The notes under the pieces: model-generated | What the model was told of the DNA's origin: nothing | What the model saw: only the letters and a program-made list of their open reading frames with translations | Database searches by the model: none | In this document: piece by piece, positions 1-64,000 of the stretch | Layout of the letters: each line of letters starts with the position of its first letter | Position numbering within the stretch: position 1 is the first letter of the stretch | Translations under genes and position numbers: made by a program | Source of the DNA: a virus | Reading direction: 5' to 3' (one strand) | Virus record (IMG/VR): IMGVR_UViG_3300032116_000165 | Location: 1-64,000 of that record | Length of the DNA: 64,000 nucleotides

Positions 1-360
1 CCCCCAACATGAAGATTATCCGGTAAGGATTGAATTGGTGTTCCTACTAAACTCAAATCTCCCCCAACATGAAGATTATCCGGTAAGGATTGAATTGGTG
101 TTCCTACTAAACTCAAATTTCCCCCAACATGAAGATTATCCGGTAAGGATTGAATTGGTGTTCCTACTAAACTCAAACTTCCCCCAACACGAAGATTATC
201 CGGTAAGGATTGAATTGGTGTTCCTCTTAAATACAAACTTCCCCCAACATGAAGATTATCCGGTAAGGATTGAATTGGTGTTCCTTGTAAATACAAACTT
301 CCCCCAACATGAAGATTATCCGGTAATGATTGAATTTGTGTATCTCTTAAATCCAAATCC
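1..360. repeat. Six tandem 60-bp direct repeats
   Basis: Six head-to-tail 60-base units each begin with the CCCCCAACA core. Copies one to five differ at only a few positions. Copy six (301-360) is the most diverged and joins unique sequence. The unit is exactly 20 codons, so copies can be gained or lost without breaking the leftward reading frame, in which each unit encodes one leucine-rich repeat. The array continues to the left edge, so the true copy number is unknown. Near-identity at DNA level points to recent expansion or homogenisation. Confidence 0.95.
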
Positions 361-563
361 CCATTAATAATAACCTTATCATATTGTTTATTAAAAACTC
401 TTGTTAATTTCTCAGAATCATTTCTAAATACATTTTCAAGAATCGTTTTAAAATATTCTGGATTCTTATTGAAGATTCTTCTGTTATTTTCTTCCTCTTG
501 CTCAAGAAGAACCTTTCTAACAATCCTATATAAATCTGATTCTGTTAATTTAATCTTTTTCAT
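1..563 (-). CDS. Leucine-rich repeat protein with N-terminal ITES-type leader (partial)
   Basis: On the minus strand an ATG at 563 opens a frame that runs off the left edge; only the N-terminal 187 or so residues are present. The protein starts MKKIKLTESDLYRIVRKVLL followed by an acidic EQEEE stretch. A helical region of about 45 residues comes next, then 20-residue repeats of the type SLPDNLHVGG with LxLxGTPI, which is a leucine-rich-repeat pattern. The leader resembles the starts of the genes at 3442, 45804 (minus) and 63634. Family knowledge: LRR arrays usually form binding surfaces. The partner is unknown and a virion or anti-host role is only inference. The upstream region on its strand has TATTTAT at 574-568 but only four bases before the start. 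The plus-strand frames across this region are shadows. Confidence 0.85.
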   Translation of the reverse strand, partial: MKKIKLTESDLYRIVRKVLLEQEEENNRRIFNKNPEYFKTILENVFRNDSEKLTRVFNKQYDKVIINGDLDLRDTQIQSLPDNLHVGGSLYLQGTPIQSLPDNLHVGGSLYLRGTPIQSLPDNLRVGGSLSLVGTPIQSLPDNLHVGGNLSLVGTPIQSLPDNLHVGGDLSLVGTPIQSLPDNLHVG

Positions 564-606
564 AACCATAAATATTATACCATTTCTAAAAATTGTTATT
601 CTACTA

Positions 607-620
607 TATTTATTGTTAAC
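607..620 (+). promoter_or_regulatory. Candidate phage promoter motif TATTTATnnTTAAm
   Basis: The sequence TATTTATTGTTAAC lies 15 bases before the ATG of the gp25-like gene. It matches a motif also seen before the genes starting at 4467, 26069, 51291 and, on the minus strand, 46205; here the last base is C rather than A. Its role as a promoter is inferred from position and recurrence only. Confidence 0.4.
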
Positions 621-635
621 GAATCACTATTTTAA

Positions 636-1097
636 ATGGCGGAAGGAAAAACATACGGTATAATATTTCCCTTTAGAGAATCCTCAGAGGGGAAATATTT
701 GGAGTTATCCAACTACACAAATGATGAATTGCGTTCAAATTTGATTCATTTATTACTTACAAAAAAAGGAACCAGATATTATCTTCCCGACTTTGGTACC
801 AGACTTTATGAATATATCTTTGAACCATTGGATGGTCCCACTTTTGGTAGTATTGAATCTGATATTAGAGAAGCGGTTGAAAAATTTATACCTCAACTAC
901 AAATAAAAAATATTACCGTAACAGCAGCAAGTAGCGAAGAAGATTCATCCTTTGTTACAACTGCGGGTAATGTGATTAATAGAACTGTTGGAGAACCGGC
1001 AAAACAAACATATGAATATACAGCAAAAGTAAGAATCGATTATGTTGATACAAGTAGTGCTTTTGGTTCCACAGATTTTATTATTCTTAATATTTAA
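636..1097 (+). CDS. Baseplate wedge protein, gp25/GPW family
   Basis: This 153-residue protein belongs to the gp25/GPW baseplate family by the conserved core LLTKKGTRYYLPDFGTRLYE at about residues 47-66, followed by a predicted helix and an FIPQLQI strand. In T4 and other contractile tails gp25 joins the baseplate wedge to the sheath and helps start sheath assembly. It is the first gene of the rightward structural operon, eight bases upstream of the gp6-like gene, the same order as 25-6 in T4. The length fits the family (about 130-150). The ATG at 636 is the only start that keeps the whole domain without adding a hydrophobic, non-homologous extension. Confidence 0.9.
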   Translation: MAEGKTYGIIFPFRESSEGKYLELSNYTNDELRSNLIHLLLTKKGTRYYLPDFGTRLYEYIFEPLDGPTFGSIESDIREAVEKFIPQLQIKNITVTAASSEEDSSFVTTAGNVINRTVGEPAKQTYEYTAKVRIDYVDTSSAFGSTDFIILNI

Positions 1098-1105
1098 TTA
1101 TTAAA

Positions 1106-2944
1106 ATGGCAGAAAGAAGAATAAATTATACCGATAGAGATTTTGTTGCAATAAGACAAGATTTAATTAATTATGTTAATACGTATTATCCCGACTTAAT
1201 TAGCAATTTTAATGATGCTTCGGTATTTTCTGTTTTAATGGATTTAAATGCTGCTGTCACAGATAACTTACATTTTCATATTGATAGAAGCATACAAGAA
1301 ACGGTATTACAGTATGCGCAACAAAAATCATCAGTTTTTAATATCGCAAGAACTTACGGATTAAAAATACCGGGTCAAAGACCTTCTGTTGCGCTCGTTG
1401 ATTTTTCAATTACGGTTCCAGTTTTTGGTGATAAAGAAGATGAAAGATATTTGGGAATATTAAGAAGGGGAAGTCAGGTATCGGGTGCGGGACAAATTTT
1501 TGAAACCGTTCACGATATTGATTTTGCGTCACCTTTTAATAATGAAGGGTTCCCAAACAGATTAAAAATTCCAAATTTTGATGCAAACAATATTCTTATA
1601 AATTATACCATAGTTAAAAGAGATGTTGTTGTTAATGGTATCACAAAGGTGTTCAAAAAAGTTATAACAAATGCTGATGTTAGACCATTTCTTGACTTAT
1701 TTTTACCAGAAAAGAATGTTTTGGGTGTTACATCGGTTATTCAAAAAGATGGTGTATCATATGCTAATGTTCCTTCAGTACAAGAATTTCTTGGTACTTC
1801 AGGAAGATGGTATGAAGTTGATGCTCTTGTTGAAGATAGAATTTTTATCGAAGACCCAACAAAACCATCAGACCAACCCGGAATTAAGGTTGGAAAATAC
1901 ATAACAACAAATCAACGATTTATAACAGAATTTACCCCTCAAGGATTTTTGAAAATGACATTTGGTGGTGGTAATGTAAGTGCTGAAGAGCAACTTAGGG
2001 AGTTTACCAGATTAGGAACTCCGCTTAATATACAAAAATATCAAAATAATATGGCGTTAGGTTCCGCACTAAAACCTAACACAACATTATTTGTTCAATA
2101 TCGAGTTGGTGGCGGTTTATCAACGAATTTAGGTGTTAACGTAATCACACAAGTTAATACAGCAAATTTTGCGGTTAACGGTCCATCACAAAGTGTTAAT
2201 ACCTCAGTTATAAATTCATTAAGATGTTCAAACGTTACCGCAGCTATTGGTGGAGCAAATGCACCAACATTAGAAGAGGTTAGGAATTATGTTTCATTTA
2301 ATTTTTCCGCACAAAATAGAGCGGTAACAATAAGCGATTATGAAGCATTAATTAGAAAAATGCCGGGACAATTTGGCGCACCAGCAAAAGTTGCAATTGT
2401 TGAGGAAGATAATAAAATTAAGGTTAAAATATTATCATTTGATTCTTCGGGTAAATTAACACAAATAGTTTCAAATACATTAAAAAATAATTTAGCTAAT
2501 TATTTATCGAACTATAGAATGATAAATGATTATGTTTCAATTGAAACCGCTGAAGTTATTGATTTAACTGTTGATGTTTCAGTTGTTTTAGATGCAACAC
2601 AAAATCAAGGTGCGGTTGTTTCTGATATTATTAATACAATAACAACTTATTTTAATCCTTTAACAAGACAACTTGGTGAAAATGCTTATATATCCGAAAT
2701 AAGAAGATTGATTCAATCATTAAATGGCGTTATTACAATAACATCATTGGATTTCTTTAATAAGGTAGGCGGACAATATTCATCAGCAGAAACATCTCAA
2801 CCCTATTTGGATAACAACACCAAACAAATTCAACCGATTGATGATACACTTTTTGCAGAACCAAAACAAATTTATCAAATTAGATATCCTCAAAAAGATA
2901 TTACGGTAAGGGTTAAGAATTTTAAAGGTGTTAGCTTTTCATAA
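1106..2944 (+). CDS. Baseplate wedge protein, gp6 / baseplate J-like
   Basis: The 612-residue product begins with INYTDRDFVAIRQDLINYVN and continues with LMDLNAAVTDNLHFHIDRSI and a QYAQQKSSVFNIARTYGL segment, the hallmark start of T4 gp6-type wedge proteins. The C-terminal half carries the baseplate-J-like region, including ALIRKMPGQFGAPAKVAIV around residue 415. Gp6 dimers form the inner ring linking the baseplate wedges in contractile tails. The length is close to T4 gp6 (660). The gene directly follows the gp25-like gene, probably co-transcribed. After its stop an AT-rich stretch of about 140 bases precedes a new promoter-like element. Confidence 0.9.
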   Translation: MAERRINYTDRDFVAIRQDLINYVNTYYPDLISNFNDASVFSVLMDLNAAVTDNLHFHIDRSIQETVLQYAQQKSSVFNIARTYGLKIPGQRPSVALVDFSITVPVFGDKEDERYLGILRRGSQVSGAGQIFETVHDIDFASPFNNEGFPNRLKIPNFDANNILINYTIVKRDVVVNGITKVFKKVITNADVRPFLDLFLPEKNVLGVTSVIQKDGVSYANVPSVQEFLGTSGRWYEVDALVEDRIFIEDPTKPSDQPGIKVGKYITTNQRFITEFTPQGFLKMTFGGGNVSAEEQLREFTRLGTPLNIQKYQNNMALGSALKPNTTLFVQYRVGGGLSTNLGVNVITQVNTANFAVNGPSQSVNTSVINSLRCSNVTAAIGGANAPTLEEVRNYVSFNFSAQNRAVTISDYEALIRKMPGQFGAPAKVAIVEEDNKIKVKILSFDSSGKLTQIVSNTLKNNLANYLSNYRMINDYVSIETAEVIDLTVDVSVVLDATQNQGAVVSDIINTITTYFNPLTRQLGENAYISEIRRLIQSLNGVITITSLDFFNKVGGQYSSAETSQPYLDNNTKQIQPIDDTLFAEPKQIYQIRYPQKDITVRVKNFKGVSFS

Positions 2945-3029
2945 TTTATATGTTGAATTAAAAATAAAATAAAATTTTTTAAAAAAAATCAATCTTTTTT
3001 TTTTGGATATATTTATCAAATAGGTAATT

Positions 3030-3060
3030 TTGCAAATATCAGTCATATTACTTATTTTTG
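3030..3060 (+). promoter_or_regulatory. Bacteroidota-type promoter (TTG-N20-TATTTTTG)
   Basis: TTG at 3030-3032 and TATTTTTG at 3053-3060 are separated by 20 bases. This matches the published Bacteroidota vegetative promoter form TTG-N17-23-TAnnTTTG. The predicted transcription start, about seven bases downstream, leaves a leader of roughly 20 bases before the ATG at 3089. It would be read by the host sigma factor, independently of any phage-specific signal. TATTTAT at 3010-3016 lies just upstream. Confidence 0.55.
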
Positions 3061-3088
3061 ATAAATAAACAATTAATACAATTAAAAT

Positions 3089-3439
3089 ATGAATTTTAAA
3101 ATTTCTAAAACCGAAAAACAAGCTATTTTGGAAATGTACCAAAATAAAAAAAATATTAATGAACTTATTGGTATTAAACCGGGTCCGGAATCCTCTACTG
3201 AGGATTCGTTCCAAGAATATTTAGAGATTGGTTCCACAGTTGCAAACCAGATTAATGGATTTTTTCCATTATGGGATGTTACTAAAAACAATCAGTTTAT
3301 TGGTAGAATACAAATGACATTTGGTATATTTACATTTGTAAATAAAGATTTTGAACCCCGTAATTCTAAAAACGATAAAAGAATTAAAATGGCATCCTTA
3401 GAAAAATTAGTAAAATATATTGATGAAAATTATAACTAA
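3089..3439 (+). CDS. Hypothetical protein, 116 aa
   Basis: I do not recognise this protein. It starts MNFKISKTEKQAILEMYQNK, which loosely resembles the helical leaders of several other products here (K-I-S-K-T-E). The C-terminal two thirds look like a small mixed alpha/beta domain ending in a charged tail (SLEKLVKYIDENYN). It stands two bases upstream of the metallopeptidase-like gene, so the two form an operon behind the promoter at 3030-3060. This pair interrupts the baseplate genes and looks like an insertion with its own transcription. Inside the gene, 3188-3207 is a perfect 8-bp inverted repeat with a four-base loop. Confidence 0.75.
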   Translation: MNFKISKTEKQAILEMYQNKKNINELIGIKPGPESSTEDSFQEYLEIGSTVANQINGFFPLWDVTKNNQFIGRIQMTFGIFTFVNKDFEPRNSKNDKRIKMASLEKLVKYIDENYN

Positions 3440-3441
3440 AA

Positions 3442-4200
3442 ATGAAAATTATAATAACAGAAAGTCAACTTAAATATTTATATAATTTAACTGAAAGTGG
3501 TGGCATTACGTCAAAATCTAGAGTATGGACACCTATTGTTATGAAATTTTTAGATACTGAGGAAGATAAGATTATAATTTTGGGTAAAGATTACCCAGAA
3601 CAATATAAAGATTTTCCAATTGATAAAATGGTTGTTACTTTAAATGGAATACCACATTATGATGAACAAAAATCAGGTTATGATAAAAAAACAGGTTTAT
3701 ATACCGTTTATATAACAATTAATAGTAGCGTTTCTTTTATCCAACATGAATTTAAACACGCATATCAAGACTTAATGCGTTATTTAAATAAATCAAAACC
3801 ATTTAAAGAAAGTAATTTTATTAAAGATTTATATACACCAGATTTTGAAAAATTTGTAATAAATGTTTTTGGTGGTTCAGATAATACACTAGAATTAATT
3901 TTATATTATTATTACATTACTTCAAAAGTTGAACAAGACGCTTATTTAGAAAATATGTATGATGACAGTGAAACACTAAATTCATTTATTAAAGATTTAA
4001 ATGAAATAAATAACTTTGATTTTAATAAAAATTTATCAGAAAAAAAATGGAACGAAATAAAGAGTTCTAATATTCCATTTATTAAAAAATTTAAATCAAA
4101 GGAAGATTTTGCATCTTATAGCGAAAAACGAATCAAAGGTGAAATAAACAACTTTAAAAAGAAAATTTATAAAATGAAGGTGGTTCATAATTTAAAATGA
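3442..4200 (+). CDS. HExxH metallopeptidase-like protein with ITES leader
   Basis: The 252-residue protein starts MKIIITESQLKYLYNLTESG, the clearest example of the shared leader. The motif FIQHEFKHAYQDL (H102, E103, H106) is a zincin HExxH signature. About 60 residues further on, ITSKVEQDAYLENM offers a glutamate as a possible third zinc ligand, and the similar TSIEFRAW element follows the HExxH of the protein at 61096. A zinc-dependent peptidase or hydrolase is therefore likely; the substrate is unknown. A virion-packaged enzyme, or one acting in assembly, would fit the leader. It has no signal peptide in the classical sense. The stop is followed by an AT-rich region with no convincing rightward gene. 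Confidence 0.7.
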   Translation: MKIIITESQLKYLYNLTESGGITSKSRVWTPIVMKFLDTEEDKIIILGKDYPEQYKDFPIDKMVVTLNGIPHYDEQKSGYDKKTGLYTVYITINSSVSFIQHEFKHAYQDLMRYLNKSKPFKESNFIKDLYTPDFEKFVINVFGGSDNTLELILYYYYITSKVEQDAYLENMYDDSETLNSFIKDLNEINNFDFNKNLSEKKWNEIKSSNIPFIKKFKSKEDFASYSEKRIKGEINNFKKKIYKMKVVHNLK

Positions 4201-4234
4201 GTTATTTTCCAAATCCAGTTGTAATCATTTGTGA

Positions 4235-4378
4235 TTATTTTTTACAGTTAAATGATATTTTTTTAACCAAACACCTTGTACTTTTATCACCTTTCCAAAT
4301 TTCATTATCCATTTTCTTTTTTTGTATGATAATATGTATTACTAAATTTAATTGGGTTACAATGTCAATAATCACCAT
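4235..4378 (-). CDS. Possible small leftward gene, 47 aa
   Basis: A minus-strand frame from ATG 4378 to TAA 4235 encodes a basic 47-residue peptide whose second half reads MDNEIWKGDKSTRCLVKKIS. It is more protein-like than the overlapping hydrophobic plus-strand frame. No homologue is recognised. It faces the metallopeptidase gene and would be an isolated leftward gene, so it remains doubtful. Confidence 0.25.
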   Translation of the reverse strand: MVIIDIVTQLNLVIHIIIQKKKMDNEIWKGDKSTRCLVKKISFNCKK

Positions 4379-4389
4379 AAAATTCAATT

Positions 4390-4439
4390 AATTTATATTT
4401 AATTTAATATAAATTGTTGTATGTTTTCTAAAAAAACAT
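4390..4439. repeat. Two AT-rich inverted repeats before the 1704-residue gene
   Basis: AATTTATATT (4390-4399) pairs with AATATAAATT (4406-4415) across a six-base loop. ATGTTTT (4421-4427) pairs with AAAACAT (4433-4439) across five bases. The stems are almost purely A/T, so stability is low. They could end transcription of the upstream pair or flank the promoter motif at 4447, but base composition alone could produce them. Confidence 0.35.
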
Positions 4440-4446
4440 CATCAAC

Positions 4447-4460
4447 TATTTATCGTTAAA
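4447..4460 (+). promoter_or_regulatory. Candidate phage promoter motif TATTTATnnTTAAA
   Basis: TATTTATCGTTAAA ends six bases before the ATG of the 1704-residue structural gene at 4467. It is an exact match to the motif inferred from five sites. The GTTAA element is shared with the copy at 607-620. The short distance to the start codon means transcription would begin close to or at the start codon if the motif is a -10-like box, so a role in translation initiation is an alternative. Confidence 0.4.
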
Positions 4461-4466
4461 GAAGAA

Positions 4467-7400
4467 ATGGGAAAATCGTATAGGATAAGGACTGAGCTTG
4501 GAATTAACAAACAAATACAGGTTAATTTAGAACAGGATTATGATTTTCTTGAAATTCTTTCTTTAAAATTTAGACCCGAAGAAATATATCCAAGATCTTG
4601 CGCTGATTTTGGAGTAATCACTGGTAGGGTAATAGCAAATGGTGGTTACGGTATTCCAAATGCTAAAATTAGCGTATTTGTACCAATATCCGATGAAGAC
4701 GCTTTAAATCCTGTAATATCAACTTTATATCCTTATAGAAAAGTTTCTGATGTTAACGAAGACGGATATCGTTATAATCTTTTACCATATATAAAACAAC
4801 ATGCTGGTCATACACCAACAGGAACATTTCCATCCATAAATGATGTTTTGGTTGATAATACAGTTATTGAAATATATGACAAATATTATAAATTCACGGT
4901 TAAAACAAACGAAAGTGGTGATTATATGATATTTGGAGTACCACTTGGTAATCAAACGGTTTTTATGGATTTAGATTTATCGGATATGGGACCATTTTCA
5001 TTATCGCCACAAGATTTGATAAGAATGGGTCGTGCAACACAAACACAAATTGATGGTACTCTTTTTAAAGCATCAGAAAATCTTGATTCATTACCACAAA
5101 TTGTAAGTGAAGTAATTGAAATATCAGTTGAACCATTTTGGGGACAAGAAGATTTATGTCAAACCAAAATTCATCGTTTGGATTTCGATTTAAGAAAATT
5201 GGGTATTGAGATTGAACCGACATCTGTTTTTATCGGTTCCATGATTTCAGATGCTGATAAATATAAGATAAAAAGAAGATGTAAACCAGCATCTGAAGGT
5301 GGTGATTTATGTAATTTGGTTGCTGGTCCGGGAGAAATATTGGCAATAAGACAAACAATTTTTTTAGATGATAATAATCGACCAGTTTTAGAAGAGTTCA
5401 GATTAGAAAACGGTGGTAGAGTAATCGATGAAGACGGTACTTGGGTTGTTGATTTACCAATGAATTTGGACTTTGTAACAACAAATGAATTTGGTGAAAC
5501 GATATTAAGTGCTAATCCATCAATCGGTATTCCAACCTCAGCAAAATATCGATTTAAAGTTAAATGGCAACAATCTTCTGATTTATCTGAGGGAACAAAA
5601 AGAGGTTATTACTTGGTTCCAAATATACGAGAATATGGTTGGACATCATCAGATGATGACCCAGTACCAACAGCACAAGATACAAATCAACCACCATCAA
5701 CAATTCCTTTTGATGTTTTAGCATCATATGCTTTTAGTTTAGATTGGAATGACTATGGTAATACTGGGACGACAATTGGAAATCAAATGATTTTTGATGC
5801 AATTAATTGTGTTGATAAGTTTTATGTGTTTAAATACAAAAAATTATATACAGTATCACAATTAATTGACCAATACCATAATGGTACTGGTAAACAAAGA
5901 TTTATTGGAATAAAAGAAATTACTGATACGAGATGTGAAAGCGAAAATAATAAGTTTCCAACCACAGATGGTGTAAGAAATACTAATTTATTTTATACGA
6001 TATCATCAATATTTTTATTGATTATTTATTTTTTAATTTTTGGTTTATTAATACCGATTCATTTAATAGCATTCATTTCACGATTATTTTGTAGAATTTA
6101 TAATTCAATAATCATACCAGCATGTAGATTATTAAGAAGTTTAGGTTTAAGAAGAAAACCATGTCCAGAACCAATCGAGTGTAAAGATATTTTAACCCTT
6201 AGATTACCGATGTTAACATATCCAGATTGTTCATTATGTGAAGATTGTAAATCGGATGTAACAGATAGTAATTCAGCGGTAAATGATGAAGTCCCCGGAA
6301 TTGAAGATGTGGGCAATACGGGGCTGTTGTTGGCACCAATAGATGTTACATCGGTTAATTTAAACACACCATGCCTCACCCAAGGCGATGTTGTTGATCA
6401 AAATGTTGCATTGGTTTTACAAGCCGGTAGATATTTTGGGCAACCAACTAATTCAATAACTGGAAATGCACAAGATTCTTTTAATAGTCCTTGGAGACAT
6501 ACATCTATGTACATAAATCGAATTGACACCGTAATTGGCTTAGGTTCTTATCTTGGGGAAGATAGGTATTTTGCATGTGAGTTACCATTTGCTGAAAAAA
6601 TTAATTTATTTAATACTAAAGCAAAATATTTTGATGGTGATTTTGGCGGTTCATTTGTTAACGGTGGTATTGGTGGTGCAAACCAAATTAAAGTTTATGT
6701 TGAACCTAATTTAAATAATAGTGCAACAACTTACCACTTAGATAATACATATATTTTAATTGTTGATCCAGAAACTTTAGAAAATTATACGCAGGGTAGA
6801 TTAGTTTCTTTTCAAGACTTTTTACTATCAAACGATTTTAATGTAACAGGAAATTCAGGTAATTCGATTATTGGTTCTGGAAATACTGGATTAACACAAA
6901 TTAATGTAACTTATGCTAATCCGCAAGACACACCTCTCGTTTTAAATCCAACACCTTTATCAACAACATATAATGTTAATTTTACCGAAGGAAGTCCAGA
7001 ATATAAATACCCAACAGATATTGAGTATTTCCAAGTAATAACCGGAATGACATATACCGAATTTATGTCAAAAGTTAATCCAAGTGGAGTTAATGATTTA
7101 GCATCAAGATATCTTAATTACATAGTTAACATTAAGCGTTCTCGTAAGTTATTTACACCTCTAACACAACTCGGTTTCCCGCCATATAATTTTACGACTT
7201 TATTACCAGTTGATTCGTCTTGCCCCCCAATTCAACCATACGGAAATTTATCAATTTGTGATAATACAATAACGGATGTTTGTTCTTTAAGTGCAATAAC
7301 AGCATTCAATAATTACCAAAATTTTGGTGTTATTATTTTAAATAGAGGTGTTGATGTTAACACTGAAAGGGTTAATATTAGCTATGATTTAAGTAGAATT

Positions 7401-9581
7401 TTCGGTTATACCACGTATACAGACAATAATATTGTAAACGGAAACTATAAACTTAATGTTCCAATACAACCAAATTATCGATTAGCAAATCATAATAATC
7501 TATCAAATAATGCAAATGATGGGGATTATTTTAATAGATTTATATATTATCCATCATACAATACAGATTTTAATACCTCCTTTAGTTCTTATACAACAAA
7601 TTTACACACATATTATTCTTCATTAGATTTATCATCGGTAACATCAAATTTCACAGTTAATAATAATTATCCTTGGACGCAATTAACTGTTGGACATATT
7701 ACTGTTGCTGCTGGTAGCCAATTAGAGCTAAGAACCGGTGGTCCAATCAGTTCAGCTTTTATTGGTTGTGGTGGTTATTTTGAAACAACATTCGGCGGTA
7801 GTGATATTGGTGAATATATTGAGGGTGGTTCTTATACTTACCAAAGACCTGAAGGTTATTTTGTCTATGATCAAAATTGTGTATCAACACCCTCATCCCC
7901 CAATGCGAATAATTGCGATAATAACGAGGAAACCTTTATTTATTTTGCACCAAAATATGATTCCGGTAACACACTAACTGTATCAGCATCAACTAGATTG
8001 GTATTTAGGTCCGATAGATTGCCAACATCAACTAATCTAGATCAGGATTTTGTTTATTTTGGCTTATTCGGTAATCAAAATAATTCTGCTCCGGGACAGC
8101 AAAATAATAACTTCTTTATTTATCTTTATGGTGAGGATTCAACAGGTGAAGGAATTGGTCAACCTTGGTTAGATAGTGCTGTGGATGTTGAAGTTACAAG
8201 TGATGTTGATGGTAATACTATATCTGACACTCAAGATGATTATGATAATAATTCGGGTGGTCCAAATATTAGTGGTATAATTAATTCATTAAGTTGTGAA
8301 TCATTGGTTGATTTAAGTTGTTATCAGAATGGAACACCAGCAACTCTTTCGGAAACAGCATCAACAGATAATTGTAATAGGACCGGACCAAATATTGCAG
8401 TAGACAATGGTTGTTATATTTTAGTAAAAAGAGCAATACTTGATTTAAATCCTCTCCAAGAAAACAATGATTTTGCACAATTAGGTGAGTGGGTTGGTAG
8501 ATTAAGACTAAATTTAGGTGCGTGTTTAGGCGTTATCTCTCATACATTCGTTAATTCATGGGTAAATGGTGTATTATATCATTTTGCAATTAAAAATAAT
8601 AGATTTTTTGATAACCAAAATAATCAACCATATTCATTATATTGCTCAGATGTGGTTATTTTAGACCCAAACACAAATAACTATTATTATCGCTCATCAC
8701 CTTATAATACGACTTTTAATCAATTTATTGGTAAATCTACAATTAATTCAGTACAAGATAAAAATTTATTATATCCCACAACAATTATGGATTTAGGACC
8801 ATTAAATTCATACACAAATGAACTTATTTATGGTCCCGAATATGAAGGTTATGTCGCAAATAAATTAAAACCAACATCATATCAAGATGTTACAGAAATA
8901 TTACAATTATTTTTCTTAAGTAGATTAACTAACGCTAATTCATTAGCATTAGCTTTGGGTGTTGGACAAAATTCTGGCGTTGCTGCATTATTTAAAAATC
9001 AAAGAGGTGATAGTAAAAAAAGAATTGATGGTGATTATGCACAGTCAATTCAAATTAATAGCCAATTTGGTGTATTTGAGTTTTCTCCAGACCAATACAA
9101 TAATTCGGATATTTACTTTGGCGGAAATGCCGATGGTGGGTTATTAGGTATTTTCTTTGATGGTGATAACCAAAATAGAGATTTAATCTCACCGAGAAGA
9201 CTCATTTTTAGTGAATCCCCATTAGTAGGTCAACAAATACCCATTTTTACTCAAAAAGTTCCATATTACAAATGGTACATAGAACCAAACACATCATTGA
9301 TTTTTGGTAATCAAAATAATGATTGGTCTATGTCTATAGGTTCACATCCATATCAATTATTGGATAGAATATCTTCAGACTTTTTTAGAGGTAACGCTAA
9401 TAGTGCGGAAGAATCATATAGAGGTTTTATAACAAATGTTAATCCATCTGGAACTAATATTTCGTTACTTGGTAGTAGCGGACCAAACCCAACAATAATT
9501 GGCGGTCCTTGGTATTTTTATTTTGGTTTAAAGAATGCGGCAACAGCAATCGATAAATTCTACTTAAAATATGTTGAATAA
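4467..9581 (+). CDS. Giant tail/baseplate structural protein, 1704 aa, with membrane-like segment
   Basis: This is the largest gene in the window. Residues about 50-165 contain a repeated transthyretin/carboxypeptidase-regulatory-like pattern (GVITGRVIANGGYGIPNAKI and TNESGDYMIFGVPLGNQTVF), a beta-sandwich fold common in surface proteins. Residues about 508-560 are strongly hydrophobic (FYTISSIFLLIIYFLIFGLL and following), then a basic segment and a Cys cluster (CPEPIEC, CSLCEDC). The rest is Asn/Ser/Gly-rich, typical of fibres and baseplate proteins, without an obvious catalytic motif. Its position after gp6 is where T4 has gene 7, but I see no sequence link to gp7. It is followed by TAATG coupling to the next gene. 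A tail component, perhaps touching the host envelope, is the best inference. Confidence 0.75.
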   Translation: MGKSYRIRTELGINKQIQVNLEQDYDFLEILSLKFRPEEIYPRSCADFGVITGRVIANGGYGIPNAKISVFVPISDEDALNPVISTLYPYRKVSDVNEDGYRYNLLPYIKQHAGHTPTGTFPSINDVLVDNTVIEIYDKYYKFTVKTNESGDYMIFGVPLGNQTVFMDLDLSDMGPFSLSPQDLIRMGRATQTQIDGTLFKASENLDSLPQIVSEVIEISVEPFWGQEDLCQTKIHRLDFDLRKLGIEIEPTSVFIGSMISDADKYKIKRRCKPASEGGDLCNLVAGPGEILAIRQTIFLDDNNRPVLEEFRLENGGRVIDEDGTWVVDLPMNLDFVTTNEFGETILSANPSIGIPTSAKYRFKVKWQQSSDLSEGTKRGYYLVPNIREYGWTSSDDDPVPTAQDTNQPPSTIPFDVLASYAFSLDWNDYGNTGTTIGNQMIFDAINCVDKFYVFKYKKLYTVSQLIDQYHNGTGKQRFIGIKEITDTRCESENNKFPTTDGVRNTNLFYTISSIFLLIIYFLIFGLLIPIHLIAFISRLFCRIYNSIIIPACRLLRSLGLRRKPCPEPIECKDILTLRLPMLTYPDCSLCEDCKSDVTDSNSAVNDEVPGIEDVGNTGLLLAPIDVTSVNLNTPCLTQGDVVDQNVALVLQAGRYFGQPTNSITGNAQDSFNSPWRHTSMYINRIDTVIGLGSYLGEDRYFACELPFAEKINLFNTKAKYFDGDFGGSFVNGGIGGANQIKVYVEPNLNNSATTYHLDNTYILIVDPETLENYTQGRLVSFQDFLLSNDFNVTGNSGNSIIGSGNTGLTQINVTYANPQDTPLVLNPTPLSTTYNVNFTEGSPEYKYPTDIEYFQVITGMTYTEFMSKVNPSGVNDLASRYLNYIVNIKRSRKLFTPLTQLGFPPYNFTTLLPVDSSCPPIQPYGNLSICDNTITDVCSLSAITAFNNYQNFGVIILNRGVDVNTERVNISYDLSRIFGYTTYTDNNIVNGNYKLNVPIQPNYRLANHNNLSNNANDGDYFNRFIYYPSYNTDFNTSFSSYTTNLHTYYSSLDLSSVTSNFTVNNNYPWTQLTVGHITVAAGSQLELRTGGPISSAFIGCGGYFETTFGGSDIGEYIEGGSYTYQRPEGYFVYDQNCVSTPSSPNANNCDNNEETFIYFAPKYDSGNTLTVSASTRLVFRSDRLPTSTNLDQDFVYFGLFGNQNNSAPGQQNNNFFIYLYGEDSTGEGIGQPWLDSAVDVEVTSDVDGNTISDTQDDYDNNSGGPNISGIINSLSCESLVDLSCYQNGTPATLSETASTDNCNRTGPNIAVDNGCYILVKRAILDLNPLQENNDFAQLGEWVGRLRLNLGACLGVISHTFVNSWVNGVLYHFAIKNNRFFDNQNNQPYSLYCSDVVILDPNTNNYYYRSSPYNTTFNQFIGKSTINSVQDKNLLYPTTIMDLGPLNSYTNELIYGPEYEGYVANKLKPTSYQDVTEILQLFFLSRLTNANSLALALGVGQNSGVAALFKNQRGDSKKRIDGDYAQSIQINSQFGVFEFSPDQYNNSDIYFGGNADGGLLGIFFDGDNQNRDLISPRRLIFSESPLVGQQIPIFTQKVPYYKWYIEPNTSLIFGNQNNDWSMSIGSHPYQLLDRISSDFFRGNANSAEESYRGFITNVNPSGTNISLLGSSGPNPTIIGGPWYFYFGLKNAATAIDKFYLKYVE

Positions 9582-11362
9582 TGGAAAGTAGAAACAACAC
9601 AACCGTGGTTTTAGGTTCATTGCGATATAAATCAGCAATTGATACAGATATATCATTAATTCCGCCATTTGAACAAAAACAGAAAGAATTATTAGAAACA
9701 AATAGAAATTCAGCAATTAGTTTAAATCAAATTTTTGATAATGAAAGACAACAATCAACAAATTTTAGATTTACATTTAATGTTAAGTTTTTATACGAGA
9801 ACGACTTAATTGGTAGAACTGATTATGACCCATTTTTAAATAATTTATATTATGTTAATAATACATATCAATCAGCATGGAGCGGTTATCCCCAGAATAT
9901 TGAATTTGATTTAATTAGAAATGATATCAATAATGCGCATATTAACTTTATTAGTAAAAGTGCGTCAACATATAATTGGAATTATTTTTTAAGTTATGGT
10001 TATAGTAACGACCAATCAACAACTTTACAATATGTTGATTCCACAAACACAATAACTTGGACCGCTGGTGATGGTATTCCTGTTTTTATCGCAAGAAGCG
10101 AAATTAACGGAACTAATGTTATCCAGTTTAGAACATTTGTTAACCATAATTTAACCGCTGGTGAGTTTGTTATGTTAAATGGTTTACAGAATCAAAATGA
10201 GTTTGTTTTTAATGGAACGAATATCTATGAAGTTTATTCATTAGGAAACGGTGAGTTTGCATCAGATGAAAAAATATTTAATGTTATTGATGTTGGGTAT
10301 TCATTATCGTTGTTTAATACGCAAACCGCTTTATTTAAGCGTGTATTGGACCCAAATAATATAAATGAAACAACTTCAAAATATTACATAAGAAAAAATA
10401 AAATATTAACCAATTTAGATGATTTAACGTTAACATATAATGGTTATCAAAATAACTCATTTAAAGATGTTAAAAAATATGAGTTTAGTGCGTTAACTCC
10501 AAATTTGGAAAGTAGAATCAGTATTAGAAATACAAATAGAACATACAACGTAACGAACGCGAATGATTTAAATATTTCAGGATTAACTGATAATAATGGT
10601 AAACCTGTAAGTGAAATCTTTTTAACGTTTATTCATAAAGGTTATATGGGTTGGTTTAACTATCCAAATATAGCTTTACCACCACAAACACAAACAACCC
10701 CCTCAGCATTAAAAAAAGGTTGGTATTTTAACATAACAAATAATACCATTAATAGCTGGTGGGAAAATACAAATACGTTGTCGGATACAAATATTCCAAC
10801 TGAGTGGTATTCAGATAGTACAAATGCTTATTATTTTTTCTATAATAAAACATTAAATATAGGTGATATTATTGACGGTGATTTTTGTGAATACAATGAT
10901 TTCGAACAAAAAGAAAATATTATTTCAGAACATTATCATAAAATAAAATACAATCCAAATTTATTTGATGTTTCTTTAGGTAATCAAATAAACCAAAACA
11001 ATTTACCCGGTTATTATTATCAAGCGCATTTTCCATGTAAAATAAGAGCTTTTTCACCTTATATTGAAACAGGAACAAATAATTCTAGCACATTTTTTGA
11101 GTCAACAACTAATTACTCTGGATACACCGCTGTTGATATACCACCATATAGTTTCTACTCAACATTCATGCAAGAATGGAGATGGAGAGATGTATATACT
11201 TATGGTTATATTGATGCTGATGAAGTTGGTGTAGATTTTCCATTTTTAAATAAAACACATTATCCATATAATTCAATATTCTTCAGATTAATACCTGACC
11301 AAGCAAATTATTTAGGATATTCAAATGTAATTATAGACCCAGTAATTGATGAGTGTGAATAA
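9581..11362 (+). CDS. Probable tail structural protein, 593 aa
   Basis: The start overlaps the previous stop (TAATG). The product opens with a short basic stretch, then IPPFEQKQKELLETNRNSAI, which looks helical, and continues as an Asn/Thr/Tyr-rich beta-type protein. There is no signal peptide or known catalytic motif. Composition, lack of Cys and location within an uninterrupted run of structural genes suggest a baseplate or tail appendage component. The 3' end overlaps the next gene by 17 bases in another frame, again implying translational coupling. I cannot name a family. Confidence 0.6.
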   Translation: MESRNNTTVVLGSLRYKSAIDTDISLIPPFEQKQKELLETNRNSAISLNQIFDNERQQSTNFRFTFNVKFLYENDLIGRTDYDPFLNNLYYVNNTYQSAWSGYPQNIEFDLIRNDINNAHINFISKSASTYNWNYFLSYGYSNDQSTTLQYVDSTNTITWTAGDGIPVFIARSEINGTNVIQFRTFVNHNLTAGEFVMLNGLQNQNEFVFNGTNIYEVYSLGNGEFASDEKIFNVIDVGYSLSLFNTQTALFKRVLDPNNINETTSKYYIRKNKILTNLDDLTLTYNGYQNNSFKDVKKYEFSALTPNLESRISIRNTNRTYNVTNANDLNISGLTDNNGKPVSEIFLTFIHKGYMGWFNYPNIALPPQTQTTPSALKKGWYFNITNNTINSWWENTNTLSDTNIPTEWYSDSTNAYYFFYNKTLNIGDIIDGDFCEYNDFEQKENIISEHYHKIKYNPNLFDVSLGNQINQNNLPGYYYQAHFPCKIRAFSPYIETGTNNSSTFFESTTNYSGYTAVDIPPYSFYSTFMQEWRWRDVYTYGYIDADEVGVDFPFLNKTHYPYNSIFFRLIPDQANYLGYSNVIIDPVIDECE

Positions 11363-12125
11363 ATTTAAAATAGCATTTGATAGTAGAGACCAAGAAATTA
11401 ATCTTCGGTTTAATTCTGATTGGGAATATAATGGATTAGATGATGGTTATTCAGTTTATGAAGCTGGCGCTATTGAACGTTCAATAAACCCACCAGTTGA
11501 TTTTGAAGTTAGTAGATTTTCAAATGATTTTTATTTGGAAGATGGAGAACAAAAAACAGAAATTAATTATGAATTTAATTTTTATAATCAAATAAATAGT
11601 ACATACTACAGTAGTTATGTCCAATCCAATTTATTTACACCACAAGAATGTTATTATAATTCAAATTCATTTAGTAAATCATTTTTTAAACTGGATTTTT
11701 ATGATTTTAGCGCATCAACAGAACAAAAAAACTACATTACAATAATTTTACCAACACAACAAGGACTAACACAATCAGCACTTATTGGTAATAATTCCGT
11801 TAATATAAAAAAACCAGTCTTTCCATTAGATTTTATTGGTGACAAAGAAGGGTTTTTTATTTATTGGTTAAAAAATAGAGATTATCTTAATATTGATACA
11901 TTTTATATGTCAGCAAAGTTTTTTGACGCTAAAAATGGAAGATTTGTTAGACTCATAAATAAACAATTAACAAATATTACAAATTTTAATCCTGATGAGT
12001 ATTTTTATTATAAGGTGAAGTTAGATTATCCAACACAAACATATAGAGTATATGATTATTGGACTCAAAATAGAGTTGGAGATTCCTTAACACCCATAAA
12101 ATGGTTTGAATATATTAATCCATAA
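11346..12125 (+). CDS. Probable tail structural protein, 259 aa
   Basis: A 259-residue protein of aromatic- and Asn-rich beta character, with no recognised family. It begins inside the end of the preceding gene and ends in a TAATG overlap with the following PKD-domain gene, so its production is tied to both. The start MMSVNKFKIAFDSRDQEINL carries two adjacent Met codons; either could be used. The neighbours make a tail or baseplate function likely. Confidence 0.6.
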   Translation: MMSVNKFKIAFDSRDQEINLRFNSDWEYNGLDDGYSVYEAGAIERSINPPVDFEVSRFSNDFYLEDGEQKTEINYEFNFYNQINSTYYSSYVQSNLFTPQECYYNSNSFSKSFFKLDFYDFSASTEQKNYITIILPTQQGLTQSALIGNNSVNIKKPVFPLDFIGDKEGFFIYWLKNRDYLNIDTFYMSAKFFDAKNGRFVRLINKQLTNITNFNPDEYFYYKVKLDYPTQTYRVYDYWTQNRVGDSLTPIKWFEYINP

Positions 12126-13246
12126 TGGAAGAAAATACGATATATATAAAAATTTCTCCTGAGGTTTTATTAACAAACGACACAACTGTTACTTATAGTG
12201 GGGGTACCGCTCAAGTTTTTTCTTCCATGACCCAAATGTTGAGTGGTGGAACAAATGGTAGTTCTTTATATACCGATATGACTTTACCCGTTTATTTAAA
12301 TCAAAATTTTGAAGATATTGGTTATTATAGCACATGGGATGGTGATATAATACAGAAAGAAATTTTAAATAACTTCATATATTCTGCTGATTCAGCGGAT
12401 ACAACATTTAATACAATTTGTGTATACAATACATCGGATGTTCAGTTCAACACTTTTTTAGTAAATCAAAATACAACATATACAATTAATTGGGGCGATG
12501 GGACACCAACACAACCGATTAATATTTTTTCACCCTTAAGTAGTTGTCATTTTTATGCATCAAGTGGAAATTATCAAATAACATTAACTTCTTTAAATAT
12601 TTTTGGGGTTATTGAAACAACTAGAAATATAGTAATACCTTTAAATCAATCTCCAATTAGTTCAAACCCATCCGGAACGGTATTATTTGATGTTACGACA
12701 GGTTCTTGGACAGCAACACCAGCGTCTTATGATTTTATTTATGATTATGATGCAAATAATTCTGTTGCAGAACAAATCTCAATCCCAAATTATATTTCAT
12801 CACCATTTGCAATAACTGGTTATACTTATTCTAGAATTAATGATTTAGCTCGTTATGGTTCAAATCCATTCGCGCCCGGACCTGTATTTTTAGGTGGTGA
12901 ACAAATTGGTAGTATTGATTGTAATCCGTGTCTTGATGGGAGTACTGGATACACAATTGGAACAGGTGTAACTCAGTCAGTACAATTTTTTGATTTACCC
13001 GATGGATCAACAATTTATAGCGGATTAAGCAGTGGGTTAATTGCTGAATGGTTGCTTGAGGAACCAATTGTAAAAGAAGAACACCTTCTTAAGATTTCTA
13101 TGCAACCAGAAGTACAATCTAATATATTTATTGAGAGAGGAAAAAATTCTGCGTATGAAAGAATACAAAGAATAGGTGAAGTTGATAATCTTGGTGATTT
13201 AGAAAAATATGGTTATGGATTTTTTAATGTGGTAAAAATAAACTAA
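12125..13246 (+). CDS. PKD-domain tail protein, 373 aa
   Basis: Residues about 100-172 carry a PKD-type immunoglobulin-like domain: TYTINWGDGTPTQ followed about 20 residues later by an H-F-Y-x-S-G-N-Y-Q-I-T-L segment, matching the WGDG...H.Y...G.Y.vtl pattern of PKD repeats. The N-terminal 100 residues and the C-terminal region (ILNNF, LLKISMQPEVQ, FIERGKNSAYERIQRIGEV) are unassigned. The C-terminal part looks like a small structural domain often found at the end of phage wedge proteins, but that is impression only. PKD domains are common in surface-bound adhesins and mediate carbohydrate or protein contact. The gene is coupled to its upstream neighbour by TAATG. Confidence 0.7.
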   Translation: MEENTIYIKISPEVLLTNDTTVTYSGGTAQVFSSMTQMLSGGTNGSSLYTDMTLPVYLNQNFEDIGYYSTWDGDIIQKEILNNFIYSADSADTTFNTICVYNTSDVQFNTFLVNQNTTYTINWGDGTPTQPINIFSPLSSCHFYASSGNYQITLTSLNIFGVIETTRNIVIPLNQSPISSNPSGTVLFDVTTGSWTATPASYDFIYDYDANNSVAEQISIPNYISSPFAITGYTYSRINDLARYGSNPFAPGPVFLGGEQIGSIDCNPCLDGSTGYTIGTGVTQSVQFFDLPDGSTIYSGLSSGLIAEWLLEEPIVKEEHLLKISMQPEVQSNIFIERGKNSAYERIQRIGEVDNLGDLEKYGYGFFNVVKIN

Positions 13247-13259
13247 ATAATGATTTAAA

Positions 13260-14165
13260 ATGGCTTTAGGAGCATATGGAACAATAAGACCTGCGGACGT
13301 TAGTCCGGAAGATGTGGAAATAATTTTAAATTATACACCATCAAGAGATGTTACAAATGATTTTGTTTTAACAAAATTAGATGCCCCGTCAATTTTAAGA
13401 CCGTATTTTAGCAACTCAACAGTAGGAGGTACTAATTTAGAGATTTTAGGTGGATTGTATAATCTTAGATTACCTGCTGATCAGTTTAATAAATTAGGAA
13501 TTTATACTTTATACATTAGACCAAAACAAATTAGAACAACAATTACTGATTGTGGAGTACTTTCGTCATTACCAAACGTTAAAGGTATTGTTATTGATTT
13601 AAATAATGTACCCGCACAAGATTTAAATAAATTTATCGCACAAGGACTTGTTGGTTATAGAGTTGAATATTTAAATGCAGACGGCACAAAAATACCAAAT
13701 TTTTTTAGAGTTATAACATCTAATTTTTTCTGTGAACCTGTTGTTCAAAACTTAACAAATACGGTTCAAAAAGCAATTAGATATCGATATGTTGATGGAA
13801 CAACTAATTTAATGTTCTGCACACTATCACCATCTTCTGCACCAACAAACAAACCAAATGCAACACCGTTTATTGGACAACCAGCACAAACTATATTATT
13901 AAATAATACGTATTTTAATCCAATTACTTTAGATATTGAAATTGTTGAACACGACATTCAAACACTTTCTTATGCAATCTATGGTAATCAAACTAAGTCG
14001 ATTGAAGATGGTATTTACACAATTTACGATGGTGAAAATAACATTTACAGACAATATAACCTATATGAAATCAAAGATGAGTTTAATAATCTACTCTATG
14101 AAGTTAGAGAAGATCGTGAAAATAATATTGATTTCAGTAAAAACTTTGTCAATATAACATCATAA
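13260..14165 (+). CDS. Probable tail/baseplate protein, 301 aa
   Basis: The protein begins MALGAYGTIRPADVSPEDVE and contains regular alpha/beta segments such as LGIYTLYIRPKQIRTTITDC. No catalytic motif or membrane segment is seen. I do not recognise the family. It lies between the PKD protein and the gpI-like protein and is joined to the latter by TAATG, so a conserved baseplate role is likely. The ATG at 13260 follows a short 13-base gap from the previous stop. Confidence 0.6.
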   Translation: MALGAYGTIRPADVSPEDVEIILNYTPSRDVTNDFVLTKLDAPSILRPYFSNSTVGGTNLEILGGLYNLRLPADQFNKLGIYTLYIRPKQIRTTITDCGVLSSLPNVKGIVIDLNNVPAQDLNKFIAQGLVGYRVEYLNADGTKIPNFFRVITSNFFCEPVVQNLTNTVQKAIRYRYVDGTTNLMFCTLSPSSAPTNKPNATPFIGQPAQTILLNNTYFNPITLDIEIVEHDIQTLSYAIYGNQTKSIEDGIYTIYDGENNIYRQYNLYEIKDEFNNLLYEVREDRENNIDFSKNFVNITS

Positions 14166-17134
14166 TGGCAAAATTTAAATGTCCTCCACAATATGCTAGC
14201 GGCTCTCAAACGCCATTTGACAACATAGTTGGCTTCCAATTAGTTGATGGTGGTGGCTTGACACAAGCAAATTTTGAGTTTACGACATCAGCAAGTGAAA
14301 AAGTAAACAGGACTTTTAGTATTGGTTCGTTTTCCGAACCAATATCTCTTGAAAATCTTGAATTAGACTCAACACTAGAGTCCAGAATTTTATTTGCAAA
14401 AAATTATGGTGTATTCCCTAATTTAGACTTAAGTGACGTAACTAATTTTACTCTTTATGGTTCACTATCAAAACGATTAGAAGTTTCTATACAAAAAATA
14501 ATAAATTATTTTCCTGCGGCAATTGAAGTTTTAAACTTAAATTCCGACTATTCAACAGGGGTAACTGCTTATAATTCAGCATACAATTCAATTGAAGATG
14601 AAACTGAGTTCACAATTAATATTTATCAATTAAGAAATCCATTCTTAATTGATTATTCTGTTAATGCAACCAGAAATTTAGAAACAAGAGAAATTAAAGT
14701 TTCTGGATTAAGAAACCTTAAAACAGAATTTGAGAAATATTCATTATTTTATAACAATAATGAATATGAAATCATTGATTTTACTCCATCTGAAACATTA
14801 GATTCTGGGACATTAACATTTATTGTTAGAGGTAATCCATTTAGTGGTCTTTCATATATACTTGAAGATTTTTACATTAAACCAAATTCTTATTACACCG
14901 AACTTTCATTTAATCAAGATTTTGATGAAGTCGAAAAATTTCTCTTAAATAGATTAATTGTTCCTGAATATACCGCAGTATTTAAAGTACCAAAACAAAC
15001 TGATGATGGTAAATTTTATATAAATAATGTATCATTAACTTGGCCTAAAAGATTTATATGGAATTTAGATATTGAATCAACAAAGTTTTCATCATATTTG
15101 GAAAATCTATCAGAAATTGGAGCATCATTTGATATTGTTAAAACGAATCTAATTTCTAGATTTTTAACAACTGAGGCTATTAAAGAATTTGATACTTCTG
15201 ACCAAAAAATTGAAAAAGTTTTACAAATTTATGGTAGAAGTTTTGATGAAGTTAAAAAATTTATTGATGGATTGGCTTATATGAATTCGGTTCATTATAA
15301 CCCATCTAATGATATTCCATCTCAGTTACTTAAAAATCTTTCGATGACTTTGGGTTGGAAAATTAATGTTTCACCAATATCTGAAGACGAATTTTTAAAT
15401 GCTATATTCTCAACTGGAGGTGAATCTCAATATCAAGGATTTAGCGTAAACAAAACGCCTGATGAATTAAACTATCAATTTTATAGAAACTTAATACTTA
15501 ATTCCGCTTACTTATTTAAGTCAAAAGGAACCAGACGTTCAATTGAATTTTTATTAAGGATGATTGGTGCTCCGGATGCTCTTATTGAATTTAATGAGAA
15601 TATTTACATGGCGGATCAAAGAATTAATATGTTTCAATTTGAGACCAAATTTGCACAAATTTCTGCTGGGACGTTTACACAAATAAATCCGGAACTTATT
15701 CCCGGAAATACATTTAATTTACTTGGTATACAATATACAGCATTTACATCTGTAACATCTTTTGAGCAAGTAAATGTCTTACTTGAAAACTATCCAGTTG
15801 ATGAGTTTGGTTTCCCAAAACCACCAGAAGATAATGAATCGTTCTTTTTCCAACAAGGTGCTGGTTGGTATCAGTCAACACCTCAACATAGAAGTCCTGA
15901 GGAAGTTAATTTAACAAATTCAGTTTTCACGGGAAATAATCCATCAATTCAAACGCAATTAGAACCATTTACTTACGGTCAAAAATACCTTGAAAGATTT
16001 AGAAAATTCCCATATATGAGGGAAGGTTTTAAATTACAAAGAGTATTAGATAATAAAAAATCTTGGCCCTCAACAGAAGTTGGATTAAGAGAAAATTTTG
16101 ATGGTAATTATAACGCATATTATTATGCTTATGATGAAAAATTAGTTTTAAATGTTAAAAATACTGAAATTTTCTTAAATCCAGCACAAGGATTGGTTTA
16201 CGATGTTTGGTCATCATCTCAAAAATATAATTATCCAATTCCAGATTCTGGACTAACTTCACCATATCCAGTACCCGGAGGTATTGATTGGACAATAATT
16301 AATCCACAACCAAAAAGAAGAACATTTTTTGAATTTGCTCAAACATTTTGGACAAATATGATTAATGTTCGTAATCGAATGTATATAACGGATGGAAAAA
16401 CTGGTGGATATCCAACATTAGCATCTGTATTTTGGAAATACATACAAACTAATCAAGCTGTTTGCATTCCATTTGATGATTTTACGTATCAAAAATTAAT
16501 TGATTACGTGGAACAAATAGGTGATTATTGGATTCAATTAATTGAACAAATGGTTCCCGCAACAACGATATGGGATACGGGTATTAAATATGAAAATTCA
16601 ATCTTTCATCGACAAAAATTTGTTTATAGAAGACAAAGAGGTTGTCAGATTATTCCAGTCCCATGTAAACCATGTATTGCACAAGACAATTTATTTACGT
16701 ATGATTGTAATTATGGATTATATTCTTGTTCCATTTTACCAAGAGTTGGTGGTGGATTACAAACACTACAAACAACATCATTTAATACGGTTCTTTATCA
16801 AACATTAATTTCTTATTTAATAAGTCAGGGACTAACAATAAATGAATGTATTTTAAGTTCACTTGTTTCTGAATGGTACGTTGATATTAGAATTGACGGT
16901 AATTCTATCGTACAAGAACCATTTTTTACAGGATATGGAATAAATCAAGTTCCCACACAATTACAGTGGACAAATGCAATTATTGCAAATCTTGGTGAAT
17001 TGAATGATAATGGATATTATGGGTATTTAGATGGTAATACTCTATATGTAAGAACTTTAGGTTGTGTATTTTCTATTTCAAATAATCCACTAGAATTAAA
17101 TGTGGGAATAAATTTATCGATTAATTGTAATTAA
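14165..17134 (+). CDS. Large tail protein with P2 gpI-like region, 989 aa
   Basis: The middle of this 989-residue protein (about 335-470) resembles the phage tail protein I / TIGR02242 type: VLQIYGRSFDEVKKFIDGLA, then NDIPSQLLKNLSMTLGW, then YLFKSKGTRRSIEFLLRMIG. In contractile tails gpI-type proteins attach fibres to the baseplate. A second conserved-looking part near residues 710-800 (FFEFAQTFWTNMINVRNRMY) and a Cys-rich patch (CQIIPVPCKPC, about 830) follow. The C-terminus is beta-rich. The position immediately before the fibre genes supports a role as fibre-baseplate adaptor. TAATG overlaps join both ends to neighbours. Confidence 0.7.
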   Translation: MAKFKCPPQYASGSQTPFDNIVGFQLVDGGGLTQANFEFTTSASEKVNRTFSIGSFSEPISLENLELDSTLESRILFAKNYGVFPNLDLSDVTNFTLYGSLSKRLEVSIQKIINYFPAAIEVLNLNSDYSTGVTAYNSAYNSIEDETEFTINIYQLRNPFLIDYSVNATRNLETREIKVSGLRNLKTEFEKYSLFYNNNEYEIIDFTPSETLDSGTLTFIVRGNPFSGLSYILEDFYIKPNSYYTELSFNQDFDEVEKFLLNRLIVPEYTAVFKVPKQTDDGKFYINNVSLTWPKRFIWNLDIESTKFSSYLENLSEIGASFDIVKTNLISRFLTTEAIKEFDTSDQKIEKVLQIYGRSFDEVKKFIDGLAYMNSVHYNPSNDIPSQLLKNLSMTLGWKINVSPISEDEFLNAIFSTGGESQYQGFSVNKTPDELNYQFYRNLILNSAYLFKSKGTRRSIEFLLRMIGAPDALIEFNENIYMADQRINMFQFETKFAQISAGTFTQINPELIPGNTFNLLGIQYTAFTSVTSFEQVNVLLENYPVDEFGFPKPPEDNESFFFQQGAGWYQSTPQHRSPEEVNLTNSVFTGNNPSIQTQLEPFTYGQKYLERFRKFPYMREGFKLQRVLDNKKSWPSTEVGLRENFDGNYNAYYYAYDEKLVLNVKNTEIFLNPAQGLVYDVWSSSQKYNYPIPDSGLTSPYPVPGGIDWTIINPQPKRRTFFEFAQTFWTNMINVRNRMYITDGKTGGYPTLASVFWKYIQTNQAVCIPFDDFTYQKLIDYVEQIGDYWIQLIEQMVPATTIWDTGIKYENSIFHRQKFVYRRQRGCQIIPVPCKPCIAQDNLFTYDCNYGLYSCSILPRVGGGLQTLQTTSFNTVLYQTLISYLISQGLTINECILSSLVSEWYVDIRIDGNSIVQEPFFTGYGINQVPTQLQWTNAIIANLGELNDNGYYGYLDGNTLYVRTLGCVFSISNNPLELNVGINLSINCN

Positions 17135-19266
17135 TGAATATTTTTGATGTCAATATAATATTAACCGGTGATTGTACAAATAGTAATCTTGGTGCTGCGA
17201 CTTTAACCGCAGTACCTAATGTTAATACCACATCTCCTTTTAGTTATTTGTGGTATGACCCATATTTAGGTACCGGACAAACACAAACTGGATTATCCGC
17301 TGGAACATATTTTGTGGAGGTAAACGACTCAAGTACACCAAATAATATTAGCTTAGTAAACGTTACAATTAGTTCGGGTGCTTGCGCATCAATAATAAAT
17401 GTAGTAGATACAACTTGTAATCAAAATAATGGTGAAATCACAATATCAGGTAATACAAGTTCTCCATTTGAAAATGTTTTTTATTTATATAGTGGTACAT
17501 CTTTAGTTGATAGCTATACAGCAACAAGTGAAAGTCATACATTTATCTCATTATCTCCCGGAATCTATTATGGGGTTATTGAAGATGCTGGTGGATGTAC
17601 TGGTGTTACTGAAACATGTATTATTCACGAATCTACTAATTTAACATATGGTGCATTTATTATACCCGCAACTAGTTGTGTCGGCACTGGTGGAAAAATA
17701 ATTATAACAGGGGAAACTGGAACACCACCATTTACTTATCAGTGGAGCGATATTAATGGACCTATTTTAAGCGAAACTGGAAGTACAATCAGTGGTTTAA
17801 CAAGTGGTCTATATACCGTTAATGTGACTTCAGCAGATAACTGCTCTTTGACTACGGCTTATAACTTACCTCAAACAGATTCGTTGGGTGCTTTTGTAAC
17901 TAGTGTAATTTCTCCAAGCTGTTTTTCTTCTGATGGGGAAATAACTATAACAGTAACGGGAGGTACCGGCCCATTTTTTTATTCCGGTTCTAATGCTACA
18001 ACAGAAATTACATATTCAACAAATTATGTGTTTACTGGACTTTCTTCAGGACCATTTAGCGTATCAATAACTGATGTTGGTTTATGCAATACGCAATTAA
18101 CAACCTCATTAGAAACACCAAATACCTTTGATATTGTTTCTGTAAATGTCGTTAATACAACTTGTGGTGCAACCGATGGTCAAATTAGTGTTGTAATAAA
18201 TGGAGGAACAGCACCATATTTCTATCAAATAGACGGACCAAATGGTACTGAGTCGTTAATATCTAATTTTTTAACACAAACTTTCACTAATTTATCAGGT
18301 GGCTCATACACTTTAATTATTTCAGCAAGTAGTACAACTTGTGTTTATACACAATCGTTGTCAATAATATCAACACCCTTATTTAACGTTTCTACCTCAA
18401 CAACCGGGTCAACTTGCGGACAAAATAATGGCGTTGTTTTAATACAAAAAACAACAGGCGGCACATCACCATTTTTATATGAAATAAGTGGACCCGTTAA
18501 TTTAAGTTCATTGTCTGTTGATGATAATTTTACATTTACAAATTTACCCACAGGAAATTATGTTGCAAATGTAACTAGCCAAGAAGGTTGCGTAATCAGT
18601 TCAAGTTTTTATATACAAGAAGAACCACCATTAAACTTCACATTATTTGGCACAGATTGTGGTTTAGGTAGTGAAGGAACAATAACTGTAATATTAACAT
18701 CTGGTGCACCACCGTTTACAATAAATTGGTTCCCAAGCGTTTCTAGCGGTATTTATGCAACAGGATTAACTTCTGGTAACTACTCAGTAACTATAACCGA
18801 TAGTAATGGTTGTACAGATACGCAAGAAATAGAAATTACTTGTAGCGCACTTTATACTGGATATAGAACATTCAATATTTGTTCCGATAATATGGAGTTA
18901 AGTTATGGTAATAAATTTGGGTTAATTGAAATGTTAAATTATGGTTTTCAGGATATAACAACCGGCGACACTACATGTGTTCTTAACAATGCTCAATTTA
19001 TTGCAAGCGTCACTGCAAATACAATAACAACATCTGGTTCGGTTTATACAAGTTATTCATTAATTGATGTACCAACAGATGAACAACTTTATGGAACAAT
19101 AGAAACTTTACTTGAATCTATAAGTGGTATTGGTGATGTTACAATTGATTATACAAATAACCAAATAATTATAAATTCCGATTGCACATTAAATAATAAT
19201 TTAAGTGATATTGGAGTAAAAATTGAACTTATAATTATTTATGATATAACATGTGACGATATATAA
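17134..19266 (+). CDS. SprB-repeat tail fibre/adhesin, 710 aa
   Basis: Seven repeats of about 80 residues begin near residues 15, 94, 182, 263, 344, 428 and 509. Each shows the SprB pattern: Cys, then an acidic or Gly residue with G-x-I-x-I, a GGT-x-P-F/Y-x-Y core, and a GL-S-x-G-x-Y-x-V-x-V-T-D end. Examples are DGEITITVTGGTGPFFYSG and TSGNYSVTITDSNGCTD. In Flavobacterium such repeats build the mobile surface adhesin SprB used in gliding. A phage fibre made of the same unit may mimic or bind host surface proteins. The last 150 residues form a different, unassigned domain. It follows the gpI-like gene by TAATG. Confidence 0.8.
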   Translation: MNIFDVNIILTGDCTNSNLGAATLTAVPNVNTTSPFSYLWYDPYLGTGQTQTGLSAGTYFVEVNDSSTPNNISLVNVTISSGACASIINVVDTTCNQNNGEITISGNTSSPFENVFYLYSGTSLVDSYTATSESHTFISLSPGIYYGVIEDAGGCTGVTETCIIHESTNLTYGAFIIPATSCVGTGGKIIITGETGTPPFTYQWSDINGPILSETGSTISGLTSGLYTVNVTSADNCSLTTAYNLPQTDSLGAFVTSVISPSCFSSDGEITITVTGGTGPFFYSGSNATTEITYSTNYVFTGLSSGPFSVSITDVGLCNTQLTTSLETPNTFDIVSVNVVNTTCGATDGQISVVINGGTAPYFYQIDGPNGTESLISNFLTQTFTNLSGGSYTLIISASSTTCVYTQSLSIISTPLFNVSTSTTGSTCGQNNGVVLIQKTTGGTSPFLYEISGPVNLSSLSVDDNFTFTNLPTGNYVANVTSQEGCVISSSFYIQEEPPLNFTLFGTDCGLGSEGTITVILTSGAPPFTINWFPSVSSGIYATGLTSGNYSVTITDSNGCTDTQEIEITCSALYTGYRTFNICSDNMELSYGNKFGLIEMLNYGFQDITTGDTTCVLNNAQFIASVTANTITTSGSVYTSYSLIDVPTDEQLYGTIETLLESISGIGDVTIDYTNNQIIINSDCTLNNNLSDIGVKIELIIIYDITCDDI

Positions 19267-19269
19267 AAT

Positions 19270-20067
19270 ATGTGTACATTAACCTTCAATAGTATTACTG
19301 GCGCATCACCATTTGATGTGTTTGTTTCTGATGTAAATGGGTATTATCCACCTGTAAATATTGGACCCATTCCCAGTGGTGCAACATTTCCTGTAACATT
19401 ATCTTTACCACCTTATTTGAATTCAGCACCTTCAATTTTAATTGAGATTGTTGATGCTAGCGGGTGTACGGATTCTACAATAATTATACCACCCGGTCCA
19501 CCCTCAACAGCAAATTTATTTGCTTTATTATTTATAGAACCAATAAGCAGAAGTTCAGAAATTTATACGTATTTATCAGCACAAGGAAATACCACATTTT
19601 TTGGGTTTGGTTATGGTACACCACCATTAAATGGTACAGAATTTATTGAATATATGAAAATGTATGCAACTTCTGGTGTAACAGGACTTCCTCCCGTTTT
19701 TTATCAAAGTGTACCACAAACAACGTCAGGTAATGATTCATTTGGAAATCCAAATATAACATATAATTTTACAACAACGCAAGTTCCCGCTGGAACAGCA
19801 ATAGAGGATGCTTGGTATACTTGGGTTATACCAAATAGCTTAACAAATAATCAACTCCAAACTGAAATTTCATATGGTAATCAAAATTCACCATTTATAT
19901 TAAATGGTGCTATTATGAATACTAACATTGATTCCTATATTTTTAATTACACGGGGTCAACATTTGCAAATACATTTTATCGAACATATACGACTTTCCC
20001 AAGTACAGAATTTTATTTAAATAACATAAACGTTGATATTTATTTTAGAGGTTTAACAGTTCAATAA
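19270..20067 (+). CDS. Probable tail fibre accessory protein, 265 aa
   Basis: The first 75 residues form a small beta domain (LTFNSITGASPFDVFVSDVN to VDASGCTDSTIII). The 70-residue protein at 30576 is essentially this same domain alone (ITGQTPYDIYVCD, DGNGCEII), so they are paralogous modules. It resembles half of an SprB-type unit ending in a D-x-x-G-C motif. The remaining 190 residues are beta-rich and unassigned. It sits between an SprB-type and a YadA-head-type fibre gene with gaps of only a few bases, so a fibre component or fibre adaptor is likely. Confidence 0.6.
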   Translation: MCTLTFNSITGASPFDVFVSDVNGYYPPVNIGPIPSGATFPVTLSLPPYLNSAPSILIEIVDASGCTDSTIIIPPGPPSTANLFALLFIEPISRSSEIYTYLSAQGNTTFFGFGYGTPPLNGTEFIEYMKMYATSGVTGLPPVFYQSVPQTTSGNDSFGNPNITYNFTTTQVPAGTAIEDAWYTWVIPNSLTNNQLQTEISYGNQNSPFILNGAIMNTNIDSYIFNYTGSTFANTFYRTYTTFPSTEFYLNNINVDIYFRGLTVQ

Positions 20068-20068
20068 T

Positions 20069-23000
20069 ATGTCATTATATAAAAATCCACAAACAGCAAC
20101 GCAATTAAATGCGCCCGAATCGGTAAATCCAAATCGATTTTATGGAACTAATTTTAGTATATTAGGTATTGGTGGTTATGTTGAAGTATATTCTGTAAAT
20201 GATTTAATTTATACAATACCGGTGGGTTCTTCTGGACCTGTTGAAACTTCAGGAAATACAATTCCAATACGTTTAAATATAAACACACCAAATCCTGATG
20301 TATTAACTTTAAATTCTGATAATATATCTTCTGGTAGAAGAAGATTAGGAATGTTAGCATATGTTTATGAAAATGAAACAACATATCAATATAACATTCC
20401 GAATTATACATCATTATTTAGTGCGGCAACAGGAACAACCGCAGTCACAATAACACAATTTGGTACTACGGTTGATAGCTCAACTCCCGAAGGTCAAGCA
20501 TTTATTGATGCTTGGACAGCATCAACAATTGAAGGAATAACTCCGGGTGCAACATATGCGACAGCAAATTGGAGAATTTTATCACAAAGTGGATCTTCAT
20601 CATTTGATGTATATGTAACGGGTGGAACATATTCTGCTGGTACTCTAAGTTTTACTAACAATTCTGGTGGGACATTTGATATCAGTGGTTTAACATCTAC
20701 GGATATATTTGTTACGGGATTAACATATACCGGAGCATCATATACTTTAGGTGCAACAAGAAATGATGGAACTTTATTAACGGTAACATTACCCGGATAT
20801 GGTGATGTTTTTGTAACTGGTGGCACATATAATCCATTAAATGGTGAAGTAACCTACTTTAATAATTCTGGTGGAACATTTGTTGTTAGTGGATTTACAA
20901 GTGGATATACTGATTTCTATGTTACTGGTGGAACTTATGATGATAATACAAATACATTAACATTAACTAGAACCGATGCCGGTACTGTACAGGTTACTGG
21001 ATGGACACAACCAGTAATTATTTCTGGAAGCGGAAGTTGTAGTTCGGTTAGGCGAGACAATCTTAATGTTGCGTCCGGCGCTTACTCGACGGTGTATGGT
21101 CATTCAAATAACACATGCCAAATAGGTACCGTTATTGCTGGTGGTCAAGGTAATTCTGCTTTAAATAACGGTTTTAATAACTTTATTGGTGGGGGTATTT
21201 TAAATTGGTATGGTTTGAATAATACAACGCAAAGTGCGTATTATAATGTAGGTAATACCGTGTGTGTTCCCGGAGATTTGACTTCAATATATCAAATTGG
21301 TAATTTAGCGTCTTTTTATAATGGGATTGATAATGTGATATATAGTGCGGCAATAACTAATAGTACATATAATCCACCTTATACTGAAATACAATTAGAT
21401 GTTTTTGATACCGGTTCTAATGTTTATTTTCAGGGTTCCATCACTAATTTAAGTTGTTTTAGTGGAAATTCATTTTATTCTACTATAAGTGGTGGTTATA
21501 ATAATAAAATATGTGGTTCATTTTCATCTATAATTGGAGGTAGTAACAATTTAATTTGCAATAATAATGCATCAATTGGTGGTGGATGTTTAAATATTGC
21601 GAGTGGTTTTGGTTCGGTTATAACCGGTGGTTATTTAAATAGAACGACAAATTTTTATTCAAGCGTTGTTGGAGGATTATCAAATATTGCTAGTGGTAGT
21701 GGTTCATTTATCGGTGGAGGTTGTTCTAATAGTGCAACAACAACATATTCGACTATTGTTGCTGGTGAATGTAATTTATCATCCGGAAACTGTTCATTTA
21801 TAGGAGGTGGAAGTTCAAATAAAGCATTATCTTCAGGTTCATTTATAGGGGGTGGTTTTAACAATAGTGCAACAACGTGTTGTTCAGTTATTGTTGCAGG
21901 TGAAAATAATTTATCATCTGGAAACAATTCATTTGTTGGAGGTGGTGGTTCGAATAGTGCAACAACGTGTTGTTCAGTTATTGTTGCAGGTGAAAATAAT
22001 TTATCTTGTGGTCCTTGTTCATTTATCGGTGGAGGTAGTTCAAATTGTGCAACATCTGACGCTTCTGTGGTTGTTGGAGGTGCATTAAATGTTAATATTG
22101 GTACTTATTCATTTATTGGCGGTGGTCGCTGTAATATAATTTCTGGCGCAACAACTCTTTATTCATCAGTTGTTGGAGGATTATCAAATATTGTTAGTTG
22201 CGATGGTTCATTTATCGGTGGAGGTAGTTCAAATTGTGTAACATCAGCTATTTCTGTAGTTGTTGGAGGATTATCAAATATTGCTAGTGGTAGTGGTTCA
22301 TTTATCGGTGGAGGTTGTTCTAATAGTGCGACAACAACTTACGCAACTGTTGTTGGTGGTCAAAATAATTTATCTTCTAATAATTATTCATTTATTGGTG
22401 GCGGATTTTTAAATACCGCAACAGGTTTATGTTCATTAATTGTTGGTGGAAGTTGCAATAGTGCTACAACAATCTTTTCTACAATTGTTGGTGGTCGTTC
22501 TAATTTAATTTCACCAATAGTCGGTCTTCAAAATGCCGAAGGTTCATTTATCGGTGGTGGTTACAATAATTCAATATATGCCCAAAAATATAGCGTTATT
22601 GGCGGAGGTTCAGGGAATACTATAACTGGAAGCGGTAATTGTATTTTATGCGACTCAACAATAGCCGGTGGGAGGGAAAATTATATTTATGGATTAGTAT
22701 CAACAATCGGTGGCGGTAGGGCAAATAGCGCCACAACAAGATCAACAATAACCGGTGGAGCTAGAAATAGTGCTAGCGGTAACTACTCAACAATAAATGC
22801 TGGCGTTAATAATTTTGCAACAGGGTGTGGTTCTATTGCAGCAGGAATTGGTGCTAACACAACAGGAGGTACAAGTGACGCACAAGCAATATTAATTAAT
22901 GCGATAGGGATTCCAAATGGTGATTTCTCTGTGGTATCAGGTGGATTTCAAAATAGATCGCAAGGAAATTATTCATTTGTTGGTGGAGGACAATTAAATA

Positions 23001-23320
23001 TATCATCTGGTTGTCGCTCAACAATTGCTGGAGGATTTAATAATTCCGAAAGCGGTGTTTATTCATTTATTGGCGGTGGTTGCGGTAATATAATTTCTGG
23101 AGCAACCACATCATCTGGTATTTTAGGCGGTGTAAATAATACTATAACAGGTAATACAAACACCTTTATTATTGGGTCAAATATCATACCAAATAGAAAT
23201 TGTGCTACGTTTGTTAATAATTTATCAATAATTGGATTACCAAACGGACCTATTGGGCTACCGTCAGGGTCAATATATTATTGCTCAACCGATTCAAATC
23301 GACTATATTACGTACCTTAA
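20069..23320 (+). CDS. YadA-head-like repetitive tail fibre, 1083 aa
   Basis: Residues about 470-1030 consist of tens of short repeats of the type SFIGGGxxNxAxxxxSxVxGG and NLSSGNCSFIGGG. This is the left-handed beta-roll pattern of YadA-like heads of trimeric adhesins, with GG turns and buried S/I/V. The N-terminal half has repeated short beta units (VYVTGGTYSAGTLSFTNNSG and variants at about 185-310). The end, GSIYYCSTDSNRLYYVP, is a short cap; I see no S74 intramolecular chaperone domain. A long receptor-binding fibre is the best call. Long exact DNA duplications within the repeats suggest ongoing recombination. Confidence 0.8.
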   Translation: MSLYKNPQTATQLNAPESVNPNRFYGTNFSILGIGGYVEVYSVNDLIYTIPVGSSGPVETSGNTIPIRLNINTPNPDVLTLNSDNISSGRRRLGMLAYVYENETTYQYNIPNYTSLFSAATGTTAVTITQFGTTVDSSTPEGQAFIDAWTASTIEGITPGATYATANWRILSQSGSSSFDVYVTGGTYSAGTLSFTNNSGGTFDISGLTSTDIFVTGLTYTGASYTLGATRNDGTLLTVTLPGYGDVFVTGGTYNPLNGEVTYFNNSGGTFVVSGFTSGYTDFYVTGGTYDDNTNTLTLTRTDAGTVQVTGWTQPVIISGSGSCSSVRRDNLNVASGAYSTVYGHSNNTCQIGTVIAGGQGNSALNNGFNNFIGGGILNWYGLNNTTQSAYYNVGNTVCVPGDLTSIYQIGNLASFYNGIDNVIYSAAITNSTYNPPYTEIQLDVFDTGSNVYFQGSITNLSCFSGNSFYSTISGGYNNKICGSFSSIIGGSNNLICNNNASIGGGCLNIASGFGSVITGGYLNRTTNFYSSVVGGLSNIASGSGSFIGGGCSNSATTTYSTIVAGECNLSSGNCSFIGGGSSNKALSSGSFIGGGFNNSATTCCSVIVAGENNLSSGNNSFVGGGGSNSATTCCSVIVAGENNLSCGPCSFIGGGSSNCATSDASVVVGGALNVNIGTYSFIGGGRCNIISGATTLYSSVVGGLSNIVSCDGSFIGGGSSNCVTSAISVVVGGLSNIASGSGSFIGGGCSNSATTTYATVVGGQNNLSSNNYSFIGGGFLNTATGLCSLIVGGSCNSATTIFSTIVGGRSNLISPIVGLQNAEGSFIGGGYNNSIYAQKYSVIGGGSGNTITGSGNCILCDSTIAGGRENYIYGLVSTIGGGRANSATTRSTITGGARNSASGNYSTINAGVNNFATGCGSIAAGIGANTTGGTSDAQAILINAIGIPNGDFSVVSGGFQNRSQGNYSFVGGGQLNISSGCRSTIAGGFNNSESGVYSFIGGGCGNIISGATTSSGILGGVNNTITGNTNTFIIGSNIIPNRNCATFVNNLSIIGLPNGPIGLPSGSIYYCSTDSNRLYYVP
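21480..23130 (+). repeat. Degenerate coding repeats with exact long duplications
   Basis: The fibre gene carries many partial copies of GGTTCATTTATCGGTGG. Two copies of a 71-base block are identical (21665-21735 and 22259-22329). Another shared block of about 50 bases beginning AATAGTGCAACAACG occurs near 21863 and 21954. Such in-frame identical blocks allow homologous recombination that changes fibre length or order of repeats. Confidence 0.8.
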
Positions 23321-23367
23321 TCTATTTACTTAAATTAATTTATTAAGATTTTTTCTATAAAAAAATT

Positions 23368-24246
23368 ATGGAAAAATATTGTCTTTTTCACATAGAAGGT
23401 GGTCTTGGAAAGAATGTTGCAGCAACAGCAGTTGCAAAATGTATTAAGAATAACTATCAAGATAGAAAATTAATTGTTGTTGCGAGTTATCCTGAGGTAT
23501 TTTTAACATTACCTTTTGTTGATAGAGTTTTTAGAATTGGAATTACGCCATATTTCTATCAGGATTACATATTAAATAATGATACTTTAATATTTAAACA
23601 TGAACCATACTTTACAACAGACCATATTTACAAGAGGAAACATCTAATTGAAAATTGGTGTAATATATATAATTTAACATATAATAATGAAACACCTGAA
23701 TTAGTTTTTAATTTAAGACATAAACAATTAGCAATTAGAGATTGGAGACGTAATAAACCAATTATGATACTTCAGACAAATGGTGGTCCAATAAATGAAC
23801 AACCATATAATTACTCTTGGACAAGAGATATGCCATTTTCTACATCACAAGCAATTGTAAATGCTTTTAAAAATGATTATCATATAATACAGATTTGTAG
23901 AAATGAAAATAATGTAATTGAAGGAACTGAACCCTTATTTAAACCCATGACAAATATGGAGCTTTTTTCGCTATTAATGGCATCAGAAAAAAGAGTTTTA
24001 ATTGATTCTAGTTTACAACACGCTGCTGCGGCAATGGGTTTACCTTCAGTGGTTCTCTGGGTCGGGACTAGTCCAACAGTTTTTGGTTATGGACTACATA
24101 AAAATATCATATCTAATTTACCCGAAATAAAACTACCAGACAGTTATTTATTCGATTATTCATTTAATGGTTCAACACAAGAATGCCCATTTATTGATGA
24201 TAATATTTTTAATCCTGAAATCGTAATTCAAACAATTTTACAATAA
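23368..24246 (+). CDS. GT9-like glycosyltransferase
   Basis: The 292-residue protein has a GT-B-type layout similar to family 9 heptosyltransferases. An N-terminal Gly-rich strand-loop-helix (HIEGGLGKNVAATAVAKCIK, residues 8-27) is followed by the C-terminal nucleotide-sugar region IDSSLQHAAAAMGLPSVVLW (212-231), where GT9 members have the D-S-x-x-x-H-x-A-A motif. It probably transfers a sugar from a nucleotide donor. The acceptor could be a virion protein or host glycan. It opens a three-gene cassette (GT, sulfotransferase, GT) with TAATG coupling to the second gene, embedded between fibre genes. No signal peptide is present, so it acts in the host cytoplasm. Confidence 0.75.
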   Translation: MEKYCLFHIEGGLGKNVAATAVAKCIKNNYQDRKLIVVASYPEVFLTLPFVDRVFRIGITPYFYQDYILNNDTLIFKHEPYFTTDHIYKRKHLIENWCNIYNLTYNNETPELVFNLRHKQLAIRDWRRNKPIMILQTNGGPINEQPYNYSWTRDMPFSTSQAIVNAFKNDYHIIQICRNENNVIEGTEPLFKPMTNMELFSLLMASEKRVLIDSSLQHAAAAMGLPSVVLWVGTSPTVFGYGLHKNIISNLPEIKLPDSYLFDYSFNGSTQECPFIDDNIFNPEIVIQTILQ

Positions 24247-25067
24247 TGCCAGAACAAATATTTTTTCAATCCTCATTACCTAGAGCGGGGTCAACTTTAT
24301 TACAAAATATAATAGGACAAAATCCAAATTTTTATGTAACACCGACTTCTGGTGTTCTTGAATTGGTTTATGCTGCTAGAAATAATTATACAAATTCACC
24401 AGAATTTAAAGCACAAGAATATGAATTAATGAAAAGTGGTTTTAATAAATTTTGTCATGACGGTATGTTTGGTTTTTTTAATGCAATTACAGATAAAAAA
24501 TATGTTTTAGATAAAAGTAGAGGGTGGGGAATACATTACAATTTTTTAGATGGATTTTATCCAAATCCAAAAATAATTTGTATGGTTAGAGATTTACGAG
24601 ACATATTTTGTTCTCTTGAAAAAAAGTTTAGGGAAAATCAGCATATGGATTCCGGTTTAATAGACCACTCAAAAATGCTAGGCACAACAACCGAGAAAAG
24701 AGTTGATATTTGGGCAAATAGTCAACCAGTTGGTTTAGCAGTTGAAAGACTATATCAAATTTTTAGGGAAGGAAATAATCAAAAAATGCTTTTTATAAGA
24801 TACGAAGATTTGGTAACTAACCCAAGAAGAGAAGTTGAAAGGATTTATAATTATTTTGAATTACCAACTTTTTATCACTCTTTTGATAGAATTGATCAAA
24901 TAACAAAAGAAGATGATTCTGTATATGGAATATATGGCGACCACACAATCAAAACAAAACTTGAATTACCAAAAAGTAACGCAAAAGAAATCTTAGGTGA
25001 GGGTGTTTGTAATTGGATTCAAGACCGTTATAAATGGTATTATGATATTTTTTATAGAAACCTTTGA
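24246..25067 (+). CDS. PAPS-dependent sulfotransferase
   Basis: The 273-residue product has both cofactor-binding elements of the sulfotransferase superfamily. The 5'-phosphosulfate loop is SLPRAGSTLLQNIIGQNP near residues 10-27. The 3'-phosphate motif MVRDLRDIFCSLEKKF (113-128) includes R115 and S123. The segment MLFIRYEDLVTNPRREVERI near 190 is also typical. The enzyme would move sulfate from PAPS to a hydroxyl on a sugar or tyrosine. The length is normal. Its place between two glycosyltransferases suggests sulfation of the glycan they build. The start overlaps the previous stop by TAATG. A tyrosylprotein-type acceptor cannot be excluded. Confidence 0.85.
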   Translation: MPEQIFFQSSLPRAGSTLLQNIIGQNPNFYVTPTSGVLELVYAARNNYTNSPEFKAQEYELMKSGFNKFCHDGMFGFFNAITDKKYVLDKSRGWGIHYNFLDGFYPNPKIICMVRDLRDIFCSLEKKFRENQHMDSGLIDHSKMLGTTTEKRVDIWANSQPVGLAVERLYQIFREGNNQKMLFIRYEDLVTNPRREVERIYNYFELPTFYHSFDRIDQITKEDDSVYGIYGDHTIKTKLELPKSNAKEILGEGVCNWIQDRYKWYYDIFYRNL

Positions 25068-26044
25068 GTGAATTATTATTTGTATCGGCACAACATGATG
25101 TACCTTACTTCCATTGGCAAGCAGAGGTATATATAAATAATTTTATTGAAAAGGGAGTACCCCCAGAAAATATTCATGTTATTTTTTCTCTTCATAATGG
25201 CGCGGACAAACCATCTAAGGGTGCTAGGACGCTAAAATTAAAATATGGTAATGTTCATTTTTACAAAGATGATAGAGAAAAAACTCATTATATTCCAAGC
25301 ATAAAACCATTTTTAATTTCAAAGTGGTTAAAAGAAGAACCAAGCAGAGGTAATTTATTTTTTTTACATGATTCCGATATTCTATTAACCAGAATTCCTA
25401 ATTTTTCAAAACTTTTAGATGACGATATTATTTATATGTCTGATACTGTTGGATATATAGGTTATAGTTACTTAAATGAATGTTCTAAAAGATATGAACA
25501 AAAACATCCAATATTATCTGAAAATAAATTAATCGATGAAATGTCGGAAGTTATTGGATTACATCCTGAAACAATAAGGATAAATCAAAAAAATTCAGGC
25601 GGTGCTCAATATGTTTTTAAAAAACAAGAATGGAAATTATGGGATAAAATCCATAAAGATTCAACTGAATTATATGATAAACTTTTAAGTTTTCATAAAA
25701 AATATCCAATTTCTCCCGGTGAAATACAATTTTGGACCGCTGAAATGTGGTCCATTCTATGGAATATGTGGTATGCGGGGTATAAAACCGAAGTGGTGAA
25801 TGAATTAAATTTTTCTTGGGCAACCGATGACATTCACAAATATGAAACAAACCCAATTTTTCATTTAGCTGGAATTACCGAACAACAAAAAAACGAAAGA
25901 TTTTATAAGGCGGATTTTATTAATAAAAATCCGTTAGACTCATTAAGAAATAATATTGATTTTTTTGATTATGTTGATAAAAATAATGCAACATATAAAT
26001 ACGTTGAAAATATGAGGTTGCTTGTTAAAAAACAAGGTTACTGA
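25064..26044 (+). CDS. Putative GT-A-type glycosyltransferase, 326 aa
   Basis: The protein starts SELLFVSAQHDVPYFHWQAE and carries FFLHDSDILLTRIP (D103-S-D105), a D-x-D-type metal and nucleotide-sugar site at the end of a strand as in GT-A enzymes. HLAG near residue 265 could be the C-terminal metal-binding His. It resembles the serine/hydroxyproline O-glycosyltransferase group more than typical phage sugar enzymes, but this is a weak match. The only start that keeps the N-terminal strand is a TTG at 25064 overlapping the sulfotransferase stop, so translation is coupled and uses a rare start. It closes the sugar-sulfate cassette. Confidence 0.6.
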   Translation: MSELLFVSAQHDVPYFHWQAEVYINNFIEKGVPPENIHVIFSLHNGADKPSKGARTLKLKYGNVHFYKDDREKTHYIPSIKPFLISKWLKEEPSRGNLFFLHDSDILLTRIPNFSKLLDDDIIYMSDTVGYIGYSYLNECSKRYEQKHPILSENKLIDEMSEVIGLHPETIRINQKNSGGAQYVFKKQEWKLWDKIHKDSTELYDKLLSFHKKYPISPGEIQFWTAEMWSILWNMWYAGYKTEVVNELNFSWATDDIHKYETNPIFHLAGITEQQKNERFYKADFINKNPLDSLRNNIDFFDYVDKNNATYKYVENMRLLVKKQGY

Positions 26045-26045
26045 T

Positions 26046-26059
26046 TATTTATGTTTAAA
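26046..26059 (+). promoter_or_regulatory. Candidate phage promoter motif TATTTATnnTTAAA
   Basis: TATTTATGTTTAAA is an exact motif match nine bases before the ATG of the fibre gene at 26069. The same 14 bases occur on the minus strand at 46229-46216 before the gene starting at 46205. It begins two bases after the stop of the upstream gene and would restart transcription of the second half of the fibre cluster. Confidence 0.45.
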
Positions 26060-26068
26060 GAATAGAAT

Positions 26069-27919
26069 ATGGCTGATTATCAACTTAGAGATTGTGCAAA
26101 TAATGATTATCTATTCATTTTAAGTGCATATACGTTAACCTCCCTATCAACAGGGTCAACATATTTTATTGAATATACCGGAAACACATCGAATGGAGCG
26201 CAACCATACTCTGGTTGTTCTACTGTCGTAAATTTTTCAGGCTCCGGATATACCTTTGAGGGTTCTTTTGTTACAGTAACAGCGACATATACTTCATGTG
26301 AAGAGTGTTTAAGTGCTAATACTCTTTGTGATATTGGAAAATATTGCTTAAATACAAATTTTGTAGATACAATAAGTTATGACGGTGATTATCAAGTGGT
26401 TGGTTCATATAATGGTAATTATTTTTATACTGCAACAACAAGTGGAGTAACCGCAGTTGTTTATTATGACGGTAATAAATGGTGTTTGTCTAGTTCATTG
26501 GGTGGTTCATGTATTTTATTTGGTGCTGAACCTTGTCAATCAATATGTCCAGATATATGTGATGATATATTTTTTACAGGTCAATGCCCAACGACAACCA
26601 CAACAACTACGTGTCTAATTAATTTTGATGCGATTTTTGATTGCACACCAACGCCAACACCTTGTCAAATATGTTGTATATGCTCACCATCTTCTTGTGA
26701 TTGGCAACCATATACTGGTACATCATGTGTTTGTATTCAGACAACGGCGGCAACAACACCAAATTCAGCAACCACTTACAGTGCAATTAGTCAAACTTAT
26801 TTTGAATATTCAGAATTTGGAACTTTTATTTATGATTCGGGTTATTCAATTGACGGTACTGGTACCACTGTTTCATATTTAACAGGAACAACAGTTTGGG
26901 AAAATACGGGAAATACTTCAGGAAATACTATAATAGATGGTCCATTAAATAGATCGGGTATTTGGACAACATTAACAGGTGGAACAGATTTACCAGAGGA
27001 TACTTGGATTGGTTATTCTTTCTGCATTGAATCAACATCGGCAAAAACTTATTATGTTGGTCTAGGTGCTGATAATAAGTTCTCATTTAGACTTAACGGG
27101 CAAACAGTTGTTCAATCTATTTGGAATGATACAACATCATTCAAATATTGGCATGTTTATCCTATTGATGTTCCTCAGGGAACAAACGTCATTGAATTAT
27201 TTGGTTTAAATACTAGTTCCGATGCGGCATTTGGTTGCGAAATTTATGATAATACATTATCTGAATTGACCGCAGCAACGGTTTATAGTGATTTAAATAT
27301 TATTTATACAACATCTTCACAAATTGGCGGTATTTTTGATTTGGTTGCTGATTCTGGGTTTACTTATTTAACTTCAGGCTACACATGTCCATCTGGTTAT
27401 GTCTATCAATCTTGTAGTGGTAATTGTTTATCATACACAATATGCGATAACGCCATTACACCCACACCAACACCGGTACCAACATCGACACCATTACCAA
27501 ATCCATGTTCAGCAACAAGTATTGATATAACAATTACAGCAATAACATCAATTACAACGACAACAACCACATCAACAACAACAGTACCAACAGTTGGACT
27601 TAGCGGTAGTAGTGTATTTGAATTAGTTAATACCGTATTTATTTGTCCTGATGTTGTTAAAAAATTACAAAGTTGTACAACAGGACAAATTTATTATACT
27701 GTTGATAATTTAGTTACCGGAACAACATACGTTCAGACTGGAGAAACGATTAATGCATTATTTAATGGTGAATATGATTGTGCAACTTATCTTGAGGATG
27801 TTATGAATATTTCACCAAATACTGTTGTGACTGAAATTAATGCGGTATTCTGCGATTGTAATAACTGCGTTCCGGCAACAACCACAACAACATCAACTAC
27901 AACAGATTGTTGTCCATAA
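26069..27919 (+). CDS. Cys- and Thr-rich tail fibre protein, 616 aa
   Basis: A modular surface protein. Residues 1-180 contain two Cys-paired beta units (CEECLSANTLCDIGKYC). A Thr run follows (CPTTTTTTTC, about 174-183), then a Pro/Thr Cys-rich linker (CTPTPTPCQICCIC). A beta-sandwich of about 250 residues (IWTTLTGGTDLPEDTWIGYS, FSFRLNGQTVVQS, WHVYPIDVPQGTNVIELFG) matches the corresponding part of the next protein and looks like a PA14- or carbohydrate-binding-type sandwich. Further PTPTPVPTSTP and ITTTTTTSTTT linkers and a C-terminal TTTTTTSTTTDCCP tail follow. The Thr tracts resemble mucin-type linkers that could carry O-glycans. It is preceded by a promoter-like motif. Confidence 0.7.
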   Translation: MADYQLRDCANNDYLFILSAYTLTSLSTGSTYFIEYTGNTSNGAQPYSGCSTVVNFSGSGYTFEGSFVTVTATYTSCEECLSANTLCDIGKYCLNTNFVDTISYDGDYQVVGSYNGNYFYTATTSGVTAVVYYDGNKWCLSSSLGGSCILFGAEPCQSICPDICDDIFFTGQCPTTTTTTTCLINFDAIFDCTPTPTPCQICCICSPSSCDWQPYTGTSCVCIQTTAATTPNSATTYSAISQTYFEYSEFGTFIYDSGYSIDGTGTTVSYLTGTTVWENTGNTSGNTIIDGPLNRSGIWTTLTGGTDLPEDTWIGYSFCIESTSAKTYYVGLGADNKFSFRLNGQTVVQSIWNDTTSFKYWHVYPIDVPQGTNVIELFGLNTSSDAAFGCEIYDNTLSELTAATVYSDLNIIYTTSSQIGGIFDLVADSGFTYLTSGYTCPSGYVYQSCSGNCLSYTICDNAITPTPTPVPTSTPLPNPCSATSIDITITAITSITTTTTTSTTTVPTVGLSGSSVFELVNTVFICPDVVKKLQSCTTGQIYYTVDNLVTGTTYVQTGETINALFNGEYDCATYLEDVMNISPNTVVTEINAVFCDCNNCVPATTTTTSTTTDCCP

Positions 27920-27942
27920 ATGGTTAAAAAAACTAAAATATA

Positions 27943-30579
27943 ATGTCTTATCAATATTGTAGTGGTGGTTCTTATTGCTTTTCTTCAAACACTACTAGTG
28001 TAACAGCAAGTACTATTGGTTGTTTATCTAAAGTAGATAATGTTCAATATAGTATTAATGGTACAAGAATCTATAATACAAATTTTACTAATGAATCGAT
28101 TTATGCTGAATTTCCATCTGACCCCGGATTTTTGGGTATTCAAGCGAATTTAACTTCACCAGCAACTCAGTGGGGATCAACAGGAAATTCAATTTTTGGT
28201 CCCATGAATAGACAAGCTGTTTGGTATGACGGAGATTGCAATGGGTCAACAGAAATAATTTCAGGTGAATTAACTCTTAGTTATTATTTTTATAATTCAG
28301 GAACAACAAATCAGTATTATCTAGGTTTTGGGGCTTGGATTTATCCAACAGGACAAATAAATTTAACAATAAATAATGATATTATTTTATCTGGTGATGC
28401 GTCTATAATTGGTTCAAATTCACAACTCTATCATAGATTTTGGCACATAATTCCAATTACTTTACTATCTTGTGATAATCATATTAATTTAACAATTACT
28501 TCGTCAGGTATTATTCAAAATGCGGTTGGTTTAGTAATATATGATAGCACATATTCTGAAATTATTAATGCGACTAATGATAATGATTTGGATATTATTT
28601 ATAGTACAAATTCTTTATTAACCACAGCAGGAAAAACTGGACCTTTTGTTAAGGCGGGATGTCCGTCAGGATACATGTTAAGCGCAAATACGCTTACTGC
28701 AACTTGTATAACAACAATTTATACTGGTTGTACCTGTAATTGTTGCGATAGATACCAAATTGGTAGAATATTTGGAAATGATAATTTTGTGTATAATGAT
28801 TGTAATAATCAACCAAAAATTATAACAAATTTAAATGCTGGTGAATCAATACAAATTTGTGCATGTTCTATAATAACTCCTAAAACACTATTGGGTAATA
28901 ATACTTGGAGTGCGGGTAATGGTCAATTTAGAATTGTTTTAATAACATCTTGTGATAGTAGTTGTATACCAATTCCCGATGGTCCTCCCCCAACACCAAC
29001 ACCAGAACCAACTTGTTCTGATTGTGGATTTACAATGATTTCAGTTGGTGATAGACATACGGTGGGTATTAGTGGTGATACATTATTTTCTTGGGGAAGC
29101 AATTCAGTTGGTCAATTAGGTTTAGGATATACTGGCGGTTCTTTCTATATACCACAACAAATGATAGACCCAACAAGTGGTGCATACCCTTGGGTTTATG
29201 TAGAAGCTGGTTTAGAATCAACATTTGCAATCAATTCAAATGGGGATTTATTTGTTTGCGGTAATTCTTCCTCAAATAATGGTGGAGATCAACTAGGATT
29301 AAACGATGGTATATCTAATATTGATACATTAACTCAAGTCACCTCACCAACCCCAAATGGGTGGTTAAAAATATGGTCAAAAAATACAGCAACAATTGCT
29401 CTTAGAAGTAATGGTACAATTTGGGGAACAGGTTTTAATGAAAAATATCAATTAGGTTTAGGTGATAATTTAGATAAAATGCAATTTACACAGATTGGTT
29501 CTGATACAGATTGGGAAGAAATTGCTAGAGGATTATTTCATACGCTTGGTTTGAAAAATAATGGAACTATTTATTCTTGGGGAACTAATTTAACAATTCC
29601 TCAGAGAAACCCATTAGGATTAGGTGCGGGACCAGCTAATCAAGAAGCTCAAATACCAACACAAATTACAATACCAACATACCCATTATATTCAAATAGT
29701 GTTGTGTTTAATCAAATATCCGCAGGAAATTATCATTCCGTTGCATTAGCTGATAACACATCAATATGGGGATGGGGACAAAATACCCAAGGTCAGTTAG
29801 ATTGCTTTAATTGTGGTTCGGTTGATAATTCAAGACCGTTTCCTATGGATGGTGGAATTTCTGTAAATCCACCAAGTTCTCAATCTGAAGGTGCTAATAC
29901 AAATTCAGGATATACATCAGTAATAGCTGTTGGTGATATGACATTAGCCATTACGTCTGGTATAACTTTAAATTTTGCACCATTTACTGCACCAAATGGT
30001 GTGAATTGGACACCGAATTTAAATGGTGACAGAATTTGGACTTGGGGTGAAGGATATGGATCAAATGTAAAAACACTTTTACAAGACAATATTGATAGAA
30101 TTAATTTAGAAACAAAAAATGATTGGTGTTATGTCTGGGCTGGTGGTCAAGCGGAACAAGGCGGCATTGGAACTCAAAACTTAGTTTTTTTCGCAAAAGA
30201 TATTAATGGTACAATATTTACATGGGGTACCAATTCATACGGTCAGTTAGGCGTTGGACAAAACCCAATTTGTCCTGTTTGTGATAATGACTATGTTAAT
30301 CCAATTGGGTTGTGTTTTAACTCAATAGATTCGGAATGTCCATGTCCTGATTGCGAATGTGTTACATATACTTTAAGCAATTATTCTACACTTGAAGTAC
30401 CGTTTACTTATATTGATTGTAATAACACATTAATAAATTCAATATTAGGTAGAGGTGGTCTTGGTCCATCGACAACAACTGTCACAATTTGTGCTTGTTT
30501 AAATACAATAGTTATTGATGAAAATATCAATCCTAATTTTGTTAATATAACAACAGATCAAACCCCTTGTGAATCATGA
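27943..30579 (+). CDS. Fibre protein with RCC1-like beta-propeller, 878 aa
   Basis: The N-terminal third (about 20-240) is paralogous to the beta-sandwich of the preceding protein (FWHIIPITLLSCDNHINLTI, SEIINATNDNDLDIIYSTNS). After a CCDRYQIGRIFG segment and a PPPTPTPEPTCSDC linker, residues about 363-775 contain RCC1 repeats: TLFSWGSNSVGQLGLG, DLFVCGNSSSNNGGDQLGLN, TIWGTGFNEKYQLGLG, SIWGWGQNTQGQL and TIFTWGTNSYGQLGVG. At least seven blades or partial blades can be read, enough for a seven-bladed propeller. Propellers at fibre tips usually bind ligands. The C-terminal 100 residues are a Cys-rich module like the one at about 265-320. The next gene overlaps by ATGA. Confidence 0.8.
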   Translation: MSYQYCSGGSYCFSSNTTSVTASTIGCLSKVDNVQYSINGTRIYNTNFTNESIYAEFPSDPGFLGIQANLTSPATQWGSTGNSIFGPMNRQAVWYDGDCNGSTEIISGELTLSYYFYNSGTTNQYYLGFGAWIYPTGQINLTINNDIILSGDASIIGSNSQLYHRFWHIIPITLLSCDNHINLTITSSGIIQNAVGLVIYDSTYSEIINATNDNDLDIIYSTNSLLTTAGKTGPFVKAGCPSGYMLSANTLTATCITTIYTGCTCNCCDRYQIGRIFGNDNFVYNDCNNQPKIITNLNAGESIQICACSIITPKTLLGNNTWSAGNGQFRIVLITSCDSSCIPIPDGPPPTPTPEPTCSDCGFTMISVGDRHTVGISGDTLFSWGSNSVGQLGLGYTGGSFYIPQQMIDPTSGAYPWVYVEAGLESTFAINSNGDLFVCGNSSSNNGGDQLGLNDGISNIDTLTQVTSPTPNGWLKIWSKNTATIALRSNGTIWGTGFNEKYQLGLGDNLDKMQFTQIGSDTDWEEIARGLFHTLGLKNNGTIYSWGTNLTIPQRNPLGLGAGPANQEAQIPTQITIPTYPLYSNSVVFNQISAGNYHSVALADNTSIWGWGQNTQGQLDCFNCGSVDNSRPFPMDGGISVNPPSSQSEGANTNSGYTSVIAVGDMTLAITSGITLNFAPFTAPNGVNWTPNLNGDRIWTWGEGYGSNVKTLLQDNIDRINLETKNDWCYVWAGGQAEQGGIGTQNLVFFAKDINGTIFTWGTNSYGQLGVGQNPICPVCDNDYVNPIGLCFNSIDSECPCPDCECVTYTLSNYSTLEVPFTYIDCNNTLINSILGRGGLGPSTTTVTICACLNTIVIDENINPNFVNITTDQTPCES

Positions 30580-30788
30580 TACAAGTAACAATAAATAATA
30601 TAACAGGTCAGACACCATATGATATTTATGTTTGTGATTCTGATGAAGATAACTGTTTTTGGATAGCAACAATTTCATCATTACCATATGATTTTATTAT
30701 ACCACCACCGTATGATATTATGGAAACTTTTTGTATTAAAGCGGTGGATGGTAATGGATGTGAAATAATAAATTGTCAAACACCATAA
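30576..30788 (+). CDS. Small single-domain fibre-associated protein, 70 aa
   Basis: This 70-residue product is a single copy of the domain that starts the 265-residue protein at 19270: ITGQTPYDIYVCDSDEDNC, then SLPYDFIIPPPYDIMETFCI, ending DGNGCEIINC. Its start overlaps the RCC1-type gene stop (ATGA) and its stop lies one base before the next ATG, so it is a deliberate part of the fibre operon rather than a remnant. It may cap or connect fibres. Six cysteines suggest it is stabilised outside the cell. Confidence 0.65.
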   Translation: MIQVTINNITGQTPYDIYVCDSDEDNCFWIATISSLPYDFIIPPPYDIMETFCIKAVDGNGCEIINCQTP

Positions 30789-30789
30789 A

Positions 30790-32691
30790 ATGGGATTAAT
30801 AGGTAGCGGAACAACTAATGAATGTAAAGTGGTAACAATTTTTCCACTGGGTGTTGAGTGTAATACAACAAATCCGTCAACATCACTTGCACTTGACGGT
30901 ATCGCGTCATTAATAATTACAGGGGGAACAGCACCATATAATATACAATGGAGTAATGGTGCAACAAGTCAAACTTTATATGGTCTTGGTGGTGGTGAAT
31001 ATACCGCAACCGTTACAGATTATTACGGTGATTTTACCTCAGTTACCACTTGTGTTTTAATACAACCAACAACAACCACAACAACATATACAACAACGAC
31101 AACAACAATACCTTATACCTCAGGTGTTACTTTTTGTTTAAGTAGATGTAAAACTAATATCTGTGATAATTTTACATTCCAAGCCGGAAATATTATAAAT
31201 GGATATAATTCTTGGACATCAAGCACATTAACAGTTTATTATGATATAATAACTAATAGATGGATTTTTGATGGTTATACCGCACCATTAGGCTACAATG
31301 CTGGTATTACATATGCAAATGACCCACCAACGGCTAATCCACCATTATCTTGGTTGGTTGAAGGTTCAAATTATAGACCTGAGGTTTATGCTGTGGTGGG
31401 AAATTGCGGTTCTCAGACAGCAACATTTTCTAGGTCGATAACAAATTCAGCTTGTCAATCTTCAAAAGACGGATCAATAATTGTAACCCCTAATGGTGGT
31501 TCCGGTTCTTATTTATTTTCAAAAAATGGTGGATTAACCTATCAATCATCTCCTGTTTTTAGTAATTTAGATTCTGGGTCATATACAATAGTAATTAAAG
31601 ATACTGTAACAAATTTAACAAAATCTGATGTTGTGGTTGTATCGAACACAACAAATACAAGAACTTTTAGTTTGAACTTCTCAACAACAAGTCCAACAAC
31701 AGTATATACACCACCAACTAATGTTTATGATATAATTCAGCAATTCTCACAAACGAAAGAAATTATACCATTTGTAATCACACCAAACCCAATATTACAA
31801 GTTGGTGAAACTTTAACTTTTGATTTTGACTTTAGAACTAATACTAGTTTTCAGTCTCCGGGTAATGCTGTATTTACAAATAACTTATTATTATATAAAA
31901 ACGGTAATTTATTAACAGGTTTAACGTCTACAATAACTAATACCACCGTTGGTTCCGGCGTTTGTTCAGCAAATACACTAACATCTGTAACGTCTATAAC
32001 ACAATATAATTCTGTTTCATTAACATATGGTGATACATTAAGTGGTAGTGTATATTCAAACACATCATTATCAGCAACATCGTCTGTATTAGGTTGTACA
32101 TCGTCAGCAAATAATCTTGTGTCATATGGAACTAAAAATTTAACAATCACACCACAAAAATGTCGCTCAATTAGTTCCGGATTGGTAAAAAATACACAAT
32201 TCACAAACAATTTAAATTATATTTTACCGCCATTAAATATATCATTTACAAACAAATGGTTAACAAATACCGAATCAGCACTTAGTGGATTTACATATGG
32301 CGGAAATGTAAATAACCCAACATCTCCGGGTACAACACCAAAAATATCATATAATTTTACAACAGGTTGTTTAATACAAAATACTAGTTGCTTCCCATTA
32401 GCAAATACTGTAAATGGTGGACCATTAACCGGAGTTACCACAAATCAATTAACGGTACAAGCTGGAACAAGAGGGGGTATTATAAATTTATGGTTACAAT
32501 TAGGTGGGCTTTTAAGTGGTGGTGCATGTGCAAAAATATTTGGAACATTAAAGGTTTCTATAAATTCTGGCGCATATACTACTTTAACGACATTAAATGG
32601 TGGTTTAGGTACATGCTCAACAACATATTCATATGTTATTCCATTAAATGCAAATTCTATTGAATTTTTATGGGAACAAACGAGAATCTAA
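30790..32691 (+). CDS. SprB-like repeat fibre protein, 633 aa
   Basis: Two SprB-type units are visible. One is near residues 15-80 (LIITGGTAPYNIQWSNGATS, LYGLGGGEYTATVTDYYGD). The other is near 213-280 (CQSSKDGSIIVTPNGGSGSY, FSNLDSGSYTIVIKD). A Thr-rich linker (QPTTTTTTYTTTTTTIPYTS, about 94-113) separates the first unit from a beta domain beginning FCLSRCKTNICDN. The C-terminal 330 residues are Thr/Ser/Asn-rich, beta-type and unassigned. It sits one base after the small domain gene. A host-binding fibre with flexible, potentially glycosylated linker is the best description. Confidence 0.7.
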   Translation: MGLIGSGTTNECKVVTIFPLGVECNTTNPSTSLALDGIASLIITGGTAPYNIQWSNGATSQTLYGLGGGEYTATVTDYYGDFTSVTTCVLIQPTTTTTTYTTTTTTIPYTSGVTFCLSRCKTNICDNFTFQAGNIINGYNSWTSSTLTVYYDIITNRWIFDGYTAPLGYNAGITYANDPPTANPPLSWLVEGSNYRPEVYAVVGNCGSQTATFSRSITNSACQSSKDGSIIVTPNGGSGSYLFSKNGGLTYQSSPVFSNLDSGSYTIVIKDTVTNLTKSDVVVVSNTTNTRTFSLNFSTTSPTTVYTPPTNVYDIIQQFSQTKEIIPFVITPNPILQVGETLTFDFDFRTNTSFQSPGNAVFTNNLLLYKNGNLLTGLTSTITNTTVGSGVCSANTLTSVTSITQYNSVSLTYGDTLSGSVYSNTSLSATSSVLGCTSSANNLVSYGTKNLTITPQKCRSISSGLVKNTQFTNNLNYILPPLNISFTNKWLTNTESALSGFTYGGNVNNPTSPGTTPKISYNFTTGCLIQNTSCFPLANTVNGGPLTGVTTNQLTVQAGTRGGIINLWLQLGGLLSGGACAKIFGTLKVSINSGAYTTLTTLNGGLGTCSTTYSYVIPLNANSIEFLWEQTRI

Positions 32692-32713
32692 ATAATTATA
32701 GTAAAGGATATTG

Positions 32714-35050
32714 ATGTCATATATTTTAAAAAATACAAATAAAATAGTAAATACCCAGATTACAGATGTGGGTAGAAGAAAACTATCACAAGGGAAATTT
32801 AAAATAAAATATTTCCAAGTCGGTGATAGCGAGATATTTTATAATGCCATTTCTGGATATAATCAAAGTGATAATTTTATTTTACAACCACAATTTAATT
32901 CACAAAATGACACAGGTATACCTGAAAGTAATAAAGCAAATATTAAATATCCGTTTTATTTAGATGAAAATCTAAATAATACTTATGGTTTACCTTATAT
33001 GAGTTCAGACTTTGATTCTGTATTTGAAAATGTCCCATCTAGAGGATTTTTTACTGGTTCTAGTGGGTCTTGGTCTGCAATAACTCAAGCGGGATATTTA
33101 GTAACATCAAATTATTATATTGATTTATCCTCAGTAACCGGAGGAACAAAAATAACAGTAATTAGTGGGTTTTGTAATACAACAACACCAATTGTCTTTA
33201 CCGGTTGTTGTGATCCAATAACATCAACAACCACAACGACAACAACGTCAACAACCACTCTTGGTCCTTGTGATTTAACCGGTACAACAGCAACAACTAC
33301 TTGTGTAATAAGTGGTAATACAAGAGAAGAGGGTGTACCCATCGTTGGTGATTTTGTAACGATTATTTTTGATTGTAACGCTGATTGTGGTGAACTTGGT
33401 AGTTATCCAATCTTAACATATAGAATATGTTGTATATTAAATGATGTTTTTGTATTGGATAGGGAAATACCTGACTTAGCATCATTAGGTTATACTGGAC
33501 AAGCACAATTATTAATTTATCCATCTGGGTTTACGGGATTTTATGATTACGAAACACCCGAACAATATTGGAATCCTGAAACTATAAATTTTGAAAGTAG
33601 TTGTGACATCTCTAATGATTATGTTAAGATTTGGAATATGGCAATTCCTTGGAGTGAATCGCCAGCAGGTATTTTTTCTTCAAAAACAAAAGATGTTAAT
33701 TATTTTGCTAGTAAAAATTATCTAGGTTCAAAAGAATATTTTGGATATCAAACAAACTCTGGTCAAAAATTTATTAATTCTTCTGGAATTACCACCACAA
33801 CGGATACTTTTTACTACAATTCTTTTGATGAACAAATTTATGTTGAACCAAAAGACCAGAAAGCAATTGCAATAATTCATTATACAAATCAAGGAATTGA
33901 TTTTGAATATGGTGAAAAATTTGCAACACAAGAACTTAATGCTGAAACATCTGGAACAACAGGATTAGCACAAAACTTTAAATTAGATATTCCTTGGTTA
34001 TTATGGCACAAAACAACAGGTAACACAATTGGTGAAACATTCTATATTGATCCTCCGGGTTATAGTGGATTAAATGTTTGTTATATGGTAACTGAAAGGT
34101 ATGATATGGTTTCTCAGGGTATGAGGTATTACCATCTTTGGGATTTAAATCCAGATTCGAATGGTAATTTGAATAGGGTTGGGAAGGTTTACCCGGATTC
34201 TAAAATGGTAATCATTGATGATGAAGAAATTATTGCTGCAATGTCTTATAAAGCAAACAGAAACTGGACATTACCAGCACCGAATATTAGTTTACTTTCA
34301 CCAAATTTATGTCAAAACTATTCATCAATTAATGAGGGGTTATTAACTAATAATCAGGAATATTTGTGGTTAACATATCGTTTTGATAATAGTACTTTTA
34401 CAAATTCATTGCATTGTAACTATTATAGTGTAATACAAGGACCAGACCAAGAATGTGACCCAACACAAAAAAATATTGTTGTTAGATTTGGTGACGAATT
34501 TCCATTCTTAAGAACTGGTACAACATGTAATACCGGATTTTATGCTGAAAAAATAATAATTTTAGCTCAAAAAGTTATTGGAAATCAGAGACCTTCCCCA
34601 ACTAACTGGAAAGAAATTGATGTTACTAATCAAGTTTCCGCTTCAACTTTATCATCTGGATATTTAACAGTTAATTCATTAACTACAACTTCATTTATAA
34701 TTGATAAGATGTTATATGATAATGGTGCAACATATAATTTAGATTCATACATTTCATTACCCGACCTTAATGAAACCAGTAATTGCTTAAATTTTGGTGA
34801 TGAATATTATTTCTATGGTAATATTGAAACAGATATACAATCAACCATTTATCAGATGAAATATGTTGTTAATTTAACAAATAATCAGTTTAAAATTAGT
34901 AGTAACCCAACATGGTCAGCAAATACTTCAACATATGTTACTGAAATTGGTTTATATGATGAGGATAAAGATTTAGTGGTTATTTCTAAATTACAGTCGC
35001 CACAAGTAAGAGAAGGCATACAACAATTCGCAGTTTCATATATATTTTAA
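32714..35050 (+). CDS. Tail structural protein, first of two tandem paralogues, 778 aa
   Basis: I chose the ATG at 32714 over the in-frame TTG three bases earlier, because the paralogue at 35054 starts at the equivalent codon (MAYIIKN) and AAAGGA lies just upstream. The N-terminal 45 residues (ITDVGRRKLSQGKFKIKYF, then VGDSEIFY) and a long C-terminal half (YHLWDLNPDSNGNLNRVGK, DDEEIIAAMSYKANRNWTLP) are shared with the paralogue. Between them lies a variable Cys/Thr-rich part (TTTTTTTSTTTLGPC). The family is unknown to me but is clearly a virion-type protein. The shared N-terminus probably docks to the tail, with the middle differing for binding. Confidence 0.7.
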   Translation: MSYILKNTNKIVNTQITDVGRRKLSQGKFKIKYFQVGDSEIFYNAISGYNQSDNFILQPQFNSQNDTGIPESNKANIKYPFYLDENLNNTYGLPYMSSDFDSVFENVPSRGFFTGSSGSWSAITQAGYLVTSNYYIDLSSVTGGTKITVISGFCNTTTPIVFTGCCDPITSTTTTTTTSTTTLGPCDLTGTTATTTCVISGNTREEGVPIVGDFVTIIFDCNADCGELGSYPILTYRICCILNDVFVLDREIPDLASLGYTGQAQLLIYPSGFTGFYDYETPEQYWNPETINFESSCDISNDYVKIWNMAIPWSESPAGIFSSKTKDVNYFASKNYLGSKEYFGYQTNSGQKFINSSGITTTTDTFYYNSFDEQIYVEPKDQKAIAIIHYTNQGIDFEYGEKFATQELNAETSGTTGLAQNFKLDIPWLLWHKTTGNTIGETFYIDPPGYSGLNVCYMVTERYDMVSQGMRYYHLWDLNPDSNGNLNRVGKVYPDSKMVIIDDEEIIAAMSYKANRNWTLPAPNISLLSPNLCQNYSSINEGLLTNNQEYLWLTYRFDNSTFTNSLHCNYYSVIQGPDQECDPTQKNIVVRFGDEFPFLRTGTTCNTGFYAEKIIILAQKVIGNQRPSPTNWKEIDVTNQVSASTLSSGYLTVNSLTTTSFIIDKMLYDNGATYNLDSYISLPDLNETSNCLNFGDEYYFYGNIETDIQSTIYQMKYVVNLTNNQFKISSNPTWSANTSTYVTEIGLYDEDKDLVVISKLQSPQVREGIQQFAVSYIF

Positions 35051-35053
35051 GAT

Positions 35054-37405
35054 ATGGCATATATAATTAAAAATACTTCAGGTTTATTAAATACAAGATT
35101 AACTGACGTTGGTAGAAGAAAGTTATCGCAAGGTAATTTTGTAATTAAGTATTTTCAAATTGGTGATAGTGAAGTTTGTTATGATTGTGTTCAAAATTTA
35201 AATCCAAAAAATAATTATGTAATTGAGCCAGCGTTTAATTCACAAAATAATGTTGGTGTTCCGGAAAGTAATAAACAAAATATTAAATATCCCTTTAAAC
35301 AAAGTCCAACAACAACAAATACTTTTGGTATTGGTAATTTTGATTCTGTCGTTTCACCAATATATAATAGTGCAGCACCTAGAGGATTTTTTAAAGGTGA
35401 AGAAGGTAGTTGGTCAGCAAATACTGATTATGGATATTTGGTAACACCAAATTATTATATTGATATTACAACATTAACTGGGGGAACGAATCAAATATTG
35501 CTAATTAGTGGTACTTGTGATACATTAATACCACCAACATCAGATGATTGTTGTTCACCCACACCAACACCAACTCCTCCACCAACTCCTCCACCAACTC
35601 CAACATCCATTTGTGATACGCCAACACCAACACCGTTTTGTACAACAGGACCATCACCGGGAGTTGGAATACCGCAAGTGGGTGATTTTATTACCATAAT
35701 TTATGATTGCTGCGGTGATTGTGGAAAGATTAGAAATGGTTATACTATATTAACCTATAAAATATGTTGTTTAGATAATTTAGGTACAACCCTAACTTTA
35801 GATAGGGATTTACCCGATTTCGCAAGTTTAGGTTTTACGGGTGATGCTAGAGTCTTAATTTATCCATCTGAAATATCAGATTTTTATGGTACGTTTATTC
35901 CAAATGAAATTACTGACCAAGATTTAATTAACTATGAAATTCCTTGTGATATTTCAGATGGTGTAATAAAAATATGGAATATGAATATTCCTTGGAGCGA
36001 ATCACCAGCGGGTATTTTTTCATCGGTAACTCAGGATTATACAACATATAATAGTAGAACTTATTTAGGGTCAAAAGAATATTTTGGATATCAATCGGCT
36101 AATGGACAAACATTCCTAAACTCATCATATGAAAAATTTAGTTCAGATACGTATTACTATAATTCGTTTGATGAGCAAGTTTATCTCCAACCCAAAGACC
36201 AAAAAGCAATATCGCTAATTCACTATACGAATAATTCTGTGGATTTAATCTACGGTGAAAAATTTGCGATGAATCCTATTGACCCAACAGACGAGGGCGC
36301 AACAGGTCAAGCAATAAATTTTAAATTAGAAATACCTTGGTTATTGTGGCATAAATCAACTGATGGTAAAATAGGTGAAACCTTCTATGTAGATCCACCG
36401 GGTTATAATAAATTAAGTGTAAATTACATGGTATCATCTAAAAATGATGATATGAATGATCCGGGTTTAAGATATTATCATCTTTGGGACATAAATCCAG
36501 ATTCAAATGGTAATTTGAATAGGGTCGGTAAAGTTTTTCCCGACTATAAGATGGTAATTATTGACGATGAGGAAATTATTGCAGCTATGTCATACAAAGC
36601 AAATAGAAATTGGACATTACCGGCACCTAAACTATCCTTAATTAATTCAAATATTTGTGATGGTGATATGGGTACAACAACAGGTATTTTAGAAAATGAT
36701 AATGAATATCTTTGGGTTACATATCGCTTAGGTAATCAAACAACAAGTGCGTTTACAGAATCTTTACACTGTAATTATTATACATCAATACAAGGACCAA
36801 AGACCGGTTGTACAATAAATAGTCAAGATGTTTCTATTAGGTTTGGATTAGAATTTCCATTTTTAAATCAACCGACCGGTAGTTGTACATATGGTTTTTT
36901 TGCTGATAGCATGAGTATTTTAGCTCAAAAAGTTACTGGTGATACTAGACCAAACTCTGAAAATTGGATTGAAATTGATGTAACAAATCAATTAACATCG
37001 AGTATGATTGGTGGTTATATTACACAATCAGGACTTACTGCGACAACATTTGTTGTCGATATTGATTCATATACCGGAGGAACCACATATGAACTCAATT
37101 ACGTAAACTTACCATCATTAAATGATAATGGCGAATCCTGTTTAAATTTTGGTGATGAATATTATTTCTATGGTAATCTAAAAACAGATATTGAAGCAAC
37201 CATTTATGAGATGCGTTATGCGGTTAATTTACCAAATCAACAATTTACTGTAAGTACTAATCCAACTTGGGGTAATGAAAAAAAATCATTTATTTCAGAA
37301 ATTGGGCTTTACGATGAAAATAAAGATCTTATACTTTTAACAAAACTACAATCACCACAATTAAGACAAGGTGAGCAGCAGTTTTTGATAAAACTTGATT
37401 TTTAA
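35054..37405 (+). CDS. Tail structural protein, second tandem paralogue, 783 aa
   Basis: It is paralogous to the gene directly upstream over most of its length, with nearly identical blocks LTDVGRRKLSQGNFVIKYF, IWNMNIPWSESPAGIFSS, NPDSNGNLNRVGKVFPD and IDDEEIIAAMSYKANRNWTL. The variable middle holds a Pro/Thr linker (SPTPTPTPPPTPPPTPTSIC) where the upstream copy has a Thr run. The pair arose by gene duplication, and selection kept both ends while linkers diverged. It is the last gene of the structural module; the next gene, five bases on, is DNA metabolism. Confidence 0.7.
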   Translation: MAYIIKNTSGLLNTRLTDVGRRKLSQGNFVIKYFQIGDSEVCYDCVQNLNPKNNYVIEPAFNSQNNVGVPESNKQNIKYPFKQSPTTTNTFGIGNFDSVVSPIYNSAAPRGFFKGEEGSWSANTDYGYLVTPNYYIDITTLTGGTNQILLISGTCDTLIPPTSDDCCSPTPTPTPPPTPPPTPTSICDTPTPTPFCTTGPSPGVGIPQVGDFITIIYDCCGDCGKIRNGYTILTYKICCLDNLGTTLTLDRDLPDFASLGFTGDARVLIYPSEISDFYGTFIPNEITDQDLINYEIPCDISDGVIKIWNMNIPWSESPAGIFSSVTQDYTTYNSRTYLGSKEYFGYQSANGQTFLNSSYEKFSSDTYYYNSFDEQVYLQPKDQKAISLIHYTNNSVDLIYGEKFAMNPIDPTDEGATGQAINFKLEIPWLLWHKSTDGKIGETFYVDPPGYNKLSVNYMVSSKNDDMNDPGLRYYHLWDINPDSNGNLNRVGKVFPDYKMVIIDDEEIIAAMSYKANRNWTLPAPKLSLINSNICDGDMGTTTGILENDNEYLWVTYRLGNQTTSAFTESLHCNYYTSIQGPKTGCTINSQDVSIRFGLEFPFLNQPTGSCTYGFFADSMSILAQKVTGDTRPNSENWIEIDVTNQLTSSMIGGYITQSGLTATTFVVDIDSYTGGTTYELNYVNLPSLNDNGESCLNFGDEYYFYGNLKTDIEATIYEMRYAVNLPNQQFTVSTNPTWGNEKKSFISEIGLYDENKDLILLTKLQSPQLRQGEQQFLIKLDF

Positions 37406-37409
37406 TTTC

Positions 37410-38009
37410 ATGGCAAAAACAACAAAAAATAGCCCAAAAGTTCTTGGTTTAGATGTATCAACAAAGACAATTGGATGGGCGTTATTTGATATAAAAAATA
37501 AAGAGCTTTTAGAATTAACACATGTTTCACCAATAGTTAAAGAAAAAACTGAAGATAAAGTTAGAGAGCTATTACTTAAAGCGGACGTGTTTAAAACAAA
37601 ATTAATTGAATATAAAAATATTGGAATTACTAAAGTAGTAATTGAAGAACCTCTATTAAATAGTAATAATATTTATACCATTGGGATATTACTAAGATTT
37701 AATAGTTTTATTACAAAAATAATTTATGATGAACTTGGAATTACCCCAGAATTCATTTCAACATATGACTCAAGGAAATTTGCATTTCCTGAATTAGTTA
37801 AACAAAATGATAAGGGTAAGTTTGTTCTATTTGGTGGCTTACCTAAAGATATTGATAAAAAACAAATAATTTGGGATTTAGTATCCAGAAGAGAACCTCA
37901 AATTACTTGGTTATACAACAAAAAAAATCTAATAAAAAAAGAGTGTTATGATATGAGCGATGCTTATACCTGCGTTTTAGGTAAAATGAATGAGTTGAAG
38001 ATTTGGTAA
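37410..38009 (+). CDS. RuvC-like Holliday junction resolvase / RNase H-fold nuclease
   Basis: The 199-residue protein begins with VLGLDVSTKTIGWALFD, the first strand of the RuvC/RNase H fold with D15. VVIEEP (E79/E80) supplies the second acidic position, and a C-terminal DMSDAYTCVLG (D181, D184) the last pair, the spacing expected for RuvC-type resolvases. Such enzymes cut four-way junctions before packaging and during recombination. I start it at the ATG 37410, five bases after the previous stop; a TTG at 37395 would overlap the structural gene. It is next to primase, nuclease and gp46/47, which fits DNA processing. Confidence 0.8.
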   Translation: MAKTTKNSPKVLGLDVSTKTIGWALFDIKNKELLELTHVSPIVKEKTEDKVRELLLKADVFKTKLIEYKNIGITKVVIEEPLLNSNNIYTIGILLRFNSFITKIIYDELGITPEFISTYDSRKFAFPELVKQNDKGKFVLFGGLPKDIDKKQIIWDLVSRREPQITWLYNKKNLIKKECYDMSDAYTCVLGKMNELKIW

Positions 38010-38037
38010 TTTAGACTTTCTTTTCTATATTTTATTT

Positions 38038-38955
38038 ATGGAAAATGAAAAAGATGTATTATTAGAGATACTAAGAACTATTTTAGGTAAAGAAAAGAAT
38101 TATTATAATCTTAAACACCAAATTACTTTTGACTGTCCTGTTTGTAGTTATGAAATTAAGGGGTTAGAACAAGGTGATGGAAAGGGTAATCTTGAAATAA
38201 ACACTGAAAGACTTATTTATAAATGTTGGTCATGTGGTGATAGTCACGGTACACACGGTCCAGTAGGTAAACTAATTGATTTATGGGGTAATAAAAAACA
38301 AAAAAAGATTTTTGATTTAATTAGACCTAAAGATGATGAGACAGTAAAGCCAATAATTCAAAAAATTAGGTTACCTGAAGGTTATATTAAATTTAAAGAT
38401 TCCAATCCGATTCTTATAGCACATAAAGAAGCATATAATTATCTAAAAAAGAGAGGTGTTACAGATGATATAATTGAGAAGTTTGATATTGGGTATACAG
38501 TAGATGGGGACTTTAAAAATAGAATAATAATTCCTTCATATGATTCAAATAATAATTTAAATTATTTTATTGCAAGGTCTTGGGTTAAGACGAAAATGAA
38601 GTATAAAAATCCTACAATACCTAAAGAAACTATAATTTTTAATGAAAGTAGGGTTGATTTTAATAAAGATATTTATCTTTTAGAGGGTGCTTTCGACTCT
38701 ATTTTTGTTGATAATAGTATACCTTTATTGGGTAAACATGTTAGTCCGTTACTTTTTGAAAAACTTTATAATGATGCTAAGAAAAATATTATTATCGCAT
38801 TAGACGGGGACGCATTTAATAATGCACAAAAGTTATTTCATGAATTAAATGGGGGTGTTTTATTTGGTAGAGTTAAATTATTAGAATTACCAAAAGATAA
38901 AGATGTTGCGGATTTAAGGGGACAAATAAATGAATTTGAAATTTTTATAAAGTAA
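38038..38955 (+). CDS. DNA primase (zinc finger plus TOPRIM), T4 gp61-like
   Basis: The 305-residue protein has an N-terminal zinc-binding domain with C33-x-x-C36 and C63-x-x-C66 (FDCPVCSYE, YKCWSCGDSHGTHG), then an RNA polymerase domain. The TOPRIM part shows YLLEGAFDSIF (near 207-217), IALDGDAFNNA (near 251-261) and PKDKDVADLRG (near 285-295), which provide the conserved Glu and two Asp groups. It makes RNA primers for lagging-strand synthesis. The length is close to T4 gp61 (342). No replicative helicase is in the window. The stop overlaps the next ATG, indicating a replication operon. Confidence 0.85.
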   Translation: MENEKDVLLEILRTILGKEKNYYNLKHQITFDCPVCSYEIKGLEQGDGKGNLEINTERLIYKCWSCGDSHGTHGPVGKLIDLWGNKKQKKIFDLIRPKDDETVKPIIQKIRLPEGYIKFKDSNPILIAHKEAYNYLKKRGVTDDIIEKFDIGYTVDGDFKNRIIIPSYDSNNNLNYFIARSWVKTKMKYKNPTIPKETIIFNESRVDFNKDIYLLEGAFDSIFVDNSIPLLGKHVSPLLFEKLYNDAKKNIIIALDGDAFNNAQKLFHELNGGVLFGRVKLLELPKDKDVADLRGQINEFEIFIK

Positions 38956-39812
38956 TGATTGATTTAATTACAGTAAGAGAAGAAATAATAGATATTTTAA
39001 AAAATAAGTATGAAAGTCAAAAACTTTCTTTTTTAGAGGAAAATCACATTTATTTTATGAATGATATTGACGGTAATTTAAGAAATGATTGGCCTTCAGT
39101 GTCAAAAGTTCTTAAATATTTTTATGATGAATTTGATGCAGAATCAATTGCTCATAAGAAAAGTAAGGGTGATTTAGCAGTTAAACAAGCATTATTAGAT
39201 GAATGGAGTAAATCGGGTGAATTAGCGGTTAATATGGGTTCTAGGGTTCACTATCTTCTAGAAAAAGAATCGCTTAAAATTTTCAACATTGAAAAAGAAG
39301 TTAGACAACCAACATTTGATTGTGATTTTGACCAAATATTAAAAAGTGATGCTATGATTCAGGGCGGAATTAAATTTCTTAATTTAATGAAAGAGCGAGG
39401 CGCTGTTTTATTAGATACCGAGGTCGTTTTAGGTTCGGCTGAATTAGGATATGTTGGTCAAGCAGACAAAATTTGGCTAATTGAAAATAAAAATAAAGAC
39501 GGGTTTGGGGTTATTGTTTCTGACTATAAGAGTAATAAACCAAAAAATTTTATACCAAATAGTTTTACTAAAAAAATGAAATTTCCATTTATCTTTTTAG
39601 ATGATACAGCATTGGGTCATTACTCGGTTCAATTACCACTATACGGTAAACTTTTTCTAAAAATGTTAGAGGGTACAAAATACGAAAATTTAAAACTCTA
39701 CGGCTGTATAATAGTACTACTTAAGGACGATTCAGATTTTGAAGAATTTAGAGTCGGTAAAGGTGCTATGGATACCGCATTAACTATGGACGTAAAAAAA
39801 TACCTGAAATAG
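38955..39812 (+). CDS. PD-(D/E)XK nuclease superfamily exonuclease
   Basis: The protein contains the Cas4/RecB-like nuclease core: MGSRVHYLLEKES near residue 94, ELGYVGQADKIWLI with the catalytic Asp near 165, and VIVSDYKSNKPK (D-x-K) near 186-197. A helix near the C-terminus with HYSVQLPLYGKLFL is the Q-x-x-x-Y motif typical of RecB-type nucleases. It probably degrades or trims DNA ends in recombination or host DNA breakdown. Coupling to the primase gene by stop-start overlap places it in the replication/recombination operon. No iron-sulfur Cys set is present, so Cas4 itself is unlikely. Confidence 0.8.
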   Translation: MIDLITVREEIIDILKNKYESQKLSFLEENHIYFMNDIDGNLRNDWPSVSKVLKYFYDEFDAESIAHKKSKGDLAVKQALLDEWSKSGELAVNMGSRVHYLLEKESLKIFNIEKEVRQPTFDCDFDQILKSDAMIQGGIKFLNLMKERGAVLLDTEVVLGSAELGYVGQADKIWLIENKNKDGFGVIVSDYKSNKPKNFIPNSFTKKMKFPFIFLDDTALGHYSVQLPLYGKLFLKMLEGTKYENLKLYGCIIVLLKDDSDFEEFRVGKGAMDTALTMDVKKYLK

Positions 39813-39818
39813 TTTTTT

Positions 39819-39844
39819 TTGTTAGAGATTTTTTCATATCTTTG
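39819..39844 (+). promoter_or_regulatory. Possible Bacteroidota-type promoter (TATCTTTG)
   Basis: TATCTTTG at 39837-39844 fits the TAnnTTTG box. A TTG at 39819-39821 stands 15 bases upstream, shorter than the usual 17-23, so the upper element is uncertain. The predicted start near 39850 gives a short leader to the ATG at 39863. Confidence 0.35.
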
Positions 39845-39862
39845 TAGTTCAAAAAATAAATT

Positions 39863-40729
39863 ATGTCAAAAGTATCTGAACTTCAAACAAAATACGCTAA
39901 ACAAGTTAGTGCAGCTATTTTCCAAAGTTTCTTACATGCTGATAAAACAGAAACTAAGAAATATTTGGAATTTATGTGTAAACTTTGGTCGAATAGAGAT
40001 AAGAACAAACTAACTAGGTCGGCTAAAGTAATTGAACTTGTTAATGATTTTGATAGTTGTTTAAGTTATCTTACAAATAAAGATATTTACTCTCCTGAAT
40101 ACACTAATCTTAAAATTCTTCAAGATAGGATTGATGATGCGATGAGTCGCAAATTAGAAAAAGAATTTGAACCCAAAAAACATGGGACAAAAATTTATGA
40201 GACCGAAAATATTTTAATTGTAAGACCGTTAACCCAAGAGGGTTCAGATAAATGGGGGGCAAACACCAAGTGGTGTACTACCGGTAAAAATAGCAGGTTT
40301 AAAGAATATTTTAGACGAGGCGTTATCATCTATTTAATAGATAAAAAAGCATCAAGAAATAGTGGATATAATAAAATAGCTTTTTATATTAATTGGAATA
40401 ACCATTCTGTTTTTACGAATGATATTGAAGTATATAATCAACTTGATTCAAGAATTTATGATAAACATATGTTAAATTCGGGATGGAATAGACAAGATAT
40501 TATTACAATTTTTAATATTATTAGAACATATATGTTTAATCTTGAGTTCGTTTTTAAAGCAAAAGAAAATGTGTCAAACACAATCAATACATTAAATAAT
40601 ATTGATATTGATAAATTAATGGAATCTATTCATCTCATTAGTGAGTCAAATGTTGAAGATAGAGATTATGTTTTAGAAATTAAAAATAACATTGATTTCA
40701 TTACAAATAAATTAAAGGAAATTATTTAA
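39863..40729 (+). CDS. TKWCT-family phage protein, copy 1, 288 aa
   Basis: The central block reads VRPLTQEGSDKWGANTKWCT followed by a T-G-K-N-S-R-F stretch and GVIIYLIDKK, then NKIAFYINWNNHSVF. The genes at 42012 and 56156 carry the same block (PLSWEASKKYGNSTKWCTA, and SDKASWCIS). The order is Pro, small polar, Glu, G, T/S, W-C, then a hydrophobic strand ending in Asp/Asn-Lys. The family has no function I can name; the invariant Trp-Cys pair suggests either a catalytic Cys or a structural core. N- and C-terminal regions are helical and charged. It sits between the nuclease and gp47, two bases before the latter, behind a promoter-like element. Confidence 0.7.
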   Translation: MSKVSELQTKYAKQVSAAIFQSFLHADKTETKKYLEFMCKLWSNRDKNKLTRSAKVIELVNDFDSCLSYLTNKDIYSPEYTNLKILQDRIDDAMSRKLEKEFEPKKHGTKIYETENILIVRPLTQEGSDKWGANTKWCTTGKNSRFKEYFRRGVIIYLIDKKASRNSGYNKIAFYINWNNHSVFTNDIEVYNQLDSRIYDKHMLNSGWNRQDIITIFNIIRTYMFNLEFVFKAKENVSNTINTLNNIDIDKLMESIHLISESNVEDRDYVLEIKNNIDFITNKLKEII

Positions 40730-40731
40730 AT

Positions 40732-41511
40732 ATGATAAATAAAATTATTCATTTTAGTGACCTACACATTAGGTTATTTAAGGATCACGATTTGTATCGT
40801 GAAATTATGTCTGATGCTTTTAAACAGTGGAGAGATATAAAACCAGATAGAATTGTTTTTACTGGTGATTTGGTTCATAGTAAGAATCAAATGACACCAG
40901 AACTTGTAGAAATGATTCGTTGGGTTTTGACCGAATGTTCAAGTATTTGTAAAACAATTCTAATTCCGGGAAACCATGATTTTCTTGAAAACAATATGTC
41001 GAGACTTGATGCAATTAGTCCTGTTCTTGACGCACTAAATGATTCAAATATTGTTTATTACAAAACAAGAGGTGTTTATGAAGATGATAACATTGATTGG
41101 GTTGTATATTCATTGTATGAACATAATATACCTCCGGTAATTGAAAAAAATGATAGACTAAAAATTGGATTATTTCATGGACCAATTGTTGGATTAAAGA
41201 CTGATGTTGGTTATGAGTTTGATTCGGGTTTTGATAAGAATGGATTTGATGGGTGCGACCTCGTTTTATGTGGGGATATACACAGGAGGCAAATTTTTGA
41301 TATCCCAAATGGAAGAAAAGCATATATGATTGGCTCATGCGCTATGCAGAATTTTGGTGAGAAAATATCCAATCATGGTTATGGGGTTTATGATGTAAAA
41401 CAAGATAAATATACTACTCACGATTTGACAAATAAGAGACCATTTCTTAAATTTAAGATATCGTCAATCGATGATATTGAAAATGGTAATGAAATTTTAG
41501 TAAATGAATGA
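40732..41511 (+). CDS. Recombination endonuclease subunit gp47 (SbcD/Mre11-like)
   Basis: The 259-residue protein is a calcineurin-like phosphoesterase of the Mre11/SbcD/gp47 group: HFSDLHIRL (D10, H12), VFTGDLVHS (D46), LIPGNHDF (N81, H82), GLFHGPI and LCGDIHRRQ give the full set of metal ligands in order. With gp46 it forms the complex that resects DNA ends for recombination-dependent replication. The partner gp46 gene lies 2 kb downstream at 43480, separated by four small genes, whereas in T4 the two are nearly adjacent. The next start overlaps its stop (ATGA). Confidence 0.9.
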   Translation: MINKIIHFSDLHIRLFKDHDLYREIMSDAFKQWRDIKPDRIVFTGDLVHSKNQMTPELVEMIRWVLTECSSICKTILIPGNHDFLENNMSRLDAISPVLDALNDSNIVYYKTRGVYEDDNIDWVVYSLYEHNIPPVIEKNDRLKIGLFHGPIVGLKTDVGYEFDSGFDKNGFDGCDLVLCGDIHRRQIFDIPNGRKAYMIGSCAMQNFGEKISNHGYGVYDVKQDKYTTHDLTNKRPFLKFKISSIDDIENGNEILVNE

Positions 41512-42008
41512 CGATTCCAAAAAACATAAAAGATGAAATTAATCAATATTGTAAATTAAATAATATTGAAAATGTTGATTCTTTTTTTATTAAAATAATT
41601 AAAAGCGGTTTTGATATTGAAAAATATGGTCTTTTGAATGACGTTGAACCAAAAATTATTGAAAAAGAAATAGAAAAAATAGTTTATCGTGATGTTATAA
41701 AAGAAGTACCTGTAATTGAATATGTTGAGATTGAAAAACCGGTTGAAGTTATAAAAGAAGTGACAAAAGAAATTCCTGTTGAAAATCAAGTTATTAAAGA
41801 GGTAATTGTTGAAAAAGAAATTATTATTGAAAATAAAGAAAAACAAAAAGCTCTGGAAGCAACAATACAAAAACTTAGAAACGAATTAAATGAGAAAAAC
41901 AAAAAAATTGGTGAACTAGAAAATACGTTAAACGAAATTAATACAGTTTACAGTAAACCGGCAATTTTTTTGAATGGCTCAAACTTAAACAATCCAATAA
42001 AAAAATAA
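41508..42008 (+). CDS. Coiled-coil protein with Val-Pro-Glu repeats, 166 aa
   Basis: Residues 1-45 form a short helical domain. Residues about 58-103 carry an irregular repeat of K-E-x-P-V-I-E, VEIEKPVEVIKEVTKEIPVE and VIKEVIVEKEIIIE. Residues about 104-150 form a classical heptad coiled coil (LEATIQKLRNELNEKNKKIG). It ends AIFLNGSNLNNPIKK. Nothing identifies a function. A structural linker or DNA-complex accessory is possible since it overlaps the gp47 gene stop by ATGA and precedes the second TKWCT gene by three bases. Confidence 0.65.
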   Translation: MTIPKNIKDEINQYCKLNNIENVDSFFIKIIKSGFDIEKYGLLNDVEPKIIEKEIEKIVYRDVIKEVPVIEYVEIEKPVEVIKEVTKEIPVENQVIKEVIVEKEIIIENKEKQKALEATIQKLRNELNEKNKKIGELENTLNEINTVYSKPAIFLNGSNLNNPIKK

Positions 42009-42011
42009 ATT

Positions 42012-42935
42012 ATGTCTAAAATCGAAGAATTAAAAAAACAAAACCCCAATCTTATAATTGATTTTGTTGATGTTATTAAACTTTTATTAGAAAAACCAAA
42101 ATATGTTGAATTAATGGTTAACTTATCTAAGAAAGATAAAAAATTTGATTCGGAAAAACCTTATATTAAAAATAATTTAAGAGAAAATTTTTATATTTCG
42201 GAAGAAAAAACTAAAGATAAATCATCAATTGAACTTATAATAATTAATTATTTCGTAGAAACATTTATTGGTAAAGACAATTACGAAATATTTTATGATT
42301 TTATGTCATATAATGAAAGAAAATTAATTGAGAATAACGATTTAAGTAAATATTCATCTTTTGATGATGTTAGAAATGCGGTTGCTATTGCCGAATTAAA
42401 ATCAAATACAAAAGAATTTGAAAAAGAAATTGTTAAATTATATGAAACAAATGAGTGGTTGGTTTTAAAACCATTAAGCTGGGAAGCATCAAAAAAATAT
42501 GGTAATAGTACGAAATGGTGTACAGCAGCTAGAGGCGAATATTATCAATTTTACCGATACTCTAAACAGGGTATTCTAATTTATTGTTTAAATAAATTAA
42601 CAGGTAAAAAAGTTGCGTTCTTTAAAGAACTTGATAATGAAATTTCTTTTTGGAATGCTGAAGATAGAAGAATCGATTCAATTGAATCTGGATTATCTAT
42701 AGATGTTCTTGATATTATCAAAAACGAAATTCATAATTGTAAAAATTCTAATTTTTCTTTGTTTAGTCAAAATGAAATTCTAAATTATAATTCTTTAATG
42801 GAGGATAACGTTAAAGATGTGAGTAATGAACTTCAAGTATACGATGAAAATCATTTTAGAAACAATACAGCGGAATACGTTGTACGGGATGAGCCAAGAA
42901 ATCAACTTAGAATTGTATATCCACCAAATAATTGA
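42012..42935 (+). CDS. TKWCT-family phage protein, copy 2, 307 aa
   Basis: The core WLVLKPLSWEASKKYGNSTK (residues about 150-169), immediately followed by W-C-T-A-A, then GILIYCLNKLTGKKVAFFKE, matches copy 1 at 39863 and the larger copy at 56156. The N-terminal 140 residues are helical and charged. The C-terminal tail includes DEPRNQLRIVYPPNN. The two short copies are only about 1.3 kb apart and flank gp47, so a local duplication is plausible, though divergence is strong. The function is unknown; it travels with recombination genes here. Confidence 0.7.
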   Translation: MSKIEELKKQNPNLIIDFVDVIKLLLEKPKYVELMVNLSKKDKKFDSEKPYIKNNLRENFYISEEKTKDKSSIELIIINYFVETFIGKDNYEIFYDFMSYNERKLIENNDLSKYSSFDDVRNAVAIAELKSNTKEFEKEIVKLYETNEWLVLKPLSWEASKKYGNSTKWCTAARGEYYQFYRYSKQGILIYCLNKLTGKKVAFFKELDNEISFWNAEDRRIDSIESGLSIDVLDIIKNEIHNCKNSNFSLFSQNEILNYNSLMEDNVKDVSNELQVYDENHFRNNTAEYVVRDEPRNQLRIVYPPNN

Positions 42936-42944
42936 TAAAATAGT

Positions 42945-43289
42945 ATGATAACAAAATTAATTTTATGGAGTATATTAAGTTACGGCTTAATGAATATAAT
43001 GGTTTACGGTTCAATCTTTTCCGGATTAAGAAATGACTTAGAATCGTGGGGTAATAGTAAATTACCGCTTAATGAACTTGCTAATTTTATAAGCGGAATA
43101 CTATCATGTCCGATGTGTTTCTCGGTCTGGGGTGGGTTTTTTCTAGGTGTATTTGTATATTCACCAACAAATGAGTTGTTTGATATATCAAAATATATTT
43201 CATGGTTTTTCGATGGAATTTATTCATCCGGAATTGTTTGGTCAATAAACGCCATTGTTGAATGGTTTGAAGAATCTAAAAATAAATAA
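42945..43289 (+). CDS. Small inner-membrane protein with CPMC motif, DUF1360-like
   Basis: The 114-residue protein has an N-terminal hydrophobic helix (LILWSILSYGLMNIMVYGSI), then FISGILSCPMCFSVWGGFFL where Cys-x-x-Cys sits at the start of a second membrane helix. A third segment lies near SSGIVWSINAIVEWF. Phage and Bacillus proteins of the DUF1360 type share the C-P-x-C-x-x-x-W-x-G arrangement before a membrane helix. The role is unknown; it could help in host membrane modification. It is part of the rightward recombination operon. Confidence 0.65.
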   Translation: MITKLILWSILSYGLMNIMVYGSIFSGLRNDLESWGNSKLPLNELANFISGILSCPMCFSVWGGFFLGVFVYSPTNELFDISKYISWFFDGIYSSGIVWSINAIVEWFEESKNK

Positions 43290-43290
43290 A

Positions 43291-43476
43291 ATGGGACAAA
43301 AAAAGAAAGAACATAGAAAAAAAATTAAAGCACGTAATGAACGTATTAAACAAGAACGTAATCGTGTTGAGAAAATATACAGTGAAATGTATAAAAAAGT
43401 AATGATGGAGAGAATTAAGGAGATTAGTGCTAAAACATCAGGTGATACACAAAATGAAGAGCAAAAAACTATTTAA
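43291..43476 (+). CDS. Basic small protein, 61 aa
   Basis: The 61-residue product (start MGQKKKEHRKKIKARNERIK) is rich in Lys/Arg over its first 40 residues and helical throughout. It could bind nucleic acid or be a small regulator. I chose the ATG at 43291, just after the previous stop, rather than the upstream in-frame codon inside the membrane protein gene. It ends three bases before the gp46 start. No homologue is recognised. Confidence 0.65.
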   Translation: MGQKKKEHRKKIKARNERIKQERNRVEKIYSEMYKKVMMERIKEISAKTSGDTQNEEQKTI

Positions 43477-43479
43477 CGA

Positions 43480-45807
43480 ATGAATATTTCAATAGAAAAA
43501 TTAGATAACCCCTATGTACAGATTGTTTGGGAGGATTCACCAGAAAATTTCACGCAGGAAAGAATTAAGCGTGTCAAAACATATTTTTCAAAGAAGTATA
43601 ATACCTCTAATGTTAACATTGTTTTAAAAACAATCCTTGAGAAAGAAGAAGAGGATACAACTGTTGACACCTCTTTTAACATTCTAGATAAAAATTATCA
43701 ACTTGATGTTGTTAAAAATTATTTAACTCAAAAAGGTCTTGAGAATTCTTATGAGGATGTTGTTGGAATAAACAACATTGTTGAAAATAATTTGGTATTA
43801 AGTAACCCAGATATTTCACCATTTAAAAAATGGTATATCAAAAAAATTGAATTTTCAAATTTTTTATCGTATGGTGAGGACCAAGTTTTGGATTATGAAA
43901 CATTAAGAGGTATTAGTGTTATTGAGTCGAATCCAAAAAATTTCGGGGGTAAAACAATTTTAGGGCTGGAATTACTTTTATATCTATTTTTTAACTCAAC
44001 ATCTAGAACTTCAAAAGCTGAAGATATCTTTAATAAATTCTCAGATAAGAATAAGGTCACTGTAAAGGGAACTATTAATATTGATGGTGAAGATTATGTG
44101 ATTATTAGAACCGCAGAAAGAAAATTAAATAAAACAGGTGAGTGGAATGTAAAAACCGAACTTGATTTTTTTAAAGTTCTTCCAGATGGTGAGCTTCAAA
44201 ATTTCACAGGAGAACAAAGAAGAGAGACTGAGAAATTTATAAAAACATCAATTGGTGAACAAGAAGATTTCTTAATGACTATTCTAACAACATCTTCCAA
44301 TCTAGAAGAACTCTTAGAAGCAAAACCCACCGCTAGAGGTCAAGTTTTAAGTAGATTCCTTGGGTTAGATGTTCTTAAGAAGAAAGAAGAAATAGCTAAA
44401 GAGCTTTACTCGAATTATTCAAAAGGAATGCTTTCAAATGTGTTTAATGTTGAGCAATTAAAAAATGACAATATTGAACATGAAAAAATGATTGGTATTT
44501 TAAACGATTCTAATAAAGAACTTGATGTTAAATTAAATGAGGTTATCGAGAAGATTAAAATCGGTGAAAAATACCGCGAAGATTTATTAAAAACAAAACA
44601 TTCTGATATTGACAAAGATTTGATTATCTTTGAACCCGAAAAAGCTAAAAACGACATTATAAAGATAACCAAAGAAAAGACTGATTATCAAAAAGAATTA
44701 TCCGTCCTTAAAGTAGTTGAACCATCGGAATTTTATCATGAGGATAAACATGATGAAGTTAAAGAAAAAATCACAACTAGAAAAAGTGAAGTTGCTGTTA
44801 TAGGTAGTCAATTACGAGAAATTGATTCATTAATGTCTAAGTACTCAAATGGGATAAAATGTGAGCACTGCGGAATTGAATTAATAAATGCAACATATAC
44901 GCAGGAAAAAATTTCTAGAAAAAATGATTTAACCGACAAATTAAATTTAATTAATAATGAACTAAATTCATTATCTGTTAGTGAACAAAGTTTTACTAAA
45001 TTAAAGAAAGAATTTGATGAATATGAAAAAGCAAAATTAATTAAGGAGAAATTTGAAGTTAGTATTGATGCTTGCGATATTAAAATAAACTCTATTGAGG
45101 AAAAAATTAATCGATATAATGATGCACAAAGTAAAATTGCAGATAATCAAAAGATTGATGGTCTGCTAATAAAAGCAAAAGTTAGGATTGATGAATTAAA
45201 TTCGGATAAAGATAGGGTAAACAAAGAAATTAATAACAACAATTTCCAGATTAAATCTTATCATCAGAAAATAGATGAGAACAATAAGAGAATTATTAAA
45301 ATTGCTGAAGAATTTGAAAAAGAGAAAATATATAAAATATATCTTGATATTTACGGTAAAAATGGAATTTCAAAAATTATAATGAAATCTATGATTCCAT
45401 TAATTAATTCTGAACTCCAAAGACTTCTTGAGGATTCCGCATTATTTACTCTTCAAATTAAAATAAATGATAAAAATGAAGTTGAGTTCTGGATGACGGA
45501 TAACTCAAGCGGAATTGAAAAACTTATGGTCACAGGTTCTGGTTATGAAAGAACAATTGCAAGTCTAGCCCTTAGGTCCGTTCTGTCAAAAGTTTGTTCA
45601 TTACCGAAACCGAATATTATAGTATTCGATGAGATTTTTGGTAAAGTATCTGATGATAATTTAGAAATGGTTGGAGAGTTCTTCAAGAAAATAAAGGAGT
45701 ATTTTGACAAAATCTTAATTATTACACATAATCCATTAGTATCAAATTGGGCTGATAGTATAATTAAAATTAAGAAAGAAAATAACATTAGTAAGATTGT
45801 TAATTAA
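43480..45807 (+). CDS. Recombination endonuclease subunit gp46 (SbcC/Rad50-like)
   Basis: The 775-residue SMC-type ATPase begins after a 120-residue N-terminal extension: IKKIEFSNFLSYGEDQVLDY, then SNPKNFGGKTILGLELLLYL at the Walker A place (about 150-170). Long coiled-coil arms flank a zinc hook CEHC near 459-462. The C-terminal lobe has VTGSGYERTIASLALRSVLS (signature motif region) and IIVFDEIFGKVSDDN (Walker B, about 711). It pairs with the gp47 nuclease at 40732 for end resection. The Walker A lacks the usual first glycine (Pro in its place) and the signature is SGYE rather than SGGE. The N-terminal extension is unusual for gp46. Confidence 0.85.
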   Translation: MNISIEKLDNPYVQIVWEDSPENFTQERIKRVKTYFSKKYNTSNVNIVLKTILEKEEEDTTVDTSFNILDKNYQLDVVKNYLTQKGLENSYEDVVGINNIVENNLVLSNPDISPFKKWYIKKIEFSNFLSYGEDQVLDYETLRGISVIESNPKNFGGKTILGLELLLYLFFNSTSRTSKAEDIFNKFSDKNKVTVKGTINIDGEDYVIIRTAERKLNKTGEWNVKTELDFFKVLPDGELQNFTGEQRRETEKFIKTSIGEQEDFLMTILTTSSNLEELLEAKPTARGQVLSRFLGLDVLKKKEEIAKELYSNYSKGMLSNVFNVEQLKNDNIEHEKMIGILNDSNKELDVKLNEVIEKIKIGEKYREDLLKTKHSDIDKDLIIFEPEKAKNDIIKITKEKTDYQKELSVLKVVEPSEFYHEDKHDEVKEKITTRKSEVAVIGSQLREIDSLMSKYSNGIKCEHCGIELINATYTQEKISRKNDLTDKLNLINNELNSLSVSEQSFTKLKKEFDEYEKAKLIKEKFEVSIDACDIKINSIEEKINRYNDAQSKIADNQKIDGLLIKAKVRIDELNSDKDRVNKEINNNNFQIKSYHQKIDENNKRIIKIAEEFEKEKIYKIYLDIYGKNGISKIIMKSMIPLINSELQRLLEDSALFTLQIKINDKNEVEFWMTDNSSGIEKLMVTGSGYERTIASLALRSVLSKVCSLPKPNIIVFDEIFGKVSDDNLEMVGEFFKKIKEYFDKILIITHNPLVSNWADSIIKIKKENNISKIVN

Positions 45808-46205
45808 AATTTAGCATCAAATGGATTTGTTAAATCACCAGTTTTAAATGCAACACCGCCCACATAATTATTTTCTTTAATTTGGCTGGCAAAATATTCC
45901 ATCATTTTCATGGCAACATTACGATCAAATTCTTTATCGTCAGTTTCAGGAACAAATAAATCAACATATATCGAGCCTCTAGCTCTTCTATGTGGCTTAC
46001 CATCTGAATCAATATCATCAATGACAGCTTCATCAAATTCATCATTAGAATCTATTAATTGCTTTAATTTATTAATTAATTCTTGTCTTGGATTATAGTC
46101 ATCAATCTCTTCATCATTAAACTCATCATTATCAGATTGCTCTAATAAAAATTTTTTTAATTCAGTAATTAATTCAGATTCGGTTAATTTAATTTTTTTA
46201 GACAT
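45804..46205 (-). CDS. ITES-leader acidic protein, 133 aa
   Basis: This leftward gene overlaps the gp46 stop by four bases. It starts MSKKIKLTESELITELKKFL followed by LEQSDNDEF, almost the same leader as the LRR gene at 563. After a very acidic stretch, residues about 65-133 form a compact alpha/beta domain (RARGSIYVDLFVPETDD, FASQIKENNYVGGVAF). I do not recognise it. The promoter-like motif TATTTATGTTTAAA is at 46229-46216, identical to that before the fibre gene at 26069. The shared leader suggests co-targeting with the other leader proteins. Confidence 0.75.
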   Translation of the reverse strand: MSKKIKLTESELITELKKFLLEQSDNDEFNDEEIDDYNPRQELINKLKQLIDSNDEFDEAVIDDIDSDGKPHRRARGSIYVDLFVPETDDKEFDRNVAMKMMEYFASQIKENNYVGGVAFKTGDLTNPFDAKF

Positions 46206-46215
46206 ATTAAATAGT

Positions 46216-46229
46216 TTTAAACATAAATA
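46216..46229 (-). promoter_or_regulatory. Candidate phage promoter motif TATTTATnnTTAAA (minus strand)
   Basis: Read leftward, the sequence is TATTTATGTTTAAA, ten bases before the ATG at 46205. It is identical over all 14 positions to the plus-strand site at 26046-26059. It lies in a 39-base intergenic gap shared with the divergent gene at 46245. Confidence 0.45.
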
Positions 46230-46244
46230 TCAGAAAAAAATAAA

Positions 46245-46808
46245 ATGGAAACATACTTATTGTTTATTTATTCGGATTTTAAAGATAACGAAAATAAAAT
46301 TACTTTAATTACCGAATGTCTTTCACCGATTGTTGTTTCACCAAAATTAAAATTTAATTATGGTGATAATTCTATGATTATAAATTTTAAAACTGATTTA
46401 GAATTTAATGAATTAAAGGATTATGTTTCTGAAGTTCTCGCATTATTAGTAAATCAATATTTTTTATTAAATTATTCTGACAAGTTGTCAGTAAATATGC
46501 CAAAAAATTTATATAATCATTTATTTGATTTAGAGAACGAAACAGAAAATGTTGATTTGGACACTAGAAATTTTATTCCAGAAAAAAAAGGAGTTGGACC
46601 AAATTTTTCTATTTTTGAAGGGGAAATTTCATTACCTTTGCCGATAAGCGGCACAACTTTTGGTGTCACAATTTTTACACCACAAGACAATACCGAAAGT
46701 CAAAAAATAAATTATACAATTGATGACATTTTAGATAAGATAAATAAAACTGGTTATGAATCATTAACCGAAGAAGAAAAAAATTTTTTAAAAAACTCAA
46801 AATATTAA
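46245..46808 (+). CDS. Hypothetical protein with Bacteroidota-type C-terminal helix, 187 aa
   Basis: The C-terminal 30 residues (YTIDDILDKINKTGYESLTE, then EEKNFLKNSKY) match the short helical tail common at the ends of Bacteroidota rhomboid-like and other proteins (DUF6576 type: I-L-D-K-I-x-x-x-G-x-x-S-L-T-x-E-E-K-x-F-L). The first 150 residues are mixed alpha/beta and unassigned. It is divergent from the acidic leader gene and lies four bases before the sigma factor gene. The tail is strong evidence for gene exchange with a Bacteroidota host. Confidence 0.7.
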   Translation: METYLLFIYSDFKDNENKITLITECLSPIVVSPKLKFNYGDNSMIINFKTDLEFNELKDYVSEVLALLVNQYFLLNYSDKLSVNMPKNLYNHLFDLENETENVDLDTRNFIPEKKGVGPNFSIFEGEISLPLPISGTTFGVTIFTPQDNTESQKINYTIDDILDKINKTGYESLTEEEKNFLKNSKY

Positions 46809-46812
46809 TAAA

Positions 46813-47613
46813 ATGAAAGACAAAAACACTACAGTTTCAATTAACCAAGAAGAAATTTATGGGTACTTAAAAGATATCCGTAAATTTAAAGTAATGACTC
46901 CTGAAAGGGAAAGAGAGCTTTCTGAAGTAATGAATAGCGGCATCGCAAATAAAGAGCAGATAGATGATATTAAAAAAGAACTCCTTGAGGGTAACTTACG
47001 GTTTGTCATTAGTGTGGCAAAACAATATCAAAATCAAGGACTGGAATTGGGTGACTTAATTGCTGAAGGTAATTTGGGTTTGATTAAGGCAATTGATAGC
47101 TTTGATTGGACCAAAAAATTAAGATTTATTTCATATGCTGTTTGGTGGATTAGACAATCAGTAATTCAATCATTAAATGAAAAATCTAGATCAATTAGAA
47201 TTCCTGTAAACGTAATTCAAGATTTACAAAAGGAAAAGAAAAAGTCTGAAAAAACTGGTGATAACCTGTCAGATAGATTTTCTTCATTACCGTCAATTGT
47301 TAAATTAGATATGAATATTAATGAAGATGGTGATTCATTGATTGATGTAATTGTAAACCCAAATGCGTTATCACCCGACTCAGGGTTCTCAACTCAGGAC
47401 ACATTAAAACAAAAATTATTTGATGTTATGAATATTCTTGATGAGAGGGAGAAAGTTATTATTGATGATTATTTTGGTTTAAGTGGATCAACAAGAACAC
47501 TTGAGGAAATTGGAAATGATTTTAATCTTACCAAAGAACGTATTCGTCAAATAAAAGAAAGAGCATTGAGAAAGCTTAGAAACCAATCATCAGAGTTATT
47601 TGAATATATGTGA
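46813..47613 (+). CDS. RNA polymerase sigma factor, Bacteroidota RpoD-like
   Basis: The 266-residue protein has region 2 (about 58-132: NLRFVISVAKQYQNQGLELG, EGNLGLIKAIDSFD, RFISYAVWWIRQSVIQSLNE) and region 4 (about 203-258: ILDEREKVIIDDYFGL, TLEEIGNDFNLTKERIRQIK). Between them region 3 is shortened, but EDGDSLIDVIVNPN corresponds to the short acidic segment of Bacteroidota primary sigma factors (about 287 residues). It would redirect host RNA polymerase to phage promoters, for example those with TATTTATnnTTAAA. Region 1.1 is missing, as in group 2/3 factors. It follows an unknown gene by four bases. Confidence 0.9.
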   Translation: MKDKNTTVSINQEEIYGYLKDIRKFKVMTPERERELSEVMNSGIANKEQIDDIKKELLEGNLRFVISVAKQYQNQGLELGDLIAEGNLGLIKAIDSFDWTKKLRFISYAVWWIRQSVIQSLNEKSRSIRIPVNVIQDLQKEKKKSEKTGDNLSDRFSSLPSIVKLDMNINEDGDSLIDVIVNPNALSPDSGFSTQDTLKQKLFDVMNILDEREKVIIDDYFGLSGSTRTLEEIGNDFNLTKERIRQIKERALRKLRNQSSELFEYM

Positions 47614-47639
47614 TATTTATTAAAAAAAACAAAAAAAAA

Positions 47640-47918
47640 ATGAAAATAATTGAAAAATATTTTAATATTATTGTTCTGGTATTTCTATTTTTAATCTTCT
47701 TTAGAAGCTGTGGTGCTGGTAGCGAAATTTCTAGAGTTAATAAAAAAATAACGATAATTGAGAATAAAATAGATTCTTTGGAAAAAAGAACAATCACTGA
47801 AAAAACATTAAATAAAAACCTACAAAATAATATGTGGGATTTTCTTGAATTGGAGGAATTGAGCGATAAAAATAAAATACCCATTAATCAATTAAAAAAT
47901 GAAAGACATAAAAAATAA
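47640..47918 (+). CDS. Single-pass membrane coiled-coil protein, 92 aa
   Basis: The protein begins MKIIEKYFNIIVLVFLFLIF, one membrane helix, followed by F-R-S-C-G and a heptad region (ISRVNKKITIIENKIDSLEK). The Cys does not fit a standard lipobox because Arg stands two before it. I start at 47640 since the longer frame from 47610 adds only Lys/Ile from a poly-A tract. A small inner-membrane anchor with a periplasmic coiled coil could be a spanin-like lysis factor, but no partner is seen. It overlaps the next gene by 20 bases. Confidence 0.6.
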   Translation: MKIIEKYFNIIVLVFLFLIFFRSCGAGSEISRVNKKITIIENKIDSLEKRTITEKTLNKNLQNNMWDFLELEELSDKNKIPINQLKNERHKK

Positions 47919-48330
47919 TGTTTGGATTCCAAATGTTGGTGAGGGAATATTCATAATCGAAACAAATGAATGGTATATTGTAAAAAGATTATTAACATTA
48001 AATTCTTGGCCCATATATACACCATCATTAGAAGATGAAGATAACGCCATAATTGGTGTTGAAGTGATCAATAATGCTGGTCGTAAATTAAAATATAGGT
48101 TAGATGAAATAAGACAAGAAACATTTTGTCAGTACTTAAAAAGACCGACAGGTGTTGGAAGAACACCTTGGACAAAAGTAATTATTATGTCCATGATAAT
48201 GATTTTTGGTCATATCACATCTATTATTACTTGGAATGAGAATGGTTGGGTTGGAACATTGTTATTAATTATCACTTTAATTGTTTGGTTCTATTCGACA
48301 TGGCGCAATTATAAAAATATAAATCAATGA
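47899..48330 (+). CDS. Membrane protein with two C-terminal helices, 143 aa
   Basis: Residues 1-90 are soluble and may form a small beta domain (NVWIPNVGEGIFIIETNEWY, VEVINNAGRKLKYRLDE). Residues about 94-136 contain two membrane helices (VIIMSMIMIFGHITSIITW and GWVGTLLLIITLIVWFY). No family is recognised. It starts inside the upstream gene and stops two bases before the next membrane protein, so three membrane proteins are produced together after the sigma factor gene. Confidence 0.6.
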   Translation: MKDIKNNVWIPNVGEGIFIIETNEWYIVKRLLTLNSWPIYTPSLEDEDNAIIGVEVINNAGRKLKYRLDEIRQETFCQYLKRPTGVGRTPWTKVIIMSMIMIFGHITSIITWNENGWVGTLLLIITLIVWFYSTWRNYKNINQ

Positions 48331-48331
48331 C

Positions 48332-49072
48332 ATGAAAAATTGGATACAAAATAACTTGAAAAACATAATAGTAACTTGCTTTATAATACCAATTTTATTG
48401 GTTGCATTTGTTTCTATTTCTCATGTAACAACTATGTATGAATTATCAAATCCAATTGTTTGGTCTATCTATTTATCAATAGCAATTGAAATCGCTGCAC
48501 TATCTGCATTAGCCGCAGTTTCTGTTAAAATGGGTAGATTTATTTATATACCATTTATAATCGTAACAATAATCCAATTTCTAGGTAATCTTTTTTTTGC
48601 CTACTCATTTATTGATGAAACATCAGTTGCATTTAAAAATTGGGTTGAATTAATTGGCCCTTTATTTGAACCTATGGGAATTGAGTTGTTAGATATACCA
48701 TCTCAGAAAAGAATATTAGCTTTCTTTACCGGTGGGTTATTACCATTTATTTCATTGACTTTTGCACACATGCTGGTTGTTTTTACTGAAAAACAAAAAG
48801 AAGATAAAGAAGTTAAAACTAATGATATTAATACCAAATCAATCCAACAAGATACGCAAGATATTGAGGAATTGAGTAAAAAGTTATCAAAGTGGGAGAA
48901 CGAACAACTCCCAGAAGAAAAACCGATTAACCCAACAGAAGAAGAAATTAAAAAAATGGAGGAAATTTTATTAAAAAAACAATCAATCACAGAAGATTCA
49001 GTCATTGATGAAACTCAAAATCAAACAGAACCAACAATAAAAAAATTAGTCTACACCAAAAATGGTGAATAA
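48332..49072 (+). CDS. Four-helix membrane protein with cytoplasmic tail, 246 aa
   Basis: Four hydrophobic segments lie at about residues 12-34 (IIVTCFIIPILLVAFVSISH), 43-64, 68-92 and 128-150 (ILAFFTGGLLPFISLTFAHM). A highly charged tail of about 95 residues follows, rich in Glu, Lys and Gln. The first half resembles phage membrane proteins that may sit in the host envelope during takeover, but I cannot assign it. The 3' end overlaps the amidase-like gene by 11 bases. Confidence 0.6.
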   Translation: MKNWIQNNLKNIIVTCFIIPILLVAFVSISHVTTMYELSNPIVWSIYLSIAIEIAALSALAAVSVKMGRFIYIPFIIVTIIQFLGNLFFAYSFIDETSVAFKNWVELIGPLFEPMGIELLDIPSQKRILAFFTGGLLPFISLTFAHMLVVFTEKQKEDKEVKTNDINTKSIQQDTQDIEELSKKLSKWENEQLPEEKPINPTEEEIKKMEEILLKKQSITEDSVIDETQNQTEPTIKKLVYTKNGE

Positions 49073-49658
49073 TGAGTTTAAATTAACAACAGATATCTTT
49101 GAGAAAAATGAAAGTAAAAAACAAATATTACTTTCAAACTCCTTTAGATATTTTGATGATTTCAAAAATCAACTAATTTATAGATTTAACGGTAAAAGCA
49201 AAAAAATACCTCACTATTTTATAAAGAAAAATGGTGAGATTTTTTGTTTTATAAGCCCAGAGTGTATTTCTGAATATTTTTTATCAAGTAATAAAAATGA
49301 TTTAATACATATATGTTTAGAAAATATTGGTTGGGTTGAGAAAGTTCCTATGAAAGATTATTATTCAAATTGGTTGGGAATTATTAAAAAACAAGATATT
49401 TATGAGAAGAAGTGGAGAGATTATTTTTTTTGGGATACTTATACCGACGAACAAATAAACTCATTAATTGAATTATGTAAAAATATAACAATGGAAATGT
49501 CAATGAAATATAAATTTATTGGACATAATACAAAATCTGTTTCAGTTGAAACTTACGAAGGAATTACTTGTAGGAGTAATTATAACTCATTTTATACCGA
49601 TTTAAACCCATCGTTTCCCTTCTCAACCTTTATTAAAAAATTAGAATATGAAAAATAA
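49062..49658 (+). CDS. N-acetylmuramoyl-L-alanine amidase-like protein
   Basis: The 198-residue protein follows the amidase_2/T7-lysozyme layout: HYFIKKNGEIFCFISPE (H51 in the zinc-ligand strand), LIHICLENIGWVEK, then YTDEQINSLIELCKNITMEM, FIGHNTKSVSVET (H155) and DLNPSFPFSTF (the DPGPxFPW place). Most landmarks fit, but the last ligand is replaced or shifted and the His after the first helix is absent, so activity is uncertain. A lysis enzyme is the natural guess given the adjacent membrane proteins. It has no signal peptide. The next gene overlaps its end by 11 bases. Confidence 0.5.
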   Translation: MVNNEFKLTTDIFEKNESKKQILLSNSFRYFDDFKNQLIYRFNGKSKKIPHYFIKKNGEIFCFISPECISEYFLSSNKNDLIHICLENIGWVEKVPMKDYYSNWLGIIKKQDIYEKKWRDYFFWDTYTDEQINSLIELCKNITMEMSMKYKFIGHNTKSVSVETYEGITCRSNYNSFYTDLNPSFPFSTFIKKLEYEK

Positions 49659-50232
49659 TTACGACGAAATAAAAGAATTACTTAAAAAATCTAGATCATT
49701 ACAGAAAAATGATTTGGTAATGGAAGATATTAAAAAAATTTGGAATAATGCTTCTTTAATTTCTGAACAAGAAAGAATTAATATGGCTAAAGAAATTGAA
49801 AAAGATATCGAAGATGATGAATTACGTGATGAAGTCACACCTAAGGATAAACAACAGAAATATAGAGTTTCTGGTGGGTTTATTGTTGTTCATGGTAAAA
49901 CAAATTCCGATTTACAGTTAACTATCGATGAAAAAGCTGCATTTCAAGATACAATGAATGAATTCATAGAGGAAGTTTCAAATCTAGTTGAATTTTATCC
50001 TCTTAATTTATACTCTAGCGATGTTGAATGGTCAGGTAAAATAATTGATATGGATTTAGAATTTATTTTTTCTGTCGGTGAAACAAACGGGATTTATGTA
50101 AATGGCACTATGAATAAAGTAGATGAAGAATATTTGGCATTTATCGATAAACTTCAAAAATTTTATGATAAATTTAAAGTTAGATGGGGTAAAATAATTA
50201 CAATAAGAAAAAAAACTGAACCTTTAAAATAA
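49648..50232 (+). CDS. Hypothetical protein, 194 aa
   Basis: The first 60 residues are helical and charged (YDEIKELLKKSRSLQKNDLV). The remaining domain is alpha/beta with FIVVHGKTNSDLQLTIDEKA and WSGKIIDMDLEFIFSVGETN. It resembles small proteins encoded near head genes of Bacteroidota phages, but I do not know a function. It overlaps the amidase-like gene and is followed six bases later by the 81-residue gene. Confidence 0.6.
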   Translation: MKNNYDEIKELLKKSRSLQKNDLVMEDIKKIWNNASLISEQERINMAKEIEKDIEDDELRDEVTPKDKQQKYRVSGGFIVVHGKTNSDLQLTIDEKAAFQDTMNEFIEEVSNLVEFYPLNLYSSDVEWSGKIIDMDLEFIFSVGETNGIYVNGTMNKVDEEYLAFIDKLQKFYDKFKVRWGKIITIRKKTEPLK

Positions 50233-50238
50233 TATCAC

Positions 50239-50484
50239 ATGGCACTAACCGATACCGATAAAAGAGATATTGAAGTAATGATTAGAAAAGAAATTAAAGA
50301 TTTCTTAAATTCTAACACACTAAATCAGTTTGAGGATAAAATGATTGATGTGATTAGAAAAGAAATTTCTAGAGGTAAGATTGAAAGCGATGTTAAGGAC
50401 ATTGTTGTAAGAATGTTACGTGAATTTTATGGATTCATGTATACCCAGAGATCTTACTGGGAATCAAGAATAAAATCAGCATAA
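50239..50484 (+). CDS. Small helical phage protein, 81 aa
   Basis: An all-helical protein with TDTDKRDIEVMIRKEIKDFL and a C-terminal LREFYGFMYTQRSYWESRIK segment. Similar small proteins recur next to head-morphogenesis genes in related phages, as far as I recall, but I cannot name a function. The context, just before two Lys/Glu-rich assembly-type proteins, supports a head or neck assembly role. Confidence 0.6.
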   Translation: MALTDTDKRDIEVMIRKEIKDFLNSNTLNQFEDKMIDVIRKEISRGKIESDVKDIVVRMLREFYGFMYTQRSYWESRIKSA

Positions 50485-50488
50485 TATA

Positions 50489-51259
50489 ATGGCAAACATT
50501 AAAGATACAATAGATAGCGCATTTTCACAAGCAGCAGCACAAAGTGATGTTTCTAGAGGTGAAATGGCAATAAAAGCATCAGATTTAAAAAATCAGATGA
50601 AAGTTAATGCTAACGAAGAAAAAAATAAAAAAACTAAAAAACGAATAACAAAAGAAGCGACAACATCGGGGTCATCTGGTGCATATATTCAGTCACTTTC
50701 TAATGGTGAAACCAAAGAAGAGACCCTTAAAGGTGGTATGGCAGATAATAAAACGTTAAATCAATTAGCAAAAAAACATAATGTTAAAAAAACGACATTA
50801 GAAAAACAATTAAAGAAAGGTATGAATGTTGAAAAAGAACATGTTAGTAAAACTGGTTCTAGAAAAGAAATTGCTATGGATCATCTTACCGAAGATCCAA
50901 AATATTACGATAAATTAGAAAAACTGGAAAAAAAAGGAAAGAAAACCGAAACAAAAGAAGCTACTGGCGCATCATCTGCTGGTCAGTATTCGGGTCCAGC
51001 ATTCTTAGCTAAAAGCATGAATAAAAAAGATTGGAGAGGAGCCTCTAAAACACAGTACCCCGGTGGTAAATTTGTTGAAGTTAAGAAAAAATGTAAGACC
51101 TTTCCATACTGCAATCAAGGCAACATTAAGTCGTTGAAGTTATTTGAAAATGAACAACTTAATAATATTATTAAAAAGATTTCTGAAAAACATAATATAT
51201 CTGAAAATATAATTAAAAATATTCTCATTTATGAAATGCAAAAAAAAGGAATAATTTAA
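50489..51259 (+). CDS. Assembly-type protein with DUF5661-like segment and EAT repeats, 256 aa
   Basis: A Lys-rich protein. Residues about 90-155 (KGMNVEKEHVSKTGSRKEIA, then MDHLTEDPKYYDKLEKLE) match the DUF5661-like E-H-x-x-x-x-x-x-x-I-A-x-D-H-L pattern. Two direct repeats flank it: TKEATTSGSSGAYIQ (near 54) and TKEATGASSAGQYSG (near 154). Then a C-x-x-x-x-x-C patch (KKKCKTFPYCNQGN) and a helical C-terminus with NNIIKKISEKHNISENII. Composition and neighbours suggest a scaffold- or core-type protein that may be processed. It precedes the promoter-like motif at 51270. Confidence 0.6.
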   Translation: MANIKDTIDSAFSQAAAQSDVSRGEMAIKASDLKNQMKVNANEEKNKKTKKRITKEATTSGSSGAYIQSLSNGETKEETLKGGMADNKTLNQLAKKHNVKKTTLEKQLKKGMNVEKEHVSKTGSRKEIAMDHLTEDPKYYDKLEKLEKKGKKTETKEATGASSAGQYSGPAFLAKSMNKKDWRGASKTQYPGGKFVEVKKKCKTFPYCNQGNIKSLKLFENEQLNNIIKKISEKHNISENIIKNILIYEMQKKGII

Positions 51260-51269
51260 AATATAACGA

Positions 51270-51283
51270 TATTTATAATTAAA
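51270..51283 (+). promoter_or_regulatory. Candidate phage promoter motif TATTTATnnTTAAA
   Basis: TATTTATAATTAAA fits the motif exactly and ends seven bases before the ATG at 51291. It is preceded by GA, as at 47614 and on the minus strand at 46229. Confidence 0.4.
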
Positions 51284-51290
51284 AATAAAA

Positions 51291-52682
51291 ATGGAGAACG
51301 AAAAAAAATATATCACATCCTTAATAAATCAAGTTCTTGAAGAATCCATCCAAGAAAAAGCTGAATCAATTGTTAAAAAATTAAAAACAGATATGGGTAA
51401 AGAGGTTGAAGAAGGTAATGCGTTTACTGGAGCACTAGCCACCGCAAGAAAAGAAAATAAAAAAGAATTTCAAGTTGACGGTAAAAAATTTAAAGTTGAA
51501 GAATATTCCGAATTAGATGAGAAGTGGAAAGGTGATGTTGATGTTGAACAGACGGGTGAATATGTCGATATGTCAATTTCTGAACTTGATGCTGCAATTA
51601 AGAAGTTAAAAAATCAAAATGAAAAATATAAAGAAGAAGGTAAAAAAGTTCCTGATTCAAACAAAACTAAAATGAGTCAGCTTTATTTTGCTAAAAGAGC
51701 TAAACAAGGTTGGAAAGGTAAAGGAAAAGCTAAAGTTAGTGAATCCATTGAAATAATTAATGAAATTTCTAAAGAAAAGGAATATAATAATTTAATCAAG
51801 TATTTTGAAAAAATTTTAAAGTTCGATATCAGCGAATTAAAAAGCGGTCATAGAATTTGCCCACCTAAAGAATCAAATGTTGATTGTATCACAACACATA
51901 GAAGTGGTGGTGGTTTGAACGATATGTATCGTTTAGTTGGTAAAGTTTATGATGTTACTAGACTTGAGGCAGAAAAAGCTTTTAAAGATAATAGAAAACC
52001 TAAAAAGAGTGATAAAGTTACAATGACAGAAGAAGAAATGGTCACATTTATCGAAAATATTGTAAACGAACAAAAATCTGCTAAGGGTTTAGATGTTTAT
52101 AAAAAATCACATAAAGAGTCTGGTAAAGAAAATGATGACTACATTAAATCGGTCACAAAAAAGTTTAAAGAATATTTAAAAGACGGTTCAAAAGGTGATT
52201 TTGATATGAACCCTAAAACATTTCCAAAAGGAAACGGTCAATTGACTAAAATGACTAAAAAGGCATATACCCCCTCAAAAGCGGTTGATGAATATATTGA
52301 AAACTTTGCACAGACCGCAGGTATGGAGAATATAGACTATGATGAAATTAAACCTAATGAAGAGTGGGTTGAGATGAACATCAAAGGTTCGTCAAAAACA
52401 GGAAATTCGTCAGATTATGCAAATGCTGAAAAAACAGACTTAGGTGAAAAAATAAATGAAAAGAGAAAAAAGAATTATTTAGCAGCATTAAAGCGACAGT
52501 CATATAACAAAGCACCTCAACCGGTAACTGATTTTGCTGGTGAAACTGATGCAAAAAAAGGAATGGAAGTTAATAAAATCTTTAAAACATTAGAATCAAC
52601 TGAGGATTCTAAAAAAGATAAAATTAACGAAGAAATGAATAAAATCTTTAAAATGATTAATTATAATCAAAAAACACAATAA
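51291..52682 (+). CDS. Lys/Glu-rich assembly-type protein with ITS leader, 463 aa
   Basis: The protein starts MENEKKYITSLINQVLEESI, a looser form of the leader family. It is about a third Lys plus Glu with few hydrophobic blocks. A helical part (EYVDMSISELDAAIKKLKNQ, AKRAKQGWKGKGKAKVSE) lies at about 84-150. A compact module near 183-240 has GHRICPPKESNVDC and LNDMYRLVGKVYDVTRLEAE; its H-R-I-C...C motif also occurs in the LysM-like protein at 63634. The C-terminal 200 residues are disordered-looking. A prohead scaffold or internal core protein is plausible but unproved. It has its own promoter-like motif. Confidence 0.6.
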   Translation: MENEKKYITSLINQVLEESIQEKAESIVKKLKTDMGKEVEEGNAFTGALATARKENKKEFQVDGKKFKVEEYSELDEKWKGDVDVEQTGEYVDMSISELDAAIKKLKNQNEKYKEEGKKVPDSNKTKMSQLYFAKRAKQGWKGKGKAKVSESIEIINEISKEKEYNNLIKYFEKILKFDISELKSGHRICPPKESNVDCITTHRSGGGLNDMYRLVGKVYDVTRLEAEKAFKDNRKPKKSDKVTMTEEEMVTFIENIVNEQKSAKGLDVYKKSHKESGKENDDYIKSVTKKFKEYLKDGSKGDFDMNPKTFPKGNGQLTKMTKKAYTPSKAVDEYIENFAQTAGMENIDYDEIKPNEEWVEMNIKGSSKTGNSSDYANAEKTDLGEKINEKRKKNYLAALKRQSYNKAPQPVTDFAGETDAKKGMEVNKIFKTLESTEDSKKDKINEEMNKIFKMINYNQKTQ

Positions 52683-52711
52683 AGACTTTAAAACTTTATT
52701 AAATTAACTAT

Positions 52712-52746
52712 AAATTCTCCATATGATAAAAACATATGGAGAATTT
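52712..52746. repeat. Perfect 14-bp inverted repeat over a start codon
   Basis: AAATTCTCCATATG (52712-52725) pairs with CATATGGAGAATTT (52733-52746) around a seven-base loop. The second arm contains the ATG of the gene at 52736 and the GGAG just after it. In mRNA this hairpin would bury the start codon. As there is no T-tract directly after the stem, a terminator is less likely than translational control. Confidence 0.7.
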
Positions 52747-53212
52747 TATTAACTGGATATCTAAACCATTAAATCCTGAGGATATTACTCTTTGGTTTAA
52801 TATGAATAATATTATTATTGAAAAACTTGATTTGTTTTTCGATTTTACAATTAGTTTAACCTCTTTAATACAGGAAACGTATTTGGGTAGTTTTGATGAA
52901 AAAACCGAAACAACAATTATCTTAAATGATGATGAGAAAATTAAACATTTCGAATGGTGTTGGAATAAAACTGTTCAAAATTTTAAAAAAGAAAAAATAA
53001 TCTTTAATTTAACCGGTGAACATAAAGAATATTTTTATAGTTTTTTTATTGACGCATTTTATACCCAAAAAAATGAAATAGTTAGAGATTCAATAGATAA
53101 ATTTTATCATAATATTTTTGATATTAATGCACAATATACAAAATCTGATTTGGATATGTTAACCGAATTATATAAAAAATTGGATAAAAACTTAAATATT
53201 GTTTACCTTTAA
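52736..53212 (+). CDS. Hypothetical protein, 158 aa
   Basis: The product (MENFINWISKPLNPEDITLW) is aromatic-rich and all-helical, with HFEWCWNKTVQNFKKEKI and FYSFFIDAFYTQKNEIVRDS. I do not recognise it. Its start codon lies in the right arm of a perfect 14-bp inverted repeat, so its translation may be conditional. The preceding 53-base gap holds no other start. Confidence 0.65.
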   Translation: MENFINWISKPLNPEDITLWFNMNNIIIEKLDLFFDFTISLTSLIQETYLGSFDEKTETTIILNDDEKIKHFEWCWNKTVQNFKKEKIIFNLTGEHKEYFYSFFIDAFYTQKNEIVRDSIDKFYHNIFDINAQYTKSDLDMLTELYKKLDKNLNIVYL

Positions 53213-53261
53213 CCTAAAAATCTTATTTTTATATAAATAAACTAAAAAAAGATTAAAAAAA

Positions 53262-53441
53262 ATGGATACTATTGAAATAATTAAGCAATTAGTTGCTGAA
53301 CTTGAATTGGATACCAATAAATTTTTCCAAAAAGGAAATAACTCTGCGGGTACAAGAGCAAGAAAAACAGCACAATCAATTAAAGCGACCCTCCAACAAC
53401 TAAGAGAGGAAATTATTAATCATCGTAAAGCCGAAGCTTGA
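53262..53441 (+). CDS. Histone H1-like (Hc1-type) protein, 59 aa
   Basis: This small gene encodes a 59-residue peptide with F-F-Q-K-G-N-N-S-A-G-T-R-A-R-K-T followed by AQSIKATLQQLREEI. The K-G-N-x-x-A-G-T-R-A-R-K core is the signature of the Hc1-like 'histone H1' proteins common in Bacteroidota. These small helical proteins bind DNA. A phage copy could compact phage DNA or compete with the host protein. It is less basic than the host family and lacks the Lys/Ala-rich tail. Its stop overlaps the next start (TGATG). Confidence 0.75.
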   Translation: MDTIEIIKQLVAELELDTNKFFQKGNNSAGTRARKTAQSIKATLQQLREEIINHRKAEA

Positions 53442-53620
53442 TGATATTTGATGTTGAAAAATTCTTATTTGTATTTTCAACATTAGTCCTCATAAGGACA
53501 ATATTAAACTTTGTGAGTTCCCTACTACAAACTCCACCTAAGAAAATGGATTTTCGTAGTAGGGAACTTATCTTCATCGGGACTTGCATTAGTTATTTCA
53601 TAACCTATATAACATCATAA
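53441..53620 (+). CDS. Small membrane protein, 59 aa
   Basis: The 59-residue peptide starts MIFDVEKFLFVFSTLVLIRT and has two hydrophobic helices separated by a short polar loop (PPKKMDFRSREL), ending ISYFITYITS. It starts at 53441, coupled to the histone-like gene. The coding sequence contains a 13-bp perfect inverted repeat (53516-53568). No family is recognised. Confidence 0.55.
   Translation: MIFDVEKFLFVFSTLVLIRTILNFVSSLLQTPPKKMDFRSRELIFIGTCISYFITYITS
53516..53568. repeat. Perfect 13-bp inverted repeat within a membrane-protein gene
   Basis: AGTTCCCTACTAC (53516-53528) and GTAGTAGGGAACT (53556-53568) are exact complements 27 bases apart. The arms have higher GC than the surroundings. They encode part of the second helix loop, so coding constraint alone does not predict the symmetry. 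It could be a transcription-factor site, an RNA structure or a remnant of an insertion. Confidence 0.7.
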
Positions 53621-53623
53621 AAT

Positions 53624-54040
53624 ATGGATTTCTTTAAAGAATTAAATAATATATTTGAATTTCTATTTTCAATAAGAAAATTAGAGAAATATCTAGCAAT
53701 AGATGTAAAATTTCCATCTAAATGGGTTATACCAAAATCAGTCATTGAGGATTCTAAAGTTGTTGAAAATGAGAATCAAGATAGTGAGTTTAGATTTTTT
53801 TCATTTGTTTCAGAATTTAAGGAAGAGTCTTTAAGTAATACGCTTAAGAATATAAAAACAATAATTAGGATAAATAGGGAACGTGAAGATAAAGAAAAAT
53901 TATTTAAAAATAAAGTTAATGAATTGAAAGCTTTGTTTGATCAAAATAATTTAGATTCTTTAAAATTATTGAAAATTGAAGTTATAAAAGAAATATCCGA
54001 AGACGATGGAGAACTCAAAATTGATGACGTGGTACAATAA
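53624..54040 (+). CDS. Hypothetical protein, 138 aa
   Basis: The N-terminus (FFKELNNIFEFLFSIRKLEK) is an amphipathic helix followed by IDVKFPSKWVIPKS. The rest is a charged helical bundle with FKNKVNELKALFDQNNLDSL. Similar short proteins occur in Bacteroidota phages, to my knowledge without assigned function. It overlaps the 53-residue gene by 17 bases, implying coupled translation. Confidence 0.6.
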   Translation: MDFFKELNNIFEFLFSIRKLEKYLAIDVKFPSKWVIPKSVIEDSKVVENENQDSEFRFFSFVSEFKEESLSNTLKNIKTIIRINREREDKEKLFKNKVNELKALFDQNNLDSLKLLKIEVIKEISEDDGELKIDDVVQ

Positions 54041-54185
54041 CCAGATTGAGAAAGATAAAATTGAGCTTGAATTTGAAAAGCAAAAAATTATCCAACAACT
54101 AAAATTAGTGAAAAAAGAAGAATTAATTCATAAACAAAAACCAATCTCAATATGGAATCGAATAATAAAAGTACTAGGATTTTAA
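54024..54185 (+). CDS. Small helical protein, 53 aa
   Basis: ATG 54024 opens a 53-codon frame overlapping the upstream gene by 17 bases and the next gene by 34 bases. The peptide (MTWYNNQIEKDKIELEFEKQ and onward) is a single charged coiled helix ending in PISIWNRIIKVLGF, a short amphipathic tail that may touch a membrane. Its composition fits neighbouring genes. No family recognised. Confidence 0.55.
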   Translation: MTWYNNQIEKDKIELEFEKQKIIQQLKLVKKEELIHKQKPISIWNRIIKVLGF

Positions 54186-54373
54186 ATGATTTAGCAGAAA
54201 TAACAGATAAACTTCAGAACTTACTGGAGGGTAAAACAACCGTTGTTTTTGAACTAAAAGAAGGTGTTTACAATAGTGTCTTAACTGAATTAAATGGAAT
54301 GGTAATAACAAATAATCAATTTAAAATCGATATTTCAGGTACTGATTTCATTTTTTTGAAGGATGAGTTGTAA
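54152..54373 (+). CDS. Hypothetical protein, 73 aa
   Basis: A 73-residue protein with an N-terminal helix (STRILNDLAEITDKLQNLLE) and a beta C-terminal part (TTVVFELKEGVYNSVLTELN, IDISGTDFIFL). The start lies within the preceding small gene in another frame. The 3' end converges on the leftward gene with 26 bases of overlap. The function is unknown. Confidence 0.55.
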   Translation: MESNNKSTRILNDLAEITDKLQNLLEGKTTVVFELKEGVYNSVLTELNGMVITNNQFKIDISGTDFIFLKDEL

Positions 54374-54989
54374 ATTTTCTATATAATGCTTGTTTATCAT
54401 AACCAGCATCAATTAATAGGTTATATAAATACTTTCTTTGTAGTGTATCTATATCTCTAACAAAAAGAGTATCAACTCTTCGATTCTCCAAAAAAATAGA
54501 GCTTAATATTAATATAAATCTATTAGCATCATCTTCACTTTTTAATGAAAAAAGATTAATTTTTTCTTCATTTTGAACAATAATTTTATGGTTTAGTTTG
54601 GAAACCATTTTTATATTTTTTTTAGGTAAATACCGGCCTATAAACTCAGTTAAAAATATTCTTTTTTGATTTTTAATATCAAAAATTTGTTCTTCTAAGT
54701 TATACGGACTTAACTCTATAATTTCTCTTGTATTATCCTCCAACTCAATTTTAATTGACCTACCCACAGAATCTCTTTTATATAATATATTATGTTTTGT
54801 GTTTTTAATTCCAACAATAGCTAATTCGTGCTCTATTGGTCGTCCAGTTTCAATTAATTTCGGAAATTTAATTAATTCACTTTCTTTTATTTTTTTCTTA
54901 AAAAAATCTTTTGCGCGATTGAAAGTGTTAAATTTCTTTATTATTTTTCTTTGTTTTTTATTTTTAAATAAAACTATTAAGTAATTCAT
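54348..54989 (-). CDS. Conserved-looking phage protein of unknown function, 213 aa
   Basis: I chose the ATG at 54989 (MNYLIVLFKNKKQRKIIKKF), which opens directly with a beta strand; an in-frame ATG 21 bases upstream would overlap the DnaJ gene. The N-terminal 70 residues (FNTFNRAKDFFKKKIKESEL) look like a small alpha/beta domain often found in large Bacteroidota phages. The middle contains ELAIVGIKNTKHNILYKRD. The C-terminus has DTLQRKYLYNLLIDAGYDKQ. Its start is only three bases from the divergent DnaJ start, so the two share control sequences that must lie within each other's coding region. Confidence 0.65.
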   Translation of the reverse strand: MNYLIVLFKNKKQRKIIKKFNTFNRAKDFFKKKIKESELIKFPKLIETGRPIEHELAIVGIKNTKHNILYKRDSVGRSIKIELEDNTREIIELSPYNLEEQIFDIKNQKRIFLTEFIGRYLPKKNIKMVSKLNHKIIVQNEEKINLFSLKSEDDANRFILILSSIFLENRRVDTLFVRDIDTLQRKYLYNLLIDAGYDKQALYRKFTTHPSKK

Positions 54990-54992
54990 ATC

Positions 54993-55919
54993 ATGAAAGA
55001 TTATTATCAAATTTTAGGAGTACCAGAAACAGCATCAGTTGACGAGATAAAAAAATCTTATCGTAAAATGAGTAAACAATATCATCCAGATGTAAATCCA
55101 AATGGTGCTGATAAATTTAAAGAAATTAGTGAGGCGTATGAGAATTTATCCGATTCAGAAAAAAGAAACGTGTATGATAATCAAAGGAAAAATCCATTTG
55201 GTTTTTCTAGTGGTGCTGGAGATATTAACGATTTATTAAATCATCTATTTAATCAAAATAGAACCAGAAGACCTTCTGCACCTGAGAAAATTATTACTGT
55301 TTCTATCGGTGTTGTTGATTCTTTTTTGGGGATAAATAAACCAATTACATATTTAAGAAATATTGCATGTAATTCTTGTAATGGAAATGGTGGAGAACGA
55401 AAAAAATGTTCAGATTGTTCCGGTTCCGGTACCAAACTAAAAAGAACTGGAAACGGATTTTTTTCACAAACAATCCAAACAATATGTGATACTTGCTCCG
55501 GTAATGGATCTACCATTGTTAATCCCTGCTTTAGTTGTTCAGGTAATGGATTTAAAACACAGACAGATAATCTTAATATGAATTTACCAATTGGTGTTCA
55601 AAACGGGTCACTATACAGAGTTCAAGGTAAAGGAGATTTTAAAAATAGTATGTATGGAGATTTAATAATTAAAGTTAATATTGAACCTCAAAATAATTTT
55701 GAACGTATAGATAATGATCTTGTTTATACTAAAATCTTTACATTAGACGAGTTAAATCTGGATAAGATAGAAATACCTCACCCAAGCGGTAATCTAACGA
55801 TTACGCTACCGGAAACATTCGACACGTCAATTCCTCTAAGAGTTAAGGGTAAGGGTTTTAGAGGAAGTGGACATCTAGGTGACTTATTGATAAAGAAAGT
55901 CGTTAGATTTAAAAAGTAA
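54993..55919 (+). CDS. DnaJ-type co-chaperone
   Basis: The 308-residue J-protein has a complete J-domain (YYQILGVPETASVDEIKKSY, HPD at 31-33) and a short G/F linker (NPFGFSSGAG). Four zinc-finger repeats follow (CNSCNGNG, CSDCSGSG, CDTCSGNG, CFSCSGNG), then a C-terminal beta-sandwich (LNMNLPIGVQNGSLYRVQGK, PLRVKGKGFRGSGHLGDLLI). It is shorter than host DnaJ (about 375) because the second C-terminal domain and dimerisation tail are reduced. It would recruit host DnaK, for example in virion or replication-complex assembly. It diverges from the leftward gene at 54989. Confidence 0.95.
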   Translation: MKDYYQILGVPETASVDEIKKSYRKMSKQYHPDVNPNGADKFKEISEAYENLSDSEKRNVYDNQRKNPFGFSSGAGDINDLLNHLFNQNRTRRPSAPEKIITVSIGVVDSFLGINKPITYLRNIACNSCNGNGGERKKCSDCSGSGTKLKRTGNGFFSQTIQTICDTCSGNGSTIVNPCFSCSGNGFKTQTDNLNMNLPIGVQNGSLYRVQGKGDFKNSMYGDLIIKVNIEPQNNFERIDNDLVYTKIFTLDELNLDKIEIPHPSGNLTITLPETFDTSIPLRVKGKGFRGSGHLGDLLIKKVVRFKK

Positions 55920-56067
55920 TACTAAGATAATTAATTAATTTTTTAAAAAATAAATAATTACCATAAATCGATGTTAGTGATATGTAAATGGCAAGTAAAA
56001 CCAACGGGTTTTGGAACTTCACCGGCGATTTCTTACATTTGCTACAAGTTTTTTTATTTGTTTCCAT
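55909..56067 (-). CDS. Small zinc-ribbon membrane protein, 52 aa
   Basis: On the minus strand ATG 56067 opens a 52-residue frame ending within the last 11 bases of the DnaJ gene. It reads METNKKTCSKCKKSPVKFQN, with a C-x-x-C pair, then a hydrophobic helix (PLVLLAIYISLTSIYGNYLF) and a basic tail. This Cys-pair-then-helix layout is protein-like and composition differs from the random AT-rich background. The only other content of the 236-base gap is the AT-rich promoter region before 56156. No family is named. Confidence 0.6.
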   Translation of the reverse strand: METNKKTCSKCKKSPVKFQNPLVLLAIYISLTSIYGNYLFFKKLINYLSITF

Positions 56068-56118
56068 TTTTTTATAAAAAAATATTTATTTATATAAAAA
56101 TTTAAAGGGAAATGCTAA

Positions 56119-56132
56119 TATTTATTAATAAA
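56119..56132 (+). promoter_or_regulatory. Weak copy of TATTTATnnTTAAA motif
   Basis: TATTTATTAATAAA has one mismatch to the consensus and lies 23 bases before the ATG at 56156. The surrounding sequence is almost all A/T, so chance occurrence is quite likely. Confidence 0.25.
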
Positions 56133-56155
56133 TTAATTTAAAATTATAAAATCTA

Positions 56156-58144
56156 ATGAAAACATTAGAAGTTCTTAAAAAAATTCTAGTACAAGAATCC
56201 ACCATTTTGTTAAATGAATTGTCTAGTGGAATTAAAAAAACGATGTTAGACAAATTTAAACAAGAAACTGATGATTCCGATGAAAATATCGTTAATATTA
56301 TTAATTCATTTGAGAATTACCAACAATCACTAGAACCATCACAGAGAGATATTACTAAATATAACTATGAGGATTTAAAATCATTAGTTAAAGAAAAAGA
56401 AAGTGAAAAAGAATCAAAAAAACAAAAAGAAAATATTATTTCTTACTTTAAGAAAGTAATGGGCGGAACGGTTGACCCAATGCTAAAGAAAACTGTAAAA
56501 TATTTTAATGAAATTAAAGACGAATTATCTGAAAAAGATTCGAACTTTAAAAATTTTAAAGATTTTGAATCTTTTAAAGAAATGGTTCAAAGTAACTATT
56601 CAAAAATAATCTATGATAAGATTTCAAAAAAAATAAAAAATATAGACGAAAACATATTACTTGCAAGTATAAGTTTTTTTACTGAAAATATGTTTAGTAT
56701 ACCTCTTGAAGCAAAAAGTTTATTAGACTTTAAAAACGAGCAAGAGTTTGAATATTTTTTTGATGATTTATATCGAACTTTTGGGCAAACTAAAAAAAGT
56801 GATTTTTCAGGTGAAGAAAAATATAGTAGTATAAAAAAAATATATAATAAAGATAATTTACTTATCTTTGAACCAGAAAGCAAAGAGCAGTGTGTTAGAT
56901 TAGGTTCCGATAAAGCATCTTGGTGTATATCTAGACCACCTCAAGACTCAAATTATTATTATTCATACAGATTTGGTTCGATGGGTAAAGAAAGAACAAT
57001 GTACTTTGTTTTTGATTTAAATGAGGAAGAGCCAATAAATAAATATTTTGTTATTTTAGTTGACGATGATACTAATTATTATCTTGCTGACATAACAAAT
57101 AGTGGTAATTTCTCAGGAAGTCGCATTACCAGTTGGGATACGATTGTAGAAAAAATACCAAGAATTAAAAATTTAAGAAATTTATTTATTTGGAGACCAT
57201 TTAGTGAAGAGGAATTAATTATGGTTAATAGACTTCAAAATATATCTAGTTCAGCGGTTGGAGAAAATCCTATCGAATATTTTAATAGAATAGCGGCGGA
57301 AGTTAATAAAAAACCGGAGGAAGTAACGGGAATGTGGCTTGAAATAGGTTCACCAACTTTAACTACGGAACAATATTTAAATTTAACATCGGATTTAATG
57401 AAAAAATATTTATCCTATGCTAATGATAGAAATATTACTAAAGAAATGATTTCTGGAAGTCCATCTACTGTTAGAAGTTATTATATCAATAGACGATTTG
57501 AGCATATTAAACATGCATCAATAAAAGATTTAACACCTAGCGATTTTGTTCTACTTAAACTGAACCTTCCAAAAATGAAAGAACTTAGACTTCAGAAAAT
57601 AAAAGAACTAGCCAACTCGATTAAAACCTCATCAAATAAATTAAGTTCAAATGAAATTGAATTCTTATTATTACCAGAAATGGCAACAATAAAAAACTCA
57701 ATGAGGAAGGAAATAATATCAAGTATTTCAGAATTTAATACTAATAGTGTTGATATAAAATTACCGGACGCTGAAATTACAAAAGTAATTAGATTATACC
57801 CTGATTACAATATATTTGAAACAATCCCAGAAAGTGTTGAAATTATTAATATTGAAAACAATGATAAAAATATAAATATAGCTATAGATATTCCAGATAA
57901 TATTGGTAACTTTACTAACTTAAGAATTTTAACTCTAAGGAGAGTTTTGAAAACTTTACCAGAAACAATTGTAAATTGTGAAAATTTAGAATTTTTTAGC
58001 ATATCAGATAATCCAAACCTAGTAAAATTACCCGAATCGCTATTAGAAATGAAATCTGTTCAATGGGTGGATTTAGCGGATTTACCTAATTTGGATAAAA
58101 GAAGTGAGGAAATTAAAAACATATTAGTTATTAAATATGCATAA
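56156..58144 (+). CDS. TKWCT-family protein with C-terminal leucine-rich repeats, 662 aa
   Basis: The start MKTLEVLKKILVQESTILLN looks like a variant of the leader (helix then E-S and L-x-E). Residues about 238-320 hold the TKWCT-like block: LIFEPESKEQCVRLGSDKAS, W-C-I-S, then MYFVFDLNEEEPINKYFVIL. Thr before W-C is replaced by Ser. After about 200 helical residues, leucine-rich repeats begin near 545 (IDIPDNIGNFTNLRILTLRR, TLPETIVNCENLEFFSISDN, KLPESLLEMKSVQWVDLADL). It is the only family copy with LRRs and links the family to the LRR genes at both ends of the window. The function is unknown. It overlaps the next gene by eight bases. Confidence 0.75.
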   Translation: MKTLEVLKKILVQESTILLNELSSGIKKTMLDKFKQETDDSDENIVNIINSFENYQQSLEPSQRDITKYNYEDLKSLVKEKESEKESKKQKENIISYFKKVMGGTVDPMLKKTVKYFNEIKDELSEKDSNFKNFKDFESFKEMVQSNYSKIIYDKISKKIKNIDENILLASISFFTENMFSIPLEAKSLLDFKNEQEFEYFFDDLYRTFGQTKKSDFSGEEKYSSIKKIYNKDNLLIFEPESKEQCVRLGSDKASWCISRPPQDSNYYYSYRFGSMGKERTMYFVFDLNEEEPINKYFVILVDDDTNYYLADITNSGNFSGSRITSWDTIVEKIPRIKNLRNLFIWRPFSEEELIMVNRLQNISSSAVGENPIEYFNRIAAEVNKKPEEVTGMWLEIGSPTLTTEQYLNLTSDLMKKYLSYANDRNITKEMISGSPSTVRSYYINRRFEHIKHASIKDLTPSDFVLLKLNLPKMKELRLQKIKELANSIKTSSNKLSSNEIEFLLLPEMATIKNSMRKEIISSISEFNTNSVDIKLPDAEITKVIRLYPDYNIFETIPESVEIINIENNDKNINIAIDIPDNIGNFTNLRILTLRRVLKTLPETIVNCENLEFFSISDNPNLVKLPESLLEMKSVQWVDLADLPNLDKRSEEIKNILVIKYA

Positions 58145-58409
58145 AAATATTGAGGTTGAAATTTATTTAAATAATATAATTAATTTTTTTGAAAAAAATC
58201 CTAATGATTTATTGGCTTTAATTGGTGAGTCCGATAGAGAAAAATTTTATGAAGAAATCAAGAATAAATCCTATGAAAATTATGCAGAAACCAAAGAAGC
58301 CGAATTAACCAAAAAACAATTAATTGAAATTGTGGTCGCATTAACCACAAACAAAAAAATAGACAAGACATTCATTTCAACTAAGATTGGTCAAATTTGT
58401 TTAAATTAA
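58137..58409 (+). CDS. Helical hypothetical protein, 90 aa
   Basis: The 90-residue helical protein contains NIINFFEKNPNDLLALIGES and ELTKKQLIEIVVALTTNKKI. I recall similar small proteins in Bacteroidota phages but no function. It begins inside the LRR gene's last codons and ends six bases before the next start. Confidence 0.6.
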   Translation: MHKNIEVEIYLNNIINFFEKNPNDLLALIGESDREKFYEEIKNKSYENYAETKEAELTKKQLIEIVVALTTNKKIDKTFISTKIGQICLN

Positions 58410-58414
58410 TTAAA

Positions 58415-58780
58415 ATGTATAACGAAACTACCACTTTATTTTTTAAAAATGATTATGAAATATTGAATCTATTAAAGGGAAATGATAAATTTTTTCATTC
58501 CGTCATTAGTTTTGGTGAAAGTTTTAAAATCAAATATCAAGATTTATTAAAGAACGATAATAAGTTATATTTTGAATATAAAAATGTTAATAGTATTAAT
58601 GAATTTAAAATTGATAGTGAGGAGATAATCATAAAAACAACTCAAAATCTGTTTATATACTTTAAGTCAATTAATGGTGAAACGAAAATTAAAATTTTTT
58701 ATAAACCAGAAAATATTAATGATTTAAATCTATTCATAATGGGTTTAAAAAAAATTGCAAAAAATAATGAAAACAAATAA
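58415..58780 (+). CDS. Hypothetical protein, 121 aa
   Basis: The product reads MYNETTTLFFKNDYEILNLL at its start. A TTG 18 bases upstream is a poorer start because it overlaps the preceding gene. It looks like a small beta-rich domain (FEYKNVNSINEFKIDSEEII, TQNLFIYFKSINGETKIKIF) with a C-terminal helix. No family recognised. The end overlaps the glutaredoxin gene by 14 bases. Confidence 0.6.
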   Translation: MYNETTTLFFKNDYEILNLLKGNDKFFHSVISFGESFKIKYQDLLKNDNKLYFEYKNVNSINEFKIDSEEIIIKTTQNLFIYFKSINGETKIKIFYKPENINDLNLFIMGLKKIAKNNENK

Positions 58781-59045
58781 AATATTGGTTGTTTATACAA
58801 TGAAAGGTTGTCCTTTTTGCGACATAATGAAAAATATGTTATCTGAGAATAATATTACATATCATGATTTGGATATTGATGAAAATGAGTTGGAATATGA
58901 TTTGTTTAAGGAGGTAACACAAAACGAGTTTGTTCCCGCGTTTATGATAATTGAAGAAGGTACAACAAAAGCAGAACTTTTTGCTCCAAGTAGAGATTAT
59001 AATGAAATAAGTGAGGCTATTGAAATTATTAAAAAAAGAATTTAA
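58767..59045 (+). CDS. Glutaredoxin-like protein
   Basis: The 92-residue protein has the thioredoxin fold of glutaredoxins: ILVVYTMKGCPFCDIMKNML with C15-P-F-C18, then YHDLDIDENE and a FVPAFMI cis-Pro segment near residue 60 (V-P-A in place of the usual T-V-P). It would reduce disulfides, for instance in a phage ribonucleotide reductase, which is not in this window. I use the ATG at 58767; an upstream TTG adds four residues only. Confidence 0.85.
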   Translation: MKTNKILVVYTMKGCPFCDIMKNMLSENNITYHDLDIDENELEYDLFKEVTQNEFVPAFMIIEEGTTKAELFAPSRDYNEISEAIEIIKKRI

Positions 59046-59048
59046 TTT

Positions 59049-59807
59049 TTAGTCTTCTTTTCTCTTGTTCTGATATATATAACTCATAAGTTTTCTTTTA
59101 AAAATGGGGGCCAGCGTACCAGAAACAGGGAAGTTCTGTGTTGAAAACATTTCAATAACTGGTAGTGAGTTAACAACTTCTTGATTAAATGTTGTGTATT
59201 TTTTTATAGTTCTTAGTGGACTCTTAATTTCAGTTTCAATCTCAAGAATTAAATTAAATATACATTTGTTATCTATACTTTTTATTTCGTTTTCAATTGA
59301 GTATTCCCAAATATAATTTTTCTTATTAAATAAATTCTTATAAATAACAAAACCTTTATTCAAATCACAATTTGATTTATTTCTTTTAAATCTTAAGTTT
59401 GTGGATTCAAACGCTAATGTCCACATTGATTTTGCAACAGAAAAATATTCATAAATTCTGAGTCCAAAAAATTTATTTATTTTTATTAATTCTAAATTCT
59501 CATTTGGTGAAAAATCTGGAATTTTAATACTCTTTAATTCATTTATCAAAAGTTCATCATCCGCAGATTTGAATACTTTATCTGTATAAAATATTTTGTG
59601 TTCTTTTTCAAGAACATGAGCATTTGCAAAATGTAATGACAATTCTATAAAATATGGATAAATTTCACCTTGACTGAATTTTTCCTCACATTTCTTTAAA
59701 AATGATAAAAGGACATATTTTTTATGTTCAAAATCGATTGGTTGTTGAATAATCCAATCAGGACTCAACATGAAATTTACTTTAGATTCTTCTTTTTTTG
59801 TTTCCAT
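59049..59807 (-). CDS. Conserved-looking phage protein, 252 aa
   Basis: The protein contains FMLSPDWIIQQPIDFEHKKY and LLSFLKKCEEKFSQGEIYPY, a strongly patterned N-terminal helical region I recall from other Bacteroidota phages. Farther on are GLRIYEYFSVAKSMWTLAFE and CIFNLILEIETEIKSPLRTI. No function is known to me. It converges with the glutaredoxin gene and lies 30 bases downstream of the leftward LRR gene, so those two form a leftward operon. Confidence 0.65.
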   Translation of the reverse strand: METKKEESKVNFMLSPDWIIQQPIDFEHKKYVLLSFLKKCEEKFSQGEIYPYFIELSLHFANAHVLEKEHKIFYTDKVFKSADDELLINELKSIKIPDFSPNENLELIKINKFFGLRIYEYFSVAKSMWTLAFESTNLRFKRNKSNCDLNKGFVIYKNLFNKKNYIWEYSIENEIKSIDNKCIFNLILEIETEIKSPLRTIKKYTTFNQEVVNSLPVIEMFSTQNFPVSGTLAPIFKRKLMSYIYQNKRKED

Positions 59808-59837
59808 AAAAACAAAATAATTTTTTTGTTAAAAAAA

Positions 59838-60887
59838 TCAATCTATTCTCGCAATATAATAGTCGTTTAAATTAATTCTTTGTTCACCAATATTATTGTA
59901 ATATTGATCTAAGAAATCAAAACCATCACTTTCTATAATATCAGCAACAAAATCCTTAAGTATTAAGTAATCATTTATCTTATTTTCCATACCATTATCC
60001 TTATAAAATTGAATAATATCTTCTCTAGCCAATTCAGAATAAAAATCAATTCTTTCTGAAATTACATCTTCATTATATCCACCATCTTCATCAATATCAT
60101 CAGGATCAATTCCCCATCCTTCTGGGTCATCATATATTGCATCTGAAATATATTCTAATGCGTCTTTTAACATTTGTTTTTTATTTAAATACGGTTCAAT
60201 CACATCAATATCAAGACTATCAACAATGGTTTCAATTTCATCTTTTTTAAATTCTATTGCTGTACCTTCTGTTTCATAATATGTTCCAACCGCCCACTCA
60301 CTATTATCTAATTTTGGTATTTCAAATCGAAACATTTTTTCGTATTTAGTTGGTTCTGGAATGATATCATAAACATCAAAATTATTGATATTATCAAATT
60401 CTGAGTCATCAAAGGTTTTGGTTATATATTTGTATAAAGCATTTGCTCTTTCTCCAACACTATCTTTAGCTACTAAATCAAGATTCCATTCATTATTGTC
60501 TCTTCTTTTTTTACTTCCCAACTCTATACTAGGATAAAAATTACCTCTTATTAATGTTACATCTTCAGGTAAATTGACAATACTTGTGTCTCTAGCGTCT
60601 ATATTTCCACGAACCGTTAAATTTTTTGGTAACTCTATTAAATTTTTTGCCATTAGTATCAAACTACCATTTATATTTAAGTTATCCGGTAATTTTGTTA
60701 GTTCATTGTTATAAATTGATAAAGACATCGGAATATCAATTCTATCATAATTTTTTTTGTTTAAAAAGTTAATTATTTTATTAATATCATTGTTAAACAC
60801 CGTCCACATAGGCTGGTTTAGTACAAAAACATTTTTATTGAATTCCTCTTTAATCGCTTCTTTAATTAATTTTAATCTCTCTTTCAT
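59838..60887 (-). CDS. Leucine-rich repeat protein, 349 aa
   Basis: The protein starts MKERLKLIKEAIKEEFNKNV, a helical leader without the ITES core. Residues about 48-125 are LRRs of the same 20-residue SLP/KLPDNLNINGSL type as the array at 1-360 (LTKLPDNLNINGSLILMAKN, IELPKNLTVRGNIDARDTS, NLPEDVTLIRGNF). The C-terminal 200 residues are acidic alpha/beta with DDPEGWGIDPDDIDEDGGYN, which looks metal-binding or merely acidic. The DNA repeats here are diverged, unlike 1-360, so this is an older copy. It reads leftward with divergent neighbour at 60959. Confidence 0.75.
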   Translation of the reverse strand: MKERLKLIKEAIKEEFNKNVFVLNQPMWTVFNNDINKIINFLNKKNYDRIDIPMSLSIYNNELTKLPDNLNINGSLILMAKNLIELPKNLTVRGNIDARDTSIVNLPEDVTLIRGNFYPSIELGSKKRRDNNEWNLDLVAKDSVGERANALYKYITKTFDDSEFDNINNFDVYDIIPEPTKYEKMFRFEIPKLDNSEWAVGTYYETEGTAIEFKKDEIETIVDSLDIDVIEPYLNKKQMLKDALEYISDAIYDDPEGWGIDPDDIDEDGGYNEDVISERIDFYSELAREDIIQFYKDNGMENKINDYLILKDFVADIIESDGFDFLDQYYNNIGEQRINLNDYYIARID

Positions 60888-60958
60888 CGTTTAATCTTTA
60901 TTTATTCCAAATCCTAGAATATTTATTATATAAATAAATATCTTAAAAATAATTAAAC
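60888..60958. promoter_or_regulatory. Divergent intergenic control region
   Basis: The 71-base gap between the leftward LRR gene and the rightward Cys/Gln-rich gene holds TATTTAT at 60920-60926 facing right and its complement at 60930-60936 and 60934-60940 facing left, forming a near palindrome. Both genes probably start from here. No TTG/TAnnTTTG promoter of correct spacing is visible; TAGGATTTG on the minus strand has one base too many. Confidence 0.35.
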
Positions 60959-61096
60959 ATGGGCTGCGGATGCAAAAATAAGACAACAACTCAACAACAA
61001 CAGACACAACAGCAAGTTCAACAAGCTGTTCAATCAAATTCTAAAGTTGTAAGTGAATCAATTAAGAACACAATTCAAAAGTACTATAAGCGTTAA
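60959..61096 (+). CDS. Small Cys/Gln-rich protein, 45 aa
   Basis: A 45-residue gene beginning MGCGCKNKTTTQQQQTQQQV and ending IKNTIQKYYKR. Small phage proteins with a M-x-C-x-C-K start and Gln-rich middle recur in Bacteroidota phages, in my recollection. The Cys pair could bind metal or be lipid-modified, neither being shown. The stop overlaps the next ATG (TAATG), so it is translated with the metallopeptidase-like gene. Confidence 0.6.
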   Translation: MGCGCKNKTTTQQQQTQQQVQQAVQSNSKVVSESIKNTIQKYYKR

Positions 61097-61920
61097 TGGG
61101 TGACACAATACGTCATAGATTGGATATTGCGACAAAACGCAATATTAAAAACTTAATTCCCAAAATTTTTAAACTTAAAAAGAAAAAAAAAGTTTTTAAT
61201 CGGGAAAAAGTTGATGATATTGTTGTTAGGGTTGACGATGGGACAATGTATGAGGTTACTGTTTATTTGGACACATCTATAAATCATTATGCTCACGTTC
61301 AAGATGTAAGTACAAATAAAAAATTGTTTGATATTGAACTTATTGTAAATCCTTTACTAATTAAATCTGATAAGGATTTATATAATAAACTATATCATGA
61401 GTTTTTACATGCAACGGACCCTGATTTAACAACGTCACAAACTGATGAGTATTTAAGTTATTATGATAGTAAAAACGTTGAAACTTATTACGGTACCAGC
61501 ATAGAATTTAGAGCGTGGACGGGCGAAATTCTAGAAGCATTACATAATGAAATTTTGAATGAATTAAATTATGTTAATAATAGAGAAGAATTAAATGATT
61601 TAAAAAATACTCTAAAAAACATTGTTGTACATCTTGCTGAAGGATATGAAATACTACCAAAAGCAAAAAAAATAATAAGAAAAATGTCTGGTAGAGAGGA
61701 AAATGTTGACGATTTTACTAATTTACTTGAAAAGCTAAAGTTAACATCTGAATTTCAACACCTAATTGAACCATTTGATGATGAAATTATACCAGAATAT
61801 TTAGTCGTTTTAAATTTATTTAAAGAATATAATCAACCTTTATGGGATAATTTTATTAAACAATTAAAACATTTATATGATGAGTTATCCGAAATAATTG
61901 ATAACTTTGAATTTAGTTGA
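61096..61920 (+). CDS. HExxH metallopeptidase-like protein 2, 274 aa
   Basis: NKLYHEFLHATDPD (H101, E102, H105) is a zincin motif, followed about 30 residues later by TYYGTSIEFRAWTGEILEAL. The T-S-x-E-x-x-A element resembles TSKVEQDAY after the HExxH of the protein at 3442 and may give the third ligand. The N-terminal 50 residues are basic (KKKKKVFNREKVDD), and the C-terminal half is helical. A zinc hydrolase acting on protein is inferred; the substrate is unknown. It lacks the ITES leader of its relative. Confidence 0.65.
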   Translation: MGDTIRHRLDIATKRNIKNLIPKIFKLKKKKKVFNREKVDDIVVRVDDGTMYEVTVYLDTSINHYAHVQDVSTNKKLFDIELIVNPLLIKSDKDLYNKLYHEFLHATDPDLTTSQTDEYLSYYDSKNVETYYGTSIEFRAWTGEILEALHNEILNELNYVNNREELNDLKNTLKNIVVHLAEGYEILPKAKKIIRKMSGREENVDDFTNLLEKLKLTSEFQHLIEPFDDEIIPEYLVVLNLFKEYNQPLWDNFIKQLKHLYDELSEIIDNFEFS

Positions 61921-61945
61921 CAATTTAAGTTGTTTTTTTTATTTT
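61917..61945 (+). promoter_or_regulatory. Weak sigma70-type promoter
   Basis: TTGACA (61917-61922) is followed after 17 bases by TATTTT (61940-61945), about 15 bases before the ATG at 61961. Spacing is ideal but the -10 is poor and the region is T-rich. A Bacteroidota host would not be expected to favour this form. Confidence 0.25.
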
Positions 61946-61960
61946 TCTGTAAAATTTTAG

Positions 61961-62194
61961 ATGGAAAATAAAGAAATGGTTAACCACCCAAATCATTATG
62001 GTGGAAAAGAAAATGTCTATGAAGTGATAAAAGTTTGTGAAGCATGGTCTTTGGAAAAAGACGCTTATCTTTTTAACGTAGTTAAATATGTCGCTAGATC
62101 AGGTAAAAAAGACCCCAATAAAGAGTTAGAGGATTTAAAAAAAGCAAAATTTTATTTGGAAAGGAAAATTTATCTTTTGGAAAATAAAAATTAA
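61961..62194 (+). CDS. DUF3310 family protein, 77 aa
   Basis: The product reads VNHPNHYGGKENVYEVIKVC, then NVVKYVARSGKKDPNKELED and LKKAKFYLERKI, matching the DUF3310 pattern of a V-N-H-P-x-H-Y start and K-Y-x-x-R-x-x-K core. DUF3310 is widespread in phages and sometimes fused to nucleotide-metabolism enzymes; its role is unclear. It is a single complete domain here, preceded by a 40-base T-rich gap. Confidence 0.85.
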   Translation: MENKEMVNHPNHYGGKENVYEVIKVCEAWSLEKDAYLFNVVKYVARSGKKDPNKELEDLKKAKFYLERKIYLLENKN

Positions 62195-62236
62195 TAAATT
62201 ATTCATAACGTCAGTATATTTATACAAAAAGATGTT

Positions 62237-63265
62237 ATGAAAGAATTAGAAATAAAATGGGGTTTACTATCTCTAGCTGAAAGAGAGTTTGTAGTTGAGA
62301 CATTATTCTTATTACATCCAGAAAAGAAACAAGTAATTACCGAAGCTGCTTGGTGGAACACGCTAGGGGATGTTGTAGGTATTTTTGACCCAACTGGGGT
62401 TGTTGATATTGTAAATGGGTTAGATTATATTCGACAAGGTGACCATTTATTTGGTATGTTGTCGATGATTTCAGCAATTCCCTATCTTGGAGATGTGTTT
62501 GCAAAACCCGTAATTGGTGTACTTAAACTAGGTGGTGAAGGAGCGAAGATTTTAAGAGGTGCTAAAACTAGTTCTGATTTAGCAAATGCTGGTAGAAAAG
62601 TACCTGAATTTGGTAAGTTGTTAAAAAATAGCGATGAAATCTTACCGAGACTTATTCAAATTCTAAAGAAAGGCGAAAAAATACCCGTCATTGGTGGTCT
62701 TATGAAGGTTATTAATGAATGGATTACTCTTTTAGCGAAGGGTGCTAAAGAATATAAATTAGGTACAACCACAACTAAAACCGCAGCAAAAGGTGCGGTC
62801 GCTTCTGGTGAAAAAATAAGTCTTTTAAATACTATAAAAGATATTTTAAAACCCGGAGCAAAAACAAAAACGTTTAGAACGTACAAAGATTTAGACCCAT
62901 CATTATGGTCAAAATATGTTGTTGGTGGGGTTGGTAGAATTTGGGGTAATAGATCAGTTAGATCTTTGATGAGAAGAACTAAATGGTATTTAGGTTTACT
63001 TGATTATCTAGGTGTGGCTAATTTTATTGGTCCAGATGAGCTAGAAGCAAAACTTGGAAAAAACACAGTCCTTAACGGAATTGAAAAATATGCATCGACA
63101 CCACAATCTACACAAGCTTGGAATAGTGATTTTTCTGGCTCTGAGATGACTAAAGATTTAGATGTTGATAAGGAAGTAAAACCAGAAAAAGAACAAGAGA
63201 AATCTAGTTTAATACCTCAGACTGATGATATTCTTGGTATGATAATAAAACAATTATTTTTATAA
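62237..63265 (+). CDS. Membrane-active, pretoxin-like protein, 342 aa
   Basis: After VITEAAWW (about 34-41, which includes an I-T-E core), residues about 42-105 read LGDVVGIFDPTGVVDIVNGL, YIRQGDHLFGMLSMISAIPY and LGDVFAKPVIGVLKLG. This resembles the pretoxin/PT-type helical segment that precedes toxin domains in polymorphic toxins: hydrophobic helices with D-P-x-G-x-V-D and I-P-Y-x-G-D turns. No toxin or HINT domain follows. The remainder is basic (KTFRTYKDLDPSLWSKYV) with an acidic tail. A pore-forming or ejection protein is possible. TATTTAT at 62217-62223 precedes it. Confidence 0.55.
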   Translation: MKELEIKWGLLSLAEREFVVETLFLLHPEKKQVITEAAWWNTLGDVVGIFDPTGVVDIVNGLDYIRQGDHLFGMLSMISAIPYLGDVFAKPVIGVLKLGGEGAKILRGAKTSSDLANAGRKVPEFGKLLKNSDEILPRLIQILKKGEKIPVIGGLMKVINEWITLLAKGAKEYKLGTTTTKTAAKGAVASGEKISLLNTIKDILKPGAKTKTFRTYKDLDPSLWSKYVVGGVGRIWGNRSVRSLMRRTKWYLGLLDYLGVANFIGPDELEAKLGKNTVLNGIEKYASTPQSTQAWNSDFSGSEMTKDLDVDKEVKPEKEQEKSSLIPQTDDILGMIIKQLFL

Positions 63266-63268
63266 AAA

Positions 63269-63634
63269 ATGAAAGACACGATAGTTTTGACATTCGTTGA
63301 ATTACAACAACAATTAAGAATTTTACATTGGCAAACAAAATCTTATGCAAAACATAACGCATATGGTAAAACATATGATGAATTAAGTGGTTTGATTGAT
63401 GACTTTGTTGAAATCTCTATGGGTAAATATGGAAGATTTGAATTAACAGATGGTACAATTGAGTTGTTTGACATAAAAAATATGTCACTTCAAGACTTTA
63501 TAGATTCAGCAGTTGAGTTTTTAATTTCGTTAAGTGGTGAATTTTCAGGCGAAACAGACACTGACTTATTAAATATAAGAGATGAAATGCTTGGTCAATT
63601 TAATAAACTAAAATATCTATTAACATTAGAATAA
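63269..63634 (+). CDS. DUF5856-like helical protein, Dps-like motif, 121 aa
   Basis: A four-helix protein with VELQQQLRILHWQTKSYAKH, AYGKTYDELSGLIDDFVEIS and M-G-K-Y-G-R-F, the pattern of phage DUF5856 proteins. The L-x-H-W-x-x-K-x-x-x-x-H spacing and the D/E pair a helix turn later resemble the ferroxidase helices of Dps/ferritin proteins. Whether it binds iron is inferred only. It is joined to the LysM-like gene by TAATG. Confidence 0.7.
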   Translation: MKDTIVLTFVELQQQLRILHWQTKSYAKHNAYGKTYDELSGLIDDFVEISMGKYGRFELTDGTIELFDIKNMSLQDFIDSAVEFLISLSGEFSGETDTDLLNIRDEMLGQFNKLKYLLTLE

Positions 63635-63981
63635 TGGCTAAAATTATAATAACAGAAAAACAATTAATTGATTTAAGAAAATCAATTGTTAATGAAGATG
63701 CAACCGGATTAAAACCGGGGGAACATCGTATTTGCAAGGGCGGTTATTCAGAATCTTGCTTAATGGAAACCGGTAATTTAAAATATAATGTAAAAGGCGA
63801 TAAACCATATTTTGCATTAATATATAAAGTCGCATCTGGTGACACTATGAGCGGTATTTTATCAAAGTTAAATAAAAAGGGTAATTTTATTATTAAGAAT
63901 CCGATGGAACTCAATACACTTTTAAAGAATGAAAATGATTTAAAACCTAATGATGTTCTTCTTTTTAATTTTGAGGTTTAA
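63634..63981 (+). CDS. ITE-leader protein with LysM-like domain, 115 aa
   Basis: The protein starts MAKIIITEKQLIDLRKSIVN then EDATG, a full leader match. GEHRICKGGYSESC shares an H-R-I-C motif with the assembly-type protein at 51291. Residues about 68-115 (YKVASGDTMSGILSKLNKKG, MELNTLLKNENDLKPNDVLL) follow the LysM pattern Y-x-V-x-x-G-D-T-x-x-x-I and L-x-P-x-D-x-L. LysM domains bind peptidoglycan, so this could be a virion-carried cell-wall-binding protein. It ends 19 bases before the right edge. Confidence 0.7.
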   Translation: MAKIIITEKQLIDLRKSIVNEDATGLKPGEHRICKGGYSESCLMETGNLKYNVKGDKPYFALIYKVASGDTMSGILSKLNKKGNFIIKNPMELNTLLKNENDLKPNDVLLFNFEV

Positions 63982-64000
63982 TCCACATTTTCTTATAATC

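What the first reader, a model, noticed from the sequence alone, without database searches (positions are those of the whole stretch)
1..63981. Shared N-terminal leader on unrelated proteins, resembling a capsid-targeting signal
Four proteins of different domain type begin with a similar 20-25 residue helix of the form K-I-x-(I/L)-T-E-(S/K)-x-L. They are the LRR protein (minus, start 563: KKIKLTESDLY), the metallopeptidase-like one (3442: KIIITESQLKY), the acidic one (minus, start 46205: KKIKLTESELI) and the LysM-like one (63634: KIIITEKQLID). Looser forms start genes 3089 (KISKTEKQA), 51291 (YITSLINQVLEES) and 56156, and I-T-E recurs near residue 35 of 62237. Most helices end in LLE, VNE, LTE or VLE followed by a small or polar residue, similar to the L-x-E site cut by the T4 prohead protease after its capsid-targeting sequence. 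This suggests one signal that packages diverse effectors into the head.
Basis: partly seen in the sequence, partly recalled or inferred. Interest (0 to 1): 0.85.

Follow-up and report, generated by a model that had tools for sequence, protein, structure and literature searches.

The report
Swappable head-packaging tags on phage proteins
Large uncultured T4-like phages put a common short start sequence on dozens of unrelated proteins, which most likely tags them for loading into the virus head and is then cut off, so the tag points to proteins the phage probably carries into its host.

Summary
The leader is real, and the capsid-targeting reading is well supported by sequence; no experiment was possible. 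The window is part of a 256-kb T4-like phage contig (G001). In related contigs the leader (MKKIIRLTESDLxRIVKRVIxE) starts 257 proteins in about 165 body families. 195 of 207 canonical copies end in [ILVM]-x-E at one of two fixed registers, and conservation stops there. Other leader classes end the same way. Homologous bodies carry different leader classes in 16 families; predicted cuts align exactly in 6 and within one residue in 8. The window's metallopeptidase-like gene 3442 shows such a change. In the 62237 family the E before the body is invariant in 11 of 11. Among 30 contigs tested, gp23 capsid gene and gp21-type protease are both present (7) or both absent (23); the capsid protein reads LI[NY]E|A in 10 of 10. 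Leader genes carry TATTTAT upstream (54 of 74, versus 203 of 898 other ORFs), an element before 15 of 24 structural but 0 of 18 DNA-metabolism genes. I read this as a new, lineage-specific capsid-targeting signal with an unusually large cargo. Against it: P1' differs from the capsid site, and the protease is common in control contigs (7 of 19). Packaging and cleavage remain unproven.

The parts
501..563 (-). Class A leader (21 residues, ends VLLE|Q) of the LRR-type protein; body continues to the window edge
   Evidence: sequence; full gene is G001:161166-162308; profile 40.1 bits
568..574 (-). TATTTAT late-type element of the LRR gene
3089..3163 (+). Class D leader (25 residues, ends NINE|L) of gene 3089-3439
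   Evidence: profile 15.5 bits; cut read by eye
3442..3495 (+). IIITE-type leader (18 residues, ends NLTE|S) of gene 3442-4200, whose body holds HEFKH
   Evidence: profile 19.9 bits; relative L500 has a 22-residue class A leader before the same body
46140..46205 (-). Class A leader (22 residues, ends FLLE|Q) of the acidic protein 45804-46205
   Evidence: profile 25.8 bits
46223..46229 (-). TATTTAT late-type element of gene 46205(-)
50489..50656 (+). Possible pro-region (56 residues, ends ITKE|AT) of gene 50489-51259; weak case, P3 is T
   Evidence: read by eye beside proteins that lie near capsid genes and read E|[AS][ST]; not aligned by a tool
51270..51276 (+). TATTTAT late-type element of gene 51291
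51291..51344 (+). Possible short leader (18 residues, ends VLEE|S) of gene 51291-52682
   Evidence: read by eye; not matched by the leader profiles
56119..56125 (+). TATTTAT late-type element of gene 56156
56156..56218 (+). Possible short leader of gene 56156-58144 with two candidate ends, LVQE|S (residue 14) and LLNE|L (residue 21)
   Evidence: read by eye; not matched by the leader profiles
62217..62223 (+). TATTTAT late-type element of gene 62237
62237..62344 (+). Pro-region (36 residues, ends VITE|A) of gene 62237-63265; 8 of 10 relatives have an IIITE-type leader here instead
   Evidence: E36 invariant in 11 of 11
63634..63696 (+). IIITE-type leader (21 residues, ends IVNE|D) of the LysM-like protein 63634-63981
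   Evidence: profile 28.9 bits; LysM match is below Pfam's cut-off

Best explanation
The shared N-terminus is a removable capsid-targeting propeptide. Inferred mechanism: late in infection the leader docks the cargo onto the prohead core (gp22-like scaffold); the phage's gp21-type (S77) prohead protease then cuts after the glutamate of the terminal [ILV]-x-E, as it does at the LI[NY]E|A site of the capsid protein; the freed bodies stay in the head beside the DNA and may be delivered to the host. Shown here by sequence: the leader, its fixed end, different leaders on homologous bodies, the protease, scaffold and capsid genes with a compatible capsid site, and the shared late-type upstream element. 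Inferred: docking, cleavage, packaging, ejection and any effector role.
For: Fixed [ILVM]-x-E end in 195 of 207 canonical leaders (176 at +9, 19 one helical turn later), one with D there, although D and E are equally common in the bodies and [ILVM]xE occurs at 1.4% of body positions; information drops to background after the E. Synonymous third-base variation at invariant residues. About 165 body families with one leader. Different leader classes on homologous bodies in 16 families, cuts aligned exactly in 6 and within one residue in 8; 3442 against L500; E invariant in 11 of 11 and 9 of 9. S77 in 19 of 20 records of 150 kb or more; of 30 records tested for gp23, 23 have neither gene and 7 have both. 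Capsid N-terminus LI[NY]E|A in 10 of 10. TATTTAT upstream of 54 of 74 leader genes against 203 of 898 other ORFs, and of 15 of 24 structural against 0 of 18 DNA-metabolism genes. T4's rule is L/I-x-E, and Asp at the cut residue blocks processing but not targeting (PMC9026906: section 9, passages).
Against: No proteomics, cleavage or packaging data. The residue after the cut is mostly Q, N, E, S or D in class A leaders, not A as in the capsid protein. Eleven of 207 canonical leaders have no site at either register, and in 8 of 16 swap families the predicted cuts do not align within one residue. S77 is common anyway: 7 of 19 control contigs. The leader is absent from 4 of 4 S77-bearing control contigs scanned, so protease and leader do not always go together. 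Some bodies resemble cell-wall enzymes, one weakly resembles a replication factor.
Confidence: 0.85

Rival explanations
1. The leader is a docking signal for a virion or assembly structure (scaffold, tail, baseplate) but is not cut off; the [ILV]-x-E end is just the last turn of the docking helix.
For: Late-type promoter and structural company fit any virion protein. Some bodies are LysM, peptidoglycan-binding or lysozyme-like, which would suit a tail.
Against: E at the end with D in 1 of 207, a free P2, and the same end on leaders that are otherwise different fit a protease site better than a helix end.
Confidence: 0.09
2. The shared 5' ends were copied with a promoter when genes were duplicated or captured, and the peptide itself has no function.
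For: TATTTAT is shared upstream, and nine G001 genes with the same kind of body and nearly the same leader are clearly duplicates.
Against: Third codon bases vary while residues are invariant across 117 body families, so the peptide is under selection; upstream DNA outside the short element differs between genes.
Confidence: 0.03
3. The leader is an ordinary part of each folded domain.
For: Structure predictions did not exclude it; they were too weak to decide (mean pLDDT 48.9 and 48.2).
Against: Bodies fall in about 165 families, and homologous bodies occur with leaders of different length and class.
Confidence: 0.02

Closest known systems
T4 capsid-targeting sequence (CTS) of IPI, IPII, IPIII and Alt with gp21 processing (PMC9026906: passages, section 9; PMC5694885: passages)
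   Same: N-terminal, short, on otherwise different proteins, ends in hydrophobic-x-E; encoded beside a gp21/gp22/gp23 head system. In the T4 record: ipII and ipIII MKTYQEFIAE|A, gp24 MAKINELLRE|S, gp21 MNEPQLLIE|T (cuts read by eye from the rule).
   Different: Unrelated sequence (profile A1 has no match in T4), about 22 residues instead of 10, far more body families, and several leader classes in one genome.
Long propeptides of ejection proteins in giant phages such as SPN3US (PMC5694885, passages)
   Same: N-terminal propeptides of head proteins removed by a prohead protease after E.
   Different: Those discussed there are mostly over 100 residues and on a few proteins; here about 22 residues on 21 to 27 ORFs per genome.
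Flavobacterium phage immuto (cultured; nearest named relatives by gp6 include it at 26.9% identity)
   Same: Annotated prohead protease; capsid precursor reads IVSE|A; several proteins start with short sequences ending in hydrophobic-x-E, such as MRLLELLRE|A and FDLKKFLVENKLTTNSKILKE|N (read by eye).
   Different: Lacks the LTESDL leader (no match).

Membership tests
T4-type capsid-targeting propeptide | N-terminal and short (7-65 residues removed in T4 mature virion proteins) | tested here: met
   about 11-36 residues; T4 range from PMC9026906 section 9
T4-type capsid-targeting propeptide | Ends in L/I-x-E | tested here: met
   195 of 207 canonical leaders end in [ILVM]-x-E at two registers; family-weighted P3 is I70 V17 L10, so V is accepted more widely than T4's rule states
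T4-type capsid-targeting propeptide | Same propeptide on otherwise unrelated proteins | tested here: met
   257 proteins in 165 body families at E 1e-3 (regular expression, a few false positives)
T4-type capsid-targeting propeptide | Phage encodes gp21-type (S77) protease, gp22-type scaffold and gp23-type capsid protein | tested here: met
   S77 in 19 of 20 records of 150 kb or more; scaffold and capsid genes beside it in G001, G003, G008; scaffold named by position
T4-type capsid-targeting propeptide | Late expression with head genes | tested here: inconclusive
   shared TATTTAT element; indirect, no transcript data
T4-type capsid-targeting propeptide | Sequence similarity to T4 CTS (MKTYQEFIAE) | tested here: not met
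   leader profile has no match in the T4 record at E 1; so it works like a CTS but is not shown to be homologous to it
T4-type capsid-targeting propeptide | Directs proteins into the head, removed by the prohead protease, cargo injected | not testable with these tools
   needs virion proteomics and a cleavage assay

The most novel reading that the evidence does not exclude
This lineage of large T4-like phages (records up to 412 kb) runs a modular protein-delivery system. Several leader classes, all ending in [ILV]-x-E, form an address code read by one scaffold and one protease. New genes join the head cargo by acquiring a leader and a late promoter, giving each genome roughly 20-30 packaged proteins drawn from a pool of well over a hundred families, most of them unknown host-takeover or anti-defence proteins.
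Probability: 0.6. Interest if true: 0.88.

Novelty: new variant of a known kind. Interest (0 to 1): 0.78.

Why it matters
Which proteins a phage loads into its head and injects is normally learned from proteomics of cultured virions. A recognisable leader would let the packaged proteome of uncultured giant phages be read from sequence. It would expose a large set of candidate first-response proteins: T4 IPI inhibits a restriction system and IPIII is needed to infect a particular E. coli strain (PMC9391042, passages). It would also show how such cargo evolves by exchanging tags, and would offer new tags for loading proteins into phage heads.

Tried and rejected
Leader consensus against named phages by tblastn: no match at E 10, so no cultured phage with this leader was found. 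Contigs hit by one arbitrary 16-mer served as a base-rate control; 7 of 19 have S77, so protease presence alone is only a consistency check. That 16-mer may favour T4-like phages. S77 in a further 14 mostly short records: 1 of 14, with 13 of 14 under 50 kb, so uninformative. Structure predictions had mean pLDDT 48.9 and 48.2, so I made no fold searches. A profile of the 3442 pair against solved structures gave one match at E 0.41, treated as noise. Related-locus searches for 3442 and 62237 gave 5 and 3 loci, mostly the same virus. Pfam on 10 chosen bodies hit 2 of 10, and on 10 proteins of LR756508, immuto and L347 hit 1 of 10.

Gene neighbourhood as a general argument: 12 of about 200 stretches found by the leader patterns also hold part of a capsid gene, which is near what I would expect by chance from their length (my rough estimate, no call). 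I therefore kept it only for the group in which leader genes adjoin the protease.

False positives that I recognised: HNH endonucleases whose LTEEQIKEILRLYN I take for a helix-turn-helix (L050:6076-6762; compare G001:61551) and glutaredoxin-like proteins (G001:220494, G003:30236). They remain in raw counts (L050 and G001:220494). Two upstream-extended class A ORFs classed as C were removed before the count. Class assignment is by regular expression and loose for some members. Profile hits at 5-6 bits in G001 (102493, 157927) look spurious. An earlier count gave 7 and 9 for the aligned cuts; the list printed has 6 and 8, and those are used here.
Full report
What the window is. The window lies in a 65,704-base virus record that is 100% identical to bases 161,740-227,443 of a 256,029-base IMG/VR contig, here G001. 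It is a T4-like myovirus with 29.5% G+C: gp25- and gp6-type baseplate genes, then RuvC, primase, exonuclease, SbcD, SbcC and sigma genes. Named phages with a related gp6 number 8 of 50,697 records, among them Flavobacterium phage immuto at 26.9% identity. Outside the window G001 has an S77 protease (56,986-57,708) followed by a scaffold-type gene and a gp23-type capsid gene. Terminase, portal, scaffold and sheath are named by position and my reading. The G001 capsid protein is 75% identical to that of G008, where gp23 is found by Pfam.

Check of the observation. The four leaders exist as described. Profiles trained without G001 and the window find 21 of 338 G001 ORFs at 10 bits or more and 0 of 806 ORFs from control contigs. 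Gene 3089 belongs to a different leader class.

How widespread. Over the loci then held, 387 ORFs began with a leader; 262 differed in their first 40 residues, and the 257 of these with 70 residues or more fell in 165 body families at E 1e-3. That count rests on a regular expression and includes a few false positives. A profile of 62 leaders rings in 22 of 22 lineage records, 2 to 16 copies each, and in 0 of 14 control contigs, four of which have S77. Named records: no match at E 1 in T4, immuto, Microcystis phage Mel-JY01, LR756511 and RM378, and two weak ones (best E 0.013) in LR756508. It is a lineage-specific signal, not a general feature of S77 phages.

Anatomy. The consensus is MKKIIRLTESDLxRIVKRVIxE. 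My scans selected on the front half only, so the back half is not selected. Family-weighted, the last three positions are I70 V17 L10, then free (K35 N26 ...), then E85; information then falls to background. Of 207 canonical leaders, 176 have [ILVM]xE at +9, 19 have it at +13 (about one helical turn later, as in DLHRIVKESVNKILKE), one has D at +13 and 11 have neither. In the bodies E is 7.4% and D 8.2% of residues, and [ILVM]xE occurs at 1.4% of positions. In T4 an Asp at this residue of IPIII inhibits processing but still allows targeting (PMC9026906, passage). Third codon positions vary at invariant residues over 117 families, so selection acts on the peptide.

Leader exchange. Other N-terminal classes end the same way: short MNLQEHIRKVLRE|E and MKSLIRKILKE|E, and long ones such as MKNILSSLNESEKRRILEMHYRASNRQYLTE|G. 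Homologous bodies carry different classes in 16 families; the best pair of each was aligned, and the predicted cuts align exactly in 6, within one residue in 8, and are off or unaligned in 8. In at least one of those 8 a second site fits better: LLNE|SGIR of G003:251189 lies against LISE|SGIR (read by eye). The window's 3442 protein has an 18-residue leader, NLTE|SGGITS; its relative in L500 has a 22-residue leader, VISE|TAGITS; identity over the whole alignment is 65%. In the 62237 family the E is invariant in 11 of 11 and the residue two before it is I, L or V in all; 8 of 11 start with an IIITE-type leader, the window's own protein and two others start differently, and the stretch before the E varies in length and sequence. 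In the YMFFSNLEQ family the E is invariant in 9 of 9 despite long and short leaders. Different peptides that share a hydrophobic-x-E end at the body boundary are what a removable tag predicts.

Head machinery. S77 was found in 23 of 40 records (32 chosen by leader, 8 by gp6) and in 18 of 24 (one record in both). Of 20 distinct records of 150 kb or more, 19 have it; two of these (G008, G012) are nearly the same virus. All 23 S77-negative records, including the large exception G043, also lack gp23, while 7 of 7 S77-positive records tested have it, so the negatives lack the head region. All 10 capsid N-termini compared read LI[NY]E|A, compatible with T4's L/I-x-E rule (PMC9026906 section 9). But 7 of 19 control contigs also have S77, so the protease is a consistency check. 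In one group leader genes adjoin the protease: L279, L317, L356, L362, and in L024 they lie between protease and scaffold. At least 3 of 7 leader matches in G049 and 3 of 10 in G044 lie within 3 kb of the protease (binomial P about 3e-4 each), at least 2 of 9 in G045 and in G050 (P about 0.007 each) (one search's list was cut). These genomes are probably related, so the tests are not independent; in G001 the leader genes are scattered.

Late-type element. TATTTAT within 45 bases upstream occurs at 14 of 21, 19 of 27 and 21 of 26 leader genes of G001, G003 and G008, against 51 of 285, 74 of 289 and 78 of 324 other ORFs; pooled 54 of 74 against 203 of 898, P 3e-18. The 'other' ORFs are mechanical calls, some spurious or with a wrong start, which can inflate the contrast; a first count with uncorrected starts gave P 0.03, 1e-6 and 1e-6 (TATTTA within 40 bases). 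A cleaner contrast: the element precedes 15 of 24 structural genes (protease, scaffold, sheath-like and gp25 in 3 of 3 genomes, terminase 2 of 3, portal 1 of 3, gp23 and gp6 in 0 of 3) and 0 of 18 DNA-metabolism genes, P 1e-5. It resembles the reverse complement of the T4 late promoter TATAAATA (recalled, no call). Of the window genes discussed it precedes 563(-), 46205(-), 51291, 56156 and 62237, not 3089, 3442, 50489 or 63634.

Cargo. Of 142 representative bodies few match Pfam or NCBIfam: LysM, peptidoglycan-binding, phage lysozyme, nucleoside 2-deoxyribosyltransferase, UPF0227/YqiA-like esterase, DUF6576, LRR-type; a DHH match is below cut-off. In the window the bodies are LRR-type (nine G001 genes with nearly the same leader and start), an HEFKH protein, an acidic protein and a LysM-like one (below cut-off). 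Injection and effector function are inferred from T4 internal proteins (PMC9391042, passages).

What does not fit or is unknown. The residue after the cut is mostly Q, N, E, S or D, not A. Eleven canonical leaders lack a site at either register. Some bodies look like cell-wall enzymes; one weakly resembles replication factor C (E 1.2e-4). No confident structure was obtained. A search for papers on immuto gave four listings, none with a title about its virion.

Prior work. Searches for capsid targeting with prohead protease, metagenome and ejection-protein terms and for the strings LTESDL, LTESEL, LTESQL listed no paper whose title or abstract start describes this leader; TATTTAT with late promoter and phage gave none. 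That library lacks most subscription papers, and I read passages of four papers and one section of one.

Verdict. I rate this a new variant of the T4 kind of capsid-targeting propeptide: same logic, no detectable sequence relation, several leader classes and a far larger cargo. Confidence 0.85 in the packaging-and-cleavage reading.

Noticed in passing
G001:635, 26441, 42873, 91139, 116421, 146925, 152088, 161166, 226947 (window: 3-563 minus): Nine genes with nearly the same leader and the same kind of start; those read further have LRR-type repeats (LPDNLHVGGNL...). An expanded, varied family of predicted cargo.
   Followed up: partly
window 50489-51259; L018:9122-9853, L050:5108-5842, L086:2702-3643, L014:4100-4900, G003:178439-179209: Proteins, mostly beside capsid genes, with different N-termini before a similar E|[AS][ST]..G..G.[YF] start; the window protein seems to hold the motif twice (KEATTSGSSGAY, KEATGASSAGQY). 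Read by eye.
   Followed up: partly
L490:13715-17424 (LR756508, 484-kb uncultured phage): Five consecutive genes downstream of the capsid gene start with short leaders such as MRLKEILLE and MKLKGILKE; three share a YLYRGT/FLKRAS/YLMRGT-like stretch that recalls ADP-ribosyltransferases, but Pfam found nothing.
   Followed up: partly
L011:11815-12756, L017:3221-3448, L030:11015-11326, G003:217895-218128, G008:86615-86935: A recurring peptide KWE[ST]G[LA]TRG.AN in several otherwise different proteins, in L011 lying between a leader and the junction LQE|SRWYN.
   Followed up: no
L491:6712-7713 and 7713-8012 (Flavobacterium phage immuto): Two neighbouring proteins of a cultured phage share a start of the form F[DN]L[KR].FL[VT]ENKLT.N..[IL]LKE, possibly immuto's own packaging leader.
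   Followed up: no
window 51291-52682, about residue 245: Internal leader-like stretch VTMTEEEMVTFIENIVNEQ, which could be a second processing site.
   Followed up: no
L249:2209-2703 and L117:5456-5998: Bodies 98% identical, but the N-terminus before VIKEQGVRT is a class A leader in one and an unrelated sequence in the other: a recent exchange near the leader's end.
   Followed up: partly
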